Assembly (NCBI GenBank): GCA_019843655.1
Contig: JACDQD010000007.1
Coordinates: 28,052,816-28,116,815 of the forward strand
Reading direction: 5' to 3'
DNA: 64,000 nucleotides
Origin: Lethocerus indicus
Taxonomy: Eukaryota > Arthropoda > Insecta > Hemiptera > Belostomatidae
Part shown: piece by piece, positions 1-64,000 of the stretch
How positions within the stretch are numbered: position 1 is the first letter of the stretch
Layout of the letters: each line of letters opens with the position of its first letter
Program-made: the position numbers and the translations under genes
The notes under the pieces: generated by a model
Seen by the model: the letters and a program-made list of their open reading frames with translations, nothing else
Database searches by the model: none
Told to the model about the DNA's origin: nothing

Positions 1-529
1 CGTGGAAGCCGGCGTTTTGTAATGAATTTCCACTCGGTTTTTTGGCCGTGGACAATAAAACTGAGGCTAACTGCCAAAATACTGGAATGGGTTCCTTTTT
101 CGGGGTGGGTGGTGGTGGTGGGGGCGGTTTACCCTTTGGTAGGGGGGTTGAAATTGCTAAGAAAGGAGACCCCCCCCCCAACTCCAGATTGCCGTCTTAA
201 TTGCTGCTCATTTACCTCCTACCCTTAATATAATCCTCCCCTGGTGGCGGAGACGGGACGAGAAAACTGTAGCCGCTAAACTGCAACTTCAGTAGTCAAA
301 TTACGGCGGCTCGCCGTCCACTTTCCGGAGTCGGCCCCCTTCCCCCTCTCTCCTGGGGGGGGGGTTGCTACGGGGGCATCTCAAGAAAGTTTCAACGTCC
401 AAAATTATCATATCCGGAATGATGGGATTTCCCGATCCTCCGAGGGTAAGATTGTTCCGACCGCTGTGGGAATATAAAAATATACGGACAAAAAAAAAGA
501 AGTTATAACTTCGCGAAGCATTTAACAAG
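1..529. other. Non-coding stretch, no gene seen
   Basis: There are several homopolymer runs of C or G (near 172-180 and 353-364) and a purine/pyrimidine-biased segment, but no coding frame with recognisable protein similarity and no repeat shared with the rest of the window. Confidence 0.5.
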
Positions 530-655
530 TTTAGAATACGTGTTTTGTGGTCTGCGAGGGGGTTGGAATGGCGTAGATTTTCCCTCTCTCTGGTTTGGTC
601 TTTTGACAGACCGGTTTCGGCCGTTCGCCGTCTTCAGTAGCGTTGTTGTTAGTCA
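530..655 (-). repeat. HPR hairpin element, tail plus one arm only
   Basis: The copy starts with the family tail (ttagaatacgtg, then ttttgtggtctgcgaggggg). It continues through the outer arm, the GCCGG box and a minus-strand hammerhead-like core at about 609-642, and then stops, so the second arm is missing. With the tail at the left, the element reads on the minus strand. It looks like an old copy deleted on its 5' side. Confidence 0.7.
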
Positions 656-814
656 GGGTACATATATACATGTAAAAGGGTTAATAAGAGGGGTATAAAC
701 CCTGAATAATAGCACAGATATATACTAAACAAACCGGAATGTCGTCCAATAATGTCCTCTCGTTTATTCTCTAAACTCTTTAATATTTATGTATTAACAA
801 AAATATGTGTATTG

Positions 815-892
815 GCTAATTTTGCCTAAAGCGGCAAGCCGTCGACTTGTCGAGCCGGGGGTTCGTACCCCGTTTGGCGAATTTAAAATTAT
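815..892 (+). pseudogene. tRNA-like sequence (T-arm/B-box), possibly tRNA-derived repeat
   Basis: A perfect T-arm (CGGGG, loop GTTCGTA, CCCCG) lies at about 855-872. Upstream is a possible anticodon arm with stem GCAAG/CTTGT and loop CCGTCGA, which would place GTC (Asp) as the anticodon. No convincing D-arm is present. The acceptor strands pair only partly (GCCTAAA with TTTGGC). The sequence is therefore a degenerate tRNA or the head of a SINE-like repeat, not a good gene. Confidence 0.3.
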
Positions 893-1460
893 TCTTCCTT
901 TTTAAATTTTTTGCGTTGAATCGCGACTAAATTTTTTAAAAAGTGAATTACAAAAATCGGCTGAAAGGAAAAAGAAAAATTATGAACGCGGTTCGAATAC
1001 AGTCGCACCCCCGGGAGTCGTAGTACTCGTGCTTAATGGCCGTGGGAGCGCAAGCCCAGCCACCCTCCCTCCGCCGTCAAGACTCGGCCTACTGAAGTTT
1101 AAGGCCCATTAACATCAAGTAAAATATTCAGTGGCTACCTCCTGGGGGGTAGTAGGGAGGATGGGGCGGCCGGGGGTTGAATTAAAGGGGAGGTCTTATC
1201 CAAATGGGAATTACCAATCTATAATCTCTTTACAGCTCTCTGTTGGTTATTCTGTGGTTTGGAATTTCCCCCCAACACCCCCTCAAGCCCCCAAAACTCA
1301 CTCCCCCAGGTTCGGTTTTAAGGAAGACCAATCAAGGGGTAGTTTCTTCGGTTCAATCTCCTTTCAGGGTGGCATTCGTCAACGTGAATACGCGGCTATC
1401 TTTGATTCTGAAAAAAAATACTTTTTATTTTAATTTTTTTTCGCCACAAAACATGTCTGT

Positions 1461-1832
1461 TTTATGCGGTTTTTAGACCCAAAGTCTGCCCAAAAATGAG
1501 GTTTTTAGGCGCAATATCGACCCAAAAATGCTTTTTTTTTAGGTCAAAATCGGCCCAAAAATGCGGTTTTTAGGCCTAAAATAGGCCAACAAATGCGGTT
1601 TGTAGGCCCAAAAATGCGGTTTTTAGGTGCGAAATCAGTTCAAAAAGTGGTTTTTAGGCTCAAAATCGGCCCAAAAATGCGGTCTTTGGCCCAAGAATTC
1701 GGTTTTAGTCGCAAAATCGGCCCAAAATGATGTTTTTAGGCGCAAAATCATCCATAAATGCGCTTTTTAGGCGCAAAGTCAGCTCAAGAAAGCGGTTTTA
1801 GGCCCAGAAATGCGGTTTTTGGGACCAGAAAT
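1461..1832. repeat. Degenerate tandem repeat, unit about 30-36 bp
   Basis: About eleven imperfect units share the words GGTTTTTAGGC and AAAATCGGCCCAAAAATGC. Spacing drifts between about 25 and 40 bp. Related wording (TTTTAGGC, GATTTT, AAAACC) recurs near 20640-20900 and 28780-29560, so this may be one local member of a wider satellite-like family. Confidence 0.75.
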
Positions 1833-2747
1833 GCTGTTTGTTCACAAAATTGTTTCATACAAGCCCTATGGTGTGGACCATACGAAAGCGTTACCGACGG
1901 TTTGCAGTTTACAGATTTTATTTTCAACTAATAGACGCAATATCTCTTTTATTTATTCTATCAGTTCTGGAGGAAAATCAGGAAACGGGGAAGATAATTT
2001 TGTTACAAATTATCTTGTTATTCATTCCAACGTACTTTCTCGTCATTTAATATATCACTGTTTAAGATCTATTTTTTATCCCGTTGGACTTACAATACTC
2101 TTGTTAGACTTACAACCTTTAATACACTGGTTTTAAGCAAATTTTATATCACCTTGCTCTGGATTTATGCCCGGCGGCCTCATTACAATTGTATGTACAA
2201 ACTAAGAAAAGAAAAAATATCTGAGACTTTAGATAAGTTTTTAAATCAATCTCTAATTTGCCCCTACAACTTATATAACGACAGTATATGGACTACTGAC
2301 GCTGGCGAATAACCAATTGGAGCGGAGACGCGCCGGCGATTCGCTCGAAATTCACGGGCGTTTAATCAAAGCACGCTTTTGTTATTGTCCCTTAATTCGG
2401 ACGGGGGACTTTAGGGGATGAACGCGCTCCTGTCCTCAAAGGTTGTTACGCGCCCTTAACGTGACGGAAGGGTAAAAGACACCCCCACAACCCCTGAGAA
2501 GAAGATTGATGAAATGGTTCTGAATCGGTGAAATGAACGAATGAGCGAACTCTACAAGAGAGATTATTAATTCTTATTGACTGTCTGTTAATATACAATT
2601 ATTGATTAATATAAATGCATACGGTTAATACGTTTATGTACAATACATATTTAATTACACTTCTTGGTGTACAAATCACACTTGATATTCCACGCCGACG
2701 TCGGATTGTTCTAATTATAAACAAATTGGATCCAAAAAAAATAATGG
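1833..2747. other. Non-coding stretch, no gene seen
   Basis: The sequence is AT-rich. Two overlapping open frames of about 70-108 codons at 1810-2136 lack any recognisable domain and look accidental. No repeat shared with other parts of the window was found. Confidence 0.45.
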
Positions 2748-3038
2748 TAGACTTCCAGGTAGATTTGTTGTGTTTCTGTCTCCTCTCTCGCCGGTTCCCC
2801 GTCTTTTGCCAGACCGGTTTCGGCCGCTCGCCATCTTCAGCAGCGCTGTGTTGTTAGTCACTTTGGATGCCCGTAAAACGTCCAAAGTTCCGATAGCGAC
2901 TCGAACCGCTACCGAAGATGGCGAGCGGCCGAAACCGGTCTGGCAAAAGGCGGGGAACCGGCGACAGGAGACGGGAACACACACGAAATCTACGGTATAT
3001 TCCAACCCTTCGCAGACCACAAAACAGGTATGTCAAAC
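2748..3038 (+). repeat. HPR hairpin element
   Basis: The left arm starts at the GTAGATTT-type end (2757 onward) with a minus-strand core at about 2812-2846. The right arm carries the plus-strand core at 2907-2940, followed by CGAAATCTACGGTAT and the complete tail, ending near GGTATGTCAAACT. The plus-strand core has CCGAAGA in place of CTGAAGA. Tail is on the right only. Confidence 0.85.
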
Positions 3039-3807
3039 TATCAGGATTAATAGAATAGAAGTTTAGCTATCCGGTTATAGGGGACGGTTCGTCCTACACA
3101 AGGCAGTCTCTTGTGCCTACAATTATTTATTCTTAAATGATTTATCTTCGTTATAATATTGTCGACAACAAAAAAATATAATGGAATACGTATCTATTAA
3201 CTCGAACTATGATCCGAACTATAGTATGACTCCCGGTAGTTGAATCCCTTTGTGATGCCAGACCCGCCGTACTCGCGTGTCCTGCGGGACACTGTTAAGG
3301 AAAGGAAAATTCTATAAATTTCTGAAACCGCGTCTCCTTCCAGTCTACCCATTAATTAATTGTTAATGACACGGTAATTCAACGGCCACTATAAATAGTT
3401 GAGAATTTTCACTTTTCCGACTTCTCATCTTCACTTCTTTCAATTCTCAGCTGTAGGAAGAAAATCACGTGTCCGAGAAAATTTAAATTTGAAATCTTAA
3501 AATTACGGGATCAGATTCGAAATGTTAATCTCTGTTAACGTAATAATTCGATTTTTTTGTCAACTATCGCTGTCGTGGGCGAAAAAAAAGGGAATTATGA
3601 AATATCGGGGAATCATTTATTTTCTTTTTTTTTTGAGAGTGAGAGAGAGAGAGGCTAGCAATTAATTCTTCGGTATCGCTTTTATTTACCGATGACGATT
3701 CTTAATTAAACTCACGGCGGAGTTTTTTTATTTTTCTTCTTCGTCTCCTTTTTCCTTCCGACGGCTTTTAATTTCGCCCGAATAATGAAGGCGGTAAGAC
3801 ATCCGCC

Positions 3808-3838
3808 GGGGGTAGTTGGGGTTGGGGGTTGGGGTGGA
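3808..3838 (+). other. G-quadruplex-forming motif
   Basis: Four runs of four or five G (GGGGG-TAGTT-GGGG-TT-GGGGG-TT-GGGG) with loops of 2-5 nt meet the usual intramolecular G4 pattern. It sits in an otherwise unannotated stretch (3039-4090) whose only other feature is a short (GA)n at about 3632-3652. Confidence 0.6.
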
Positions 3839-4090
3839 GGAAATATCGGAAAATCGAGGGGAAACTGGGGATGAGGGCGGATGAACGGAGGAAGCGGGGG
3901 TTCAGTGCTATTAGCACTGTGGAGCATTGATCCGGTTATTTCGGTGCCGCGTTTCGTCGGTTAGCGAATCGTCCATCGGCCGTTTCGAGTGAAATTCTCG
4001 AGTAGAACGAAAAAAAGAAACGGGACGAGAATGAGGGAATTTCGCGGCTTTATTAGAACAAAAAAATTTTATAGACAAAACTACTACAGT

Positions 4091-4212
4091 AGATTTCGTG
4101 TGTTTCTCTCTCCTCTCGCTGGTTTGGTCTTTTGCTTAGCTTAGGAGAAAGAAAAACACGAAATCAACGGTATTCCAACCCCTGGCAGACCACAAAACGG
4201 GTATTCTAAAAA
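4091..4212 (+). repeat. Short HPR element with deleted cores
   Basis: The two outer arms meet almost directly: GTAGATTTCGTGTG and the CTCCTCTCGC box, then a TTGCTTAGCTTAGGAG centre, then the reverse arm and the tail. Both hammerhead-like cores are missing. The copy at 7121-7247 has the same centre, so this is a short subfamily and not a random deletion. Confidence 0.8.
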
Positions 4213-4616
4213 AAAAATGATAATTTTTTGGCCTATTGAGCAGTTCCGTTGTAAATACAAGGTAATGACCTATACAACCTCATTTTTATGAGGTTATAAA
4301 GTGTATTACAGTGGTGAGTAGAGGGTATCGGACAAAAAGTATAATAACAGAATTGGAGATATATCAAAGAATTATAGGTTTACAAATACAAATAACTTTA
4401 TTCTTCTACGAATACAAATAGGACAGCGAGAAAAACGATATACAATTAATAGCTCTTACACCACCCTACTGGTTTTCTAAAATTGATATACCTAATTATT
4501 ATGATAGAGGCTACCGATATTGATATGATAATCGGGGAAAATTAACAATAAAACCACGAGGACTTAGGCTAAACCCATTGCATTCACTCGCACACTTTGC
4601 ACCATTGCACTTAGTT

Positions 4617-4731
4617 ATAGGATGTTAAATTAACGCAAGATTTGAATCGAAGCTGCATTATTTTGAAATATTGATAATGTATAACCCTACTATCGGCTGT
4701 CGGTTTATTTTAATAGGGTTGGAACTTCAAA
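4617..4731 (+). repeat. Degenerate mariner-type MITE (family C relic)
   Basis: The segment shares TTAACGCAAGATTTGAATCG and, further in, CTATCGGCTGTCGG and AATAGGGTTG with the better copy at 34077-34304. The left terminus is eroded (taggatgtt instead of TAGGGTGTCCC) and the right terminus is missing. Confidence 0.6.
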
Positions 4732-5249
4732 GTTAATTTCGGGAACCCAGCTAATAGAGGGAGGACAAGCGGAATTTATGTTCATCACCCGGTTTTAATC
4801 CGTTTCTCGAATTTGTTTTCTAAATTATTGCACTTTACAACTTACTGTAATTACCGTAACCGTGGGGGGGCTTATTGTACATATCATACATTTTGAAATA
4901 CGATTCGGCCGAAAGATTTTGAGCAAATAAGTTACTTAAGGTTATTGCCCCCCCCTTCCCCGGAGGTATGAATAAGGGAAGGGGGGCCCCCCTCTTTTCC
5001 CACGCCCCGGTAAAAGGGCTTTAGGGCCCCCTTTTTACCCTTCCGAGCCGATATTTAGGAGCTGCCTTAGGCCTAATACAGCGAAAGGAACCCCCCCCCT
5101 TCTCTTAGGAATCACTCGGATAATATGAGGATAAATGCTCTTATACACTTGTGGAAAGTGAATCCACGCTTGTTTATACCGATTTGAGGCAATCCCTTTC
5201 CGCTCAAGATATATCCGATTAAATTATAGTCGCGAAGCATTCTGTTATA

Positions 5250-5498
5250 CTGTAGAAGTCGGTCTTTCGCCAGACCGGTTTCGGCCGCTCGCCACCTTCA
5301 GTAGCGCTGTGTCGCTTTGGCGCCGGGACGACAATAGAGACAGTGTACAAGTGACAGCGCGACAGTGCAGTGAGGGTGCCAAAAACATCCAAAGTGACTA
5401 ACGGCGCGCTACTGAAGATGATGGCGAGCGGACGAAAAAACCGGTCTAGCAAAAGACCGGCGAGAGGAGACACACGAAATCGACGATATTCCAACCAG
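5250..5498 (+). repeat. HPR hairpin element
   Basis: The left arm lacks its outer end and begins at the GGTCTTTCGCCAGACCGG box. The minus core is at 5273-5306. The right arm (5407-5446) has an ATG insertion and extra A residues in the GAAA segment. The tail is cut after ATATTCCAACC. Confidence 0.75.
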
Positions 5499-5619
5499 TC
5501 AAAACATTGTGTTATAGCCGTTCTGTATTACAGTTTAAATTGTCAAAATAGACGTTTTTGTTTGTAAAAACTCAATTCAGAAAACGGGGTCGTCTAACTT
5601 AAACATTTACACAAATATA

Positions 5620-5828
5620 AGGTGTACCCAAAAGTAATTAACAATTTGATAAGATGTATTTTGGTCTTGAGGAGTTCCTCGAGAGGGGAATCGAAAATTT
5701 GCCGGAAAAGTGGCAGAGAGTTGTCGATAACATCGGTAAATATATAGTAGATTAATAATTGAAGTTTTTTTTAGCAAAATAAAATTAATTCCAAAGTCAA
5801 AATGTCGATTATTTTTGGGTACCCCTAA
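5620..5828 (+). mobile_element. Mariner-type MITE (family A) keeping transposase C-terminus
   Basis: Terminal inverted repeats of about 24 bp (AGGTGTACCCAAAAGTAATT on the left, reverse of AATTATTTTTGGGTACCCCTAA on the right) are flanked by TA, the mariner/Tc1 target. Internally about 35 codons survive (KMYFGLEEFLERGIENLPEK and then W), which resembles the C-terminal end of mariner transposases (the LP-[ED]-[KR]-W segment). The rest of the transposase gene is deleted. Sister copies are at 19122-19336 and 55935-56097. Confidence 0.85.
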
Positions 5829-6491
5829 TATATCCGCGAGCGAAATCTCTTTTTCCGTACAAAGAGATGAGGTATCTTTTTCGTTCGCGATTGAAGGACA
5901 CGAAAAAAGAATTCGTTTCACCAGTTTCTGGTGGACAGTTTACGCCCTTTACGGTCAACCGAAACTATCCCCTAAGTGACACGACAGCCTTGCGACAGAA
6001 AACTACTACAAAGGAAAGTCTCTGAAATGTCACTTCTACAGCACTGGGACATTCAGAGGGGAGGGTTTTTTTTTCACCAACTGTCTACTGGGACGTGTGG
6101 AAAACATAATTGGGGTACGCGCCTACGCGGAGTTTTTCTGCGTACAAGTCGAAACAGGTACCAGTTTTGGACTTACGTCTTTCGCCGTCTCGGAATTTCA
6201 GTGCAACAATATAACAGTTTCAGGGGGGGGGGGGTAAATGAGAGAAAATATTGTCCCGGACGTATGAAAAGCCTGCGGGGACATAATAGTGATAATAGGG
6301 CCGATATAAATTGCGGCAGTACAGAAAACGGGGTCATTAAAAAAAACCGGGTTTTAATTGTGTTTTGTCGGGGAAGCGGGGAAAGGGATGATGGGGGAGG
6401 GGGGGGGAGTGGAAAGATCACTTTATAATGAGGCATTTCCCGAGCCCTCGTGGAGACGAGCGAGAGGGAATGTGGCAGTTTTGTGTCGGGA

Positions 6492-6493
<2 letters not shown>

Positions 6494-6528
<35 letters not shown>

Positions 6529-6640
6529 GGGGGGAGGCCACCCTCTTCATCGATCCGCGGCGCCACCCTCTTATTATCTGGGACAGACCCTCCTCCATCC
6601 CTCTCACTCTCTCTCTCTCCCTCCCTCTCTCCCTCACCCA
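6494..6640. repeat. (GA)n then (CT)n microsatellites
   Basis: A (GA) run at about 6494-6523 is followed some 70 bp later by a CT-rich run (about 6595-6640). The two could pair as a foldback. The open frames on both strands here are low-complexity artefacts. Confidence 0.85.
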
Positions 6641-6762
6641 GGACCCTCCCCCCACGAGGCGGCACCAAATCGTTTTAACTTCCTGTCAATATTTCATGCA
6701 TAAAAATGGTCTGCCACCCCCGAAGCTCTCTGCACAGGGTCCTAAATTCGGACCAACCTACT

Positions 6763-6763
6763 C

Positions 6764-6826
<63 letters not shown>
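6763..6826. repeat. (TA)n microsatellite
   Basis: About 30 TA units are interrupted once by ACATA. The array abuts the HPR copy that starts at 6827 without any spacer. Confidence 0.95.
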
Positions 6827-6831
<5 letters not shown>

Positions 6832-7078
6832 AGATTTAGTGTGTTTCTCTGTCTCCTCTCGCCGGTTCGGTCTTTCGCTAGACCGGTTTCGGCCCCTCGA
6901 CGTCTTCACTAGCGGTGTTAGTCACTTTGGCACATTGGATTTGTTTTTTGGTGATCCTCACTGTCATTTGTACTGTGTGCACTTTGGCATGTCACATAGT
7001 AAAAGTGACAGTGACAGTGCAGTGAGGATGTCTAGAAAAAACCGAAGATAGATCTTCAGTAGCAAAAGAACAAACCGG
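6827..7078. repeat. HPR hairpin element, no tail
   Basis: The left arm runs from GCCGTAGATTTAGTG through a minus core at 6881-6914 with several substitutions. The centre has the usual CACTTTGG and GTGACAGTGACAGTGCAGTG words. The right arm is badly eroded after 7040, and the core there is not recoverable. The tail is absent. Confidence 0.75.
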
Positions 7079-7120
7079 CGATCGCTTGAATTTTTCTATG
7101 ACGAAAACGATATCAGATTA

Positions 7121-7247
7121 CCGTAAATTTCGCGTGTTTCTGTCTCCTCTCGCTGGTTTGGTCTTATGCTTAGCTTAGGAGACAGAAACACACGAAATCT
7201 ACGTTATTCCAACCCCTCGCAGACCACAAAACGGGTATTCTGAACTA
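7121..7247 (+). repeat. Short HPR element (same subfamily as 4091)
   Basis: The outer arms surround the TTAGCTTAGGAGACAG centre, with a full right tail ending GGGTATTCTGAACT. Hammerhead-like cores are absent, as in the 4091 copy. Confidence 0.8.
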
Positions 7248-7511
7248 TCCTATTATCATCCGGGATACATTCCGATTTAATCTCTGGGAGGCGTTTAAGC
7301 CGCCTTTGAGAGGGGATAAAGGACGCGCAACGGGGAGAGCGATTGGACCAGTAGAATCGGGATAAGGGATAAGACGGGAATGGAGCTTTAATGAACCCCG
7401 GGGGGGGAATTTATAAATACATCGACTACAGCGATGCGAATTGACATCGGGGTATTTGAGTTCGAAGGAATCTTTCGATTGGAATCTCCGGACGCGAACT
7501 TTGTTTACGAT

Positions 7512-8323
7512 GCCGTAGATTTCGTGTCGTTTCTGTCTCCTCTCGCCGGTCCGGTCTTTTGCCGGACCGGTTTCGGCCGTTCGCCGTCTTCAGTAGCGGG
7601 TTTACCCACTCTGGACGTCACATAGTACAAGTGACAGGGTCACAGTGCAGTGAGGGTGCCCGAAGGACATCCAAACTAAGTGACTAACACAGCGCTACTG
7701 AAGATGGCGAGCGGCCGAAACCGGTCTGGCAAAAGACCAAACCGGCGAGAGAGGAGACAAACACAACAAATCTACGGTACTTTTTTCTTCCTTTAATTGA
7801 AATAAGAAATTTGAGAACGATAGACGGAAAGAAACTTTAAAATAATACCGTAGATTTAGTGCGTTTCTGCCTCCTCTAGCCGGTTCGGTATTTTGCCTAG
7901 ACCGGTTTCGGCCGCTCGCCATCTTCAGTAGCGCGTTGTTAGTCACTTTGGATGTTTTCTGGGCATCCTCGCTGGACTGTCACTGGACTAACGCCGCTAC
8001 TGGAGGAGATGGCGGGCGGGTCCTTAACAAAAAAACCGGAGATTTCGTGCGTTTCTGTCTCCTCTCGCCTTTGCCAGACCGGTTTCGGCCGCTCGCCATC
8101 TTCGGTAGCGCGGTGTTTGTCAGCCACTTTGGCGCTTACACGCGCGACAAACAGACAACCGCCACAGTACAAGTGCAGTGAGGATGCCCCAGAAAAAAAT
8201 CCAAGACACCGCTACTGAAGATGGCGAACGGCCGAAACCGGTCTGGCGGAAGACCGAACCGGCGATAGGAGACGAAATCTACGCTATTCCGACCCGTCGC
8301 ACACCGCAAAACTGGTATTCTAA
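7512..8323 (+). repeat. Composite of HPR copies sharing a spacer with the 11-kb array
   Basis: The first hairpin (7512-7781) has cores at 7565-7598 (minus) and 7693-7726 (plus). It is followed by a 66-bp spacer (TACTTTTTTCTTCC through AACTTTAAAATAAT) and a second left arm (core 7900-7933) whose right arm is degraded. A third left arm (core 8077-8110) pairs with a right arm (core 8210-8243) and a tail ending GGTATTCTAAAT. The first hairpin's right half and the spacer match 11200-11440, so the two regions are duplicates. Confidence 0.85.
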
Positions 8324-8572
8324 ATTTTTCGTTATATTTCTGTGCGCAAATATCGGAAAAAACGTTTGAATCGTATACCTAATGACGTTTTGGCGGCGTA
8401 AAATGTCGTCGCGACTGGAACAGCGGTTGAGTAAAAGTGTGACCGGACGTCCTTGGAGAACGGAGGTCCGCTTATAGAGGTCAATGGCTCTCTGTTGGCC
8501 CCTCTCGCCCGGTTCGATTGACCTAGTTGTACTCCGGTACCGCTCCGGGTACACAGTATCTCCTCTCCTCCA

Positions 8573-8597
8573 TCTCTCTCTCTCTCTCTCTCTCTCC
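8573..8597. repeat. (CT)n microsatellite
   Basis: About twelve CT units are followed directly by a truncated HPR core (CCGTCTTCAGTAGCGG, 8607-8622). Confidence 0.9.
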
Positions 8598-8629
8598 GGA
8601 GAACCGTCTTCAGTAGCGGTGCCCTCCAC

Positions 8630-9086
8630 TTCTTCACTACGCCAACTATGTTACTGCGGAATAGTAACACCGACAAGTTGGCGTTGTACATATTTTTAAG
8701 TGCGTCAACTTCTTTGCACACAGATAAGCCGTAGATGGTTTTGAATGTACGTATAAGATACCATTCTGCAATGTCCCAGTGTTGAACTATGGCGATCCGA
8801 ATCAATATAATGGCCTTTATTCGGTCATCGTCGACCTCCACCGGACGTCCACAGACGAAAAATCCCCAACTTTTATGGCTTCATCGCCGTACACGGCGTA
8901 CAACTTTTTATGAGCTTTTTTGCGAAAATAAAAAAGCTAAATGTGACGGAAACGCTCACTTCGGTCCACCGTGTTTCAGCTTACATGTAATTTTGAAACC
9001 GAAATTTTGGCGTACTTAAAAATAGGTACAACGCCACTTGTTGTAGCGAATTCAGCAATCGCTTAGTTGTCGACCCGATAATTAAG
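8630..9086 (-). pseudogene. Mariner transposase relic, 5' end and DNA-binding half
   Basis: Read on the minus strand from 9086, the terminus ATTATCGGGTCGACAACTAA resembles mariner ends. It is followed by broken coding pieces: FRKKAHKKLYAVYGDEA (around 8880-8935) and GRPVEVDDDRIKAII (around 8805-8850). These correspond to the N-terminal helix-turn-helix region and the linker of mariner transposases. At least two frameshifts or stops separate them, and no catalytic DD(34)D part is left. An HPR core fragment and a (CT)n run replace the 3' part. The gene is clearly dead. Confidence 0.75.
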
Positions 9087-10289
9087 AGGAGGACCTGAGA
9101 AATTCAAAGCGAAATTGTTGAAATATAACGCAATTATGGCGGACAAACCGCCCAAATGGTATTTTCTGTTATACGCTTGTCTACATCAAGGTAAATACCT
9201 TTCATTCAGCGGATTAGTAGTTAAAAATGTCGGTTGTCCTAGAGGCGATGCATTTTCGGAAAAAATATTAATACATTAATATTTGAATAATATTAATAAA
9301 TTGATACAAAGTGTCGGCCAGTGGCGCCCTCTCCAGCCGACATTGATTATTAAATATCCTTTTGTAGAATAAAACTCTACAAACTGACCTTTTGTAGCTT
9401 AACAAATTGGCTTTTCGCGGCTTCCGCACTGTCGATTGTACCGATTTTGAACGATTATGAAAGGCTAAATGCCGGAAAACGTTCGGAAAAACTCGAGGAA
9501 AACTTCCGTTTATACGTACGTATATACACCCATTATCCTGGGATCGAGCGCTTTTGTGTTTTATTATACGGTTGTGCAAATTCTTTTAGCAGAAACATTT
9601 TCAGTAGAAGATCACAGATAAGGAATTGAAAAATTATACGCGCTTAATTGAAAATTTACATCGATAGTCGGGTCGGAGGACATGCGGTACGTTCCTCATC
9701 GGAACCTGTCTCGACATTGTATTTTCGCAATTTCAACTTAGTTCCATTTATTTTCACCTTATTGCGTCCGTTTTCAGTTAACAGACACTATTGTTAGTAC
9801 TACCGGTAGATCATATTTTACGCGATAAGACGGTCATCCGCCACGAGGTGTTCTTCGGGTTGTCCTGTTCGTCGGCTTAATGTATATACATACTTCTCCA
9901 TATCCATTTTTCAACTGTGGAAGTGAAATTACCGTTCAAAACTTTCGCTGCAGATATCAGCTATTTATAAGACGAACTGTCCCTTTTAACGGATGTGATG
10001 CTATTTCCAGTTATCGTGGCTTTAAAATCCCTCTTATCTGTCTGTACGTTCCAACGAGGTTACAATCATAAATGACTCAATCTGTATTTTTTTTTTTAAT
10101 ATATCAATTCACCGTATTATCCATCGAAAGGAATATTCATTATGTCCCATGCTTTATACCGTTTTGCGAGGTACACAGAATTATTACCATTTCTCTTATG
10201 CGTAGTGTTGCGAATTTCGTTTTTTCCTACAATAGGACATCGGGGTAGGTTCGCTTGTTACTGCGGGGAGAATATCGGTCAGCGGGGTT
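9087..10289. other. Non-coding stretch, no gene seen
   Basis: This is AT-rich unique-looking sequence with no recognisable domain in any frame. A short local duplication of CTTTTGTAG words occurs near 9358-9400. Confidence 0.4.
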
Positions 10290-10496
10290 TCACAACCCCT
10301 TAAAATTAAATAGGCAAAACCCTTCCAGTAGGTACAACAGGGTTTCCATCCCCTTGGAATTAAATAGGCAAAACCCTTCCAGTAGTGGAGCGAAAAAACA
10401 CTCGATTTTTTCAACAGGGTTTCCATCCCCTTGGAATTAAATAGGCAAAACCCTTCCAGTAGTGGAGCGAAAAAACCCTCGATTTTTCCGGCAGTA
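10290..10496. repeat. Tandem repeat, 77-bp unit, about 2.7 copies
   Basis: GGGTTTCCATCCCCTTGGAA recurs at 10340 and 10417, and the following TAAATAGGCAAAACCCTTCC occurs three times (10307, 10361 and 10438 regions). The unit also contains GTGGAGCGAAAAAAC and CTCGATTTTT. The first unit is shorter. Units are near-identical, so the array is young. Confidence 0.9.
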
Positions 10497-11038
10497 CTAC
10501 TGGAACTTATTTAGTGATAATGTTGTTATTGAGCCTGTTTTTTTTTACTGTTGATCAATAAAATGATAAATATAAGTTACTACACTTTTCTCTTTCTTTT
10601 CATTCTCCTGTCAGTTTGGGATCAGTGAAAGTAAAGCTGTCAAAAAAAACACTCAACAACAGAACACTTATTGTTGTTTTTGATTTTCAGTGAGAAAAGT
10701 GGCATTTACCAGAAGCGTGCACAGTTTGTGACTGCATTAAGAATTTGTTCATGAAACTAGTTTAAGACGTATCCTGAGAGAGTTCAAAGTTCGAAGTCGA
10801 AGTGACACTTGTTGTTCTACGCCCCTGTTGGGATTTGTTTCCCTATTTCAAAGTCCGAACAGCTCCCGCCGTTTAGATTTATCTTAGGGACAATTCAGGA
10901 AATCAATAATTAGGAAAATTAATACTTCGAAATAAAATAATTAATTAAATACTCGCTAATTTTGCGGTGGAAACAGAGTTGTTTTTCTTTGACCTCACCC
11001 CTCTTGAAACCTTGCCAATAATAAAATACTTTTTTCTT

Positions 11039-11360
11039 CCAACATACCTGTTTTGTGGTCTGCGAGGGGTTGGAATACCGTAGATTTGTTGTTTTTCTGT
11101 CTCCTCTCGCCGTTTCGGTCTTTTGCCGGACCGGTTTCGGCCGTTCGCCGTCTTCAGTAGCGTTCAGTGTTGTTACCCACTTTGGCACCTTGGACGTCGC
11201 ATAGTAAGTACAAGTGAGAGGGACGCAGCGCAGTGAGGATGCCCGAAAAACATCCAAACTAAGTGGCTAACACAGCGCTACTGAAGATGGCGAGCGGCCG
11301 AAACCGGTCCGGCAAAAGACCAAACCGGCGAGAGAGGAGACAAACACAACAAATCTACGG
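11039..11360 (-). repeat. HPR hairpin element with perfect 12-bp target duplication
   Basis: The tail is at the left (AACATACCTGTTTTGTGGTC at 11041). Cores lie at 11129-11162 (minus) and 11277-11310 (plus). The right end stops at AAATCTACGG with no tail. The direct repeat TACTTTTTTCTT flanks the copy at 11027-11038 and 11361-11372. The copy therefore inserted into the spacer that is preserved at 7782-7847 and 11670-11737. Confidence 0.9.
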
Positions 11361-11426
11361 TACTTTTTTCTTTATTTAATTGAAATAAGAAATTTAAGAA
11401 TAGATGGGATGAAACTTTAAAATAAT

Positions 11427-11669
11427 ACCGTAGATTTCGTGCGTTTCTGTCTCCTCTCTCGCTGGTTTGGTCTTTTGCCAGACCGGTTTCGGCCGCTCGC
11501 CATCTTCAGTAGCGGTGTCAGTCACTTTGGCACATTGATGTTTTTTGGGCATCCTCGCAGGCACTGTCAATGAACTAACGCCGCTACTGAAGGAGATGGC
11601 GAGCAGCCGAAATCGGTCTGGCAAAAGACCAAACCAACGAGAGAGGAGACAAACACAACAAATCTACGG
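11427..11669. repeat. HPR hairpin element, second unit of the array
   Basis: Minus core is at 11481-11514. The plus core at 11582-11619 has a GGA insertion in the CTGAAGA box and AAATCGG instead of AAACCGG. Neither end has a tail. The preceding spacer 11361-11426 is repeated at 11670-11737, making spacer plus hairpin a tandem unit of about 309 bp. Confidence 0.85.
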
Positions 11670-11737
11670 TACTTTTCTCTTCCTTTAATTGAAATAAGAA
11701 ATTTAAGAACAATAGATGGGAAGAAACTTTAAAATAA

Positions 11738-11972
11738 TACCGTAGATTTCGTGCGTTTCTGTCTCCTCCCTCGCCGGTTTGGTCTTCTGCCGGACCGGTT
11801 TCGGCCGCTCGCCATCTTCAGTAGCGCGTTGTTAGTCACTTTGGATGTTTTCTGCGCATCCTCACAGGCACTGTCACTGGACTAACGCCGCTACTGAAGG
11901 GATGGCGAGCAGCCACGAAATCTACTGTATTCCAAACCGCTCGCAGAGCACAGAACAGGTGTTCTAAACTGT
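11738..11972 (+). repeat. HPR hairpin element, third unit of the array
   Basis: Minus core is at 11793-11826. The right-arm core at about 11888-11918 is broken (deletion after GCAGCC joins directly to ACGAAATCTAC). The tail follows, ending AGGTGTTCTAAACTG. Confidence 0.85.
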
Positions 11973-12387
11973 AGATTTTCAACAGGTAATTGTTGCGGAG
12001 ACAGCGCCATCCGTCTGGTCTAGTTGAGAGGAAATTGACTCGGAGGAGGTTTGCCCGCCGCCACTTCCGCTTTTCCGAAGGGAGAAATACCGCCAACATC
12101 TGTTGTTCCGTCAATTTTCTTTGTTTGCCAACCCCTGGCCTCAGGGTTGCAGTTTCTGTGGAAAACAGATAGGAACAACGTTTAACACCTCAACAGTGCA
12201 GTCGAGACATCAGTTGCGTCTAACGCAAGGCCCAACGAAAGCTTCCAGAAGATACGTGCCCGCTGATTAAGTTTCGAACTTTAAATTTGACTTAAAAAAA
12301 AACACAGTAAAAAAACGAGAAAATCAGTTTATCAGAAATGTTGTGCTACTGAGCACTTATGCGATAAGTTGTATGTCTAATTTAAAA

Positions 12388-12737
12388 TTAACCCATTAAG
12401 TACCGTAGGCCCCGAACGGGGATCAGTTAATTTTTTCTGATATGACATATGTGTTTACGGGAAGTTTTTTTTTTCATTACTTTCAGTAATTTCACATTAA
12501 AAATTTTACATCATTGTAAAATACTTGTAATTATTATTATTATTCAAAATAAAAGATGATTGGTCTCATGTGTCGGTTCAACTCTGTAGTTCCCAAATCC
12601 CCAAATGGGACTTGATTTAAAACACAAACTATTTGAAAAACTAGTTTTTAAAAACATATTTGGAGTTACTATTTGATTTTATGCACACATTTTATGCAAA
12701 ATTTTCAGAAAAAAATATTTGGTACTTAATGGGTTAA
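12388..12737. mobile_element. piggyBac-like MITE with TTAA target and 13-bp TIRs
   Basis: CCCATTAAGTACC (12392-12404) and its exact reverse complement GGTACTTAATGGG (12721-12733) are flanked on both sides by TTAA (12388-12391, 12734-12737). A TTAA target and a 13-bp terminal repeat beginning CCC are hallmarks of the piggyBac superfamily. The 316 bp between the TIRs codes for nothing, so the copy is non-autonomous. A CCCCGAACGGGG palindrome lies just inside the left end. Confidence 0.85.
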
Positions 12738-12753
12738 TATTGGATCTATCATT

Positions 12754-12756
<3 letters not shown>

Positions 12757-12797
<41 letters not shown>
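12757..12797. repeat. (TA)n microsatellite
   Basis: About 20 TA units lie 20 bp beyond the piggyBac-like element. Confidence 0.95.
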
Positions 12798-12803
<6 letters not shown>

Positions 12804-13411
12804 CGTCTAATTTTAAATCGGTCTTCTCGCCATATTTCAGTACAGTTCAGTCGGTAGTTTATCGAGGCTCCTTACTCCAGTCTATATTAATACAGTTCGT
12901 GCCCTTTTATTTCATCCATTCCTGTAAACCCGTCTATTCCTCGTCCATTTACTTCCTCTACGGTGTAGAGCAGAAATGTGCTTCGAAAATATAATGAATA
13001 CCGGTCTATAGCCGGGGTCAGATTCCGGCCCCCCTCGCGATGGACAAATATTTTAAGCTTTTATAAACTCTGCCTCACACTTTATTTTTAATTGACGATT
13101 CTAGTGAATTTTCAAGACAAAACAAGAATATAGGGCCCCCCGAATAATGTACTATTCTTTCTAATTTGGACTTGGGTGTTGTCGGTTTGGCCCGTTCAGA
13201 CGGTTGAACTGTACCGGTCTATTATTCGACTTTATTCAAGGGATGGAGACCATCATTTTCAATTTGAGCGTGTAAATAATGGGCGGCCGGCTTTACGGCT
13301 CTAATACCGGATCAGTGTTCCGCGTCCCGCTGTTGTTGTTCCCGGATGGGTCCCGAGGGACGCCTCAGAACTCAGTTTTGAGCTATCCCGCCGGTAATAA
13401 ATGACCGGGCA

Positions 13412-13423
13412 AAGAGGGAGAGG

Positions 13424-13454
<31 letters not shown>

Positions 13455-13577
13455 AGGGAGAGAGGGAGAGGGAGAGGGAGAGGGAGAGGGAGAGGGAGAG
13501 GGAGAGGAGAGGGTGAGGGTGAGGGAGAGGGAGAGGGAGAGGGAGAGGGAGAGGGAGAGAGGGAGAGAGAGGGAGAT
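13412..13577 (+). repeat. GAGAGG/GAGGGA simple-repeat array
   Basis: The array is pure purine on this strand, with blocks of (GA)n, (GAGAGG)n and (GAGGGT)n. Open frames across it (Arg/Glu- or Leu/Ser/Pro-only peptides) are artefacts. Confidence 0.95.
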
Positions 13578-13613
13578 ACAATTTGACGCGATAACTATTA
13601 GGACCCCTTCCTC

Positions 13614-13614
<1 letters not shown>

Positions 13615-13661
<47 letters not shown>
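13615..13661. repeat. (TA)n microsatellite
   Basis: About 23 TA units lie between the purine array and an HPR mini-copy. Confidence 0.95.
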
Positions 13662-13662
<1 letters not shown>

Positions 13663-13732
13663 TCTAATAAAATTCAAATTAAAGTAAACAGTAAACAGGC
13701 GTTGGATTGAATTACAGTATTAACAATTCCTT

Positions 13733-13823
13733 TCGTAGATTTCGTGTGTTAGTGCAGGCAGAAACACACGAAATCTACGGTATTCCAACCCCTCGCAGAC
13801 CACAAAACGGGTATTCTAAACAA
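13733..13823 (+). repeat. Minimal HPR: outer arms and tail only
   Basis: GTAGATTTCGTGTG is joined through TTAGTGCAGGCAGA to the reverse arm and the full tail. The flanks share AACAATT (13714 region and 13820 region), a possible worn target duplication. The copy shows that the outer 20 bp plus the tail can exist without cores. Confidence 0.75.
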
Positions 13824-13991
13824 TTACCAAACCTTCCAATATACTGCCCTGGAATCGTAGACTTTTATTGGACCTTTAGTTCGTTCACCCTGTAAGTATA
13901 TTCGCGATAAACAATTCCCGAATTACGTCCATTTATTTATACTCAGCGTCGGGCCAATGTCGGAAGAAAGGAAAGCTTTAAAACATTGGTT

Positions 13992-14044
13992 CCGCGGCCG
14001 AAACCGGTCTGGCGAAAGACCGAACCGGCGAGAGGAGACAGAAT
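13992..14044 (+). repeat. HPR right-arm fragment
   Basis: The fragment GCGGCCGAAACCGGTCTGGC continues through GAAAGACCGAACCGGCGAG and AGGAGACAG. No other part of the element is present. Confidence 0.8.
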
Positions 14045-14464
14045 CGCCGCGAACCAACTTCTTGTAGAAGTTGCTGCATTTTCTCCATTTATGGAAGTTC
14101 CGACACAGATATTAGTAGTTGTGTTGGAGCTGTGAGTTATTATCGTATATCTTTGTGGCCGGAGCGTAGTTAGACCGGGGCCGGTTTTCACGTAACAGGT
14201 GATTGAGCCAGGTGTGTGTGTGTGAGTCATGGGGCCGGTCTGCCCTCACCGGCGAATAGCGGGCCCCGGCCCTGATTTATAGGGCCCTTTTCAGGGCCAC
14301 TAACCGGCCCCTCCCTCCCACTCCCAGTATGACGCTTTAATTTTTTGTTATATACTCTATAACGCCCCTGAACAATGACAACTTGTAAATGATTTATTAG
14401 TTTTCGTCGTTTTGCAAACGAAATTGTCCCGACAACTCAGTTAAAAGAACAAATATTAGTTTAA

Positions 14465-14513
14465 CATACCTGTTTGGCGGTCTGCGAGGGGTTGGAATAC
14501 CGTAGATTTAAGT
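14465..14513 (-). repeat. Solo HPR tail
   Basis: Only the tail (ACATACCTGTTTGGCGGTCT onward) and the first bases of the arm (ACCGTAGATTTA) are present. This is what a copy truncated early on its 5' side would leave. Confidence 0.75.
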
Positions 14514-14708
14514 TTTTATTGTATATTTTCCCGACTATCACAACAATATTGTAAAAAAATCCATGTTTAATGTATTGTAATATTTAAGAATATAAATGTA
14601 GTAAGGCCAATAGGCCGGAATACATGCAGTAATCACAATTTGTTTATACCGTTGTATCGTTATAATATTTGTATTTACAGAAATAAAAATTATTTGTGTC
14701 TTGTATCT

Positions 14709-15081
14709 ACCGTAGATTTCGTGCGTTTCCGTCTCCTCTCTCGCCGGTTTGGTCTTTTGCTAGACCGGTTTCGGCCGCTTGCCATCTTCAGTAGCGCTGC
14801 GTTAGTGTTAAATTTTCGACCGATAATCCGACAAACCAACCGATTAACCAAATCGCTACTAAACCAAATGAGACGAACAACACAATTAAAAAAAACATTA
14901 CAAGATACGTATATATATACACGACAAACACCACACAGTACAAGTGACAGTGACAGTGCAGTGAGGATGCCCAAAAAACATCCAAACTAAGTGACTAACA
15001 CAGCGCTACTGAAGATGGCGAGCGGCCGAAACCGGTCTAGCAGAAGACCAAACCGGCGAGAGAGGAGACGGAAACACGCGA
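14709..15081. repeat. HPR hairpin element with long insert in the centre
   Basis: Left arm core is at 14763-14796 and right arm core at 15004-15037. The centre contains about 130 bp of unrelated AT-rich sequence. The right outer arm is fused directly to the next copy. Confidence 0.85.
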
Positions 15082-15085
15082 AATC

Positions 15086-15335
15086 TTGGTCTTTTGCCGG
15101 ACCGGTTTCGGTTGCTCGCCATCTTCAGTAGCGGTGTTAGTCACTTTGGACACTTTGGATGTTTTCGGGCATCCTCACTGCACTGTCACTGTCCCCGGAC
15201 TAACACCGCTACTGAAGGAGACGGCGGGCAGCCGAAACCGGTCTGGCAAAAGACAAAATCAGAGAGAGGGGAGACAGACAGACACGAAATCTACGGTATT
15301 CCAACCCCTCGCAGACCACAAAACTGGTGTTCTAA
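15086..15335 (+). repeat. HPR hairpin element
   Basis: Minus core is at 15100-15133. The plus core at 15207-15243 carries the same GGA insertion type as the copy at 11582. The right arm and tail end CTGGTGTTCTAAAATAAA. The tail and downstream 130 bp reappear inverted at 43845-44000. Confidence 0.85.
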
Positions 15336-15465
15336 AATAAAATTTTATCCTACAACTGACAGGGATAAAAGATAACATTTTATGTAAATTTATAAGAAAT
15401 ATTCATATTAAAAAATAAATAATACTACTGAATGAAAGTAATCACAGAAATCATATTTAAATCGT
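15336..15465 (+). repeat. Segment duplicated in inverted orientation at 43845-43970
   Basis: ATAAAATTTTATCCTACAAC, CTGACAGGGATAAAAGATAA and GAATGAAAGTAATCACAGAA match the reverse complement of 43845-43970 with scattered differences. Both copies adjoin an HPR tail. Confidence 0.8.
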
Positions 15466-15526
15466 ATTTTAAACTGATTTTTTTTATATTTTGTATTTAT
15501 TGTACAACCAACCCGATGAGGTGTAT

Positions 15527-15577
15527 CGGGGCTAAGGAAGATGGCGTCCAGGATTTGAAGACCTGGAATGAACTTTA
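15527..15577. repeat. Short dispersed repeat shared with 23709-23757
   Basis: CTAAGGAAGATGGCGTCCAG followed by GATTTGAAGACCTGGAATGA and ACWTTAG is nearly identical at both places, about 48 bp. The rest of the flanks differ. Confidence 0.8.
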
Positions 15578-15765
15578 GTTCGTTATAACTCTAGTCGTTA
15601 TAACAATTTAAAGGTTTTTTCAAACAAAAGACCTGATTTTGAAAATAATTTGAACAGATGACACAATATTTGGGCCATATTATAAGATACAGTCATCTCA
15701 TCTTACAGGATATATTGAATTTATTTGTTATCAGTATTAAATAAATACTGTCTTCTTCATTTTCT

Positions 15766-15830
15766 GCTTACTCTCGCCGGTTTTTTCGTCTGTAAGACCG
15801 GTTTCGGTTGCTCGCCGTCTTCAGTAGGGT
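15766..15830 (-). repeat. HPR left-arm fragment
   Basis: CTCTCGCCGG box and minus core (15796-15827) are present. Outer end, second arm and tail are missing. Confidence 0.7.
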
Positions 15831-16716
15831 TCCGTCAGGAAATTATAACGAGTCAACGTATTTATACCTAATTAGAACCCGGTTCAATTTCTACTGTTGT
15901 TTTTGACGACTCTGAATGTCCGTTTTATTCCTCGATTGGCCGGAAATCGATCACATAAATTGTGCAGGCGATAATTGAATAAATTATGGTAACAAATAAA
16001 TTACGAACAAGGAGGAATACACAGAGAGGAGAACTCTAATATAATCTTATTTTATTGTATTATACAGTCCAGAAAATGTATAAAAATATAAGCCATAAAT
16101 TCTGGACCAATGGGAGAGATCCCGGTCGTGGCGAAAGGGAAAAGGGAAAGCCGTTAGTTGGCCGACAACCTTTTTCACGGAACGACGGGCGGGAATAAAT
16201 AAAAAGAAAAAAAAACCCCGGAGGGAGGGAATGGGGGGGGGTGAGGAGGGACGCATTCAATTTGTCGCCGGTACGGGGGTTGGTGGCCACGCAAAGGGCC
16301 GAAAATCGCGAGGTTTCGACCGATATTTGCCGGACAGATTGCGGCCCGCATTACTCACTTATCCCCGTTCATATTTCTTTTCCTCAGCGTCCTCAGTAGA
16401 ACTCCGACCAACGGTTGGGGGAGAATTATGAAAATTCGCGGAAGAAAATCCTTCCCGGAATCGTTTCCATCGTGGGCGTATCCCGCATTCCCTGTTCACT
16501 GTCCTCCCACATGACCGATTAGTCGGGCGAATGACGTCATATGTAAATGAGGCAACGCCGATTGAGTCAATACATATGTATACTAATTGCATTCCCCCAT
16601 TAATATATCCAGGTATTTACACGTATCGATGAATATCAATATATACTGATTTTTCGCCGTAAATTTCATTACAGATCTTCTGGTGCCCATATACTACTGA
16701 ACATGGACCACGTACA

Positions 16717-17147
16717 CGAGTCATGTTGAAAAAGTATCGCGAATTTTAGATTTCCGCTAAATAAGTATATTCAATCTACGGTTTTTTGTAGCCTCGTGTC
16801 TGTACACACCTATCTCAGTTATGCCACAATTTCAGCCGTAGTGAAAGTTCGGTTAATCTTTTAAAGCCGCTTTTCTCGCAGGTTTTTTTCGGTTCGTCTT
16901 CGATTTTTAACCGTTTCCGAAAATGGATCGGGGAATCTGCGTCAAATTTTGCGTGAAAAACAGAATTAAGTGCGCGGAAGCGTATCGAATGTCGGCTGTG
17001 GCGTACCGAGAAGATGTAAACGACGAAGGGCGTGCCCGGGACGCTCGAGAACGTCGAAAACGGACGAAAAAAATTGAAGAAGTAAATTAGTAGTAGCCAA
17101 TCGTCGAATCACCGTTAGACAAGTTGCTGAGAACATGTCGATTGGCC
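16717..17147 (+). pseudogene. Mariner 5' part with transposase N-terminal relic
   Basis: TGTTGAAAAAGTATCGCGAA near 16724 resembles a mariner 5' region. An ATG at 16923 opens a 55-codon frame starting MDRGICVKFCVKNRIKCAEA, similar to the N-terminal DNA-binding domain of mariner transposases. A deletion joins AYRE to DVNDEGRARDARERRKRTKK, and a TAG stop follows at about 17088. In the next frame VVANRRITVRQVAENMSIG continues the second helix-turn-helix. An HPR fragment then interrupts the gene, and the catalytic half is absent. Confidence 0.8.
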
Positions 17148-17185
17148 AGACCGGGGTTTCGGCTGTTCGCCATCTTCAGTAGCCT
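17148..17185 (-). repeat. HPR core fragment at the break in the mariner relic
   Basis: A minus-strand core with GGGG in place of GG at the ACCGGT palindrome follows the mariner coding relic directly. Confidence 0.65.
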
Positions 17186-17367
17186 GTTGGGCGATTGGCT
17201 CGTGAATTAGCCTGCAATAGGTCAGCATTTCCGATAATACGGGAACAAACAAGTCTTAATATCCAAGAGGATCCTCCCTTCTGTCGGACCCTGATGAAGC
17301 TGCCGCCGTAACAGAGGCCTGAGAAGGAAAGGGCGTTAATTCGGGTAATTTCCAAATACAAGAAAAT

Positions 17368-17618
17368 TCCGTAGGTCCGCGGTGTTTCTGCCGCCTCTCG
17401 CTGGTTTGGTCTTTTGCTAGACTCGGTTTCGGCCGCTCGCCATCTTCAGTAGCGGTGTTGGTCGCTGCGGCACTTTGGATGTTTTTTCGGCCTCACTGCA
17501 CTGTCACTTGTACAAAGTGACTAACAGGCCGCAACTGAAGATGGCGAGCAGGCCGAAACCGGGTCTGGCGAAAGACCGAACCGGCGAGAGGAGACGGAAA
17601 CAGGTATTCTAAACTGTT
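17368..17618 (+). repeat. HPR hairpin element
   Basis: Minus core is at 17419-17454, plus core at 17529-17566. The plus core has a six-base helix-II loop (GAGCAG) with GGC/GCC kept. The right outer arm is deleted so that GGAGACGGAAA joins the tail end ACAGGTATTCTAAACTG. Confidence 0.85.
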
Positions 17619-17750
17619 AAGGTTTTTTTTTCAGTAAAAGATTAGGAGGAGGCGGACAAAAGATAGGTCTTTTTACGGAAATAAGACGGTTTAACACTCG
17701 GTAAACGGGGAATTTAGGGTACTCGATGGGCGATATCGAAGAGGGGCGGT

Positions 17751-17752
17751 AC

Positions 17753-17791
<39 letters not shown>

Positions 17792-17792
17792 G

Positions 17793-17836
<44 letters not shown>
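17751..17836. repeat. (GA)n-(CT)n foldback
   Basis: CTAGAGAG... runs as (GA)n to 17788. The six-base spacer ATAAGC is followed by (CT)n to ...CTCTAG at 17836. The two arms are exact reverse complements of about 38 bp including the CTAG ends, so this could extrude as a cruciform. Confidence 0.95.
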
Positions 17837-17838
17837 GG

Positions 17839-18486
17839 CCCGTTGAATTATTCATGAGGCCCTCGCTCGGCGAAGGGGAGGAGCCGCGGCCCTAATTAAA
17901 CCCGGCAACGGCCCTTGCCAGGGCCACCGATCGCCCCCACAATAACAAGAAGAAGGCCACCCCCCGTAGAGATTTACTCTACCAGAACATTTTCCCTCAG
18001 TGTTGTTCCAACTATCGGGGCCCCAATTCCGATTTCTTCCGACGGTACAGCGGCGACAAAACATATATTTCCTACCATCGATCCCTCCAGACCTCACCGA
18101 GAAGCCCACCAATATTCCTCAGGGATGCTGTTCTGGAAACACAGTAAAAAAAAAAAACCGATATCTCAGAACCGGAGAGTGTCGGTTCGTCGCAAGGCAA
18201 GTCGTGGTTATCTCGCTGTCAATTTAATCTGAATTGTTATCGTTAAAATATAGAAATTAAATAATAAAATTCGTTTTAGAAACCGTGCTTTCATGTCGGG
18301 CCCGCAATCTTGGCTTTGAGGGGGGGGGCGGTGTGGGGGCTGAAAGCAGAGCTCGCTCAGACAGACCCTTTATAAATATTTAAACGGCGCCAATTTCCTC
18401 CGATTTCCATTCCTGAGGTTTTTCTTTATTTTCCTTTCCCCCGCCGCGCTTTCCTTTCGCCGTTTGCTCTCTCCGACGCCGCGGGA

Positions 18487-18518
<32 letters not shown>

Positions 18519-19119
18519 AGTGAGGGGGCGAACAACGGGAACGGGACGAATTGGGGATTAATATCGGGACGTTAGGGAAACAAACAATTTTTTTTGGCTT
18601 TTCGCCCGAGGGATAAATGCAATAAAACCGTTGTCAGGAATTTCGGCATTTTTGCCCACACCTCGTTGTACCGTCGGATTCGTTGTCCACCTTCCACATA
18701 CGGGAATTTCAATATACAGACCGGTTAATGGATTCTTGAAATATACACGAATAGATTCGAGACCGCGAACGAGCGAACCGCGCAATATAAGCGATGGAAA
18801 TAATTATGATGAACCGTGAAAAATATTTACCCGTCTAAAAATGTTTTCTTTTCACCTTTCAATTCCATTTTAAGTTTAAGTTTGGCGGCGATAATGGATG
18901 GGTGAAAGAAGAGATGGGACTGAAAAAGCGAATTTGGATTAGGAGAAAGGCTGGAATGGAACTTGAGGAACTTCATCGTCAACTGACGCTATGTTGAGGT
19001 CATTGTGAATTGTATGGTTAGAGGATGGTACGAAGGACTTGAGATTTAGATTTTACACTTGGTTTACGAAAACTCGTTTTTTAATTTTTATTTTAAGTTT
19101 CGACTAAAATTTTTGAAAT
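17839..19119. other. Non-coding stretch, no gene seen
   Basis: A GC-rich part (17850-18130) has open frames on both strands without a recognisable domain. A (GA)n run lies at 18488-18513. Confidence 0.4.
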
Positions 19120-19121
19120 TA

Positions 19122-19336
19122 TTAGGTGTACCCAAAAGTAATCAACAATTCGATAAGATGTATTTCGGTCTTGAGGAATTCTTCAAGAGGGGAATCGAAA
19201 ATTTGCCGGAAAAGTGGCGGCGGAGAGTTGTCGATAATATCGGTGAATATATAGTAGATTAATAATTAAAGTTTCTTTTTAGCAAAATAAAATGAAATCC
19301 AAAGTCAAACTGTTGATTACTTTTGGGTACCCCTAA
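19122..19336 (+). mobile_element. Mariner-type MITE (family A) keeping transposase C-terminus
   Basis: TTAGGTGTACCCAAAAGTAA on the left and the reverse of TTACTTTTGGGTACCCCTAA on the right are flanked by TA. The same C-terminal transposase remnant as at 5620 is present (YFGLEEFFKRGIENLPEKW), ending NIGEYIVD and a stop. This is the best-kept of the three copies. Confidence 0.88.
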
Positions 19337-19469
19337 TAGATTTGAAATAATTTTCGGACGAAGAATCCACCCTTCTAGGGTACTTTTCCTTACAAAATAG
19401 TGAGGAAATCAAGCGTCCATTTCCTCTTGAGGCGGCGCTGTGGACAGATTATTCAGTATATTTGTTTAA

Positions 19470-19745
19470 AATACCTGTTTCGTGGTTGGAATACCGTAGA
19501 TTCCGTGTGTACCGTACCGGTTTCGGCCGCTCGCCATCCTCAGTAGCGCGGTGTTAGTCACTTTGGACGTTTTTAGTACAGTACAAGTGACAGTGACACA
19601 GTGCAGTGGGGATGCCCAGAAAAACATCCAAAGTGCCAAAGTGACCGCGCTACTGAAGACGGCGAGCAGCCGAAACCGGTCGAGCAAACGACGAAACCAG
19701 CGAGAGGAGACAGAAACACACGAAATCTACAATATATTATTCCAA
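19470..19745 (-). repeat. HPR hairpin element
   Basis: The left tail is shortened (AAATACCTGTTTCGTGG joined to TTGGAATACC). Cores are at 19514-19548 (minus) and 19647-19681 (plus). The right outer arm reads CGAAATCTACAATAT. Confidence 0.82.
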
Positions 19746-20376
19746 AACAGTTTCGGAAAATACGCAATATTCACTTGGTCAGAAACCAAAGTGTCGTCCA
19801 GATAGACCGGTCTCCCGGCGACCGCGAAACCGGTCTCGCTTGAAACTTTTATTTCTGAACTTCAAGGAAAAGCCTCGGTGGAGTAGCACTGTAGCTTTCC
19901 CTCGGCCACAAATATCGACGAATGGACCCTTTCGCTGTGAGAAGCAAAGGGAATATCGGGCATAACGGAGACTTTCCCCTCCGACGTTTTTTCAGCGATT
20001 GAAGCTGGGCCCGAAAGCTCGCAAGTTCGAAAGTTCCCTCCGTTTCGGCGGCGGAAACTCCACTAAATTTCAGTTAAGCGCCAGGAAAAGGGGGACTTAC
20101 TCGAGCTTACTCGCCGGGTCTCATCCCTCATTTTCCCGACTTTTATCCCCCTCCGCTGCTATCTTTTACGCTCCTGTTTTCCCTTTATGGTCGGAAAAGC
20201 GACGTGATTTCGCGAGTTATGTCCCACACTCTCCCTCGTATCTCATTAATCCTCTGTGTATTTCCAAAGATATTGTCTGCAATACAATAAATTAGATGGT
20301 AGAGAAATCGATTATTCCAGTGCCTTGGAAATATTTGTTTTCAGTTCGTCGTTCCACCAAAATATATATTTTGTTA

Positions 20377-20546
20377 TGCATTAGTGACGATAGCAAGTGT
20401 CACTGACAGTACAAGTGACAGTGACAGTGCAGTGAGGATGCCCCTGAAAAACGTCCAAAGTGCCAAAAGTGACTAACACCGCGCTACTGAAGATGGCGAG
20501 CGGCCGAAGCCGACAAGAGGTGATAGAAACACGAAATCGACGTTTA
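20377..20546 (+). repeat. HPR right half
   Basis: Centre words (ACAGTACAAGTGACAGTGAC, AGTGCAGTGAGGATGCC) are followed by a plus core that breaks after GCGGCCGAAG (20480-20512) and a short outer arm. No tail. Confidence 0.75.
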
Positions 20547-20639
20547 TGAAATTTCTCGACGCGGTCGCGAGATATCCGAAAACGTTTCGGGGTTCATTTT
20601 CCCAAATTAAAAATTTAAAAAAAACTTTATTCTTCTACG

Positions 20640-20900
20640 AATAATAAATAGTCAGTTCGCATTTTGCCGAAACCCATTTTCAGTCCTTATTTTTCTTATG
20701 GAAACTGCTTTTCGGACCTAAAGTTTCCAGTTTCTGAAGGGAGATTTTACGGTCTAGGACCGCTTTCTAGTCATTATCGCGGTTAAAATACCCATTTTAG
20801 ACCTAATCATTTTATTTTAGGCCCGAATTTCCGTTTAAATCCGCTTTTTAGGCCCGACTTCGGGGCCGAAACCGTTTTTTATACCTAATTTATACTAGAT
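20640..20900. repeat. Degenerate tandem repeat related to 1461-1832
   Basis: Loosely spaced words such as TTTTAGGCCCGAATTTCCG, CGCTTTTTAGGCCCGA and CCGTTTTTTATACC recur about every 35-40 bp. Strongly diverged. Confidence 0.55.
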
Positions 20901-21639
20901 AGTAAATCGGAAACGCTAAACAAACGATTCCGTCCCACCGGCCTTCTTACGGCATTCGTGTAAAAAAGTGTTCAGGGATATCTGTATTTGGTACAATTTC
21001 AATACTGTAACCGGGTGTATATTTACAGGGTAAAGAGCCGAGGACTCAAGTTGCACTCTCTTATCTACCCTTTGTCTGGTGTTCGGATTTCTCCTTCAGG
21101 CGGCGATTCCGCGTATCCGGACGAGATTTCCGGATGAGTTCGTGGGGGTGAACGGAGTCGGGGGTTGAAAAAGGTGGAAAGAAAAACAGTGGGTAGAGGG
21201 GCTAGGACTAAATCGATAAACGGGGCGTGAATCATCGGTTGGCCCTCCTTTACAACCCCCTACAGCTTCCTATTTCCGGCACCTCTTCAACTACTTCAAA
21301 TTTGACCTCCTAATAGGCACAGATCATCTCACAGATAGAAATCACCTGTTTAGCACCTGATTTTCAATGAGAAGCAAATGTACACACAAACATTATGAAG
21401 CATAGAATCGTATTTTTTAAATTAAAACAGTATGGATATTTTATGGAATACATGATACATGATTTTATGAAAAGTCGAATTGCTTTACTATAACGTAATA
21501 TATATTTTACGTCATTTTTAATTAAGTCATAGACCAGTTTTTACCTTCACAAATGGCCCTGTTTAACGCCACAGTTTGCTTTCTATTCCTGTCCTCCGTT
21601 CGAAAAATATTCATTGAATTCGTTCAGTGATACCAATTC

Positions 21640-21845
21640 CTTTCCCAGCGCTGGGTCATAGTGCTCAGCTATAGACCAGTGCTAGCTTCTAGTGCTGGGC
21701 AGTGTTACCAACACTGTTGGGCAATATTGCAACCCCCACAACTCTAGGCCGCAGTTCTAGGCCCTAGTGCTGGGCCCCAGTGCCAGAGTCTGGTTCCAGG
21801 ACGTACTGAGCCCTAGTGCTAGGCTATAGTACAAGTGCCCTTGTA
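21640..21845. repeat. Degenerate short repeat around CTAGTGCTGGGC
   Basis: Variants of CTAGTGCTGGGC or AGTGCTRGGC appear at least nine times in about 200 bp without a fixed period. Confidence 0.6.
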
Positions 21846-21987
21846 GCCCAGGGTGTGTGATCGCTAAGCGATTCGACAAATAGTCGGCCGGTGAACCCTC
21901 CAGCAATATCACTTAGGGCCCATTCACGCGGTACCCCTTAAGTCCCCTATAGCCCTTTTCTGAGCACAGAATTCACCCTCTCTCTTT

Positions 21988-21989
<2 letters not shown>

Positions 21990-22040
<51 letters not shown>
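21990..22040. repeat. (TA)n microsatellite
   Basis: About 25 TA units follow a TC-rich lead-in. Confidence 0.95.
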
Positions 22041-22043
<3 letters not shown>

Positions 22044-22986
22044 CATGCGTGTAGTACAATTTACAATAATATAAACTTAGCCGGATAAAGTGTTAACGCC
22101 GGTGTACGGACTTTCGTTTCACGGGGACGTTTATTTGCCGTATCAAATTTATAGACAAATATTTAAAGATTATTGCATAGAATTCCAATAAATTGCGCCA
22201 TTTCAGTCGATAACCTTCGGCCAAGGGTCAAAACTGGACGGATCGATGTTACGAGCGCGAATATTCGTATATAAAAGAGTATAAAAATTAGAAGAGTCAC
22301 GTATGGGGAAAATTCAAAATTATCAGCCGAGTTTGTGCAAATAATATTGTGAAGAAACAAGTCTTAATACCTAGAGGATTAACGGTAATTCACCACCACC
22401 TATATATGAACTCCAATTTTCGTCGGAAGCGGACAACACCCCAGAAGGAAAAAAATATAAAGCCCTTCCGATGGACCTTCCGCTGAAGGTGATTTCCAGA
22501 CGCAAGAAAAATCCTGGAATAACCGGGGTTAAATCACCCCCCCCCCTCAATATTTTTCCACGATATCGCGCGATCTTACCGGAAGCCGATAATTCGTGTT
22601 CGGCGTATCGCGTGAACTGTGGCGCGTTCATCTGAACTAGAACACTGTTCAATTTAGTCGTTTCGCGCTGTTCGAAACGTCATACTGAAATATGCCCCAG
22701 TTGGTCTAATTGGGAGCGAGAAATTGGGGGGGGGGGAGGCGAGAGGCACCATTAACGCTCCCGGGTGTTAAGCCAAAATCGATAACTACCCCATGTTAAT
22801 TAACAGCCAAATCACTAATTTGATTTATTGCCTAGTGCTGAAATACGAGGTTTTGACGGGGGGGTGTCGGTTAAATATGGGGTAAGTATTCCGATTTTAT
22901 CTTGTATTCAGTCTACTTCGGAAACAGTAGCTCTGTTATTCATTTTCAAATTTTGTAAGGGATGAAAAGCCCAAAAATGTTTATAA

Positions 22987-23165
22987 TACCTGTTTTGTGG
23001 TCTGCGAGGGGTTGGGAATACCGACGATTTCGTGTGTTCCTGTCTCTTCCCGCCGGTTTGGTCCTTCGCCAGACCGGTTTCGGCAGCTCGCCGTCTTCAG
23101 TAGCGGCACTTTGGATGCTTTTCTGACCGGATCCTCAGTGCACTGTCACTCAGTGCACTGAAGAA
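22987..23165 (-). repeat. HPR element, tail and left arm
   Basis: A full tail (ATACCTGTTTTGTGGTCTGC), outer arm, minus core (23072-23105) and centre with GTGCACTGTCACTCAGTGCA are present. The right arm is missing. Confidence 0.8.
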
Positions 23166-23224
23166 TATTTTATGAAATGAATTTTATTTTTTTTTCGGGT
23201 GTAAATTTCAGTTGGGGCTGCCGC

Positions 23225-23432
23225 GGGGTGGGGGTGGGGTGGTGAAATTTAATTTCTTTAGGTGTGTTAAATTGTGAGGGGGATGAAAGAGGCCCCGGGG
23301 CGGCGGGCGGGAGGGAGGACTTAGGTACGGTGGGAGGGGGACTTAGCGGGGCTTCGATGCATCGATTGCTTCGGCGGCAATCCCCAGGGCAGGCCGGCAA
23401 CCCCCAACCACCCCCAACCACCCCCAACCTGT
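23225..23432. repeat. G-rich tracts and a CCACCCCCAA triple repeat
   Basis: GGGG-T-GGGGG-T-GGGG-T-GG lies at 23225-23242. Three tandem copies of a 10-bp C-rich unit lie at about 23399-23430 (G-rich on the other strand). Confidence 0.8.
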
Positions 23433-23626
23433 TACCATGGCGACCTGTACACTTATCCCTCTAATGGAACTATGATATTGTACAACTCGTACAAGGCGAA
23501 TTAGGCGCGTTAGCTACAGAATATATATATAAGGGGGTTAATATAAAACAAATTCATAATTCCGGTGCGAGAAATATTTTAGATCCCCAAAATTAAGAAG
23601 TAATAGCTGTAATTTTTTTATACCCT

Positions 23627-23702
23627 AGAGATTTCGTGTGTTTCTGTCTTCGGCCGCCGGTTAGCAAAAAACCGGAACAGCGAGAAAGGAGACAGAAAAA
23701 CT
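23627..23702. repeat. Short HPR element
   Basis: Outer left arm, a reduced GGCCGCCGGTTAGC centre, then CCGGAACAGCGAGAAAGGAG and ACAG. Cores are deleted. It is followed by the dispersed repeat at 23709. Confidence 0.7.
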
Positions 23703-23708
23703 TTTTTT

Positions 23709-23757
23709 TTTAAGGAAGATGGCGTCCAGGATTTGAAGACCTGGAATGAACATTAGA
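23709..23757. repeat. Short dispersed repeat shared with 15527-15577
   Basis: AAGGAAGATGGCGTCCAGGA and TTTGAAGACCTGGAATGAAC match the copy at 15.5 kb, again beside HPR sequence. Confidence 0.8.
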
Positions 23758-23766
23758 TACATAAAG

Positions 23767-23905
23767 GGGGCATTAGGGAATACCGTAGATTTCGTGTGTT
23801 TCTGTCTCCTCTCTCGCCGGTTCGGTCTTTGGCTAGACCGGTTTCGGCCGTTCGACGTCTCCATTAGCAGTGTTAGTCACTTTTGGTACTATGGATTTTC
23901 TTTTA
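23767..23905 (-). repeat. HPR left half, local duplicate of 24073-24208
   Basis: CATTAGGGAATACCGTAGAT begins both segments, and both end in CACTTTTGGTACTATGGATT and TTCTTTT. The core (23836-23869) is diverged (GACGTCTCCATTAGCAG), while the 24.1-kb copy is intact. Confidence 0.8.
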
Positions 23906-24083
23906 CTTTCTTATACTGTGGTTGATTGTCTGTCTGTCCTGTGTATATGTACGTGTCTTGTTATTGTGTTTTGGGGGGGATGTTGTTTGTCTTATTTGCT
24001 TTGTTAGGGGGGATTTTTGTTAATCGACTTAATTCTTTTCCGGTTGTCGGTCGAAAATAGGTATTGTAAACACATTAGGGAAT

Positions 24084-24283
24084 ACCGTAGATTTGTTGTG
24101 TTTGTGTCTCCTCTCTCGCCGGTCTGGTCTTTTACCAGACCGGTTTCGGCCGCTCGCCATCTTCAGTAGCGCGGTGTCAGCCACTTTTGGTACTATGGAT
24201 TTTCTTTTGGGCGTCCTCACTGCACTGTGTCACTGTCACTTACTCTTATTCCAACCCCTCGCAGACCACAAAACAGGTATGTT
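24084..24283 (+). repeat. HPR element with 16-bp target duplication
   Basis: Left arm with minus core at 24138-24171, a short centre, and then the tail directly (TATTCCAACCCCTCGCAGAC). The right arm is deleted. AAACACATTAGGGAAT (24068-24083) and AAACGCATTAGGGGAT (24284-24299) flank it, 14 of 16 identical. Tail on the right only. Confidence 0.85.
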
Positions 24284-25149
24284 AAACGCATTAGGGGATG
24301 TTCGATGAGGTAAGGTCGGTTTTAATGAGATTTTTTTGGCTGAGGTCAATTTTCATATCGGTTTTAGTAATAAATAGCTTTACTGGTCCTATAAGGCAGG
24401 AGGGGAGGGGTGGGAATCCACGTGGCTTGTTTAACTGTAAAAGTTTTACAGAAACCGTCCTTTCAGAAGTTGTTTTTGACAAGCGCCCCGTCTTTTTATT
24501 TTAAGTCTTTAATGCTTAAAAATAAATACAATTTCGACGAATAAATTAGTTCGGAAGTAAAGTTTGAAGCTGTCATCTGGCGCTATTAAGAGCAAAACTT
24601 GCCTACCAGATGAGAGAATTAAATAACTTCATTTTTAAACTAGTTTTTAAACACACAGCCCACCTGTGTATGTGTGCGTGTTAGCCATTAGCCCTTGACG
24701 ATTCACCTTAGTAGGGCAACTTTTGCCCTTTTCGCTTTAGGATCTGGGCCTGGGGGGGTGGTTTAAAGGGCGAAAGTTATCACTCCGATGCTCCCCGTTT
24801 AACTGACGACAGTATTCAATATATTATCTGGCGGGGAAACCGAAATAAATGATAGATTAAGATACGTAACGCCGGTCAGAAATGTGTATGCAGAAGCGCT
24901 TCGGTATTCGGCAGAAGTTCGATTCGAGTGATTCGGGACCGTTAAATATTTACGCGCCGAATGACTCTTTCCGGCGTCGGGGCGAGCCCGCTTTTTCCAT
25001 TTATCCCCATCCATTATTAATAAAAGAATTGCCAAAAGAGGGGATGAAATGTGGGGGGGTGGAAGAGGGAGAATTCGTCGGAGGGGACGTTCGAAGAAGC
25101 GGGATTTTGTTCCCGGCCCTGGTGGGGGGGCAGCTTCGATCGCCCGGAA

Positions 25150-25226
25150 TCCGATTAATGTCTCCGGCTGGGAGAGAGAGAGGAGAGGGAGGGAGGGATG
25201 AAGAGGAGAGAGAGAGAGAGAGAGAG
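25150..25226 (+). repeat. (GA)n-rich microsatellite
   Basis: GA, GGAG and GAGAGAG blocks. The 145-codon open frame 24882-25319 runs through it and shows no known domain. Confidence 0.85.
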
Positions 25227-25544
25227 GGGTGGCTTAGCTACAGGAGTGTGGGCGTACACCCCAGTCACCGAACTCCCTTCAGTCCGGATTTCAACTCTAG
25301 ACAAAGGAAATGGGCGTGAAACGCGCACCCCGTTGGGGGTAGGAGTCGATATTAAAAAATGGACCGATAACGATTTCCACGAGAGGAAAATTTCAACCCA
25401 ATTTTCGATCCCGGCGCCACATTAAAACGCGGAAAATTCGGGGAAAATTTACGCAGTAAATCTTAAACGGTTTAGTCATTTTCCCTTTTTTTATGTACAG
25501 CAAAATGAAACTTTACAGCTATAAGTATAAATGTTGAATTGTTT

Positions 25545-25712
25545 CTGTTTCTCTCGCCGATGTACCGTCACGGCAAGAGTGACAGTGACAGTGCCAAAGG
25601 GACGATGGCCAAAAAATATCCAAAGTGAATAACGCCGCGACTGAAGATGCCGAAACCCGTCTAGCAAAAGACCAAACAGCGAGAGGAGACAGAAACACAC
25701 GAAATCTAGTTT
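25545..25712 (+). repeat. HPR right half, eroded
   Basis: Centre words are followed by a core in which helix II is deleted (CTGAAGATG joined to CCGAAACCCG, 25632-25660), then the right arm CGAAATCTAG. No tail. Confidence 0.7.
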
Positions 25713-26625
25713 ATTTTTTACTCATATCTTAAATCTCAAATCCTACGCATTGAATCTGGATTCTGTAACACAAGCGATACAGTTTATAAATATCGTGTAT
25801 AATCATCATTTTATTGCGATCTGCAGAATACAAATAATCAGAATTTAGTCTGTACAGTTGTTATATTATTATTATTTTTAACGTGAAAACTAATTATTCG
25901 GCGAAATTTTGAAAATGTCGGTCTTGAAAACACCGCGAACGTACAATTTTCACGATAAGTACGTCCGAAAGATATTTGTCTGTCAGCTATTTCCCTCGTC
26001 AATGTACTATTACTTGAGGACAAATTATTAATTTACAAATGTATTTTAACTCCTACAGAGTTGAATCGTGGCGATCCTTCGTAAAATCCCGTTTGTTCCC
26101 GAATTAGCGTATTCCCGATACAAATACTTCAATTTAAAACTATCCCATAATTCCTAGTTTTTCGATTCCAAACCTTTCCACGCATCACCTTCGTGAAAAT
26201 GCTGAAAACGGGGAAACGGCCGCGTTATTTTACTCACTGTCTAGTAAAGACCGGACCGTCGAATACCGTCGATTGTAGTGGTGACAAAATAAAAATAGAA
26301 TCCCAATAGTATCTATGTTATATAATAGAGGAATATCTAGGTCTCTCCAAGTCCAGTACTGTTACGTCAGTTTCAGCTATGACCCTAAAAGTATCGATCG
26401 GTTTGGCACATTTTCACCGACAGCACTTTGTTCCACCGAAGTTCCTCAGACGAACTTCGGCACGCCGAACGATGTAGAACTTCTAGATTCGAAGTTTTAA
26501 AATTTTATCGAGGGACAAACATTGGACGACCCGCAGTACCATTATAACGTTTCACACTATTCACGAAATTGGAAATAGGTTTAAATTACAGTAATATAAT
26601 ATTAGTTATACCATTTAATATTATT

Positions 26626-26822
26626 TTTGTGTGTTTCTGTCTCCCCGCGCCGGTTTCGGCTACTCGCCATCTTCAGTAGCGGTTTCAGTCACTTTGACAC
26701 TCGGCACAGTACAAGTGACAGTGGCAGTGCAGTGTGGAGGATGCCCAGAAAGCATCCAAAGTGACTAACGCCGCTACTGAAGATGGCGCGCGGACGAAAC
26801 CGATCTGGCAAAAGACCGAACC
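26626..26822. repeat. HPR hairpin element without outer ends
   Basis: Left core 26650-26681, right core 26772-26806 (GCGCGCGGACGAAACCG). Both arms are cut before the GTAGATTT ends and no tail is present. Confidence 0.78.
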
Positions 26823-27397
26823 AAAAATGTGTTTCAAAGTATGAATCAATAATACTAGTGTATTTCTCTATATTCGAGTTTGTTTAGATGTCGGTTTAGA
26901 TTTAGAGTAACTGACATTTTAGGGTAGATTTTCGTTACTAATTCGTTAGGTCCACAGGTCAGGTACCGTTTGTACCATATTTTTATGGCTTCAAGTAGCG
27001 CCGTGAGATGACGTTTCCCGATGCTGACTGTTTGGCTTCTCACCACCGACGGTAATACGGTGGCTAATGTGTCAGAAACTGATCTCTCGTTCCAGTCGGG
27101 GAGAAAAGCAAACGATGGGGGTTTTTTTTCGGTTCAATATCTAGTTCAGTAGCTCAGAGTTGAGAGTTTTCCACCTTCTGGTTGGCGCGTGTGAAATTGT
27201 CGGATTCAAAGCCCTAAGTCGGTAATTGTAGTTGTACTAGTGGCCAGCGTTAATCGGCCTTTCTGCTATCGAATCTGTCCCATATTTGTCCTATTTATTC
27301 GCCCCCTAATTATTCGGTTAATTATCTCGAGGGCGGGAGATATAAAGGGGCCTTTAGGGTGCCTACTGATAAAAAGGGATTTACGACCTTCCATTAA

Positions 27398-27501
<104 letters not shown>

Positions 27502-27602
27502 GCGATATTCCAACAGTAAATCGCATTCAGTTTACAAGTTAATGCATCACTAAAGTACAACTAATGAATCGACTGTTTAAACTATTTAAAATATTTTTAA
27601 TA

Positions 27603-27857
27603 CCGTAGATCTGTTGTGTTTCTGTCTCCTCTCGTTGGTCTGGTCTTTCGCTAGACCGGTTTCGGCCGCTCGCCACCTTCAATAGCGCTGTGTTGTTAGT
27701 CACTTTGGATGTTTTTCGGGCATCCCCACTGCACTGTCACTTGTACCGTCTAGCAAACCGGTCTAGAAAAAGACCAAACCACAGCGAGGGGAGACAGAAA
27801 CACAGCAGATCTACGGTATTCCAACCCTCGCAGAACGCAAAACAGGTATTTTAAACT
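27603..27857 (+). repeat. HPR hairpin element with worn target duplication
   Basis: Minus core 27654-27687. The right arm lacks CTGAAGA but keeps CCGGTCTAGAAAAAGACC and the outer arm. The tail ends CAGGTATTTTAAACT. ATTTTTAATA (27593-27602) and ATTTTTTAATA (27858-27868) flank it. Confidence 0.83.
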
Positions 27858-28252
27858 ATTTTTTAATAGTTATCAAACAGAAAAACTTACCCTTTAAAAA
27901 CTGCAAGATACCGATCGGAAAAAATACAAATTCAATCGGGTCATCCGCCGTCTTCAGTAGCGTCCCGTCAGCAATTCAATGAGCCGGTAAATCGCGAAAA
28001 AGTCAAATGGTTCATAGCTGCTGGAAATTTGAATAAGGGGTTACCCACTACCCGATAATGCTGGTTAGTTTTGGTAGTACCGAATTACCCCATAAAGAAA
28101 ATGTTCCCCGAAATCATCCCCGACAAACTGGAGTAATTATCACAGTTTTGACTTCCTTCTCGGGGGAGCGATTGGGATACAAACGGGAATTATGCTTCTC
28201 GTCCTCCTTCCTATAACCCCGAATTTTATGAAGGGAGGAGAATTAAGCGCGG

Positions 28253-28275
28253 GGGGGGGTTGGGTGGGGGGCGAA
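28253..28275 (+). other. G-run cluster
   Basis: GGGGGGGGG-TT-GGG-T-GGGGGG is a potential G-quadruplex. It lies in a stretch (27869-28599) without a gene that holds only a short HPR core fragment at about 27943-27964. Confidence 0.55.
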
Positions 28276-28599
28276 ACTCGTGCAAACTGGAATAAGACAA
28301 AAATGGTCGGAAGTTTCCCTGATACCGGAGGGTTCATCATCCCCCCCCAACTTTCTCCGACCGATTAGAACCCCATTCAAATTCGCGACGAGCGTCCAAC
28401 CCCTTACCCGTTGGGGGTAGCTTCGACGGTCCACGGCCTCCGGTCGAAATCATTTAAACGCCACCCCCCTTTAATTCCTACCTTATTATTCCCCCCGGGC
28501 TTAAACGCCCTTGAAGCCCTCCGTCCTCCCTCATTTCTAAAGTCGCGAAGAAACGTTCCCAACTTCGCAATCGGATAGAGTGTACGGTTATGATAAATT

Positions 28600-29560
28600 T
28601 CAGGGGGTTGATAAACCCACCATACTCAGATTGGGGGGTTGCTTTCGGCCCCCCCCCTCCTCCATCGCATGCAAAATTCAATCCTTCGTAAAATCGTTAA
28701 CGCCCCAACTTGGGCTGTCAGAAGACCGCACTTACCCTTCCCTGAATTAGCGGCTTGCCGATATAAATCCTTCACTTCGAAACTGTCGTTACACCGATTT
28801 TCGGTGTAAATACGCTTTTCGGAAACGATTTCGGCTTGTAAAACTTCATTTGAAAGACGATTTTCAGCCGCTAAAACTGTTTTAGAGCTAATTTTCCATT
28901 TTAGACAGGTTTCCTATATAGATTATCAATTTAAAACCGCTTCACAGTTCCGATTTCGAGGCGTAAAACCTCATTCTTGAAGCGAATTTCGGTGCAAAAC
29001 GGCTTTTGACGCCGGTTTTCAGTTGCAAGACCAGTTTTTAGAGCCGATTCTCCTGTTTAAAACTATTTCTCAGAGCCGATTTTGATGGCGAAAACAGCAT
29101 TTTAGAGCCAATTTTGCATTGTAAAACAGGTCTCATATATAGATTATCAATTTAAAACCGCTTCACAGGTCCGATTTCGAGGCGTAAACCTCATTCTTGA
29201 ACCGAATTTCGGTGCACAACGGCTTTTTACGCCGATTTTCAGTTGTAAAACCTGAGTCTAGATCCTATTTTCGGTGTAAAACGGTTCTTTTACATCGATT
29301 TTTAGTTTTGAAACCGTTTTGTAGAAGGATTTTTCTATTTAAAACTGTTTTGTAGAGATAATTTCATGCGTAAAACGCCGATTTTGCATTGTAAAACCCG
29401 CCTTTTAGCGCCGGTTTCGGGGTTTAAAACCGATTTTCATTGCGAACCTGTTTTTCAGAGCCAATTTTTCTGCGTAAATTCGCTTTGTGGGGTCGATTTT
29501 TTCCGAATGAAAACGGTTTATGGGGGCGATTTTCGCGCTGAAAAACCCGTATTTGGCAGC
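28600..29560. repeat. Degenerate tandem-repeat domain with 221-bp higher-order repeat
   Basis: Words such as GCCGATTTTCAGTTGTAAAA and AGAGCCAATTTTGCATTGTA recur every 35-40 bp. A longer block beginning GATTATCAATTTAAAACCGC is repeated 221 bp apart (28921 and 29142). The first 250 bp match 35345-35640 (GCAAAATCGTTAACGCCCCA, then CCGAAACTGTCG-type words). Confidence 0.75.
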
Positions 29561-29640
29561 CGACCGTACGCCGCATTTATCTCCCCCACGCAATGACCGG
29601 TCGGTAACAATTTAACATTTTTATCTTATATAAAACTGTA

Positions 29641-29863
29641 GGTTCGTGATGTTTCTGTCTCCTCTCGCTGGTTTGGTCTTTTGCTAGACCGGTTTCGCCG
29701 CTGGCCATCTTCAGTAGCGGTGTTAGTCACTGTTAGCACCGCTACTGAAGATGGCGAGCAGCCGAAACCGGTCTAGCAAAAGACCTAACCAGCGGAGGAG
29801 ACAGAAACATCACGAACCTAAAGTATTCCAACCCCTCGCAGACCACAAAACAGGTATATCAAA
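29641..29863 (+). repeat. HPR hairpin element with perfect 15-bp target duplication
   Basis: The left end is GGTTCGTGATGTTTCTG and the right arm is CATCACGAACCTAAAGTATT, followed by a tail ending CAGGTATATCAAA. TTATATAAAACTGTA flanks it at 29626-29640 and 29864-29878. The arms are near-identical with an almost absent centre, so this is a short, fairly young hairpin. Confidence 0.92.
29741..29777 (+). ncRNA. Hammerhead-ribozyme-like core (right arm of the 29.6-kb HPR)
   Basis: GCTA (29741-29744) can pair with TAGC (29774-29777) as helix I. CTGAAGA (29745-29751) fits the CUGANGA core. GGC-GAGCA-GCC (29753-29763) forms helix II. GAAA (29764-29767) leads into the self-complementary ACCGGT and GTC, giving a predicted cleavage after C29773. 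One extra T sits between CTGAAGA and helix II, a departure from the canonical core. Helix III is too short for a monomer, so a dimeric fold would be needed. Confidence 0.45.
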
Positions 29864-30280
29864 TTATATAAAACTGTAAACAAGGCGGAATATCGCTCGG
29901 AATAATATCCGTTCAGCGATGAATGAACAGAAACATTCTGTGTTGCGCACTGTATTGTACCTCTTGGGGATGAGCCGGCCGACTATATTTGTACGTGCTT
30001 GTACGTGCGTGGACGTGCCTCAGCGTTCGAACGCTTTAATGGGCTTTAAAGGCGATAGCCCGAGACCGCCGACGACAGTTGAGTGATGGGCCTTCCCATT
30101 AGGGGACGAGATAAGGGCTGATGGGCTTCTGGGAAGGGCCCCATTTTCAGTCTCGATGAACAAGAGAAATTCTCCACTAACCCAATCTCCTTTGTCATAC
30201 TTATTTACCGACGTCGAGTGAAAAGGGGATGTGCGAAATTTAGTGTACATAAATACGTAATGCCTTGTTTGTAGTCGCTA

Positions 30281-31140
30281 GACCGGTTTTCTGCCGCTCG
30301 CCATCTTCAATAGCGGTTTACTTCAGTAACACTGTCACTTATTTCACTTGTACTTAATTAACACATTATAGGATTTTAGGATTTTTTTAGAGTTAGGTTT
30401 GAAATTTTGGAATACCTGTTTTGTTGCATGCGAGGGGTTGGAATACCGTAGATTTCCTTTTCTTCTGTCTCCTCTCGCCGGTTTCGGTCGCTCGCCATCT
30501 TCAGTAGCGGTTTACCTCAGTAGCACTGTCACTTATTTCACTTGTACTTAATTAAAACATTATAGGATTTTAGGATTTTTTTAGAGTTAGGTTTGAAATT
30601 TTGGAATACCTGTTTTGTTGTATGCGAGGGGTTGGAATACCGCAGATTTCCTTTTCTTCTGTCTCCTTTCGCCGGTTTCGGCCGCTCGCCATCTTCAATA
30701 GCGGTTTAAGTCACTTCGGCATTTTTGATCCTTTTCCGGGGCATCATGTTTGCACATTGTGACTTATTTCATTTGTACTGTATAAATAATAATTTAGGGT
30801 CTAATGCGATCTAATCTAAAACGGAATCTACGGTATTCAAACTCCTAGCGGACCACAAGAAAAAAGGTATTCGAAATTAGAATACCTGTTTTGTTGTATG
30901 CGAGGGGTTGGAATACCGTAGATTTCCTTCTCTTCTGTCTCCTCTCGCCGGTTTCGGTCGCTCGCCATCTTCAGTAGCGGTTTGAGTCACTTCGGCACTT
31001 TGGATGATCATGTTGGGGCACATTGTCAGTTATTTCATTTGTACTGTATAAAAAATAATCTACGATCTAATCTAAAACGGAATCTACGATATTCCAACCC
31101 CTGGCGGACCACAAGAATTAAGGTATTCCAAATTAGTAGA
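30281..31140 (-). repeat. Head-to-tail array of HPR units
   Basis: Four successive units each contain the GCCGG box and a minus core (30281-30315, 30478-30509, 30671-30703, 30948-30979). The tail (AATACCTGTTTTGTTG) recurs at 30411, 30605 and 30891. Unit length is 194 bp, then 286 bp. Between core and next tail lies TTAATTAAAACATTATAGGA and TTTTTTAGAGTTAGGTTTGA, not found elsewhere except inverted at about 31162-31200. Right-arm cores are missing, so these are tandem, not palindromic, copies. Confidence 0.88.
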
Positions 31141-31944
31141 TCCGTAGATTTCGTGTGTTCAAAACCGAACCTAATTTCAAGCCTAACTCTAAAAATATTC
31201 TGCATTATTTTGGCAACGAACTGACAATATTTTATGTACCTACTGTGCCAATTAAATATTGATGAAATCAAATTGAATATTTGATTGTTGCAGTAATGAT
31301 GTTGTGCCAATAATCGTGTTATTAGTTATTTTGTAATTCGTATTTTACTTTTAACTTGTGTAGGGTGCGATCGCATGACTATGTCGGTATCGCGTGTCAC
31401 GAACTTATCCGAAATTTACGGACGGAATCGGCCACCCCTAGCCTAAACCGCCCCTAAACTGCGCCTTCATTTCTTCATTTCTTTCGCTTAATCTCCCCGT
31501 CCAGGGTGAAAACCGGAAGAAGTGTAACAGTCGATAAGGCAATCCACCCCCCATGAACAATTCACAGTTTTCCCAGCTTACAGTTATGGTTTTAATAAGT
31601 TCTTTTCACATATTATTCAAATCAACATTATTGTTATAAGTACAATTGTGAAAACTTATTTATCTCGTGATAAAGAGGACGCTCGATAATTGTACTTTTG
31701 ACGCGCATTTAAGCTGCAGTCGAGGGGATGAAAGATGGCGGATTAGGACCGGGATTGCGACGGGAATGGAAACCAGGATTTTATTAATTTTGAAATTTTT
31801 CTGAAAAAAAAGGAAAAAATAAAAAAAAATGTCGGTTGACATACCGGAGAGCACTAAGGACGGTTCGAAGGATTTCAGGGACACAAAATTATTTTCCAAA
31901 ACTTAATAGCGATAATAACTTGTCGACCGCAAGATTCAAGTACC

Positions 31945-32058
31945 TCCAGAGTGCCAAAGTGACCGACACCGCGCTACTGAAGATGGCGAGCGGCCGAAAC
32001 CGGTCTGGCAAAAGACCAAACCGGCGGGGGAGACAGAAACACCACGAACCTGCGGTAT
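31945..32058 (+). repeat. HPR right half
   Basis: Centre end, plus core 31972-32005 in full consensus, then CAAAAGACCAAACCGGCGG and GAGACAGAAACACCACGAAC. Left arm and tail are absent. Confidence 0.8.
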
Positions 32059-32659
32059 ACACTCTTCAATTGTACCTATAACTGTAAAATTGATTGAGCA
32101 AAAATAAAACGTCGAAAAAAAATGCATTTTCCGGCCGAATGGTCGCCCACCCCCCACCCTCCCCCCGAAGGGCCATTATCGGAAAAACTGCCCCGAGTTT
32201 CCATCCACCGGCGTTACATTTCGGTACCCCGGCTGAGGGCAGGCATGAATCAATAGTGGGGTGCGGTGCACACCCATCCACTACGGCGGGTAATCTTGTT
32301 TACGGCCCTCCCCTTATCACCGCCCCTACCACCATATATATTAAGTTGAATACGATTAGCCCCGGAGCCCCGAGCCACCGCCCTAAGGGCTCGCATTACC
32401 CTACACTCTGTGTGTGTGTGTGTAGGCGGGGGCCGCATTTTACGCCCCGTTCATTCATCAATAGGGATGAAACAACCCCCCCCCTCGAGAAAAAGGAAAT
32501 AATTAAAAAAGGTAATCTGTAATCACAAAAATGACAAAGTGGAACCATTATGTAGACGAATTTCAACGTCAACGTGTTTTTTATTGCTACCACATTAAAA
32601 ATTTCAAATAACACGAGTATAACGAGCAGTAGCCGATGATAAAGCCAATTTTGACGATT

Positions 32660-32895
32660 TTTTTTTCAGTTATTGTCACAACTGTAAGTTACAATGAACT
32701 ACTTTGTTCGAGTAGACAATAATGGAGGAGAAACCTACAATGTGTAATTCTGAAGTGTATTTTATTGTATTTTTATTTTATTCTGGCCTTTTTTTTATTG
32801 TTACAACTGTAAAATGATACAACAAACAACATTGATATAGGCACTAACTACAATAGACAACAATTAGAGGAGAAACCCACTGGTTTCCCCCCGTT
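32660..32895 (+). repeat. Two copies of a dispersed repeat, third at 49830-49925
   Basis: TTATTGTCACAACTGTAA ... GTAGACAATAATGGAGGAGA AACC (32670-32740) is followed by a second copy TTGTTACAACTGTAAAATGA ... ATTAGAGGAGAAACCCACTG (32790-32885). Copy length is about 95 bp. No coding content and no terminal repeats seen. Confidence 0.75.
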
Positions 32896-33039
32896 TTTTT
32901 CATTACTTTTTTCTTATTTTTAACTTTTTTAAATTTTATTTATTTAAACATTTAGGCCACTTCAATTTCAGGCGTCTGTAAGGAACGTTTGGGATGTCGG
33001 GATTTTGGCCTTAAAATATAAAATTCGAATAGATTTCGC

Positions 33040-33557
33040 TGTACTGTCAGTGACAGTGACAGTGCCAAAAGTGACTACTGCACCGAGCGGTTTCGGCCGC
33101 TCGCCATCTTCAGTAGCGGTGTTAGTCACTTTAGCACTTGACACAGTACAAGTGAGAGTGACACAGTGCAGTGAGGATGCCCCAGAAAACATCCAAAGTG
33201 CCGATAGTGACTAACAGCGCTACTGAAGATGGCGAGCGGCCGATACCGGTCTGGCAAAAGACCGAACCGGCGAGAGAGGAGACAGGAACACGGGCAATCT
33301 ACGGTATTCCAACCCCTCGCAGGCCACAAAACGGGTATTCCTCATAAACAGGTGTCGGCCGCTCGCCGTCTTCAGTAGCGCGGTGCAGTAGTCACTTTCG
33401 GCGCTTTGTATGTTTTCGATGTCACTGTCACTTGTACCGTACTAAAACAATGTCCAAAGTGCCACAGCGACCGCCGCCGCTACTGAAGATGGCGTGCGGC
33501 CGAAACCCCTCCGGGTGAGGAGACAGAAAGCGACCCCTCGCGGACCGCAGGACAGGT
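33040..33557 (+). repeat. Two joined HPR elements
   Basis: First hairpin: cores 33085-33119 (minus) and 33218-33251 (plus), tail to GGGTATTCC. The second starts TCATAAACAGGTGTCGGCCG inside a left core (33351-33380) and ends with a degraded right core (33477-33510) and tail. The exact junction tail-TCATAAACAGGTGTCGGCC occurs again at 37240-37270, so the pair has been duplicated as a unit. Confidence 0.85.
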
Positions 33558-34076
33558 ATTCTACCTATAAACTATAAAATGCAAAGTTTCAAATTCCTCC
33601 CGGCCATCCTACAACAGTCCCCGTTTCCTATTTCAACCGTCGGCCAAAACCTAGGCGCGGAGATAGCGCACCGAGTATTCCAATTTAAATGGTAATTCCC
33701 CGACAGATATTTAGCTCTTAAATGGGTCTCGATGGGCCCCGCTTAATGGGGACAGAAGATAAGGTGGCGGGCCGGTTAAATATCATTAGAACCGTCTGCG
33801 ATTAAGTGTTTTTAATGAAGTCAATTGAAATTGCAGGTCGACTTCTTTCGGATACCGGCTGTAGGAGAATACGTGAAAATTTGATTTGATCCTCATCAGA
33901 AATGAGTAGATTTATACCGAAAATTTGATCTATCGAAAAGTACTTGAAAACTTAATAAAGCCGACAAATTCGTATCGAACTATGGGGGGCATCCACACTA
34001 AGGTATCACACTAAGACTTGACACTTTTTTACACATTAGAAACATATATAAAATACATTACGTAATACATTATATA

Positions 34077-34304
34077 GGGTGTCCCAAAATTAACGCAAGA
34101 TTTGAATCGAACTGTGGCCGCCAAACTTTCATTATTTTTTAAATATTGTTCAACAATGAACAACGCGTTGTTCTATCGTGTAACGCCCCAATTTCTACTG
34201 AACCCTAAATTATCGGCTGTCGAATGGTTTTTTTTAATAGGGTTGCAAACTTTACTGCAATAATTGTGGCAAATTCAAATCTTGCGTTAATTGTTGGTAT
34301 ACCC
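34077..34304. mobile_element. Mariner-type MITE (family C)
   Basis: GGGTGTCCCAAAATTAACGC on the left and the reverse of TTAATTGTTGGTATACCC on the right share the longer inner repeat TTAACGCAAGATTTG. TA flanks both ends. No transposase frame. It is embedded in a larger repeat that is inverted at 42-43 kb. Confidence 0.85.
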
Positions 34305-34500
34305 TATGTAATAAATGGACAGGAATAATTAAATTTCCCACCAATCAAATGAAAATTCAACGGTACGGAGAGCATACAATTTCATAATTATTACAATTAC
34401 GTCCAAGTGAAATACTTCAACTTTATATAATACTAGAGAACGCGATATTTAGTTGGCGCCGTACCTCTAAAGACGAGGGGTTGAGGAATACCTACAGGCC
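34305..34500 (+). repeat. Segment duplicated inverted and split at 41960-42020 and 42717-42875
   Basis: CACTTGGAC and AGTATTT words, TTTCATAATTATTACAATTA, and CTAAAGACGAGGGGTTGAGG all occur in reverse orientation near 42 kb. There an insertion of about 700 bp containing an HPR separates the two parts. Confidence 0.8.
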
Positions 34501-35344
34501 CTAGGAAGGGCTGAAATTGTGATCGCGACAATTCCTAAAGGCAATATTCCGATCCATTTTCAACTGTGGATTCTGAATAAATACGGCCCCTTTGGAACGC
34601 ATTGGAGCCCGATAAGGGGTCTGTTGAAACCACCCCCGGAGGAAACATCCCAAACTTAGGGGCTAATATTATAATATATTTTGTTCGAACTTTCATCCAT
34701 CAAGTCGTATTCTATTAATCTATTGCGGGCCAAGATGAACTGTACAGATACACGTTTCAAATCCGCCCATATTCCGACAATCCGTTTCTGTTTCAATCCA
34801 TTCGCCGGTCGAATTTAATGAACGGTGTAGATGGCGGGGGATCATAAAGGGGATGGGGTGCGGACGCGTCCGAAAAAGGGGGTCGTAAATTTTATAGCCG
34901 TTCGAACGGGGCCGGGAAAATTACATTTCTGCCCTGCGCCAACTCTTCAAATCCATAAAACCTGGCGCACGAAATGGAAATTATTTATTCCGGATGAAAG
35001 TTTCGAAAGCTTCCGATTGATATTCGAGCTGTCGAAATTTCGGGCTTAAGTATGTCGCTTTATTCCCGTCCGGAACAACAGAAATTACTGACCTCTATCC
35101 GGTTAAGCTCCAGGCAAATCTGGTTCAAATCTGGACCCAGATCCTTATCCCGATGCACGGATCTTGACGCACTTTGCTTAGTTACTTTGACCCTTTAGCG
35201 CAGTTTAAATAATTCTGTATTCAATTTTTGAATCTGAAATTTCCAACCCTCTATTTTGGATCCCGTATTTTCAACCGGGAATTTTGAGCCTTAAATTCTG
35301 AGCCTGAAATTTTGAACGTCGCGTAGAAAACCTGCGAACACGAT

Positions 35345-35640
35345 CAATTTTCAAGGGGTTGATAAAAAAACCCCTTCGGCCCCTTTCGGGCCGTCCAACT
35401 CCGTGCAAAATCGTTAACGCCCCAACATCCCGATATAGATCCTTCCGTCCGAAACTGTCGCTACGCTGATTTCCGGTGTAAATCCGCTCTTCGGGAAACC
35501 TCTTTTTAACGACGATTTTCGCCCGTTAAACCGGTTTTAGAGCCAATTTTGCACTGTAAAACCTGTTTTATTGAGCTGACTGGGAATTTAAAACCGTTTT
35601 ATAGGTCCGAACAATATTTGTTCAACGATAAACGAACAGA
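35345..35640. repeat. Degenerate repeat related to 28600-29560
   Basis: AGGGGTTGATAAA, GCAAAATCGTTAACGCCCCA, TTTTAGAGCCAATTTTGCAC and AACGAACAGAAACGTTC match the 28.6-29.9 kb domain in the same order. Confidence 0.7.
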
Positions 35641-35699
35641 AACGTTCTTGCTGAGATCCCTTAGCTCGGTGCATAGACCGTTTAGCTGAATTTACATAA

Positions 35700-36297
35700 T
35701 TCTGTATTCAAACATTGAACCTTAAATTCTGAACCGTAAATTCTGAACCTTAAATTCTGGACCTTAAATTCTGAACCTTAAATTCTGAACCTTAAATTCT
35801 GAACCGTAAATTCTGAACCTAAATTCTGAACCTAAATTCTGAACCTTAAATTCTGAACCCTAAATTCTGAACCCTAAATTCTGAACCCTAAATTCTGAAC
35901 CCTAAATTCTGAACCCTAAATTCTGAACCCTAAATTCTGAACCTAAATTCTGAACCTTAAATTCTGAACCTTAAATTCTGAACCTTAAATTCTGAACCTT
36001 AAATTCTGAACCTTAAATTCTGAACCTTAAATTCTGAACCTTAAATTCTGAACCTAAATTCTGAACCTTAAATTCTGAACCCTAAATTCTGAACCTTAAA
36101 TTCTGAACCCTAAATTCTGAACCCTAAATTCTGAACCTAAATTCTGAACCCTAAATTCTGAACCCTAAATTCTGAACCCTAAATTCTGAACCCTAAATTC
36201 TGAACCCTAAATTCTGAACCTTAAATTCTGAACCCTAAATGCTGAAACTTAAATTCTGAACCCTACATGCTGAACCTTAAACTCTGAACCTTAATGC
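35700..36297 (+). repeat. Minisatellite, 14-bp unit TTAAATTCTGAACC
   Basis: About 42 units, mixing CTTAAATTCTGAAC, CCTAAATTCTGAAC and 13-bp CTAAATTCTGAAC variants in runs (for example a block of CCCTAA types at 35860-35940). Edges decay at about 36240-36297. No open coding frame. Confidence 0.97.
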
Positions 36298-36569
36298 GCC
36301 CTCATTATACTTTTTTCTGTGCAAATACTATATTCTGTAAGTGCATTTTCACTCGCAACGTAAATTTGGATATTTAGAAAATATTTTTGCCGGCAGATTC
36401 TTGTTTTTTTTTTTACCTCCATGGCGGAGCGCCAAATTGGGACGATTGTGGACACTGCCAGGTGAGAAAACTGAGAGAGAGAGAGCTGCGGAAGGAAAGC
36501 GGAAGATGGCCTCGGGCCGGGATTCTCGGCGCTATCGATCCCATAAGGGTTTTACAAATGGGCCGTTCA

Positions 36570-36600
36570 AAGAGTTGGGGGTGGTGGGGGTGGGGAGGCG
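36570..36600 (+). other. G-quadruplex-forming motif
   Basis: GGGGG-TGGT-GGGGG-T-GGGG-AGG lies in a GC-rich part without a recognisable gene (36298-37005). The overlapping frames of 97-134 codons have no known domain. Confidence 0.5.
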
Positions 36601-37005
36601 AACTGCGGAGTCCGTTCACGGTCGAGTTTTATAGTGGCGGTATTAAAGATAGCCGGGATAACCGTCCCAACCCCCCCAAAAACCTGGAGCCCACCCCGTA
36701 TTGGAAAAATGGTGGGATAAAGAGGTGGACGGGCGGCTGCGCTTCGGGGGCCGATATTGAATTCTATCCCCGATTTACGACGGCGGGGTGAAAAAGGAAG
36801 GGGGTCGGGGACGACGCCGAATATGAATCCCGGTTGGAAGCGCGTTTTCGGAAATAGTGTCCGAATTGCGCGGAATTGTGAATTCCCCTATTGGACCTGG
36901 AGAAGAGCCGCTACGGCCTACAGAAATATAACGGAGGGCCGGCAGTCACGCTCACAATCTGTAATACAGGAAGGGAGTAAACCTGCAGTAAATCATGTAC
37001 GCATA

Positions 37006-37667
37006 CACGTAGATTTCCTCTGTTTCTGCCTCATCTCTCGCCGGTTTCATCTTCTGCAAGACCGGTTTCGGCGGCTCGCCACCTTCAGTAGCGACAAACA
37101 AAAATACCAAAGTGACTGACACCGCGCTACTGAAGATTGCGAGCCGCCGAAACCGGTCTAGCAGAAGACCGAACCGGCGAGAGGAGGCAGAAACACGCGA
37201 AATGTACGGTATTCCACAACCCCTCGCAGGCCACAAAACGGGTATTCCTCATAAACAGGTGTCGGCCGCTCGCCGTCTTCAGTAGCGGTCCAGACGAAAA
37301 TTCCAAAATGCCAAAGCGACTAACACTGCGCTACTGAAGATGGCGAGCCGCCGAAACCGGTCTAGCAGAAGACCGAACAAAGATGGAGAGAAATTTTAAA
37401 ATAATACCGTACATTTCATTGTGTTTCTGCCTCCTCTAGCTGGTTCGGTCTTTTGCTAGACCGGTTTCGGCCGCCCGCCATCTTCAGTAGCGCGGTGTTG
37501 GTCACTTTGGCACTCTGGCTATATTGTTCTGTCCCGTACTTTTGTTACTGGAGACGGCGAGCGGCCGAAACCGGTCTGGCGAAAGACCGAACCGGCGAGA
37601 GAGGAGACAGAAACACACTGAAAAATACGGTATTCCAACCCCTCACAGACCAAAAAAGAGGTATTCT
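37006..37667 (+). repeat. Cluster of three HPR elements
   Basis: First hairpin 37006-37240 (cores 37060-37093 and 37126-37159). Second 37246-37385 starts mid-core after the TCATAAACAGGTG junction (cores 37258-37288 and 37329-37362). Third 37403-37667 follows the spacer AATTTTAAAATAAT seen in the 7.8- and 11.4-kb arrays (cores 37459-37492 and 37547-37576; the plus core reads CTGGAGA). Tails follow the first and third. Confidence 0.85.
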
Positions 37668-38394
37668 AAACTATATACATATATATTGTAAATATATGCG
37701 ACGATTAAAGTTGAATCATTGAAAGCGCGAAACCCACGCGCAACGCTTTAGTTTTATCACCTCAGTTGGAAAATTTATGCTAAGAGCAATGTTGAATGTT
37801 TCCCTTCGTAAATAATGAACGCCGATTAAGATTGAACTTTCGGCTTCACACTTTAACAAGTTCAGCGAAAATTGTTCTGAAACGATGGAGAAAAAGAGAA
37901 GATAAACGAGCGCCCGAAGTTTTTATATCGGTTTTATTGTCTCAGAGTAATTTTTTCGAATTATTGCATTAACGTGATCGATTAGCACGAGGTATGTATG
38001 AAAGGAAACACTGGTACAGAGGTGTGCGGGACATGAAAAATTGCGGGACCGATTTCAAATGAAAATCGGCATTTTCATCCCCCTAATCGTTTATTCTCTT
38101 AACAGTTTACATGATACAATACGGGGATGGAAACCGTTAATAATACCCTCTTTGATGTCTCGCCGATATTGAGATAAAAGGTGATTCTCAGAGAATTTAT
38201 CCTGCGCCATTCACGAGATTTGTGAGCACTGTCACTAATACATAATTTTAACTATAATTGTTACAAAATGATAAACGAAAGGGACGAGAAATAGGAATTG
38301 TGTTATGATAAAATTACTTAAAATACAGCTTGGCTTTTACAAGTCTACTGCAGTTCTGGAATACGTGTTTGAGTAAGGGCTGAATTGTGAGGAT

Positions 38395-38465
38395 GCAAAA
38401 TTCGATGATGGATCGATGACTGATGAAGCCGAAACCGGTCTAGTAGAAGGCCTCACCGGGCGATA
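38395..38465 (+). repeat. Degenerate HPR right-arm fragment
   Basis: GACTGATGAAGCCGAAACCG and GTCTAGTAGAAGGCC are recognisable. Helix II of the core is deleted. Confidence 0.55.
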
Positions 38466-38982
38466 CAGAACCCAGCTTGATATTTTCACTTTCGCCTCAT
38501 TAAAACTCCTGTCTAGACCAGACCTTAGGGATTGTGATGAGCTGGCTGCCGTAATTGTGATAAGGGAGGAGCTTAGTTAGAATAAAGGGAAAAAAAGACC
38601 CGAAGACTGTGGTGGTGGGTTTATATCAGGAGTGATGAGGGCCGGCAGAGGTTTACAATTCAATTAGCCCCCAAACCACCCCCCCCCCCAAACCGCCCCC
38701 ATTCACCCACCCCTAAAGTCCCGAGGTATCAGGATCCACTGACAGGCGTTAGCTCCTGTTTATAACGGCTTTATACGGCGGCGATATTAATTATTTCGGA
38801 CCGTTATGAAACTTCGGGAGCCGTAAATTTTACGCGAATAATTTCCCCCGGAGATATCCCCTCCGTAGAGGGGACTTTTCCGTAGAGCGGTGGCAGTTTC
38901 CCGGAAAAAGGTTTCCTCAGTTTTCTATCCGCTCCAGTTATCTCTCGGCCTAATCTTTCGTTTATTGTACGATCAACAAATA

Positions 38983-39181
38983 GTTTAGAATTTCCGCGAG
39001 GGGTTGGAATACCGTAGATTTGGTGTGTTTCTGTCTCCTCCCGCCGGTTCGCTCTTTCGCTAGACCGGTTTCGGCCGCTCGCCATCTTCAGTAGCGGTGT
39101 TAGTCCCTTCTGGTACTTTGGATGTTTTACCGGTCTGGCGAAAGACCAAACCAGCGAGAGGAGACAGAAACACAAGAAATA
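38983..39181 (-). repeat. HPR hairpin element with perfect 15-bp target duplication
   Basis: The left tail has an internal deletion (GTTTAGAATTTCCGCGAGGG). Minus core 39063-39096. The right arm is reduced to ACCGGTCTGGCGAAAGACC and the outer arm CACAAGAAATA. TACGATCAACAAATA flanks it at 38968-38982 and 39182-39196. Confidence 0.9.
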
Positions 39182-39564
39182 TACGATCAACAAATAATTA
39201 AAGTACAATTGCGGAAGGATGTTTTATGGCACTTATTGTCGATTAAGATGACAGGCAAATGATTGTAATTTTGTCTAAGCTACACAGGACAGGGCAAGGA
39301 AAGTTCCGCTTACGGAAATCTTCGCTCATTTAGAATATTTTTTCTTACTTTAGTACTGCAACGCATTTAGATATTTGATTCAGTTTTGTGTTCTGTTAGG
39401 TTCGGTAAATTAAAAATTTGTTTTCAATGATTTACTGCGTGCATTTAAAGTTGGTGTCTATCCCAATTTTCCCAAATTTCCTTAGTTTTTCAAACACGTT
39501 CTTCGAATGAATTTTCCAGACCTCAATCTGTACCGGCTGGTACCAAAAACAGACTTCTCTCTCG

Positions 39565-39777
39565 TGTTTTGTCTTTTGTCAGACCGGTTTCGGCCGGTTC
39601 GCCGTCTTCAGTAGCGGTGTTTTTAGTTGAATATTAAAATAATCATCGGGTAATGATTCGGCCCTCGTTCGAAACAAGTTTGGAGACGTACACTCGTAAT
39701 GGGGGGACTGCAGATCTGAAGCCGGTTAAATTACATTGAATTGGACGAAATTGGCCGCTCGCCGTCTTCAGTAGGCA
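39565..39777 (-). repeat. Two HPR core fragments
   Basis: CTCTCTCGTG box plus core at 39582-39616 and a second bare core piece (TTGGCCGCTCGCCGTCTTCA) at 39747-39775. No arms or tails. Confidence 0.65.
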
Positions 39778-40045
39778 GCCTGCTCGACTTTTACCGGCGG
39801 AAACGAGTAAAAAAAAAACAGAAACGATTCGGTCGGACTAAAAATGGGGCGGCAAAAAGCGGAAGGGCTAATTTTAAACCGCCCACCGACGGCGTTAAAA
39901 GCATATTGTTCCGGTGAAATGGATCGGCCGTGTTCCTGTTTTGCATTTATTTCGTCTCGCGTTTTTATCGCGCCCCCCTCCCCCTTTCCTATTCGACGGG
40001 TTTTGCGGCGATTAATCGCCACAGCCGGCGTTTAATTGGCACATT

Positions 40046-40076
40046 GTGCGGCCTCCTCCTCCTCCTCCTCCTCCTA
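40046..40076. repeat. (CTC)n microsatellite
   Basis: Nine to ten CTC units. Confidence 0.95.
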
Positions 40077-40379
40077 ACGCCCCCATCAATACCACCCTAT
40101 AATGGACAACGGAGCCAATTTACAAACTATAAACAGATTTACTTACTCGGTTAACGGTTGTAACATTAAAAAAAATTACCCCCCCAATATCTACTCATTG
40201 ATTTTTCCATAATTGAGTATGAAGATGAAACGACCCTTGTAAAAGTCGAAACAACTTGCAATTCTGCAATTACAATACAAAAAAACCCCTAAATATCGAG
40301 TAACGTTACAATTTTTTTTCTATAAAACCATCGAACACGGTGAAGAAAATTGTCTTCGATATTGCGATACGTTCAAACA

Positions 40380-41440
40380 ATGGGCACGAGAACACGATTT
40401 AACTCGTAACGTTCGGGCACGAAAACACGAGATAACTCGTGAAATTTGGGGTATAAGAACACGAGTTAACTCGTGAAATTAGGGCATGAAAACACGAGTC
40501 AACTCGTGAAATTTGGGGTATAAGAACACGAGTTAACTCGTGAAATTTGAGTATGAGAACACGAGTTGTAACTCATGTATATTACCGAGGCTCTTCCCGA
40601 ACTTTCCACTTTTCCCACCAAACTGCCACCAATTTAACGCATTGATGACGGGCATTTTTCCATAATTGAGTACGAAAATGAAATTCGTGACGTTCTGGGC
40701 GCGAAAACTCGAGTCAGCCCGCGAAATTATGACATGAAAACACGAGTCAACGCGTGAAATTTGAGTATGAGAACACGTGTCATAACTCGTGAAATTATGC
40801 CATGAAAACACGAGTCAACTCGTGAAATTTGAGTATCAGAACAGGAGTTCACTCGTGAAATTATGGCATAGAAACACGAGTTATATGACATTATGGTACG
40901 AAACCACGAGTTATAACTCATGAAATTATGGTATTAAACCACAACTTATAACTCGTGAAATTATGGCACGAAAACACGAGCTATATCTCATGAAATTATA
41001 CGAAACCACGAGTTATAACTCATGAAATTATGGTATTAAACCACAACTTATAACTCGTGAAATTATGGCACGAAAACACGAGCTATATCTCATGAAATTA
41101 TGGCATGGAAACACGAGTTATTACTCGTGAAATTATGGTATGAAACTTTTAATTATAACTCTTGAAGTATGGCATGAAACCACGAGCTATAACTCGTGAA
41201 ATTATGGGATGAAAACACGAGTGAACTCGTAAAATTTGAGTATGAGAAAACGAGTTAACTCATGAAATTATGGCATGGAAACACGAGTTATTACTCGTGA
41301 AATTATGGTATGAAACCTGGAATTATAACTCTTGAAATTATGGCATGAAACCACGAGTTATAACTCATGACATTATCGGATGAAAACACGAGCTATAACT
41401 CGTGAAATTATGGCATGAAAACACGAGTTATAACTCGTAT
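40380..41440. repeat. Palindromic minisatellite, unit about 36 bp
   Basis: Units read CTCGTGAAATTATGGCATGA and AAACACGAGTTATAA, so neighbouring units place ACACGAGTTATAACTCGTGA, a perfect dyad, at each junction. About 28 units, interrupted at 40580-40680 by unrelated sequence (GAGGCTCTTCCCGAACTTTC) that reappears at 41445-41475. A nested 118-bp duplication lies at 40905-41085. Confidence 0.95.
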
Positions 41441-41959
41441 ATCACCGAGGCTCTTCCCCGAACTTTCCACTTTTCCCCGAATGTTGATTATAATTGTAAT
41501 CGTTTATAAATTCGGTCATTAAAATTTCTCGGGATAACGTAGTAATTTCAGACCCGACTAGTTGGGGCTGTCGGTGCAATAACGCCCGACCACATTTAGC
41601 GTTTTCCTCGGAACGAAATGTATTTCCCAGTTCCCTAAGCACTTGAGGGGGCCGTGCAGGAAGTCGGGCTAGGAGTTAAGCCCCGGGACTTCGTATTCAC
41701 GGTTGGTTGAGCATCGGTTCAGCCAGCGGGTTAGGGGCGGCGGGGGTGGACATAAATTGGTGAACTTTTTCCTCCCCGAACGATGGCGGGTGGGGGTGGG
41801 GGGTAGAAAGTAAGCCCCGTTCCCTCCTTCGCCCCTCAACCCCCGGCTATCGGAAACGTCGTTACTGAGCCATTTATGGTTGAAAAATTTCAACCCCCCC
41901 CCCCTTCCCTGCATACAGCCCGGTACAAAAAGGGATGGATGAGATTTTCACTGAACCCA

Positions 41960-42020
41960 GAACGTATTCCTCAACCCCTCGTCTTTGGAGGTACGACTAA
42001 ATATTGCATTCTCTAAGTTA
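41960..42020 (-). repeat. Part of segment inverted relative to 34430-34500
   Basis: GAATACG... CTCAACCCCTCGTCTTTGGA and AAATATTGCATTCTCTAAG are the reverse complement of 34430-34495 with a few changes. Confidence 0.75.
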
Positions 42021-42160
42021 AAATTTACTTTAGGGGCTTCATAATATCGTTACGTCGTAAGCGAGAGATCGATAGCGACGTGACTTTACAATATGAGCGA
42101 AACGTTGCGAATGAATTTCAGAACCGTTAATTGTCAAAGTAAAGGGTAAGAGAGTACTGT

Positions 42161-42460
42161 AGGTTCGTGATGTTTCTGTCTCCTCTCGCCGGTTTGGTCT
42201 TTCGCTAGGCCGGTTTCGGCCGCTCGCCATCTTCAGTAGCGCTGTGTCAGTCACTGTCGGCACTTTGGACATTTTTCGGGCATCCCCACTGCACTGTATC
42301 ACTTTCACTTGTACCGTGGTGGTTGTGTGTGGCCATCTGAAGATGGCGAGCAGCCGAAACCGGTCTGGCAAAAGACCAAACCGGCGAGAGAGGAGACAGA
42401 GACATCACGAACCTACAGTATTCCAACCCCTCGCAGACCACAAAACAGGTATATTAAATT
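42161..42460 (+). repeat. HPR hairpin element with diverged target duplication
   Basis: Left end AGGTTCGTGATG, cores 42208-42241 (minus) and 42333-42366 (plus), right arm CATCACGAACCTACAG, tail ending CAGGTATATTAAATT. GGTAAGAGAGTACTGT (42145-42160) and GGAAAGAAAGTAATTA (42461-42476) flank it, 11 of 16 identical. Confidence 0.85.
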
Positions 42461-42716
42461 GGAAAGAAAGTAATTACGACACGAAAAACCTAATTAAAAC
42501 TAATCAATCCCAGATCCGTACATAGCTCAATCGCTCTTTCCGGTCTCTCGCGCTTTAAACGACGCAAAGAAATTAAATTTAACACTTCCTTAGCTATTAA
42601 AAAAAAAAAAAAATAACCCGCCTAATTAGAAAGGACAACCCCCGGTATAGATCGATATATCGATTACGCCCGATAACCTTCGTAAATTACGCCCTACAGT
42701 AAATTTTAACCCATTC

Positions 42717-42956
42717 ACTAGTACTATTTAAAGTTGAAGTATTTCACTTGGACTTAATTGTAATAATTATGAAACGGTGTGCGCTCCGTACCATTGAATT
42801 TTCATTGGTTCAAAGTATCAAAATCACTTGTTTCCGGTGGGAAAATTAAAAAAAAATTTCCTGTACATTTATTATATAGGGTGTCCCAAAATTAACGCAA
42901 GATTTGAATTTGCCACAATTCTTGCAGTAAATTTGGCAACCCTATTAAAAAACCCA
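42717..42956 (-). repeat. Inverted duplicate of 34200-34435 including mariner MITE C
   Basis: CTAGTACTATTTAAAGTTGA, TTCACTTGGACTTAATTGTA and GGGTGTCCCAAAATTAACGC are in reverse order relative to 34 kb. The MITE part (42879-42953) stops where an HPR right half begins. Confidence 0.8.
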
Positions 42957-43136
42957 TGGAGGATGCCCGAAAAACATCCAAAGTGCCGAAAGTGGCACCG
43001 AAAAGTGGCGCTACTGAAGATGGCGAGCGGCCGAAACCGGTCTAGCGAAAGACCGGACCGGCGAGGGATGAGACAGAGAAACGCACGAAATCTACTGTAC
43101 TCCAACCCCTCGCAGGCCGCAAAACGGGTGTACTAA
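42957..43136 (+). repeat. HPR right half inside the MITE C copy
   Basis: It starts in the centre (AGGATGCCCGAAAAACATCC), has a plus core 43009-43042 in consensus form, the right arm ACGCACGAAATCTACTG and a tail ending GGGTGTACTAAACTG. Left arm absent, consistent with a 5'-truncated insertion. Confidence 0.82.
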
Positions 43137-43844
43137 ACTGTATTCAATCTGTAAAAAAATGATATCGTAGGCTAAGGAGCGGGCTTAAAGCCGCGTGAAA
43201 GGTAGACGGTGGGGGTGGGGATCGATTCGGCGATGAGTTCGGTTTAAGTTCACCCCCCAAAAACCCCTCGAGAGCTGGCCTATCTGCTCGATACGCGGAA
43301 CAGGAAAAGGGAAAATCGCAGAAGTGGACCCCAATCGGGGGGGTTGAGAAAGGGCGTGTAAACTTGACTGCAGATTACGACCTTATGTACAAACTTAATG
43401 TTTGCTTTCACTTCGCTTAGGTCTAGATTAACCACAGGTTTACTTTTAAAACCGGGAGATTTAAATCCGAACGGTGTCAAAAATGGGTCCCCGTGGACAT
43501 TTCCGAAATCCAGGAACTTTAATATATAAGAAATATATTGGCGGCCTTCGACTCGTTTAAAAAAAAATCAACCTTTTATTTGAAGTACAATATTACGACT
43601 TACAAATGTTCTGGGCTTCACAAACACTAAGCGATACAGTCAAACAACTCCAGAGCAAGACTGAATTACTTCCTTATAGAGCCTCTGAAGGGAATTGTTC
43701 GATCTATAAACTCTATTTTTACTAAAAGGACCTAAGCCTTTGCACAATGGCTAGCCCCTTACATAACTTATATATAATTTAGTAGAGATTTAGTAGTAGT
43801 AAACAGGAGAAACAGTAAGTTTTTTACAATCGAGCTATACCTCT

Positions 43845-43970
43845 TGATTTCTGTGATTACTTTCATTCTGTAGTATTATTTATTTTTTAATATTAATATT
43901 TCTTATAAATTTACAAAAAATTTAATATTTTATCCCTGTCAGTTGTACGATAAAATTTTATTTTAGAATA
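43845..43970 (-). repeat. Inverted duplicate of 15336-15465
   Basis: TTTCTGTGATTACTTTCATT, GTAGTATTATTTATTTTTTA and ATCCCTGTCAGTTGTACGAT are the reverse complement of the 15-kb segment, continuing directly into an HPR tail at both loci. Confidence 0.8.
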
Positions 43971-44085
43971 CCTGTTTTGTGGTCTGCTAGGGGTTGGAAT
44001 ACCGTAGATTACGTGTGTTTCTGTCTCTGTCGGTTTGGTCTTCTGCTAACCGGTCTATCAAGAGACAGAACCGTCCTAAAATTAA
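43971..44085 (-). repeat. Short HPR element
   Basis: Full left tail (AGAATACCTGTTTTGTGGTC), outer arm GTAGATTACGTGTG, then a collapsed centre GCTAACCGGTCTATCAAGAG without cores. Confidence 0.78.
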
Positions 44086-44339
44086 TTATAGAAATATACG
44101 CGTAGTGTTGATATCGGAACCGGCAAATCGATAAACGGTGGACGGACATTGACTTTCGAAACCGGGGGGACAACCGAAACCGAACGTCATATCGCCTACT
44201 CCCGGTTTTGCGGTTCGGTGATCGGGGCGACCTTTATAGGCGCCACTGTCCCGGCGTCCCGATTTTCCCGTATTTAATCCCGATCGGAATAGGACCCCGG
44301 GACAATGATACCGGGGCCGGAACCCCAGGGATGAGGGCG

Positions 44340-44362
44340 GCGGGGTTGGGGGTGGGGGTCCC
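44340..44362 (+). other. G-run cluster
   Basis: GGCGGGG-TT-GGGGG-T-GGGGG. A matching C-run cluster lies at 44536-44556 and a CT-rich run at 44410-44470. No gene is recognisable in 44091-44799. Confidence 0.55.
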
Positions 44363-44799
44363 GTTTGCGCTTTGTGTATATCGCACAATTCCTCTTCATT
44401 TTCAAATCAGATTATTCCCTCCCTCTCCTCCCTCCCTCTCCATCCCTCCCTCCAGCACTCTCCCTCTCTGAACCGGTTTAATCATCCGGCGGCCCTTCCC
44501 CTCCACGTGTGCTCGCAGTCGGGCATTTAATTAAACCCCCCCCCACCCACCCCCACGGCCTCCGACGGCCCCACGCCCCCGGCCCCAAGCCCCAGGTGCC
44601 GGGCCCCATGCAATAGTGACACTAGACAATAAACCGTTCATTACTGACGGCGGTGTTTGACGCTGCGTGGGCGTCCAATTGTATTTTTTTTTTATATTTT
44701 GTCGTTTAACATCTCCCGCCAGAGCCCGTCGATCTGCAAAACTGGCCAATTTAACATCAGAACTATTTATTATCCGAATAGAACGATTTGGCCTCAACG

Positions 44800-45830
44800 A
44801 CGGCACAATTTAAGAATTATAGCGGAATTTGAGAACCATAAGAGAATTTGAGAATTATAATGGAATTTAAGAACTACAGTGGAAGTTGAGATTTATAATG
44901 GAATTTAAGAACGATAGTGTAATTTGTGAATTGTAGTTTAATTTTAAAATAATGAAGGAATTAGAGAATTTGGTAGAATTTAAGAATTATAGTGAAATTT
45001 GAGAACTACAGTGGAATTTGAGAATTATAATGGATTTTAAGAACTATAGTAGAATTTGAGAATTATAATGGGATTTAAGAACGATAGTAGGATTGGTGAA
45101 TTCTAGTTTAATTTTAAAATAATGAAGGAATTGGAGAATTTGGTGGAATTTAAGAATTATAGTGGAATTTGAGAACTATAGTTGAATTTGAGAATTATAG
45201 TTTAATTTGAGAATAATAGTGGAATTTATGAATTATAGTGGAATGTGAGAACTATAAGAGAATTTGAAACTTATAGTTCAATTTAAGGATAATAAAGGAA
45301 TTAGAGAATTATAGCCGAATTTATGACTGAAGTCGGATTTGAGAACTATATTCAAATTTATAGTATTATAGTTGAGTTTGAGAATTATTATGGAATTTGA
45401 GAATTATAGTTGAATTTGAGAATTAAAGTGGAATTTAAGAATTATAATGGAATTTGAGAGTTTCAGCGGAATTAATGACTAAAGTCGAATTTGAGAACTA
45501 TTATATACTCGAATTTGAGAATTATATTTGAGGAGTTATCATTGAATTTGGCAATAATGCGGAATTAGAGATATTTTCATGGAATGTAAGAATAATAGTG
45601 TAATTTCAGAATTATAGCTGAATTTATGATTAAAGTCGAATTCGAGAACTATATTAGAAGTTGAGAATCATAGTTGAATTTGAGAATTATACTTGTATTT
45701 GAGAGTTATCATTGAATTTGAGAATAATGCGGAATAATAGAATTATAATTGAATTTAAGAACTATAGCGACATTTGAGAGCCATTGTACAATTTGAGAAC
45801 TATAGTGGATTTTGAGAATTATATTTCGAG
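44800..45830. repeat. Diverged minisatellite, unit about 17-19 bp (GAATTTGAGAATTATAGTG)
   Basis: Roughly 55 imperfect units with GAATTTGAGAA or GAATTTAAGAA followed by YTATAGTG or TTATAATG. A longer period is visible: TTTAATTTTAAAATAATGAA occurs at 44937 and 45108 (171 bp apart), so blocks of about ten units were duplicated. Confidence 0.92.
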
Positions 45831-46005
45831 TTTATTACAACGGCGCGCCTACCTTGACGCCGGAAGTCAGTATTGAGCGGAATTGGCTTGATTCTTTCAC
45901 CGGCTCGGCTTTTCGGACGGACTTAAAAAACAGATCGATGGCTGAAAATTTCCCGCCGCTCTCTGAAAACGCCGACTATTTACAAGGAAAACTTCGTTCC
46001 GCCGA

Positions 46006-46316
46006 GAGAGAGGGAGGAGGGAGGAGAGGAGGGAGGAGAGGGAGAGGGAGAGGGAGAGAGGAGAGAGGGAGAGGGAGAGGGAGAGAGGGAGAGAGGGAGA
46101 GGGAGGAGAGGGAGGGAGAGGGGAGAGGGAGAGGGAGAGGGAGAGGGAGGGAGGAGAGGGAGAGGGAGAGGGAGAGGAGAGGGAGAGGAGAGGGAGAGGG
46201 AGGGAGAGGGAGGGAGGGAGAGGGAGAGGGAGAGAGAGAGGGAGAGGGAGAGGAGAGGAGAGGGAGAGGGAGAGGGAGAGGGAGGAGGGAGAGGAGAGGA
46301 GAGAGAGAGGGTGAGG
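46006..46316 (+). repeat. GAGAGG/GGGA purine minisatellite
   Basis: About 310 bp of almost pure A/G on this strand. The 211-codon open frame across it (Arg/Gly/Glu) and the Leu/Ser/Pro frame opposite are artefacts of composition. Confidence 0.96.
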
Positions 46317-47018
46317 GAGGGAACGAATTTTCCGCAGCCTCAATCTATCTCGATTCTCGTTCCGTATCCTATTCCTATTATTATCAAATTGAAAGTTCTC
46401 CAATCCCCCCCGCCCCCCGGGGGGCTATCCAGGAACCGGTTGGGTAGAATTCACTGTACACGGGGGTCGCTAGGAGAAATTCCTTAGGGATTCCTTAAAA
46501 TGTGTTCGTCCCAAGTGCCTAATCCCGAAGAACAAAATCGCCCGAATGTCCCACCGTTTATATCGCCAACCAGACTCTTTATATATTTTATTCACGATTT
46601 ATTCACGATCGAACCCATCCCTATCCTGTAATGTATTTTCTGTGAAACAATTGTATCGCTCCCGATTAGCAGTAAACTTAAGATGTGATAAAATTATATC
46701 AGGTTGTATATTATAGCTGGATAGTGGCAACAATTTTCTTGATCACTTTCCGAATGATCGCCCGAACGTAGCCCAAAATAATCATAAATATAATTTGGTC
46801 GAGAATAAATGAAATACCGTCGTAAAAATTTACAATTCCCTGAAGTTATAATTGAAATTCTGGACGCTGAAACCTCATTTGTACAGTCTGTAACTCGTTA
46901 ATGTTTGCGAACACATTAATTTTGAACATTTTTGTTATCGTTCTACAGATTTGAATGCTTAAAAATATGACACTTGCGGTCTATATAACTGACAGGTGTA
47001 AATAATAATTATTTATTA

Positions 47019-47157
47019 GTTTAACATACCTGTTTTTTGGTTTGCGAGGGGTCGGAATACCGTAGGTTTTTCCGTCTCCTCTCTCGACGGTTTGGTCTTT
47101 TGCTAGACCGGTTTCGGCCGCTCCGAGAGGAGACGGAAACACCACAAACCGACGGTT
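47019..47157 (-). repeat. Short HPR with 13-bp target duplication
   Basis: Tail GTTTAACATACCTGTTTTTT, left arm to a truncated core at 47106-47122, then directly CCGAGAGGAGACGGAAACAC and CACAAACCGACGGTT. TAATTATTTATTA (47006-47018) and TAATTATTTGTTA (47158-47170) flank it. Confidence 0.88.
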
Positions 47158-47667
47158 TAATTATTTGTTATTTTCTCGATTGCCACTGCATCCCTAATAA
47201 ACCTGTTGTAACTGTAATTTTCACGAAAACTCCACCCCCCCCCGCCAACGTTAGCCTTATCATAAAATCCATTCCCGCCCGCCCCTATTTATGGATTTCT
47301 GACGACTAATCATTCGGGTAATTGGTCCGTTAATCTTTTTAAATTTTCCGCCCCCACCCTATTATATTATAATAGATGCGGCTAATAAGGGGCGGATAGT
47401 GGGGGGGTGTTTTGTACAAAACGGCGAAGCTCATTGGGTATTCAGAGGGCGGTTCAATTACAGCGGGGGCGGGTATCCACCAATTAAAACGGATCTTCCA
47501 GGCAAGCACCGAACAAAATTATAAGGGCAGGAAATTAACCTCCTTTTTTTTCTGAAAAAACTCATTTTTTCTATTAATTTTCTAGCCTTCCTTACCCGCT
47601 AATGTTTTTTTCCTCTACCGGGTCAGCACTCGTGTAATGTTCCATAAAAAAAAAAGGTATATAGGTT

Positions 47668-47984
47668 CCGTAGGATTGCGGTGTTTCTGCCTCCTCTCGC
47701 CGGTTCGGTCTTTCGCCAGACCGGTTTCGGCCGCTCGCCATCTTCAGTAGTCACTGTTGGATGCTTTTCGGGGGGCATCCTCACTGCCCACTGTCACTTG
47801 TACTGTACGGTGGTTGTCTGTTCGTCGTGTGTGCAAAGTGCCAAAGTGATCAAGTAACTGCCGCTACTGAAGACGGCGAGCGGCCGAAACCGGTCTGGCG
47901 AAAGACCGAACCGGCGAGAGGAGACAGAGAAACACACGAAATCTACGGTATTCCAACCCCTCGCAGACCACAAAACCGGTATAT
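47668..47984 (+). repeat. HPR hairpin element
   Basis: Outer left arm CCGTAGGATTGCGGTG, cores 47719-47751 (minus, lacking its final GCG) and 47872-47905 (plus), right arm CACACGAAATCTACGG and full tail. GGTATATAG occurs just left of the copy and overlaps the tail end, so a target duplication cannot be told from tail sequence. Confidence 0.85.
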
Positions 47985-48204
47985 AGCTTCGTTATTCTCC
48001 GCAGTTGTTATTTTGAAAATTAAGCGAATTTGAATTTTTTCTGTCCTCCGTGATTCGAACTCGCCGAAGTTTTACAGAACGGAGATTGTTACAATTAAAT
48101 ACAGACCGGTTTTCGGATTCTATTCAATGCCTTTCGAGTATTGCATTGGAAGGGTTTTCGCCCTTTCCCTTTGAGAGGGCGGGGGACCTCTAAGGGTTGT
48201 TGTC

Positions 48205-48247
48205 CCCTTCCGACGTTTCGGAACTCCTGCCGGTTTCATCCTGAACC
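48205..48247 (-). other. Penelope-like motif fragment (GACGTTTCGGAACTC type)
   Basis: On the minus strand it reads TTCAGGATGAAACCGGCAGG then AGTTCCGAAACGTCGG, the same wording as the inverted pair at 52650-52880. The CTGA box is lost. Animal Penelope-like elements carry hammerhead-type motifs ending CGAAACGTC, so this is a possible relic. Weak. Confidence 0.3.
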
Positions 48248-49072
48248 CTGGGTAATAATTTCGCGGTATTACGCCGAGATTCGTTAGCCACAATTTATAT
48301 CCGTCCGTTTAACGCTTGGGAATGCGAAAGGCATTAGAATAGGTAGAAATATTTCACGGGAAAATAAAATGGAAAAAAATTTACAGCAGTCGGCCGAGCG
48401 AAAGGAGTTTATTACGGTTAAAAAAGAAGTTTTATTTTCCCGCGTGTGAGGGCAATAAAAAGGTTCAGAATTTCCGCGTAGTCCGCCCCTGAAACGGCTT
48501 CTGAAACGTCTCCAAGGGTGGAAGGGCACCGCCGTGATTCATATCCACCCCCACGCCCCCTTACCGAAACCTACCCTCACCGCCAACAATTGGGGGGTGA
48601 AAAATGGCGTCCCTTAAACGACTGTAATCTCCAATGTCCATTTTCTTTTTCTCGAACACCCCACAGGTGCCCGTAGTTCGAAACCGTTTCTTAAACTGCC
48701 CCCGAAAAGCGATTCATCAACTACTCTGTAAACTTCGATTGGCCGAAGTAATTTGGTAATTTACCGAAAACCTGAACGAGGCGCTATTCTAAAAACAGCC
48801 AACTGGCTTTTTGTCGCCAAATTAACGATAAGTCCATTGATACGCCTCGAGAGAAAAGGGAAATTCAAAACATTATTAACCTATATTGTAGGGACCGAAT
48901 TTCATCAATATTAACAGCCTTTCGGTATTAACAGTAAAGGCTGGAATTGATTTAATTATCAATTTCGGACTAGCAGTAAGTTGAACTAGATTTTATTTAC
49001 CGTTTAGACAGTACTGAAGTACATTCTGTAGGTTCGTGATGTTTCTGTCACCTCTCGTTGGTTAGGTCTTTT

Positions 49073-49109
49073 GCTAGACCGGTTTCGGCCGCTCGCCATC
49101 TTCAGTAGC
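49073..49109 (-). ncRNA. Hammerhead-ribozyme-like core, left arm, minus strand
   Basis: This is the mirror of the core at 49250-49286 and identical to it. On the minus strand GCTA, CTGAAGA, GGC-GAGCG-GCC, GAAA, ACCGGT, GTC, TAGC appear in order. A transcript of either strand therefore carries one core and one anti-core. Confidence 0.45.
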
Positions 49110-49249
49110 GCTGTGTTAGTCACTGTCAGCACTTTGGATGTTTTTTGGGCATCCTCACTGCCCACTGTCACTTTCACATGTACTGTAGTGTCAGTGGGCA
49201 GTGAGGATGCCCAAAAAACATCCAAAGTGCTGACAGTGACTAACACAGC

Positions 49250-49286
49250 GCTACTGAAGATGGCGAGCGGCCGAAACCGGTCTAGC
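49250..49286 (+). ncRNA. Hammerhead-ribozyme-like core, right arm, plus strand
   Basis: Helix I GCTA (49250-49253) with TAGC (49283-49286). Core CTGAAGA (49254-49260). Extra T at 49261. Helix II GGC (49262-49264) / GCC (49270-49272) with loop GAGCG. GAAA 49273-49276. Palindromic ACCGGT 49276-49281. Predicted cleavage after C49282 of GTC. The arrangement follows a type I hammerhead with a dimer-only helix III. Activity is untested and the extra base is non-canonical. Confidence 0.45.
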
Positions 49287-49829
49287 AAAAGACCTAACCG
49301 GCGAGAGGAGACAGAAATATCACGAACCTACAGTATTCCAACCCCTCGCAGACCACAAAACAGGTATATCAAATTAAGTACATTCTGTTTTATCAACTCG
49401 CAGTAAATATAATTTGACAGGTAGATATCACTAGGAAATATTTCGTGCGCCGGCCGCGGTATTCAGACTCGAGGCGGTGACACGGCCCCCCGGCCGTTCT
49501 ATTTATAGACCGGTTTCAATTTTGTAACGAGTGCTGACTCGGCGCTGTGACGCATTCTGAGGGAACGCCGCTGACCCCGCTACTAGTGATGAACCCCACT
49601 ATATTCGCCCCGTTTTAGATCGCGCAACTCATCGAATAAAACCGCCCGACGGTTCTTCGAACGGTCTATATGGCCGGGGATAAAAATATATTCTGTATTC
49701 ACTTGGCGGTATATAAAATTAATGTCCGCCGGTAAACTAATAAGTGTGGGCGGGAGGGGGGGGGGCCCTCGTAAGGTTTCACTGTTATGAAAAACTGAGT
49801 TCCAGTTACGACTCTTGTGATTTTGTTGA

Positions 49830-49925
49830 TTTTCATTGTCACAACTGTAAAATACAACAAGAAAAATTAATGTACAAACAGCGCGTAGACAATAATGGAG
49901 GAGAAACGCACTGGTTATCCACCTA
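49830..49925 (+). repeat. Dispersed repeat, third copy of the 32.7-kb pair
   Basis: TTGTCACAACTGTAAAATAC and GTAGACAATAATGGAGGAGA AACGCACTGGTT match 32670-32885. Confidence 0.75.
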
Positions 49926-49974
49926 TTTTATTTTTTTAAAATGTTCTTTCCTACACATTTAGATCACTTGGCCA

Positions 49975-50200
49975 CTCAGTGTTTTTGTCTCCTCTCACCG
50001 GTCTTTTGCTAGACCGGATTCCGTACAGTCGTGCTGTACTATGTGACGTCCAAAGTGCCAAAGCGACTAACACAGCGCTACTGAAGATGGCCGGCAGCCG
50101 AAACCGGTCTAGCAAAAGTCAAAACCGGCGAGAGGAGACAGAAACACACGAAATCTACGTTATTCCAACCCCTCGCTAGACCACAAAACCAATATTCTAA
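49975..50200 (+). repeat. HPR right half with short left arm
   Basis: A reduced left arm without core, then the plus core at 50077-50113 and tail to CCAATATTCTAAAAAA. From 50030 onward the sequence matches 54165-54330. Confidence 0.82.
50077..50113 (+). ncRNA. Hammerhead-like core with altered helix-II loop
   Basis: All boxes of the 49.25-kb core are kept, but the loop is CGGCA instead of GAGCG while GGC and GCC are unchanged. Along with CTGCA (54.2 kb), GGTCA (56.3 kb), GAGCA (29.7 kb) and GAGCC (37.3 kb), this shows loop change with stem conservation. Confidence 0.42.
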
Positions 50201-50325
50201 AAAAAAATTCTGTTAAAATTTGAGATTCGTTATAATTTGTCCCATTTTCCGGGTCAAAAGTGAATAGCCCAAAGACAAAACTGGACAGAATTATTTCCTA
50301 GAAAGTCCTAATTTACGTAGTTTAA
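50201..50325 (+). repeat. Spacer repeated at 54331-54445 and 54630-54720
   Basis: GAGATTCGTTATAATTTGTC and AACTGGACAGAATTATKTCC and TAGAAAGTCCTAATTTACGT are shared, each time ending at an HPR tail (TAGTTTAACATACC). Confidence 0.88.
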
Positions 50326-50670
50326 CATACCTGTTTTGTGGTCTGCGAGGAGTTGTAATACCGACTCCCACCAGTTCGGTCTTTCGCTAGACCGGTTTCG
50401 GCCGCTCGCCATCTTCAGTAGCGCTGTGTTAGTCACTGTCGGCACTTTGGATGTTTTTCGGGCATCCTCACTGACCACTGTCACTGTCACTGTCGTTTGT
50501 ACTGTGGTCGTTGTCTGTTTGTCGTCTGTGTAACTAACTGTCAAAGTGACTAACAAACAACACAGCGCTACTGAAGATGGCGAGCGGCCGAAACCGGTCT
50601 AGAAAAAGACCGAACCGGCGAGAGGAAATCTACGGTATTCCAAACCCCACTCGCAGACCACAAAACGGGT
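50326..50670. repeat. HPR hairpin element with tails on both sides
   Basis: Left tail GTTTAACATACCTG, shortened outer arm (GACTCCCACCAGTTCGG), cores 50390-50423 and 50567-50600, right tail ending GGGTATTCTAAAG. The centre has TGTCACTGTCACTGTCGTTT. Two-tailed copies are rare here (also 56945). Confidence 0.85.
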
Positions 50671-51621
50671 ATTCTAAAGATTTTGTCGATTTTCCGCCAC
50701 GACTATTCTACGGTATTTCAAACTTTAACGTAAGTAATCCTATTCTGATGTACATAAAAATTGAGGCTGGGAAATAAATTATTTTACCCTTATTCCGTCC
50801 ACTGACAATATTCTGGTCTACTGCTATTGAAGCGGTCTTGTAAAGTCGTTTACAAAGTGCCTTTGATCGTCGCTGAAGATATTTTACTGGCCCCCCACCC
50901 TCAAGGACCGACTTGGGGTAGGTGGATATTCGATCGGAGGGAGGAAACGAAACGTCTTTGAAGTAGCCCCCGATATAACCGAACGATTGGAAGTGACCCC
51001 TCAGCAATTGGGGGTAAAGGGATGTAAAGGTACACAGAAAACCTGGCGCCAAAACAACTCGTTACATTTCCGAAAAAATTCTGTAACCCCGCCTTATATT
51101 ATAGAAATAGGGTTTGAAAAACGCTTGAACAGTGTTAAAAATTCGATTTCGTTTAAAAATCCGATATTTATGATTGTACAGTCGAAAAAACCGTACTATT
51201 TAATCATTATTCGTGCCCTGCAATAAAATTCGGATATAACTTCGAGTTTACGACGGTCCCTAACGAGCCCTTCTTCCCGCTCCCCACCCCGTAATCATTC
51301 TTAGGGCGGTATTTAATAAAATTAAAAGCGAAAGAAATAAAGAGGGGGCAAGACTTAGACGCGAAGATTAGAAATTAATAATGCCCCCTACCGAATCTTA
51401 CCTCGTTCTTTACCTCTGTTTAAGCCCGAACGAAGCCTGGAAAATGACGGTATTCATTTTTCAATTTTTAATGGCCACCGGGCTGGGGGAGGGGGGCGCA
51501 CTTTATTTTTTAATTTTAACAAAAATTTGAATTGTAAAACGCAAATTGCTCTCGGCCAATCACGTTCCTGTTGATATTAGGCTGTTGTAAAAATAAGACA
51601 GGATTTTTTTTGTAAAGAAAT
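50671..51621. other. Non-coding stretch, no gene seen
   Basis: Mixed AT-rich and C-run sequence. Frames of 79-114 codons at 50708-51226 have no recognisable domain. No repeat shared elsewhere was found. Confidence 0.4.
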
Positions 51622-51872
51622 AATCTCGCCGGTTCGTCCTTTCGCTAGACCGGTTTCGGCCGTTCGCCGTCTTCAGTAGCGGTGTTCAGTCACTTTGTAC
51701 GTTTTTTGGGCATCCTCACACTGCACTGTCACCGAAAAACCAATCCAATGTGCCAAAGTGACTGACACACCGCTACTGAAGACGGCGAACGGCCGAAACC
51801 GGTCTGGCAAAAGACCGAACCGGCGACAGAGGAGACAGACCCTCGCAGACCAAAAAGACAGGTTTTCTAAAC
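51622..51872 (+). repeat. HPR hairpin element
   Basis: Left arm lacks the outer end. Cores 51648-51681 and 51771-51804. The right arm is cut and fused to CCTCGCAGACCAAAAAGACA of the tail. Confidence 0.82.
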
Positions 51873-51904
51873 CATAGTTTTCTCGATTCTTATCCCTCTC
51901 CTTA

Positions 51905-51985
51905 TTCCGGTTTCGGCCGCTCGCCGTCTTCAGTAGTTCGACGAAATACAAACGCAGATACACAGCGACTGAAGATGTAGGAAAT
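51905..51985. repeat. Minimal HPR foldback
   Basis: Left core 51907-51936, about 25 bp of spacer, then CAGCGACTGAAGATG (51964-51980). Confidence 0.65.
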
Positions 51986-52103
51986 AAGGTATTTGACCAC
52001 AAAACATTTATTGTAAACTATTCAATAATACTCATCCTAATTCATCGTGCTAATTCGTCCGAATTAGCAAATTTAAAACGTGTCGGCCCCAAAATAATGT
52101 CGG

Positions 52104-52114
52104 GCTTAACGTGC

Positions 52115-52154
<40 letters not shown>

Positions 52155-52359
52155 CTCTGATTATCGAACGAGTTATTGCCTTCGGACTTGGCAGAATGCG
52201 ATTAGGGTGGGCAATAAAATGCCGACGGTGCCGATTAGGCAGCGGCCTAGTTTCGGGCACAAAGGGCCCCGGCAAGAGACCACTTAATTTATGCGCCTCC
52301 GACCTCCTAACAGACGGCCCTTAAGTCGTACAGATATCTCTCTCTCTCTCTCTCTCTCT
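52104..52359. repeat. Two (CT)n microsatellites
   Basis: Runs at about 52116-52152 and 52338-52359, with 185 bp of unremarkable sequence between. Confidence 0.92.
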
Positions 52360-52599
52360 TTGGGCTCGTGGACTGGACCAAGTTGAACGAATATTTGCGC
52401 CGTCGACGAAGTCCCAGTTTACGTGTTAATTTCAATTGGGAACAATTTAATCAGTTTTCGACCTGACCATTTTCGAGGTAGTGACACAATCCATTAGTGA
52501 CGTTACTGACAGAAAGCTACTGAGTATGGCGGCCGTCCTATCACGCAAAACGTAACGATATCATTTTATTATTGCGTCGGGTTAATTGCAGATTTTATG

Positions 52600-52742
52600 A
52601 ATGATCGAAGGTTTTCCTCCACAAATATAATAACCTCGGTTTTCCGATAGTTTTCCTGTGCTCGGAAACCACCCGACGTTTCGGAACTCTTACCGGTTCC
52701 ATCTTCAGGGTATTGAGAGGATTGATGGCGCCCCTAACTTCG

Positions 52743-52808
<66 letters not shown>

Positions 52809-52900
52809 TCTGCTCTTTAGTCTGACCCTGACGATGCAACCGCTGACAGTTCCGAAACGTCGTCAGCGGACAGAAAACCTTCCACTGGAGGGCTAAGCAC
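52600..52900. repeat. Inverted pair of Penelope-like/hammerhead-like motifs around (TA)n
   Basis: Left part on the minus strand: CCCTGAAGATGGAACC, GGTAAGA, GTTCCGAAACGTCGG (52672-52712), a five-bp helix II GGAAC/GTTCC. Right part on the plus strand: CCCTGACGATGCAACC, GCTGACA, GTTCCGAAACGTCG (52826-52868). A (TA)n run of about 64 bp (52744-52807) lies between. CTGANGA and CGAAACGTC suit a hammerhead-type motif of the kind known from Penelope-like elements. No reverse transcriptase frame is near. Confidence 0.45.
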
Positions 52901-52945
52901 AAGATCAGTGCTAGCGGGATGCCTCAATCGACATTGAAATAGTTT

Positions 52946-53178
52946 GGAATACCCAATTTTTGTGGTCTGCGAGGAGTTGGAATACCGTCGCTGGTTTGGT
53001 CATCTGCCAGACGGGTTTCGGCCGCTCGCCGCCTTCGGTAGCGGTCACTTTGGCACTCTGGATGTTTTTTCGGCACCGTAGTCTCATAAGTGACTATAAC
53101 AGAGGGCTAGTGAAAATGGCGAGCGGCCGAAACCGGTCTGGCAAACCGCCGGGAGGAGACAGAAACGCGCGAAATATA
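52946..53178 (-). repeat. HPR hairpin element
   Basis: Left tail (ATACCCAATTTTTGTGGTCT), outer arm deleted, cores 53010-53043 (minus) and 53106-53139 (plus, CTAGTGAAAATGG), right arm GAGACAGAAACGCGCGAAAT. Confidence 0.8.
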
Positions 53179-53689
53179 CGCCGTTAAAATTTTTCCTGAT
53201 AGCAAACTACGTCGAGCGGAGTATGACAAGACAAGTTTTTCCGTATCCATTCGATCCCATTTCCCGCCTCCTACGCTTTTCCACCTTGAATCCCGTCTTC
53301 CGGTAGACACCAAGCGAAGAACGGAAGATATGTATCGTGCGCGTGTGATACGGTAGGGCGGGAGGGAATATATTTTTCGTTGGCGAGATATATGGAAGGA
53401 TATTAATGCCGTATGTATGTTTGGAGGGGTGGTTGGGGGGGTTGGGGCGTCGTATATATATCAGGCTGAGTGAGAGTCCCGCAGGAACGGCCCCTTCTTC
53501 CCACCTTTCCCATTTACATTTCACTGGCAGACAATTTTACGACCGGCGTACGCCGCTTAACTCCCGGCCGAACAAAATTTTCTGCTCGAAAGCGTACATT
53601 TCAATTTGAAATTTTGCTGCCCCACCCAATGTATTATATTGGCCGGGTCGAATTCAGTCAAAACAAACTTCTGGAAACAGAAAAAATGT

Positions 53690-54000
53690 TGGTATATTTC
53701 GTGTGTTTCTGTCCCGTCTCGCCGGTTTGGGGTCTTCTGCTAGACCGGTTACGGCACTGTCACGTGACCGAACTTTCGTACCAATTTCCATCGATTACGA
53801 ATTTCACAGATATAAGTATAAAATCTTTCCGTAGATTTCGTATGTTTCTGTCTTTTGGTCCCCCGGTTTGGTGTTTTGCTAGACCGGTTTCGGCCACTCG
53901 GTGTCAGCCGCTTTGGCACTTCGGCTGTTTTGTCCTGTCCTGTACTTTTGTTACTGAAGATGTCGAGTGGCCGAAACCGGTCTAGCTAAACATACGGTAT
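53690..54000. repeat. HPR arms and spacer, inverted duplicate of 61146-61490
   Basis: A left-arm piece (53697-53763), then ACTTTCGTACCAATTTCCAT and CGATTACGAATTTCAC (matching 61450-61486 in reverse), then a hairpin 53830-53997 with a damaged left core and plus core 53950-53985. Confidence 0.82.
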
Positions 54001-54330
54001 TATGAATTTCGTTTTGTCATTAACATTTCAATGTCCTAGATTTCGTGTATTTCCGTCTCTTTACGGCGGTTCGGTCTTTTGCTAGACAGGGTTTCGGCCG
54101 CTCGCCATCTTCAGTAGCGCTGTGTAGGCCTCTGTAGGCATCCTGCACTCTGTCACTGTCACTTGTACTATGTGACGTCCAAAGTGCCAAAGCGACTAAC
54201 ACAGCGCTACTGAAGACGGCCTGCAGCCGAAACCGGTCTAGCAAAAGTCCAAACCGGCGAGAGGAGACAGAAACACACGAAATCTACGTTATTCCAACCC
54301 CTCGCAGACCACAAAACCGGTATTCTAAAA
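54001..54330 (+). repeat. HPR hairpin element after a shared spacer
   Basis: Spacer ATGAATTTCGTTTTGTCATT and AACATTTCAATGTCCTAG is the reverse complement of 61105-61145. The hairpin then has cores 54085-54119 and 54205-54238 and a tail ending ACCGGTATTCTAAAAAA. Its right half equals 50030-50200. Confidence 0.85.
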
Positions 54331-54445
54331 AATTCTGTTAAAATTTGAGATTCGTTATAATTTGTCCCATTTTCTGGGTCAAAGTGAATAGCCAAAGACA
54401 AAACTGGACAGAATTATGTCCTAGAAAGTCCTAATTTACGTAGTT

Positions 54446-54620
54446 TAACGTACCTGTTTTGTGGTCTGCGAGGAGTTGAATACCAACTTTCTGTATTTTG
54501 CTAGATTGCTGCTCGCCATTTTCAGTAGCGGTGTTATATTAGTCACTTTGGGCATTCTCACTGTCACTGTCACTACTGTAGTGACATCCAACCTTCGCAG
54601 ACCACAAAACAGGTATTTTA
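54446..54620. repeat. Short two-tailed HPR
   Basis: Left tail GTTTAACGTACCTGTTTTGT, a reduced arm with a partial core (CTGCTCGCCATTTTCAGTAG), a small centre, then CTTCGCAGACCACAAAACAG as right tail. Confidence 0.78.
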
Positions 54621-54720
54621 CAAAATTTTTGTTACTGAGATTAGTTATAATTTGTCCCATCCGGGTCAAAAGTGAAACAAACTGGACAGAATTATGTCCT
54701 AGAAAGTCCTAATGTACGTA

Positions 54721-54945
54721 GTTTAACATACCTGTTTTGTCGTCTGCGAGGAGTTGTATAATACCAACTCCCACCAGTTCGGTCCTTCGCTAGACCGGTT
54801 TCGGCCGCTCGCCATCTTCAGCACCGGCGTTGTCACTTTCGGCACTCTGGATGTTTTTCGGCCATCCTCACTGCCCACTGTCACTGTCACTGTCACTGAC
54901 ACAGTACAAGGAGACAACAACAGAAATCTACGGTATCCTAATCTA
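54721..54945 (-). repeat. HPR tail and left arm
   Basis: Tail GTTTAACATACCTGTTTTGT, arm as in the 50.3-kb copy (ACTCCCACCAGTTCGG), core 54793-54824 with CAGCACCGG in place of CAGTAGCGG, centre with four TCACTG units, and only a stub of right arm. Confidence 0.8.
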
Positions 54946-55934
54946 CGGTTTGACTTTTTCTCTTCGTTCTAATTTTCGTTGAGAAATGCGCTTAGAAAAC
55001 GCGATTCAACTGAAGGTAGAGCTTCGGCGTCTTCGAATTCTCCTGTTGGTGATTCTCGAGGGCGATTTAAAAATTTTAGGGTCTTGTCACAGGCGCCGTT
55101 CCGCTGACAAGGGCTTCTTCCGGTCCTTTTTGACCCAAGCTGTATTTTTGACCGAGGTGACGCCTATTAAGACGGTTCGGTAAAAATGACAACGTCAACC
55201 GACAGGCTGGTAACATTCCGACGGAGGGAACGCGGTCTCTCCCTAAAAAGGGGGGACAAAAAATATGTCCACCGGGCGAAAGGTTGAACAAGAGCGGCCC
55301 TTGGAGTAGAGAAGTTTCGTAGTCAGCGCTATGCCGACCACAGTTTCGAAACTCCTATTTATCGTCGTTTCTCCTCCACACAAACAACCTGTCCTCGTCG
55401 AACAACCGTCCGGTTTATTAACAGGGAAAATTATTTCTTCATCCCTTCGACTTGTACTTACTGTCAATGGCTCGGAGTAAACCTAGAGTAACTTAACGCG
55501 TCGTTGTCCGCTTCAGCACCGAAACTTTAATAAATAAAATAGGCGAACAGTTAAGTTCCGAAAATCCAACATGCCGGTGCAACATATACGACGCCGTCTG
55601 TATTATTTGTAACAACGAACCATATTTGACATTTGACGCAAGCGTTTTTGAATTTTACAAAATTTGAAAGGCCCATTCCCATGAAATCGGTAGGAATTTA
55701 CGCTTCACGAGATATACCGTTTTTAATATCGTTTCTTCAGCTATTCTTCAATAGATTACCTTACCAAAATAAATAGACGAAAAGAATGGACGAATAAAGA
55801 ATATCAAAAATTGACGACTCCATTTGATGTTTCTTGTGAAAATTTTATAATATAAAAGGTGTCTAGATATTAGCGAGGAAAATTATGACGGGTTTGGGCC
55901 CAATTGGTAAATATGTAAGGTATAGATATACATA
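54946..55934. other. Non-coding stretch, no gene seen
   Basis: GC-richer part 55000-55500 has frames of about 70 codons on the minus strand without a recognisable domain. The remainder is AT-rich. Confidence 0.4.
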
Positions 55935-56097
55935 TTAGGTGTACCCAAAAATAATCGACAATTTGATAAGATGTATTTTGGTCTTGAGGAGTTCTTTAAG
56001 AGGGGAATTCAAAATGTGCAATATCGGTGAAAGATTAATAAATATTAATAAAATTAATTCCAAAGACAAAGTGCTGATTACTTTCGGGTACCCCTGA
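55935..56097 (+). mobile_element. Mariner-type MITE (family A), internally deleted
   Basis: TTAGGTGTACCCAAAAATAA on the left, reverse of TTACTTTCGGGTACCCCTGA on the right, TA on both sides. The transposase remnant is cut after GIQNVQYR-like codons. Confidence 0.85.
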
Positions 56098-56167
56098 TAC
56101 ATGTTCGAAGCAGTTTTAATATTGTTTATTCTACTATTTATTGTATTTTTGCAATGCATATTATTTT

Positions 56168-56407
56168 AGAATACCTGTTTTTTGGTCTGCGAGGGGTTGG
56201 AATACCGTAGATTTCGTGGGTTTCTTTCTCCTCTCGCCGGTTGGTCTTTTGCTAGACCAGTTAGTCACTTCGATGGATGTTTTCTGGGCATCCTCACTGC
56301 ACTTTCGCTTGTACTGACACCGCCACTGAAGACGGCGGTCAGCCGAAACCGGTCTAGCAAAAGATCAAACCAACGGCGAGAGGAGACAGGAACGTACGAG
56401 ATCTACG
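56168..56407 (-). repeat. HPR hairpin element
   Basis: Left tail TTAGAATACCTGTTTTTTGG. The left arm lost its core (AGACCAGTTAGTCACTTCG). The right arm has plus core 56330-56362 with loop GGTCA and ends AGATCTACGG. Confidence 0.82.
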
Positions 56408-56944
56408 GTCTCGAATTCTCATTGAACTGTCCTAAATATGATCGCGTTTATAAGGCTTTAAGAGCGGTTTCGACTTTACGCCATTTGTCACGTCGGCTTT
56501 CTACCTGAGTGTCTGTCCAGCTCTCAATGCCGCCTGTCCAATCGTTTCTTTTCAACTTTCGCTTCCGAACTTAATTTATTCCACTTCGCGGTCGGCCGAT
56601 TCTCGACCGACCGGCGTTCCTCGTCGAAACGTTTCTCCGTTTCCAAACAGAGCGAAGTTCAAAAGCGGGCCTGGGGTGCTTAAGCTGGGCCCGGCGGTCG
56701 GGGCCGGCGCGCCAAATGGGCCGTGCTTTCGACGAAGCGCGTACTTCGGTAAACGTGATCTCTGAAAGAGAGTGCGGGCGTTTTACGACACCGTCGGTAC
56801 GTGCCACAACTTGGGCGACAGAGTCGCGGGAGCGGAAACTCCTTCGTGGTCTGGGAAGGACGAAAAAATGAAAAGTATCCTCGTCTGCGAACAGTCCCAG
56901 GGAGAGAAAGAAAAAAATGCCTTATAATAAGCTCTATCATACAG
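56408..56944. other. GC-rich stretch, no gene seen
   Basis: CpG-containing sequence (about 56560-56830), open on both strands for 78-88 codons but with no recognised domain. Could be a fragment of an unidentified element or exon. Confidence 0.3.
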
Positions 56945-57332
56945 TTTAATATACCTGTTTTGTGGTCTGCGAGGGGCTGGAATACAGTAGGCTCATGGTA
57001 TTTCTGTCTCCTCTCGCCGGTTCGGTCTTTCTGTAGACCGGTTTCGGCCGCTCGCCATCTTCAGTAGCGGTGTTAGTCACTGTTGTGGCACTTTGGACGT
57101 TTTTCGGGCATCCTCACTGCACTGTGTCATTGTCACTTGTACTTTCGTGGATGTCTGTTTGTGCGGTGAGGATGCCCCCCAAAAAACATCCAAAGTGCCA
57201 ACAGTGACTACTGAAGATGGCGAGCAGCCGAAACCGGTCTGGCAAAAGACCGAACCAGCGAGAGGAGACAGAAACACCACAAACCTACTGTATTCCGACC
57301 CCTCGCAGACCACAAAACAGGTATGTTAAATA
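56945..57332. repeat. HPR hairpin element with two tails
   Basis: Left tail AGTTTAATATACCTGTTTTG, cores 57036-57069 and 57207-57240, right tail ending CAGGTATGTTAAAT. Long well-paired arms. No flanking direct repeat seen. Confidence 0.88.
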
Positions 57333-57607
57333 AAAACAATAATTGATGAAATCCATTACGTAAACTGTACAACCAGAGAATATTAACACAGCGGATGTGT
57401 ACAGAATAATCCTGTACCGAAATTCTGTTTCGGTACCCCAGTTTTTTTTCTTCTATTGTCTATTGTAATTTAATTAGCGATATTTTAGCCATACAATAAA
57501 TAATACCGCGGCCACTATTGTTCTCTCGATGTCCAATAAGGCGACATCGGTCCAGAGAGGGAGGCGCTCGGGGCGTCCAGTCTCGACCCCACCCTAAGGA
57601 CCTCCGG

Positions 57608-57662
57608 GAGGAGGAGGAGGAGGAGGAGGAGAAGGAGGAGGATGAGGTGGAGTAGGAGGAGG
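57608..57662 (+). repeat. (GGA)n microsatellite
   Basis: Nearly pure GGA/GAG for about 55 bp. Confidence 0.93.
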
Positions 57663-58080
57663 TACAGCAGCCCCTTACGCAGGGCCCCGGCCTCAGTCCT
57701 GGTCCTCATCCTGGCCGAGGTACAGGACCCGATCATCAGGAGTCTTTCGACGACAACGCAAGTGGCGGTCGGTTACTCTCTGCGACCTCATCCTTGAGGC
57801 AAAGAGGACTTTGCCGCTCAAGAACTTCTTCCGGAAAACTGCCATTCTCGAATATTTCCCAGAGGTGAAATTATTTTTTTTTTGTTTTACCTCTCAATCG
57901 CCCCATTCAGCCGAAGGTCCAATATCAGTTGACCTAAAAACAATATTTAGGTATAAACTGTCCTTTTTCCGAAAATCTGCCTCCTCGACATTTCGCCGTA
58001 GTGAAAATTTATTTTTTGAACTTATTTTTCTATTCAGTCGAAATTCCCACAATTTCATTTCACGAGCTATAAAAATTACA
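57663..58080 (+). other. Stretch with open frames of unknown meaning
   Basis: Frames reading VLVLILAEVQDPIIRSLSTT (57697-57756) and, in another phase, LEAKRTLPLKNFFRKTAILE (57793-57852) are open but unrecognised. The longer frame 57811-58341 runs into a mariner MITE and is not a credible gene. Confidence 0.2.
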
Positions 58081-58086
58081 TATATA

Positions 58087-58270
58087 TTGGGTCGGCAATT
58101 AGTCAGTCTAGATGGAAATGTTATTTGTATTTTTACGCACGTTTACATCTTCAAACCTACAGAGTATATTCTGAAATGTTTATTACATGCCAACTATTCG
58201 TGGTGCGTACCAAAAAATGCACGACACCCAAAGATGAGAAGAATCCGCAATTATTTAGTTGCCAACCAAA
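58087..58270. mobile_element. Mariner-type MITE (family B)
   Basis: TTGGGTCGGCAATTAGTCAG and the reverse of TTATTTAGTTGCCAACCAAA form the terminal repeats, flanked by TA. The ends match the TTGGGTYGGCAACTAAGT pattern of mariner elements. No transposase frame. Sister copy 62953-63156 shares ATTTGTATTTTTACGCACGT and TATTCTGAAATGTTTATTAC. Confidence 0.87.
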
Positions 58271-58360
58271 TATATTTCGACTTTCCCCGAAAACATATTT
58301 TTATATTGCAGCTTTTATATTGTCACAATTCCACAAATTGAAAACGAAATTCATATTACC

Positions 58361-58552
58361 GTAGATTTCGTGTGTTCGGTTCGGTCTTTTGCTAGACCGG
58401 TTTCGGACGCTCGCCACCTTCAGTAGCGGTGTTAGTCACTTCGGCCGTATATTGTTCTGTCCTGTACCTTTGTTACTGAAGATGGCGAGCGGCCGAAGTA
58501 GCCGCGAAATCTACAGTATTCCAACCCCTCGCAGACCGCAAAACAGTTATTC
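58361..58552 (+). repeat. HPR hairpin element with worn target duplication
   Basis: Arm GTAGATTTCGTGTG, core 58395-58428, a partial right core 58473-58498 (ends GGCCGAAG), tail. ACGAAATTCATATTACC (58344-58360) and ACGAAACACATAATATTCC (58555-58573) flank it. Note that ACGAAATTCAT also precedes the 61146 copy. Confidence 0.8.
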
Positions 58553-58573
58553 TGAACGAAACACATAATATTC

Positions 58574-59340
58574 CAGAAAGGCGTTTATATGAGGTGTTAG
58601 CAAGTAATAGTGATGAAAGAAAGGCGGTAGCAAAACTAATTGAGGAAAGGACTTTGGCTGTAATCGGGGCTAGAAAAGTTTTTTTTTCTTTCATAACTTA
58701 CAAAGCATAATTTACAAAGTCTCTTATCCGGGGTTTATCCTTCGGGGGTCCTTAGGATCCTGGAGAATTTTAACAACCCCCCTCCATCACTCCTCCCTTT
58801 CCCCAGGAACAAAGTACCAAGGGAGCCGTCCCAACAACAGTATTTCGCCCCTTATGGAGATCAGATATGTTCACTTCAGGCTTTATATCTGTTGTATTTA
58901 AATTTCGGTCTAATACTGATTATAAGCTCAGATTCGACCCTAATCCTGGCGACAGGAGTCTCGAGGCGGCCTTTACGCTTAAAGATTAAAGTCCAGGGTT
59001 TAAGGTTTTGCCAGCAGTTTATTCTGTAGGGCGTAAATCGTTTATCCCGGGAAACGGCTCAAAAACTTCAGATTTGAAATGAATTTTATCTCGTATTTTC
59101 TGGATGAACTTTACTTTCATTGAGCTCGCTGAAAACCGAGACCCTAATCTGCCTCCTGATGATTATTCCACCTAATAATATAACGATAGTTATTTATATT
59201 CTTGGATATTTAAAAGAATACGAAAGTTTGACTATCTCAAAGCGAGCTAAATCAGGTCCTCCTTTTGAAAAGTGAAAGTACGGCAAAACTATTCCGCCTG
59301 ATAAAAATTCCACCTTTCTATTTGACCCATTGGTATGCCG
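58574..59340. other. Non-coding stretch, no gene seen
   Basis: No recognisable domain, RNA or repeat. Includes a C-run cluster near 58780-58800. Confidence 0.4.
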
Positions 59341-59344
59341 GTTT

Positions 59345-59535
59345 GGCATTTTTTTGGCTAGACTGGTTTCGGCCGCTCGCCGTCTTCAGTAGCGGCTTGA
59401 GTCGACTTTGTTGGTCGGTAACCGATTTGGCACGGTGACACACCAACGCTAAACGGGGACGCTGACCGACAGGCGTCCAGAGTGGCGCGCGCCGCTACTG
59501 AGGGCGGTCTGGCGAAGGACCGAAAGACAGGAGAT
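59345..59535. repeat. Diverged HPR hairpin element
   Basis: Left core 59361-59394. The right arm is reduced to GCCGCTACTGAGGGCGGTCT and GGCGAAGGACCGAAAGACAG. Outer ends and tail absent. Confidence 0.72.
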
Positions 59536-59692
59536 CGGGAAAATTACGTTATTGAGATAAGCCCGAAAGAAAAGTGTACAGGTCGGGGGATTCAAAGCTA
59601 GTTGGAGGAACATCGGACAGAGAGATCGGACGAAGACATTAGATTTACTGTAGAATTGGATGACTTCGGTCCCTAAATAGTGAAATATTACC

Positions 59693-60029
59693 AGTTTAAT
59701 ATACCTGTTTTGAGGTCTGCGAGGGGTTGGAATTCTGTAGGTCCGTCATGTTTCTGTCTCCTCTCGCCGGTTTGGTCTTTTGCCAGACCGGGGTTTCGGC
59801 CGCTCGCCATCTTCAGTAGCGCTGTGTCAGTCACTGTCGGCACTTTGGATGTTTTCTGGGGCATCCTCACTGCCCACTGTCACTTTCACATGTACTGTAG
59901 TCGAACTGACATCCAAACTTAAAGTAGACACCCTGAGTGACTGACACAGCGCTACTGAAGATGGCGAGCGGCCGAAACCGGTCTTACAAAAGACCAAACC
60001 GGCGAGAGGAGACAGAAACATCACGAAAC
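59693..60029 (-). repeat. HPR hairpin element with perfect 12-bp target duplication
   Basis: Left tail AGTTTAATATACCTGTTTTG, arm GTAGGTCCGTCATG, cores 59786-59821 and 59950-59983, right arm ending AACATCACGAAAC without tail. TGAAATATTACC flanks at 59681-59692 and 60030-60041. Confidence 0.93.
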
Positions 60030-60352
60030 TGAAATATTACCGTCTTACCCATTAATAAATATGTCTTATTAATTAAATACGAAAGTTATTAATACTAATG
60101 TCGAGATAATTCGTCCTTAACTTTCGTCAAAATGGTACATTTCGCTTTAAGCTCTCTCTGTAACTTCAAAAATTGAATTAGTTGGCAATTTTTATACTTT
60201 CCTATATTGCTTAAGTTCTTTTTTTTTTAAGCTCTATGTTTGTTGTATTTTTGAGCCTGATTATATTACAAATGTGTTTGCTTTTCGAGCTTTCCTTTTA
60301 ATTGTGCTGCAATTGAGCTACCTAAAAGGCTATTTCTTAAAATTTTAAGGAC

Positions 60353-60353
<1 letters not shown>

Positions 60354-60410
<57 letters not shown>
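60354..60410. repeat. (TA)n microsatellite
   Basis: About 28 TA units. Confidence 0.96.
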
Positions 60411-60412
<2 letters not shown>

Positions 60413-60871
60413 GACATAGCCGTCCCACTTACCTACTTACAGTACATACTTTTTTTTAATGTACATACATTTTATGTACTGAGATCGTACATAAAGCCGG
60501 GAAAATCTCAGACGAATGTAGGTTCAACAGCTACCGTCCATGGCGGATAACACGCGAGACCCCCCCCCAACAGATTTGCACGCGATGACTGCCCGATATT
60601 ATCGCCCACATAATATCCTGTGGGGGGTCGATCACCTGTCTATCTCTTTTTATAATTTTTCTTTACAATCTTTACGTTTTCCTCGTATTTAACCCGCGCC
60701 CCCCTACGGTTATTCACCGATATTTTCAACCATAAGACCGCTATTACCGCATATTCTATAACACAATTCGAAACTTATCACTTTCTTCTTTTAAAATCCT
60801 CTCGTCTCAACTCGTAAAGTCGGTTTCTCCCCGCGAATTTCCTTCGGGTAAACAATAAAAAATGCTAATTT

Positions 60872-61145
60872 AATATACCTGTTTTGTGGTCAGCAAGGTT
60901 CAGACCGGTTTCGGCCGCTCGCCATCTTCAGTAGCGCCGTGTTAGTCGCTTTGGCACTTTGACGTCACATAGTACAAGTGACAGTGGGCAGTGAGAAGGC
61001 GCAAAAAACATACAAAGTGACTATAAAACCGCTACTGAAGATGGCGAACGGCCGAAACCCTGTCTAGCAAAAGACCGAACCGTAGGAGACAGAAATACAC
61101 GAAATCTAGGATATTGAAATGTTAATGACGAAACGAAATTCATAA
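60872..61145 (-). repeat. HPR hairpin element plus shared spacer
   Basis: Left tail shortened (ATATACCTGTTTTGTGGTCA), then directly into the core (60903-60936). Plus core 61030-61065 with AACCCTGTC in place of AACCGGTC. The arm CACGAAATCTAGGATAT is followed by the spacer also found inverted at 54001-54035. Confidence 0.83.
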
Positions 61146-61365
61146 TACCGCAGATTTCGTGTGTTTCTGTCTCCTCTCGCCGGTTTGGTCTGGTTGCTAG
61201 ACCGGTTTCGGCCGCTCGCCATCTTCAGTTGCGGTTTTAGTCACTTTGGCTGTTTTGTTCTGTTCTGTACTTTTGTTACTGAAGATGGCGAGCGGCCGAA
61301 ACCGGTCTGGCGAAACACCAAACCGGCGAGAGGAGACAGAAACACACGAAATCTACGGTATTATG
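61146..61365. repeat. HPR hairpin element without tails
   Basis: Symmetric ends AATACCGCAGATTTCGTGTG and CACACGAAATCTACGGTATT, cores 61200-61233 and 61276-61307, small centre TGTTTTGTTCTGTTCTG. The following 120 bp to 61490 are the reverse complement of 53763-53830. Confidence 0.85.
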
Positions 61366-61761
61366 TATTTCTATTAACCGATAACTCCATAATTTGTAGG
61401 ATTTTATACTTATGCTCCCTTATACCGTCCGGAATTATTAATATCCGTTTGAAATTCGTAATCGATGGGAATTGGTACGAAAGTACACAGGTTCGATTAT
61501 CGACGCCGAGGTTTAGGGGGGTGGGGGGTGTTCTCGATTAATTGCAAATTCGAACTTTCGTTGGCTTGAACGTGGATTACATTGAAAAATGTGGGCAAAC
61601 AAGGGCTGCTATAATGGGAAAGTTGTTCTTGGCAAAATGGCAAATTGACTAACTCATTAAGCTTTTAATGTTTTAAGTCCCCCCCCCCCAACATATTTCC
61701 CGACAATCTGTGTATAACGTCAGATATTTCAGGTTTAGAGGTTTTCAATATAAGAATTAGA

Positions 61762-61968
61762 GTAGATTCCGTGTGTTTATGTCTCCTCTCGCTGGTTTCG
61801 GCCGTTCGCCATCTTCAGTAGCGGTTTTAGTCACATTCAAAGTGGTAGAAGTGACAGTGACAGCGCACTGAGTAGGATGCCCCAAAAAGCATCCAAAGTG
61901 ACTAACAGCGCTACTGAAGATGGCGAGCGGCCGAAACCGGTCTAGCAAGAGACCAAACCGGCGAGAGT
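61762..61968. repeat. HPR hairpin element
   Basis: Left arm with core 61793-61824 (GGTCTTTTGC box deleted), right core 61909-61942, outer right arm replaced by (TA)n. Confidence 0.8.
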
Positions 61969-61978
61969 ATTTCTCGGA

Positions 61979-62003
61979 TATATATATATATATATATATA
62001 TAT
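61979..62003. repeat. (TA)n microsatellite between two HPR copies
   Basis: Twelve TA units. Confidence 0.93.
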
Positions 62004-62017
62004 TATTTTTATAGCTA

Positions 62018-62235
62018 ACCATCTTCAGTAGCGGTATTTAGTCACTTTGGATGTCAGTTAGTACAAGTGACAGTGACAGTGAAGTGGGGACGGCCAAAAG
62101 ACGCAAACACGGCGCTACTGAAGATGGCGAGCGGCCGAAACCGGTCTAGCAAAAGACCAATCAGGCGACAGACGAGACAGAAAAACACGAAATTTATGGT
62201 ATTCCAATCCCTCGCAGACCACAAAACGGGTATGT
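62018..62235 (+). repeat. HPR element, left arm truncated
   Basis: Starts within the left core (ACCATCTTCAGTAGCGG), centre with GTACAAGTGACAGTGACAGT, plus core 62113-62146, right arm and tail ending GGGTATGTTAAACT. Confidence 0.85.
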
Positions 62236-62397
62236 TAAACTAATTTTATTCTTGTTTATATTCATTTTCACATTTTAAATTCTGTAAGGCCTACTTTCTG
62301 TGTTCTTTTTAACTCTGCGGCAAAACAATGTTCAATATTTGTTTCTAATCATCTATACAGCGTATACAAATTTTTAAGGCCCACGTTTGTTGGTGAA

Positions 62398-62487
62398 CAA
62401 TGCTACTGAAGATGGCGAACGGCCGAAACCGGTCTAGCAACCGGACCGAACCGGCGAGAGAGGAGACAGAAATACAGGAAATCTACT
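62398..62487 (+). repeat. HPR right-arm fragment
   Basis: Plus core 62401-62434, then CCGGCGAGAGAGGAGACAG and GGAAATCTACTAG. Left arm and tail absent. Confidence 0.8.
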
Positions 62488-62952
62488 AGTAATAAAGGTT
62501 TTATCCAACTGTGTGCAAACAACGGGTTCAGTGCATAGGGAAAACCGTTTGGGGTACGATTTTTCCGACGATGATACCCGAGTTTTCTCCCGCTCCCTCT
62601 TCCTTTTCCCCGCCCTTTTATAGGAAAATCCTATCCCGATTCCGAATTCTCGGCACACCCGAGTCGGACGAGAATCGGAAATGCTCACGGCCCGGATTTG
62701 AGGCTTCGGAAAACGAGGTGAAAATCGAACCGTGTGTGTGTGTGTGTTTCGGGGGTTTCGGCCGCATATGGCCCTAACCGATATTCAACCCCCGTCGGTC
62801 CGAAAATTTCCCTGTCTGCCCCCTCCCTATTATCATCGCGTGGAAAAACTTTCCCAGCAAGTTTTCCACTACGGCCGAAACTTTCGGAAGGCGGATTGGG
62901 GAAATTGTTATTTCACTGCACGTTAATCGACGTACCCAAACGCTTTATAATA

Positions 62953-63156
62953 TCGGGTCGGCAACTAAGTCATTGCCGGTTTCGTAGCGCTAGACGGAGA
63001 CGGCGTTATTTGTATTTTTACGCACGTTTACGCATCTTCAAACCTATATAGGGTATATTCTGAAATGTTTATTACAACGTGCCAACTATTAGTCGCGCCT
63101 GCCGAGAAATGCACGACACACCCGAAGAATCCGCAATTATTTAGTTGCCGACCCAA
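62953..63156. mobile_element. Mariner-type MITE (family B)
   Basis: TCGGGTCGGCAACTAAGTCA and the reverse of TATTTAGTTGCCGACCCAA are flanked by TA. The interior matches 58087-58270 with about 20 extra bases after the left end (GGTTTCGTAGCGCTAGACGG). Confidence 0.88.
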
Positions 63157-63297
63157 TAGAATTTCGTTTCTGAATCCGTTGTACAGAAAATATTGAATTT
63201 CACGAACTGAATTCAAATTTTCAAAAAAAATAGTTACAGTCCATACCCGAAATTGACAAATTGGCTGTTAAAAGTGCGGGTGATGAAAATTTTATTC

Positions 63298-63477
63298 CGT
63301 AGATTTCCTGCGTTTCTCTCTCATCTCTCGCCGGTTCGGTCTTTTGCCAGACCGGTTTCTGAAGACCCTCCGCCGTCTTCAGTAGTTGTAGTTTTAGTTA
63401 CTTGTTAATGTTCTTTTCGGGCACTTGTCTGTGAGACAGAAACCACAAACCCTGGCAGACCACAAAAAAGGCATTCT
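63298..63477 (+). repeat. HPR element with 12-bp target duplication
   Basis: Arm GTAGATTTCCTGCG, a core disturbed by a TGAAGACCCT insertion (63350-63385), shrunken centre, right arm reduced to GTGAGACAGAAACC, tail CAGACCACAAAAAAGGCATT. AAAATTTTATTC flanks at 63286-63297 and 63478-63489. The same word also occurs at about 63609, so local AT-richness is a caution. Confidence 0.78.
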
Positions 63478-63489
63478 AAAATTTTATTC

Positions 63490-64000
63490 ACTACGAATTT
63501 CTCTTTCGTAATTGCCATTTTTATGGTTTTAGAAAATTCACCGAACCAAATTTCAAGTAATAGAAATTCTGAATATACGGGATTGCCTGTTAACAGGTCG
63601 AGTGAAGAAAATTTTATTCATTTAGAATTTCTTTTACAATCGCCTCTTATATTTAAGCACATTTTGTAATTAATTTCATCCATAAAACACAATGATTCCA
63701 ATAAAATGAGTTGTTTTTTGCCTTATAACGCAGCACCGTATCGTCACAAGTTGTTGGCACGTACCGACTGAATTTGACTTGGAAATTATATTTTTCGCTT
63801 CTAGAAAGAAGGCGTGAAGTATTATAACTTGCTGCCGAAGTGAAAACTTAATTGAAACTTAATTGCGCGGTCACGTCGGTCTTGGGACTTATCGATGGCC
63901 CTTTTGGGCGAGGTTGAGCGAGGAAAAGGAAAAATTGAGGAAAGCTAAAATCGGGAAGAGGAAAATGAGGAAAATCCAAGTGAGGAAAATGAAAATCACG
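63490..64000. other. Non-coding end of window
   Basis: A loose direct repeat of about 35 bp (TTTTATTCACTACGAATTTC and TTTTATTCATTTAGAATTTC, 63482 and 63612) and a purine-rich GAGGAAAAT tract at 63918-64000. No gene seen. Confidence 0.45.

Follow-up and report, generated by a model that had tools for sequence, protein, structure and literature searches.

The 64,000-base window, the whole stretch of DNA analysed here, contains a genuine family of hairpin-forming repeats, confirmed far above chance. It is probably a short retroposon, non-autonomous and with ends built like those of Penelope-like elements (PLEs), consisting of an inverted pLTR, a pLTR and a tail with no coding body seen, which would have spread as one hairpin RNA. 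We located 48 tail matches and 118 arm segments between positions 530 and 63480, together covering 10,109 of the 64,000 bases. From these segments 40 inverted arm pairs were built, and 38 segments stayed unpaired under the pairing rule; these counts correct a preliminary description which had recognised the same plan of arms and tail in about 60 copies. A tail was assigned to one side of 22 pairs, to both sides of two and to neither side of 16, some of the latter being misses of the assignment rule on truncated arms. The tail at one end only, previously claimed for all copies with flanking repeats, therefore holds for 22 of the 24 assigned pairs and is the rule, yet it is not universal because two of the 40 hairpins bear tails at both ends. 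Folded as RNA, the best copy (49017-49388) gave a predicted energy of -300.9 kcal/mol (z = -40.5 against 100 shuffles). Its two arms of 150 nt each are 96% complementary and enclose a 14-nt loop, and the distal (D) arm overlaps the target duplication by its outer 7 nt. The annotated features are as follows.

530..63480, no strand: whole hairpin family, with 48 tails and 118 arm segments, the latter giving 40 inverted arm pairs
49017..49029, plus strand: left-hand target duplication AAGTACATTCTGT of the best copy, matching 49376-49388 at 13 of 13 positions
49023..49172, plus strand: D arm of the best copy, corresponding to the pLTR-like unit in antisense
49073..49109, minus strand: hammerhead-like motif of this D arm, read on the opposite strand only
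49187..49336, plus strand: tail-side (P) arm of the best copy, corresponding to the pLTR-like unit in sense
49250..49286, plus strand: minimal type-I hammerhead-like motif GCTA CTGAAGA TGGCGAGCGGCC GAAA CCGG TC TAGC
49337..49375, plus strand: one-sided tail TCCAACCCCTCGCAGACCACAAAACAGGTATATCAAATT of the best copy, 39 nt, end of conservation
49376..49388, plus strand: right target duplication of the best copy
29626..29878, plus strand: copy with 15-bp duplication TTATATAAAACTGTA (29626-29640 and 29864-29878), hairpin internally deleted
38968..39196, minus strand: copy with 15-bp duplication TATTTGTTGATCGTA, shortened tail, D arm ending at an ACCGGT palindrome
47006..47174, minus strand: short copy with diverged duplication (17-nt match, 2 mismatches), hairpin interior deleted
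59681..60041, minus strand: copy with 12-bp duplication GGTAATATTTCA
63286..63489, plus strand: copy with 12-bp duplication AAAATTTTATTC
11027..11372, minus strand: copy with 12-bp repeat AAGAAAAAAGTA, whose right-hand unit lies inside a spacer that is itself repeated
56945..57331, no strand: exception with tails at both ends (hairpin 56981-57294)
50319..50680, no strand: exception with tails at both ends (hairpin 50335-50654), adjoining a locally duplicated segment
23771..24296, plus strand: tandem pair composed of D arm, non-palindromic segment X, short tail end and a second copy, with CATTAGGG at all three junctions
14706..15338, plus strand: hairpin with segment X between the arms in opposite sense, then a second copy truncated at its 5' end

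The preliminary description had proposed that a retroposon should leave an excess of flanking repeats and a sharp 3' end at the tail, and both were found. With swapped real flanks as the null, 10 of 38 copies reached a flanking-duplication score of at least 10, as compared to a mean of 0.45 and a maximum of 4 (0 of 5000 permutations gave as many as 10 such copies); three of the 41 copies had been dropped from this test, two of them members of the tandem cluster at 30.2-31.2 kb and the third using the same D arm as another copy. Nine of the eleven repeats listed before score at least 10 (copies ending at 11036, 24288, 27857, 29865, 38970, 47018, 49375, 59693 and 63482) and six are perfect (copies 49017, 29626, 38968, 59681, 63286 and 11027). 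The remaining two fared less well: copy 58558 is diverged and scores 8.5, and the repeat at 42145/42461 scores 7 in one test and is absent among scores of at least 8 in the permutation test. The tenth copy, 47990, scores 10.5 with a match that begins inside the tail end. Among the other high scores, copy 24288 is one member of a tandem pair and has tail-like sequence within its match, the 12/14 match of copy 27857 starts 8 nt inside the tail end, and the right-hand repeat at 11361 sits in a spacer recurring at 7782 and 11674. A preceding unrestricted test across 600 bp gave noisy results (mean 9.2 vs 7.1; 5 of 48 copies above all their own controls).

At the 3' end, AAA occupies positions GGTAT+4 to +6 in 40-44 of 48 tails; positions +7 and +8 are mixed, and those further out are unconstrained but AT-rich. 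Right flanks are 72% AT (48 flanks) and left flanks 67% (30 flanks) against a background of 58% (0 and 5 of 10,000 draws, respectively). By the rule used, the 5' end coincides with the arm start in 30 of 41 copies and appears truncated in 11. PLEs are described as 5'-truncated on insertion (PMC8969392); for such elements 30 complete 5' ends is a high number, which counts against this parentage. The 5' junctions vary in microhomology, and none is visible at 59681.

The plan of the family has a precedent. Penelope elements are described with head-to-head inverted pLTRs, one of which may bear a 31-bp tail at its 3' end, and with target duplications (PMC3846280), so that a hairpin retroposon is less unusual than the preliminary description had held. 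That description cited Penelope merely as a place to search, and the hammerhead-like motif of the arms was unreported there. With endonuclease-bearing PLEs (Penelope; Pen2a_Av and relatives of Adineta vaga) the family shares the head-to-head inverted terminal repeat, target duplications, the one-sided tail (31 bp in those elements and about 40 nt in this family), 5' junctions by microhomology, AT-rich targets and partial tandems; the same source describes movement in trans of pLTR-framed DNA (PMC3846280). Perfect duplications measure 12-15 bp here, whereas 8, 9 and 10 bp are quoted for A. vaga (PMC3846280). Unlike in those PLEs, a coding body was seen in none of the copies, the inverted pair and tail form the whole element, and dozens of copies are reached in 64 kb. 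Short, Penelope-related non-autonomous elements prominent in some genomes are also described from heliconiine butterflies, in an account that gives no hairpin structure (PMC6685494).

PLE pLTRs are further reported to carry minimal type-I hammerheads without helix III (PMC6155905; PMC7761336), and at the level of sequence motif the arms resemble them in this respect too. The occurrence of such a motif in the arms is a new observation here. A hammerhead pattern, composed after the sequence had been seen, gave 29 matches, all inside arm segments, compared to a mean of 0.025 in 40 shuffled windows; none of 20,000 shuffles of one half-element matched it. Core positions diverge by 2.1% against 9.7% elsewhere (87 of 118 arm segments; none of 20,000 random site sets reached so low a value). 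In a tail-anchored set of 29 of the 48 copies, 6 of 317 core cells (1.9%) differ as compared to 133 of 1422 other arm cells (9.4%; 49 of 20,000 sets). Counted by arm, the core differs at 3 of 294 cells in P arms and 5 of 168 in D arms. As the conservation mask scores almost equally when moved by 1 or 2 nt, these values prove a conserved block rather than the exact core alone. Within the motif, variation is greatest at two positions of the helix-II loop, one of them a CpG, at the base next to helix II and at a helix-I pair that reads TA in 32 and TG in 31 of 69. Helix II itself is weak and imperfect, with 3 bp and a base position that pairs in 0 of 77. Rfam returned no hammerhead match, neither in the whole window at E 0.1 nor in 47640-49400 at E 5. 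That the core of the putative ribozyme is conserved while the rest of the arm diverges suggests selection for self-cleavage, or for the structure, as the family spreads.

Neither a reverse transcriptase nor a GIY-YIG domain was found in the 169 ORFs of the window; of 253 smaller ORF candidates 149 were scanned, so short remnants of these domains may be missed. An open frame of 38 codons, which starts at an ATG of the P arm and runs on through the tail, showed no coding constraint (third positions 0.070 vs 0.094 and 0.084; synonymous/non-synonymous 62/202, other frames 105/179 and 63/192). In this, arm and tail are unlike those of Pen2a_Av, where terminal repeat and tail hold an ORF start; we do not count this feature as defining PLEs, nor is it expected of non-autonomous copies.

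Metazoan non-LTR retrozymes are likewise small and non-autonomous, carry type-I hammerheads and are proposed to be mobilised by PLEs or LINEs, but are described as direct tandem repeats giving circular RNA (PMC7229834). A direct arm-plus-tail tandem occurs here only at 30.2-31.2 kb; otherwise the hammerheads lie in inverted arms, and one RNA thus bears a sense and an antisense copy. Given these mirrored hammerhead-bearing arms and the layout of PLE ends, the family would be a small, abundant Penelope offshoot and not a wholly new kind of element.

Penelope replication and priming, and the role of minimal hammerheads, are treated as open questions in the literature cited (PMC3846280, PMC7761336). 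For the present family we propose that the whole unit is transcribed as a single RNA, predicted to form a long hairpin with a 3' tail of about 40 nt. A PLE reverse transcriptase/endonuclease supplied in trans may then nick AT-rich DNA, prime at or beside the tail end and copy toward the 5' end, a step to which the sharp 3' end, the duplications and the AT-rich flanks point. The tail may be what the partner enzyme recognises, as the preliminary description proposed. Internal deletions are asymmetric, and the loop asymmetry runs both ways: among the 19 of 22 one-sided pairs with usable matches, the D arm is deeper in nine, the P arm in seven and neither in three. Such deletions probably arise in reverse transcription, where copying would often jump across the hairpin, sometimes at the self-complementary ACCGGT common to both arms, and so leave many loop sizes. 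The 5' end would join the target, perhaps sometimes by microhomology of a few bases, to give duplications of about 12-15 bp. Since the putative hammerhead of the sense arm pairs with the antisense copy in the opposite arm, the full hairpin would keep it locked, and cleavage would require sense arms arranged head to tail or an RNA without the D arm.

It is unlikely that the family is instead a hairpin SINE moved by a LINE, with a hammerhead acquired independently. LINE machinery would explain the duplications, AT-rich flanks and 5' truncation equally well, the 5' ends are mostly complete as in SINEs, a PLE protein was unseen among the window ORFs, and the elements resemble SINEs in being short and non-autonomous with variable duplications and a sharp 3' end; Sm-alpha, a non-autonomous schistosome retrotransposon, is reported to carry type-I hammerheads as well (PMC6155905). 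Against this, the body is a mirror hairpin and no head derived from an RNA gene was found: ARAGORN detected no tRNA gene, and no tRNA, 7SL or 5S family appeared among 72 Rfam matches at E 0.1. Moreover, the combination of inverted terminal repeats, one-sided tail of about 40 nt and minimal hammerhead is that reported for PLEs (PMC3846280, PMC7761336).

With similarly low probability, self-priming (snap-back) on the tail-side arm created the inverted arm afresh at every insertion, in which case the RNA need not be a hairpin. Self-priming is a published proposal for PLE inverted repeats, made for A. vaga Penelope elements (PMC3846280); arms of the same copy have 38 derived bases in common as compared to 19.7 for swapped arms (sd 3.3, maximum 30, 1000 permutations; 25 pairs), and the hammerhead core is kept in D arms nearly as well as in P arms. 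However, in 9 of the 19 hairpins the D arm has inner sequence absent from its own P arm and therefore not copied from it, unless the P arm has since lost that sequence. Identity within copies is also barely above that between copies (0.829 vs 0.814; 31 pairs) and not above that among P arms (0.842 vs 0.851; 17 tail copies).

A foldback or long-TIR DNA transposon with deletion derivatives is disfavoured and very improbable. It would account for long inverted repeats, variable loops and the two copies tailed at both ends; nevertheless, perfect duplications of 12, 12, 12, 13, 15 and 15 bp are not of the one length expected of such transposons, and the ends differ in all pairs with an assigned tail save those two. 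Together with the sharp 3' end, the apparent 5' truncation and the hairpin plan kept despite internal deletions, these variable duplications fit target-primed reverse transcription better than a TIR transposon, in line with the preliminary description. Satellite-like or segmental duplication of one inverted repeat without real insertions, visible locally at 30283-30708, in the 7.5-8.3 and 11.0-12.0 kb chains and at 50.2/54.3 kb, is hardly credible for the family, as many copies have flanks that are unmatched elsewhere in the window or match the family only, and several have target duplications of their own.

Within the preferred reading of a PLE-derived hairpin RNA, we tentatively consider a self-sustained retroposon, in which the inverted pLTR pair and tail of a PLE turned independent as a SINE-like parasite of the PLE enzyme. 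Its RNA would hold the hammerhead and its own antisense, so that folding may switch self-cleavage off and protect the full-length template, and its loop might shrink via jumps, some at the shared palindrome. If true, this would reveal the minimal sequence needed by a PLE enzyme and a reverse transcriptase able to copy a near-perfect 150-bp RNA hairpin. The body-less family narrows the PLE problem to about 350 nt which would hold the cis signals needed by the enzyme, and pairing of the hammerhead with its own antisense provides a simple, testable switch. The long hairpin would also be an obvious Dicer substrate, and the family could therefore feed host silencing.

The hairpin retroposon family (HPR) is real and abundant in the window, where its arms and tails make up 10,109 of the 64,000 bases. 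Judging by its long stretches without coding sequence and its density of transposable elements, the window is probably eukaryotic. We identified 48 tails and 118 arm segments; the latter were joined into 40 inverted pairs by a pairing rule that left 38 segments unpaired. Oriented by the tail, a copy consists of an antisense distal (D) arm, a centre of variable length, a sense, tail-side (P) arm and a roughly 40-nt tail, which ends near GGTAT-TC-TAAAC. The best copy is the following:

49017-49388: hairpin with 150-nt arms, 96% complementarity and 14 nt between the arms

The RNA of this copy is predicted to fold with -300.9 kcal/mol (z = -40.5 versus 100 shuffles). The preliminary description placed the tail at one end only, which holds as a rule and is not absolute, with tails at both ends of two of the 40 hairpins. 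Exact tail patterns gave no matches in viral_contigs and genome_contigs, collections without eukaryotes.

Composite arrangements of copies were also observed. A 62-bp spacer (85-92%) at 7782-7843, 11365-11423 and 11674-11735 joins hairpins into hairpin-spacer-hairpin chains, and in the chain at 11 kb the tails at 11036 and 11970 point in opposite directions. At 30242-31160, units of P arm and tail are arranged in direct tandem, with a 194-bp period at 30283-30708 and facing tails near 30875. The segments 50207-50355 and 54329-54476 form a 97% repeat between two facing tails, weaker at 54636-54759. Two copies have 115 bp in common (94%; 15339-15453 and 43845-43959) directly past the tail end, for which 3' transduction, a longer form of the element and a host repeat are candidates; regarding 3' transduction, no clear flanking duplication was readable at the segment end. 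Unrelated tandem arrays are located at 35716-36294 (14-bp unit), 40388-41438 (about 33-35 bp) and 44807-45823 (19 bp).

Past GGTAT, the tail keeps AAA at positions +4 to +6 in 40-44 of 48 cases; positions +7 and +8 are mixed, and the sequence farther out is unconstrained and AT-rich. The 5' end, assigned by a rule that may pick the arm of a neighbouring copy where copies nest, coincides with the start of the arm in 30 of the 41 copies and lies deeper in the other 11. AT content was 72% in the right flanks (n = 48) and 67% in the left flanks (n = 30) against a background of 58%, values equalled in 0 and 5 of 10,000 draws, respectively.

Target-site duplications (TSDs) were assessed by aligning the 5' junction of each copy to its own 3' junction, with the real flanks of other copies as the null. 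These junction-restricted tests replaced an unrestricted search for direct repeats in the 600 bp upstream of each tail, which was too noisy. Ten of 41 copies scored at least 10, against an expectation of 0.45; the tandem at 30.2-31.2 kb produced one of these scores as an artefact. After removal of this cluster (two copies) and of one copy sharing a D arm, and with a slightly wider 3' window, ten of 38 copies scored at least 10; the permuted mean was 0.45 and the maximum 4, and none of 5000 permutations equalled the observed number. Six of these copies, among them those with left repeats starting at 29626, 38968, 49017, 59681 and 63286, carry perfect duplications of 12, 12, 12, 13, 15 and 15 bp, and the other four duplications are diverged or start within tail-like sequence. 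Flanking repeats had previously been listed for eleven copies: nine of these scored at least 10, the copy with its tail end at 58558 reached 8.5, and that at 42461 was unremarkable. The ends, the AT-rich flanks and duplications far above the swapped-flank null represent the behaviour of a retroposon, as initially proposed.

In the ten high-scoring copies of the 38-copy test, the left repeat ends 0-10 nt within the arm consensus. As judged by eye, the overlapping bases mostly match this consensus in the copies with left repeats starting at 29626 and 49017, as expected of microhomology, and do not match it in the copy at 59681. A search of the window for paralogous empty sites, performed with single flanks, revealed no site with both flanks adjoining among the matches listed, which numbered eight or fewer for each flank. 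In the tandem pair at 23771-24296, CATTAGGG is present at three junctions, as if the target duplication of the first copy had been used by the second.

The arms contain a putative ribozyme motif, a feature absent from the preliminary description. Hammerhead ribozymes have a core of CUGANGA, GAAA and UH. In the P arm, the sequence GCTA-CTGAAGA-Y-GGC-GAGCG-GCC-GAAA-CCGG-TC-TAGC combines this core with a helix I of 4 bp and a helix II of 3 bp plus one unpaired base. At the place of helix III lies a CCGG, which is self-complementary and could pair between two motif copies. The hammerheads of Penelope-like elements (PLEs) are described in PMC6155905, PMC7761336 and PMC7229834 as minimal, lacking helix III and possibly cleaving as dimers. 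A scan of the window revealed 29 matches (18 on the plus and 11 on the minus strand), every one within an arm segment, compared to 0.025 matches per shuffled window (40 windows) and none in 20,000 shuffles of one half-element. Three units of the tandem at 30242-31160 lack the same 21 nt, which span the 3' part of the motif.

As the 29 matches are non-independent copies of one sequence and the pattern was composed after the sequence had been viewed, conservation is the better test of the motif. In 87 of the 118 arm segments (at least 45 nt), core sites were off consensus in 2.1% of cells versus 9.7% for other non-CpG sites, and none of 20,000 random site sets was as low. The tail-anchored set (29 of 48 copies with the region), which is less exposed to search bias, showed 6 of 317 differences in the core versus 133 of 1422 elsewhere; 49 of 20,000 random sets were as low, and a core mask moved by 1 or 2 nt scored nearly as well. 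The core is kept in both arms, with 3 of 294 differences in P and 5 of 168 in D. The most variable positions within the motif block are located in helix I, where one pair occurs as T-A in 32 and T-G in 31 of 69, at two sites of the helix II loop, one of them a CpG, and next to helix II, where the base is T or C. Two results weigh against function: the helix II base position pairs in 0 of 77 cases, and Rfam returned no hammerhead match, whereby a canonical hammerhead was rejected. The matches that Rfam did report, to microRNA models, a single snoRNA and a single 3'-UTR model, all stayed under gathering scores. Sub-threshold microRNA matches are attracted by hairpin-forming simple repeats rich in (GA)n/(CT)n at 6485-6640 and 17753-17836.

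Decay after insertion alone predicts equal divergence of core and other sites. As this was not observed, active source lineages probably account for much of the 9% divergence, and individual copies may be of recent origin.

The arms of one copy co-evolve, because they have 38 derived bases in common where 19.7 are expected (sd 3.3; 25 pairs); identity within copies (0.829) is barely over that between copies (0.814; 31 pairs). Usable hits from 19 of 22 one-sided pairs showed inner sequence reaching deeper in the D arm in nine hairpins, deeper in the P arm in seven and equally deep in three. As a D arm cannot copy bases absent from the P arm, the simplest reading is that copies inherit the hairpin with the transcribed RNA and that jumps then shorten it. 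The D arm stops at positions 55-58 in three of the 19 hairpins, at the palindrome ACCGGT, which reads identically in both arms and could act as a direct repeat for such a jump. Segment X (23941-24058 and 14922-14812; 69% over 120 columns) lies in opposite senses inside two copies, so that the source hairpin may exceed any copy in the window in length, and the segment is possibly a remnant of it. The nine hairpins with additional D-arm sequence contradict the idea that each D arm arose by snap-back copying of the P arm beside it; self-priming may have founded the hairpin. Arm-specific ancestry left no signal in either direction, since P-P (0.851) and D-D (0.790) identities in 17 tail copies average to that of P-D (0.820; within-copy 0.842).

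In Penelope elements, as described in PMC3846280, terminal repeats (pLTRs) are accompanied by a neighbouring pLTR in inverted, mostly head-to-head orientation, with an optional 31-bp tail on one; these elements generate TSDs of 8, 9 and 10 bp in AT-rich targets, form 5' junctions via microhomology and can have foreign DNA between pLTRs moved in trans. Hammerheads occur in all available PLE sequences, as stated in PMC6155905. The hairpin family shows the same terminal plan without the coding body. Neither a reverse transcriptase nor a GIY-YIG domain was found in 169 ORFs of the window, a scan that covered 149 of 253 smaller candidates. Pfam searches of the window ORFs yielded weak single hits, none to a mobile-element enzyme (FAM176, E 0.094; separately, seven one-member families, best YtzH, E 7.5e-05). 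A coding origin of arm and tail was dropped as evidence, as the frame is open but without coding constraint. We found no paper on hairpin or palindromic SINEs or retroposons in a full-text search mostly without subscription papers, which leaves their absence unproven.

It is well supported that the termini of the hairpin family work like a PLE terminus, and the family likely descends from a PLE; we regard the PLE reading as reasonably probable. In conclusion, the hairpin family is a retroposon whose ends are PLE-like and whose arms contain a putative ribozyme motif; we in part infer its mechanism.
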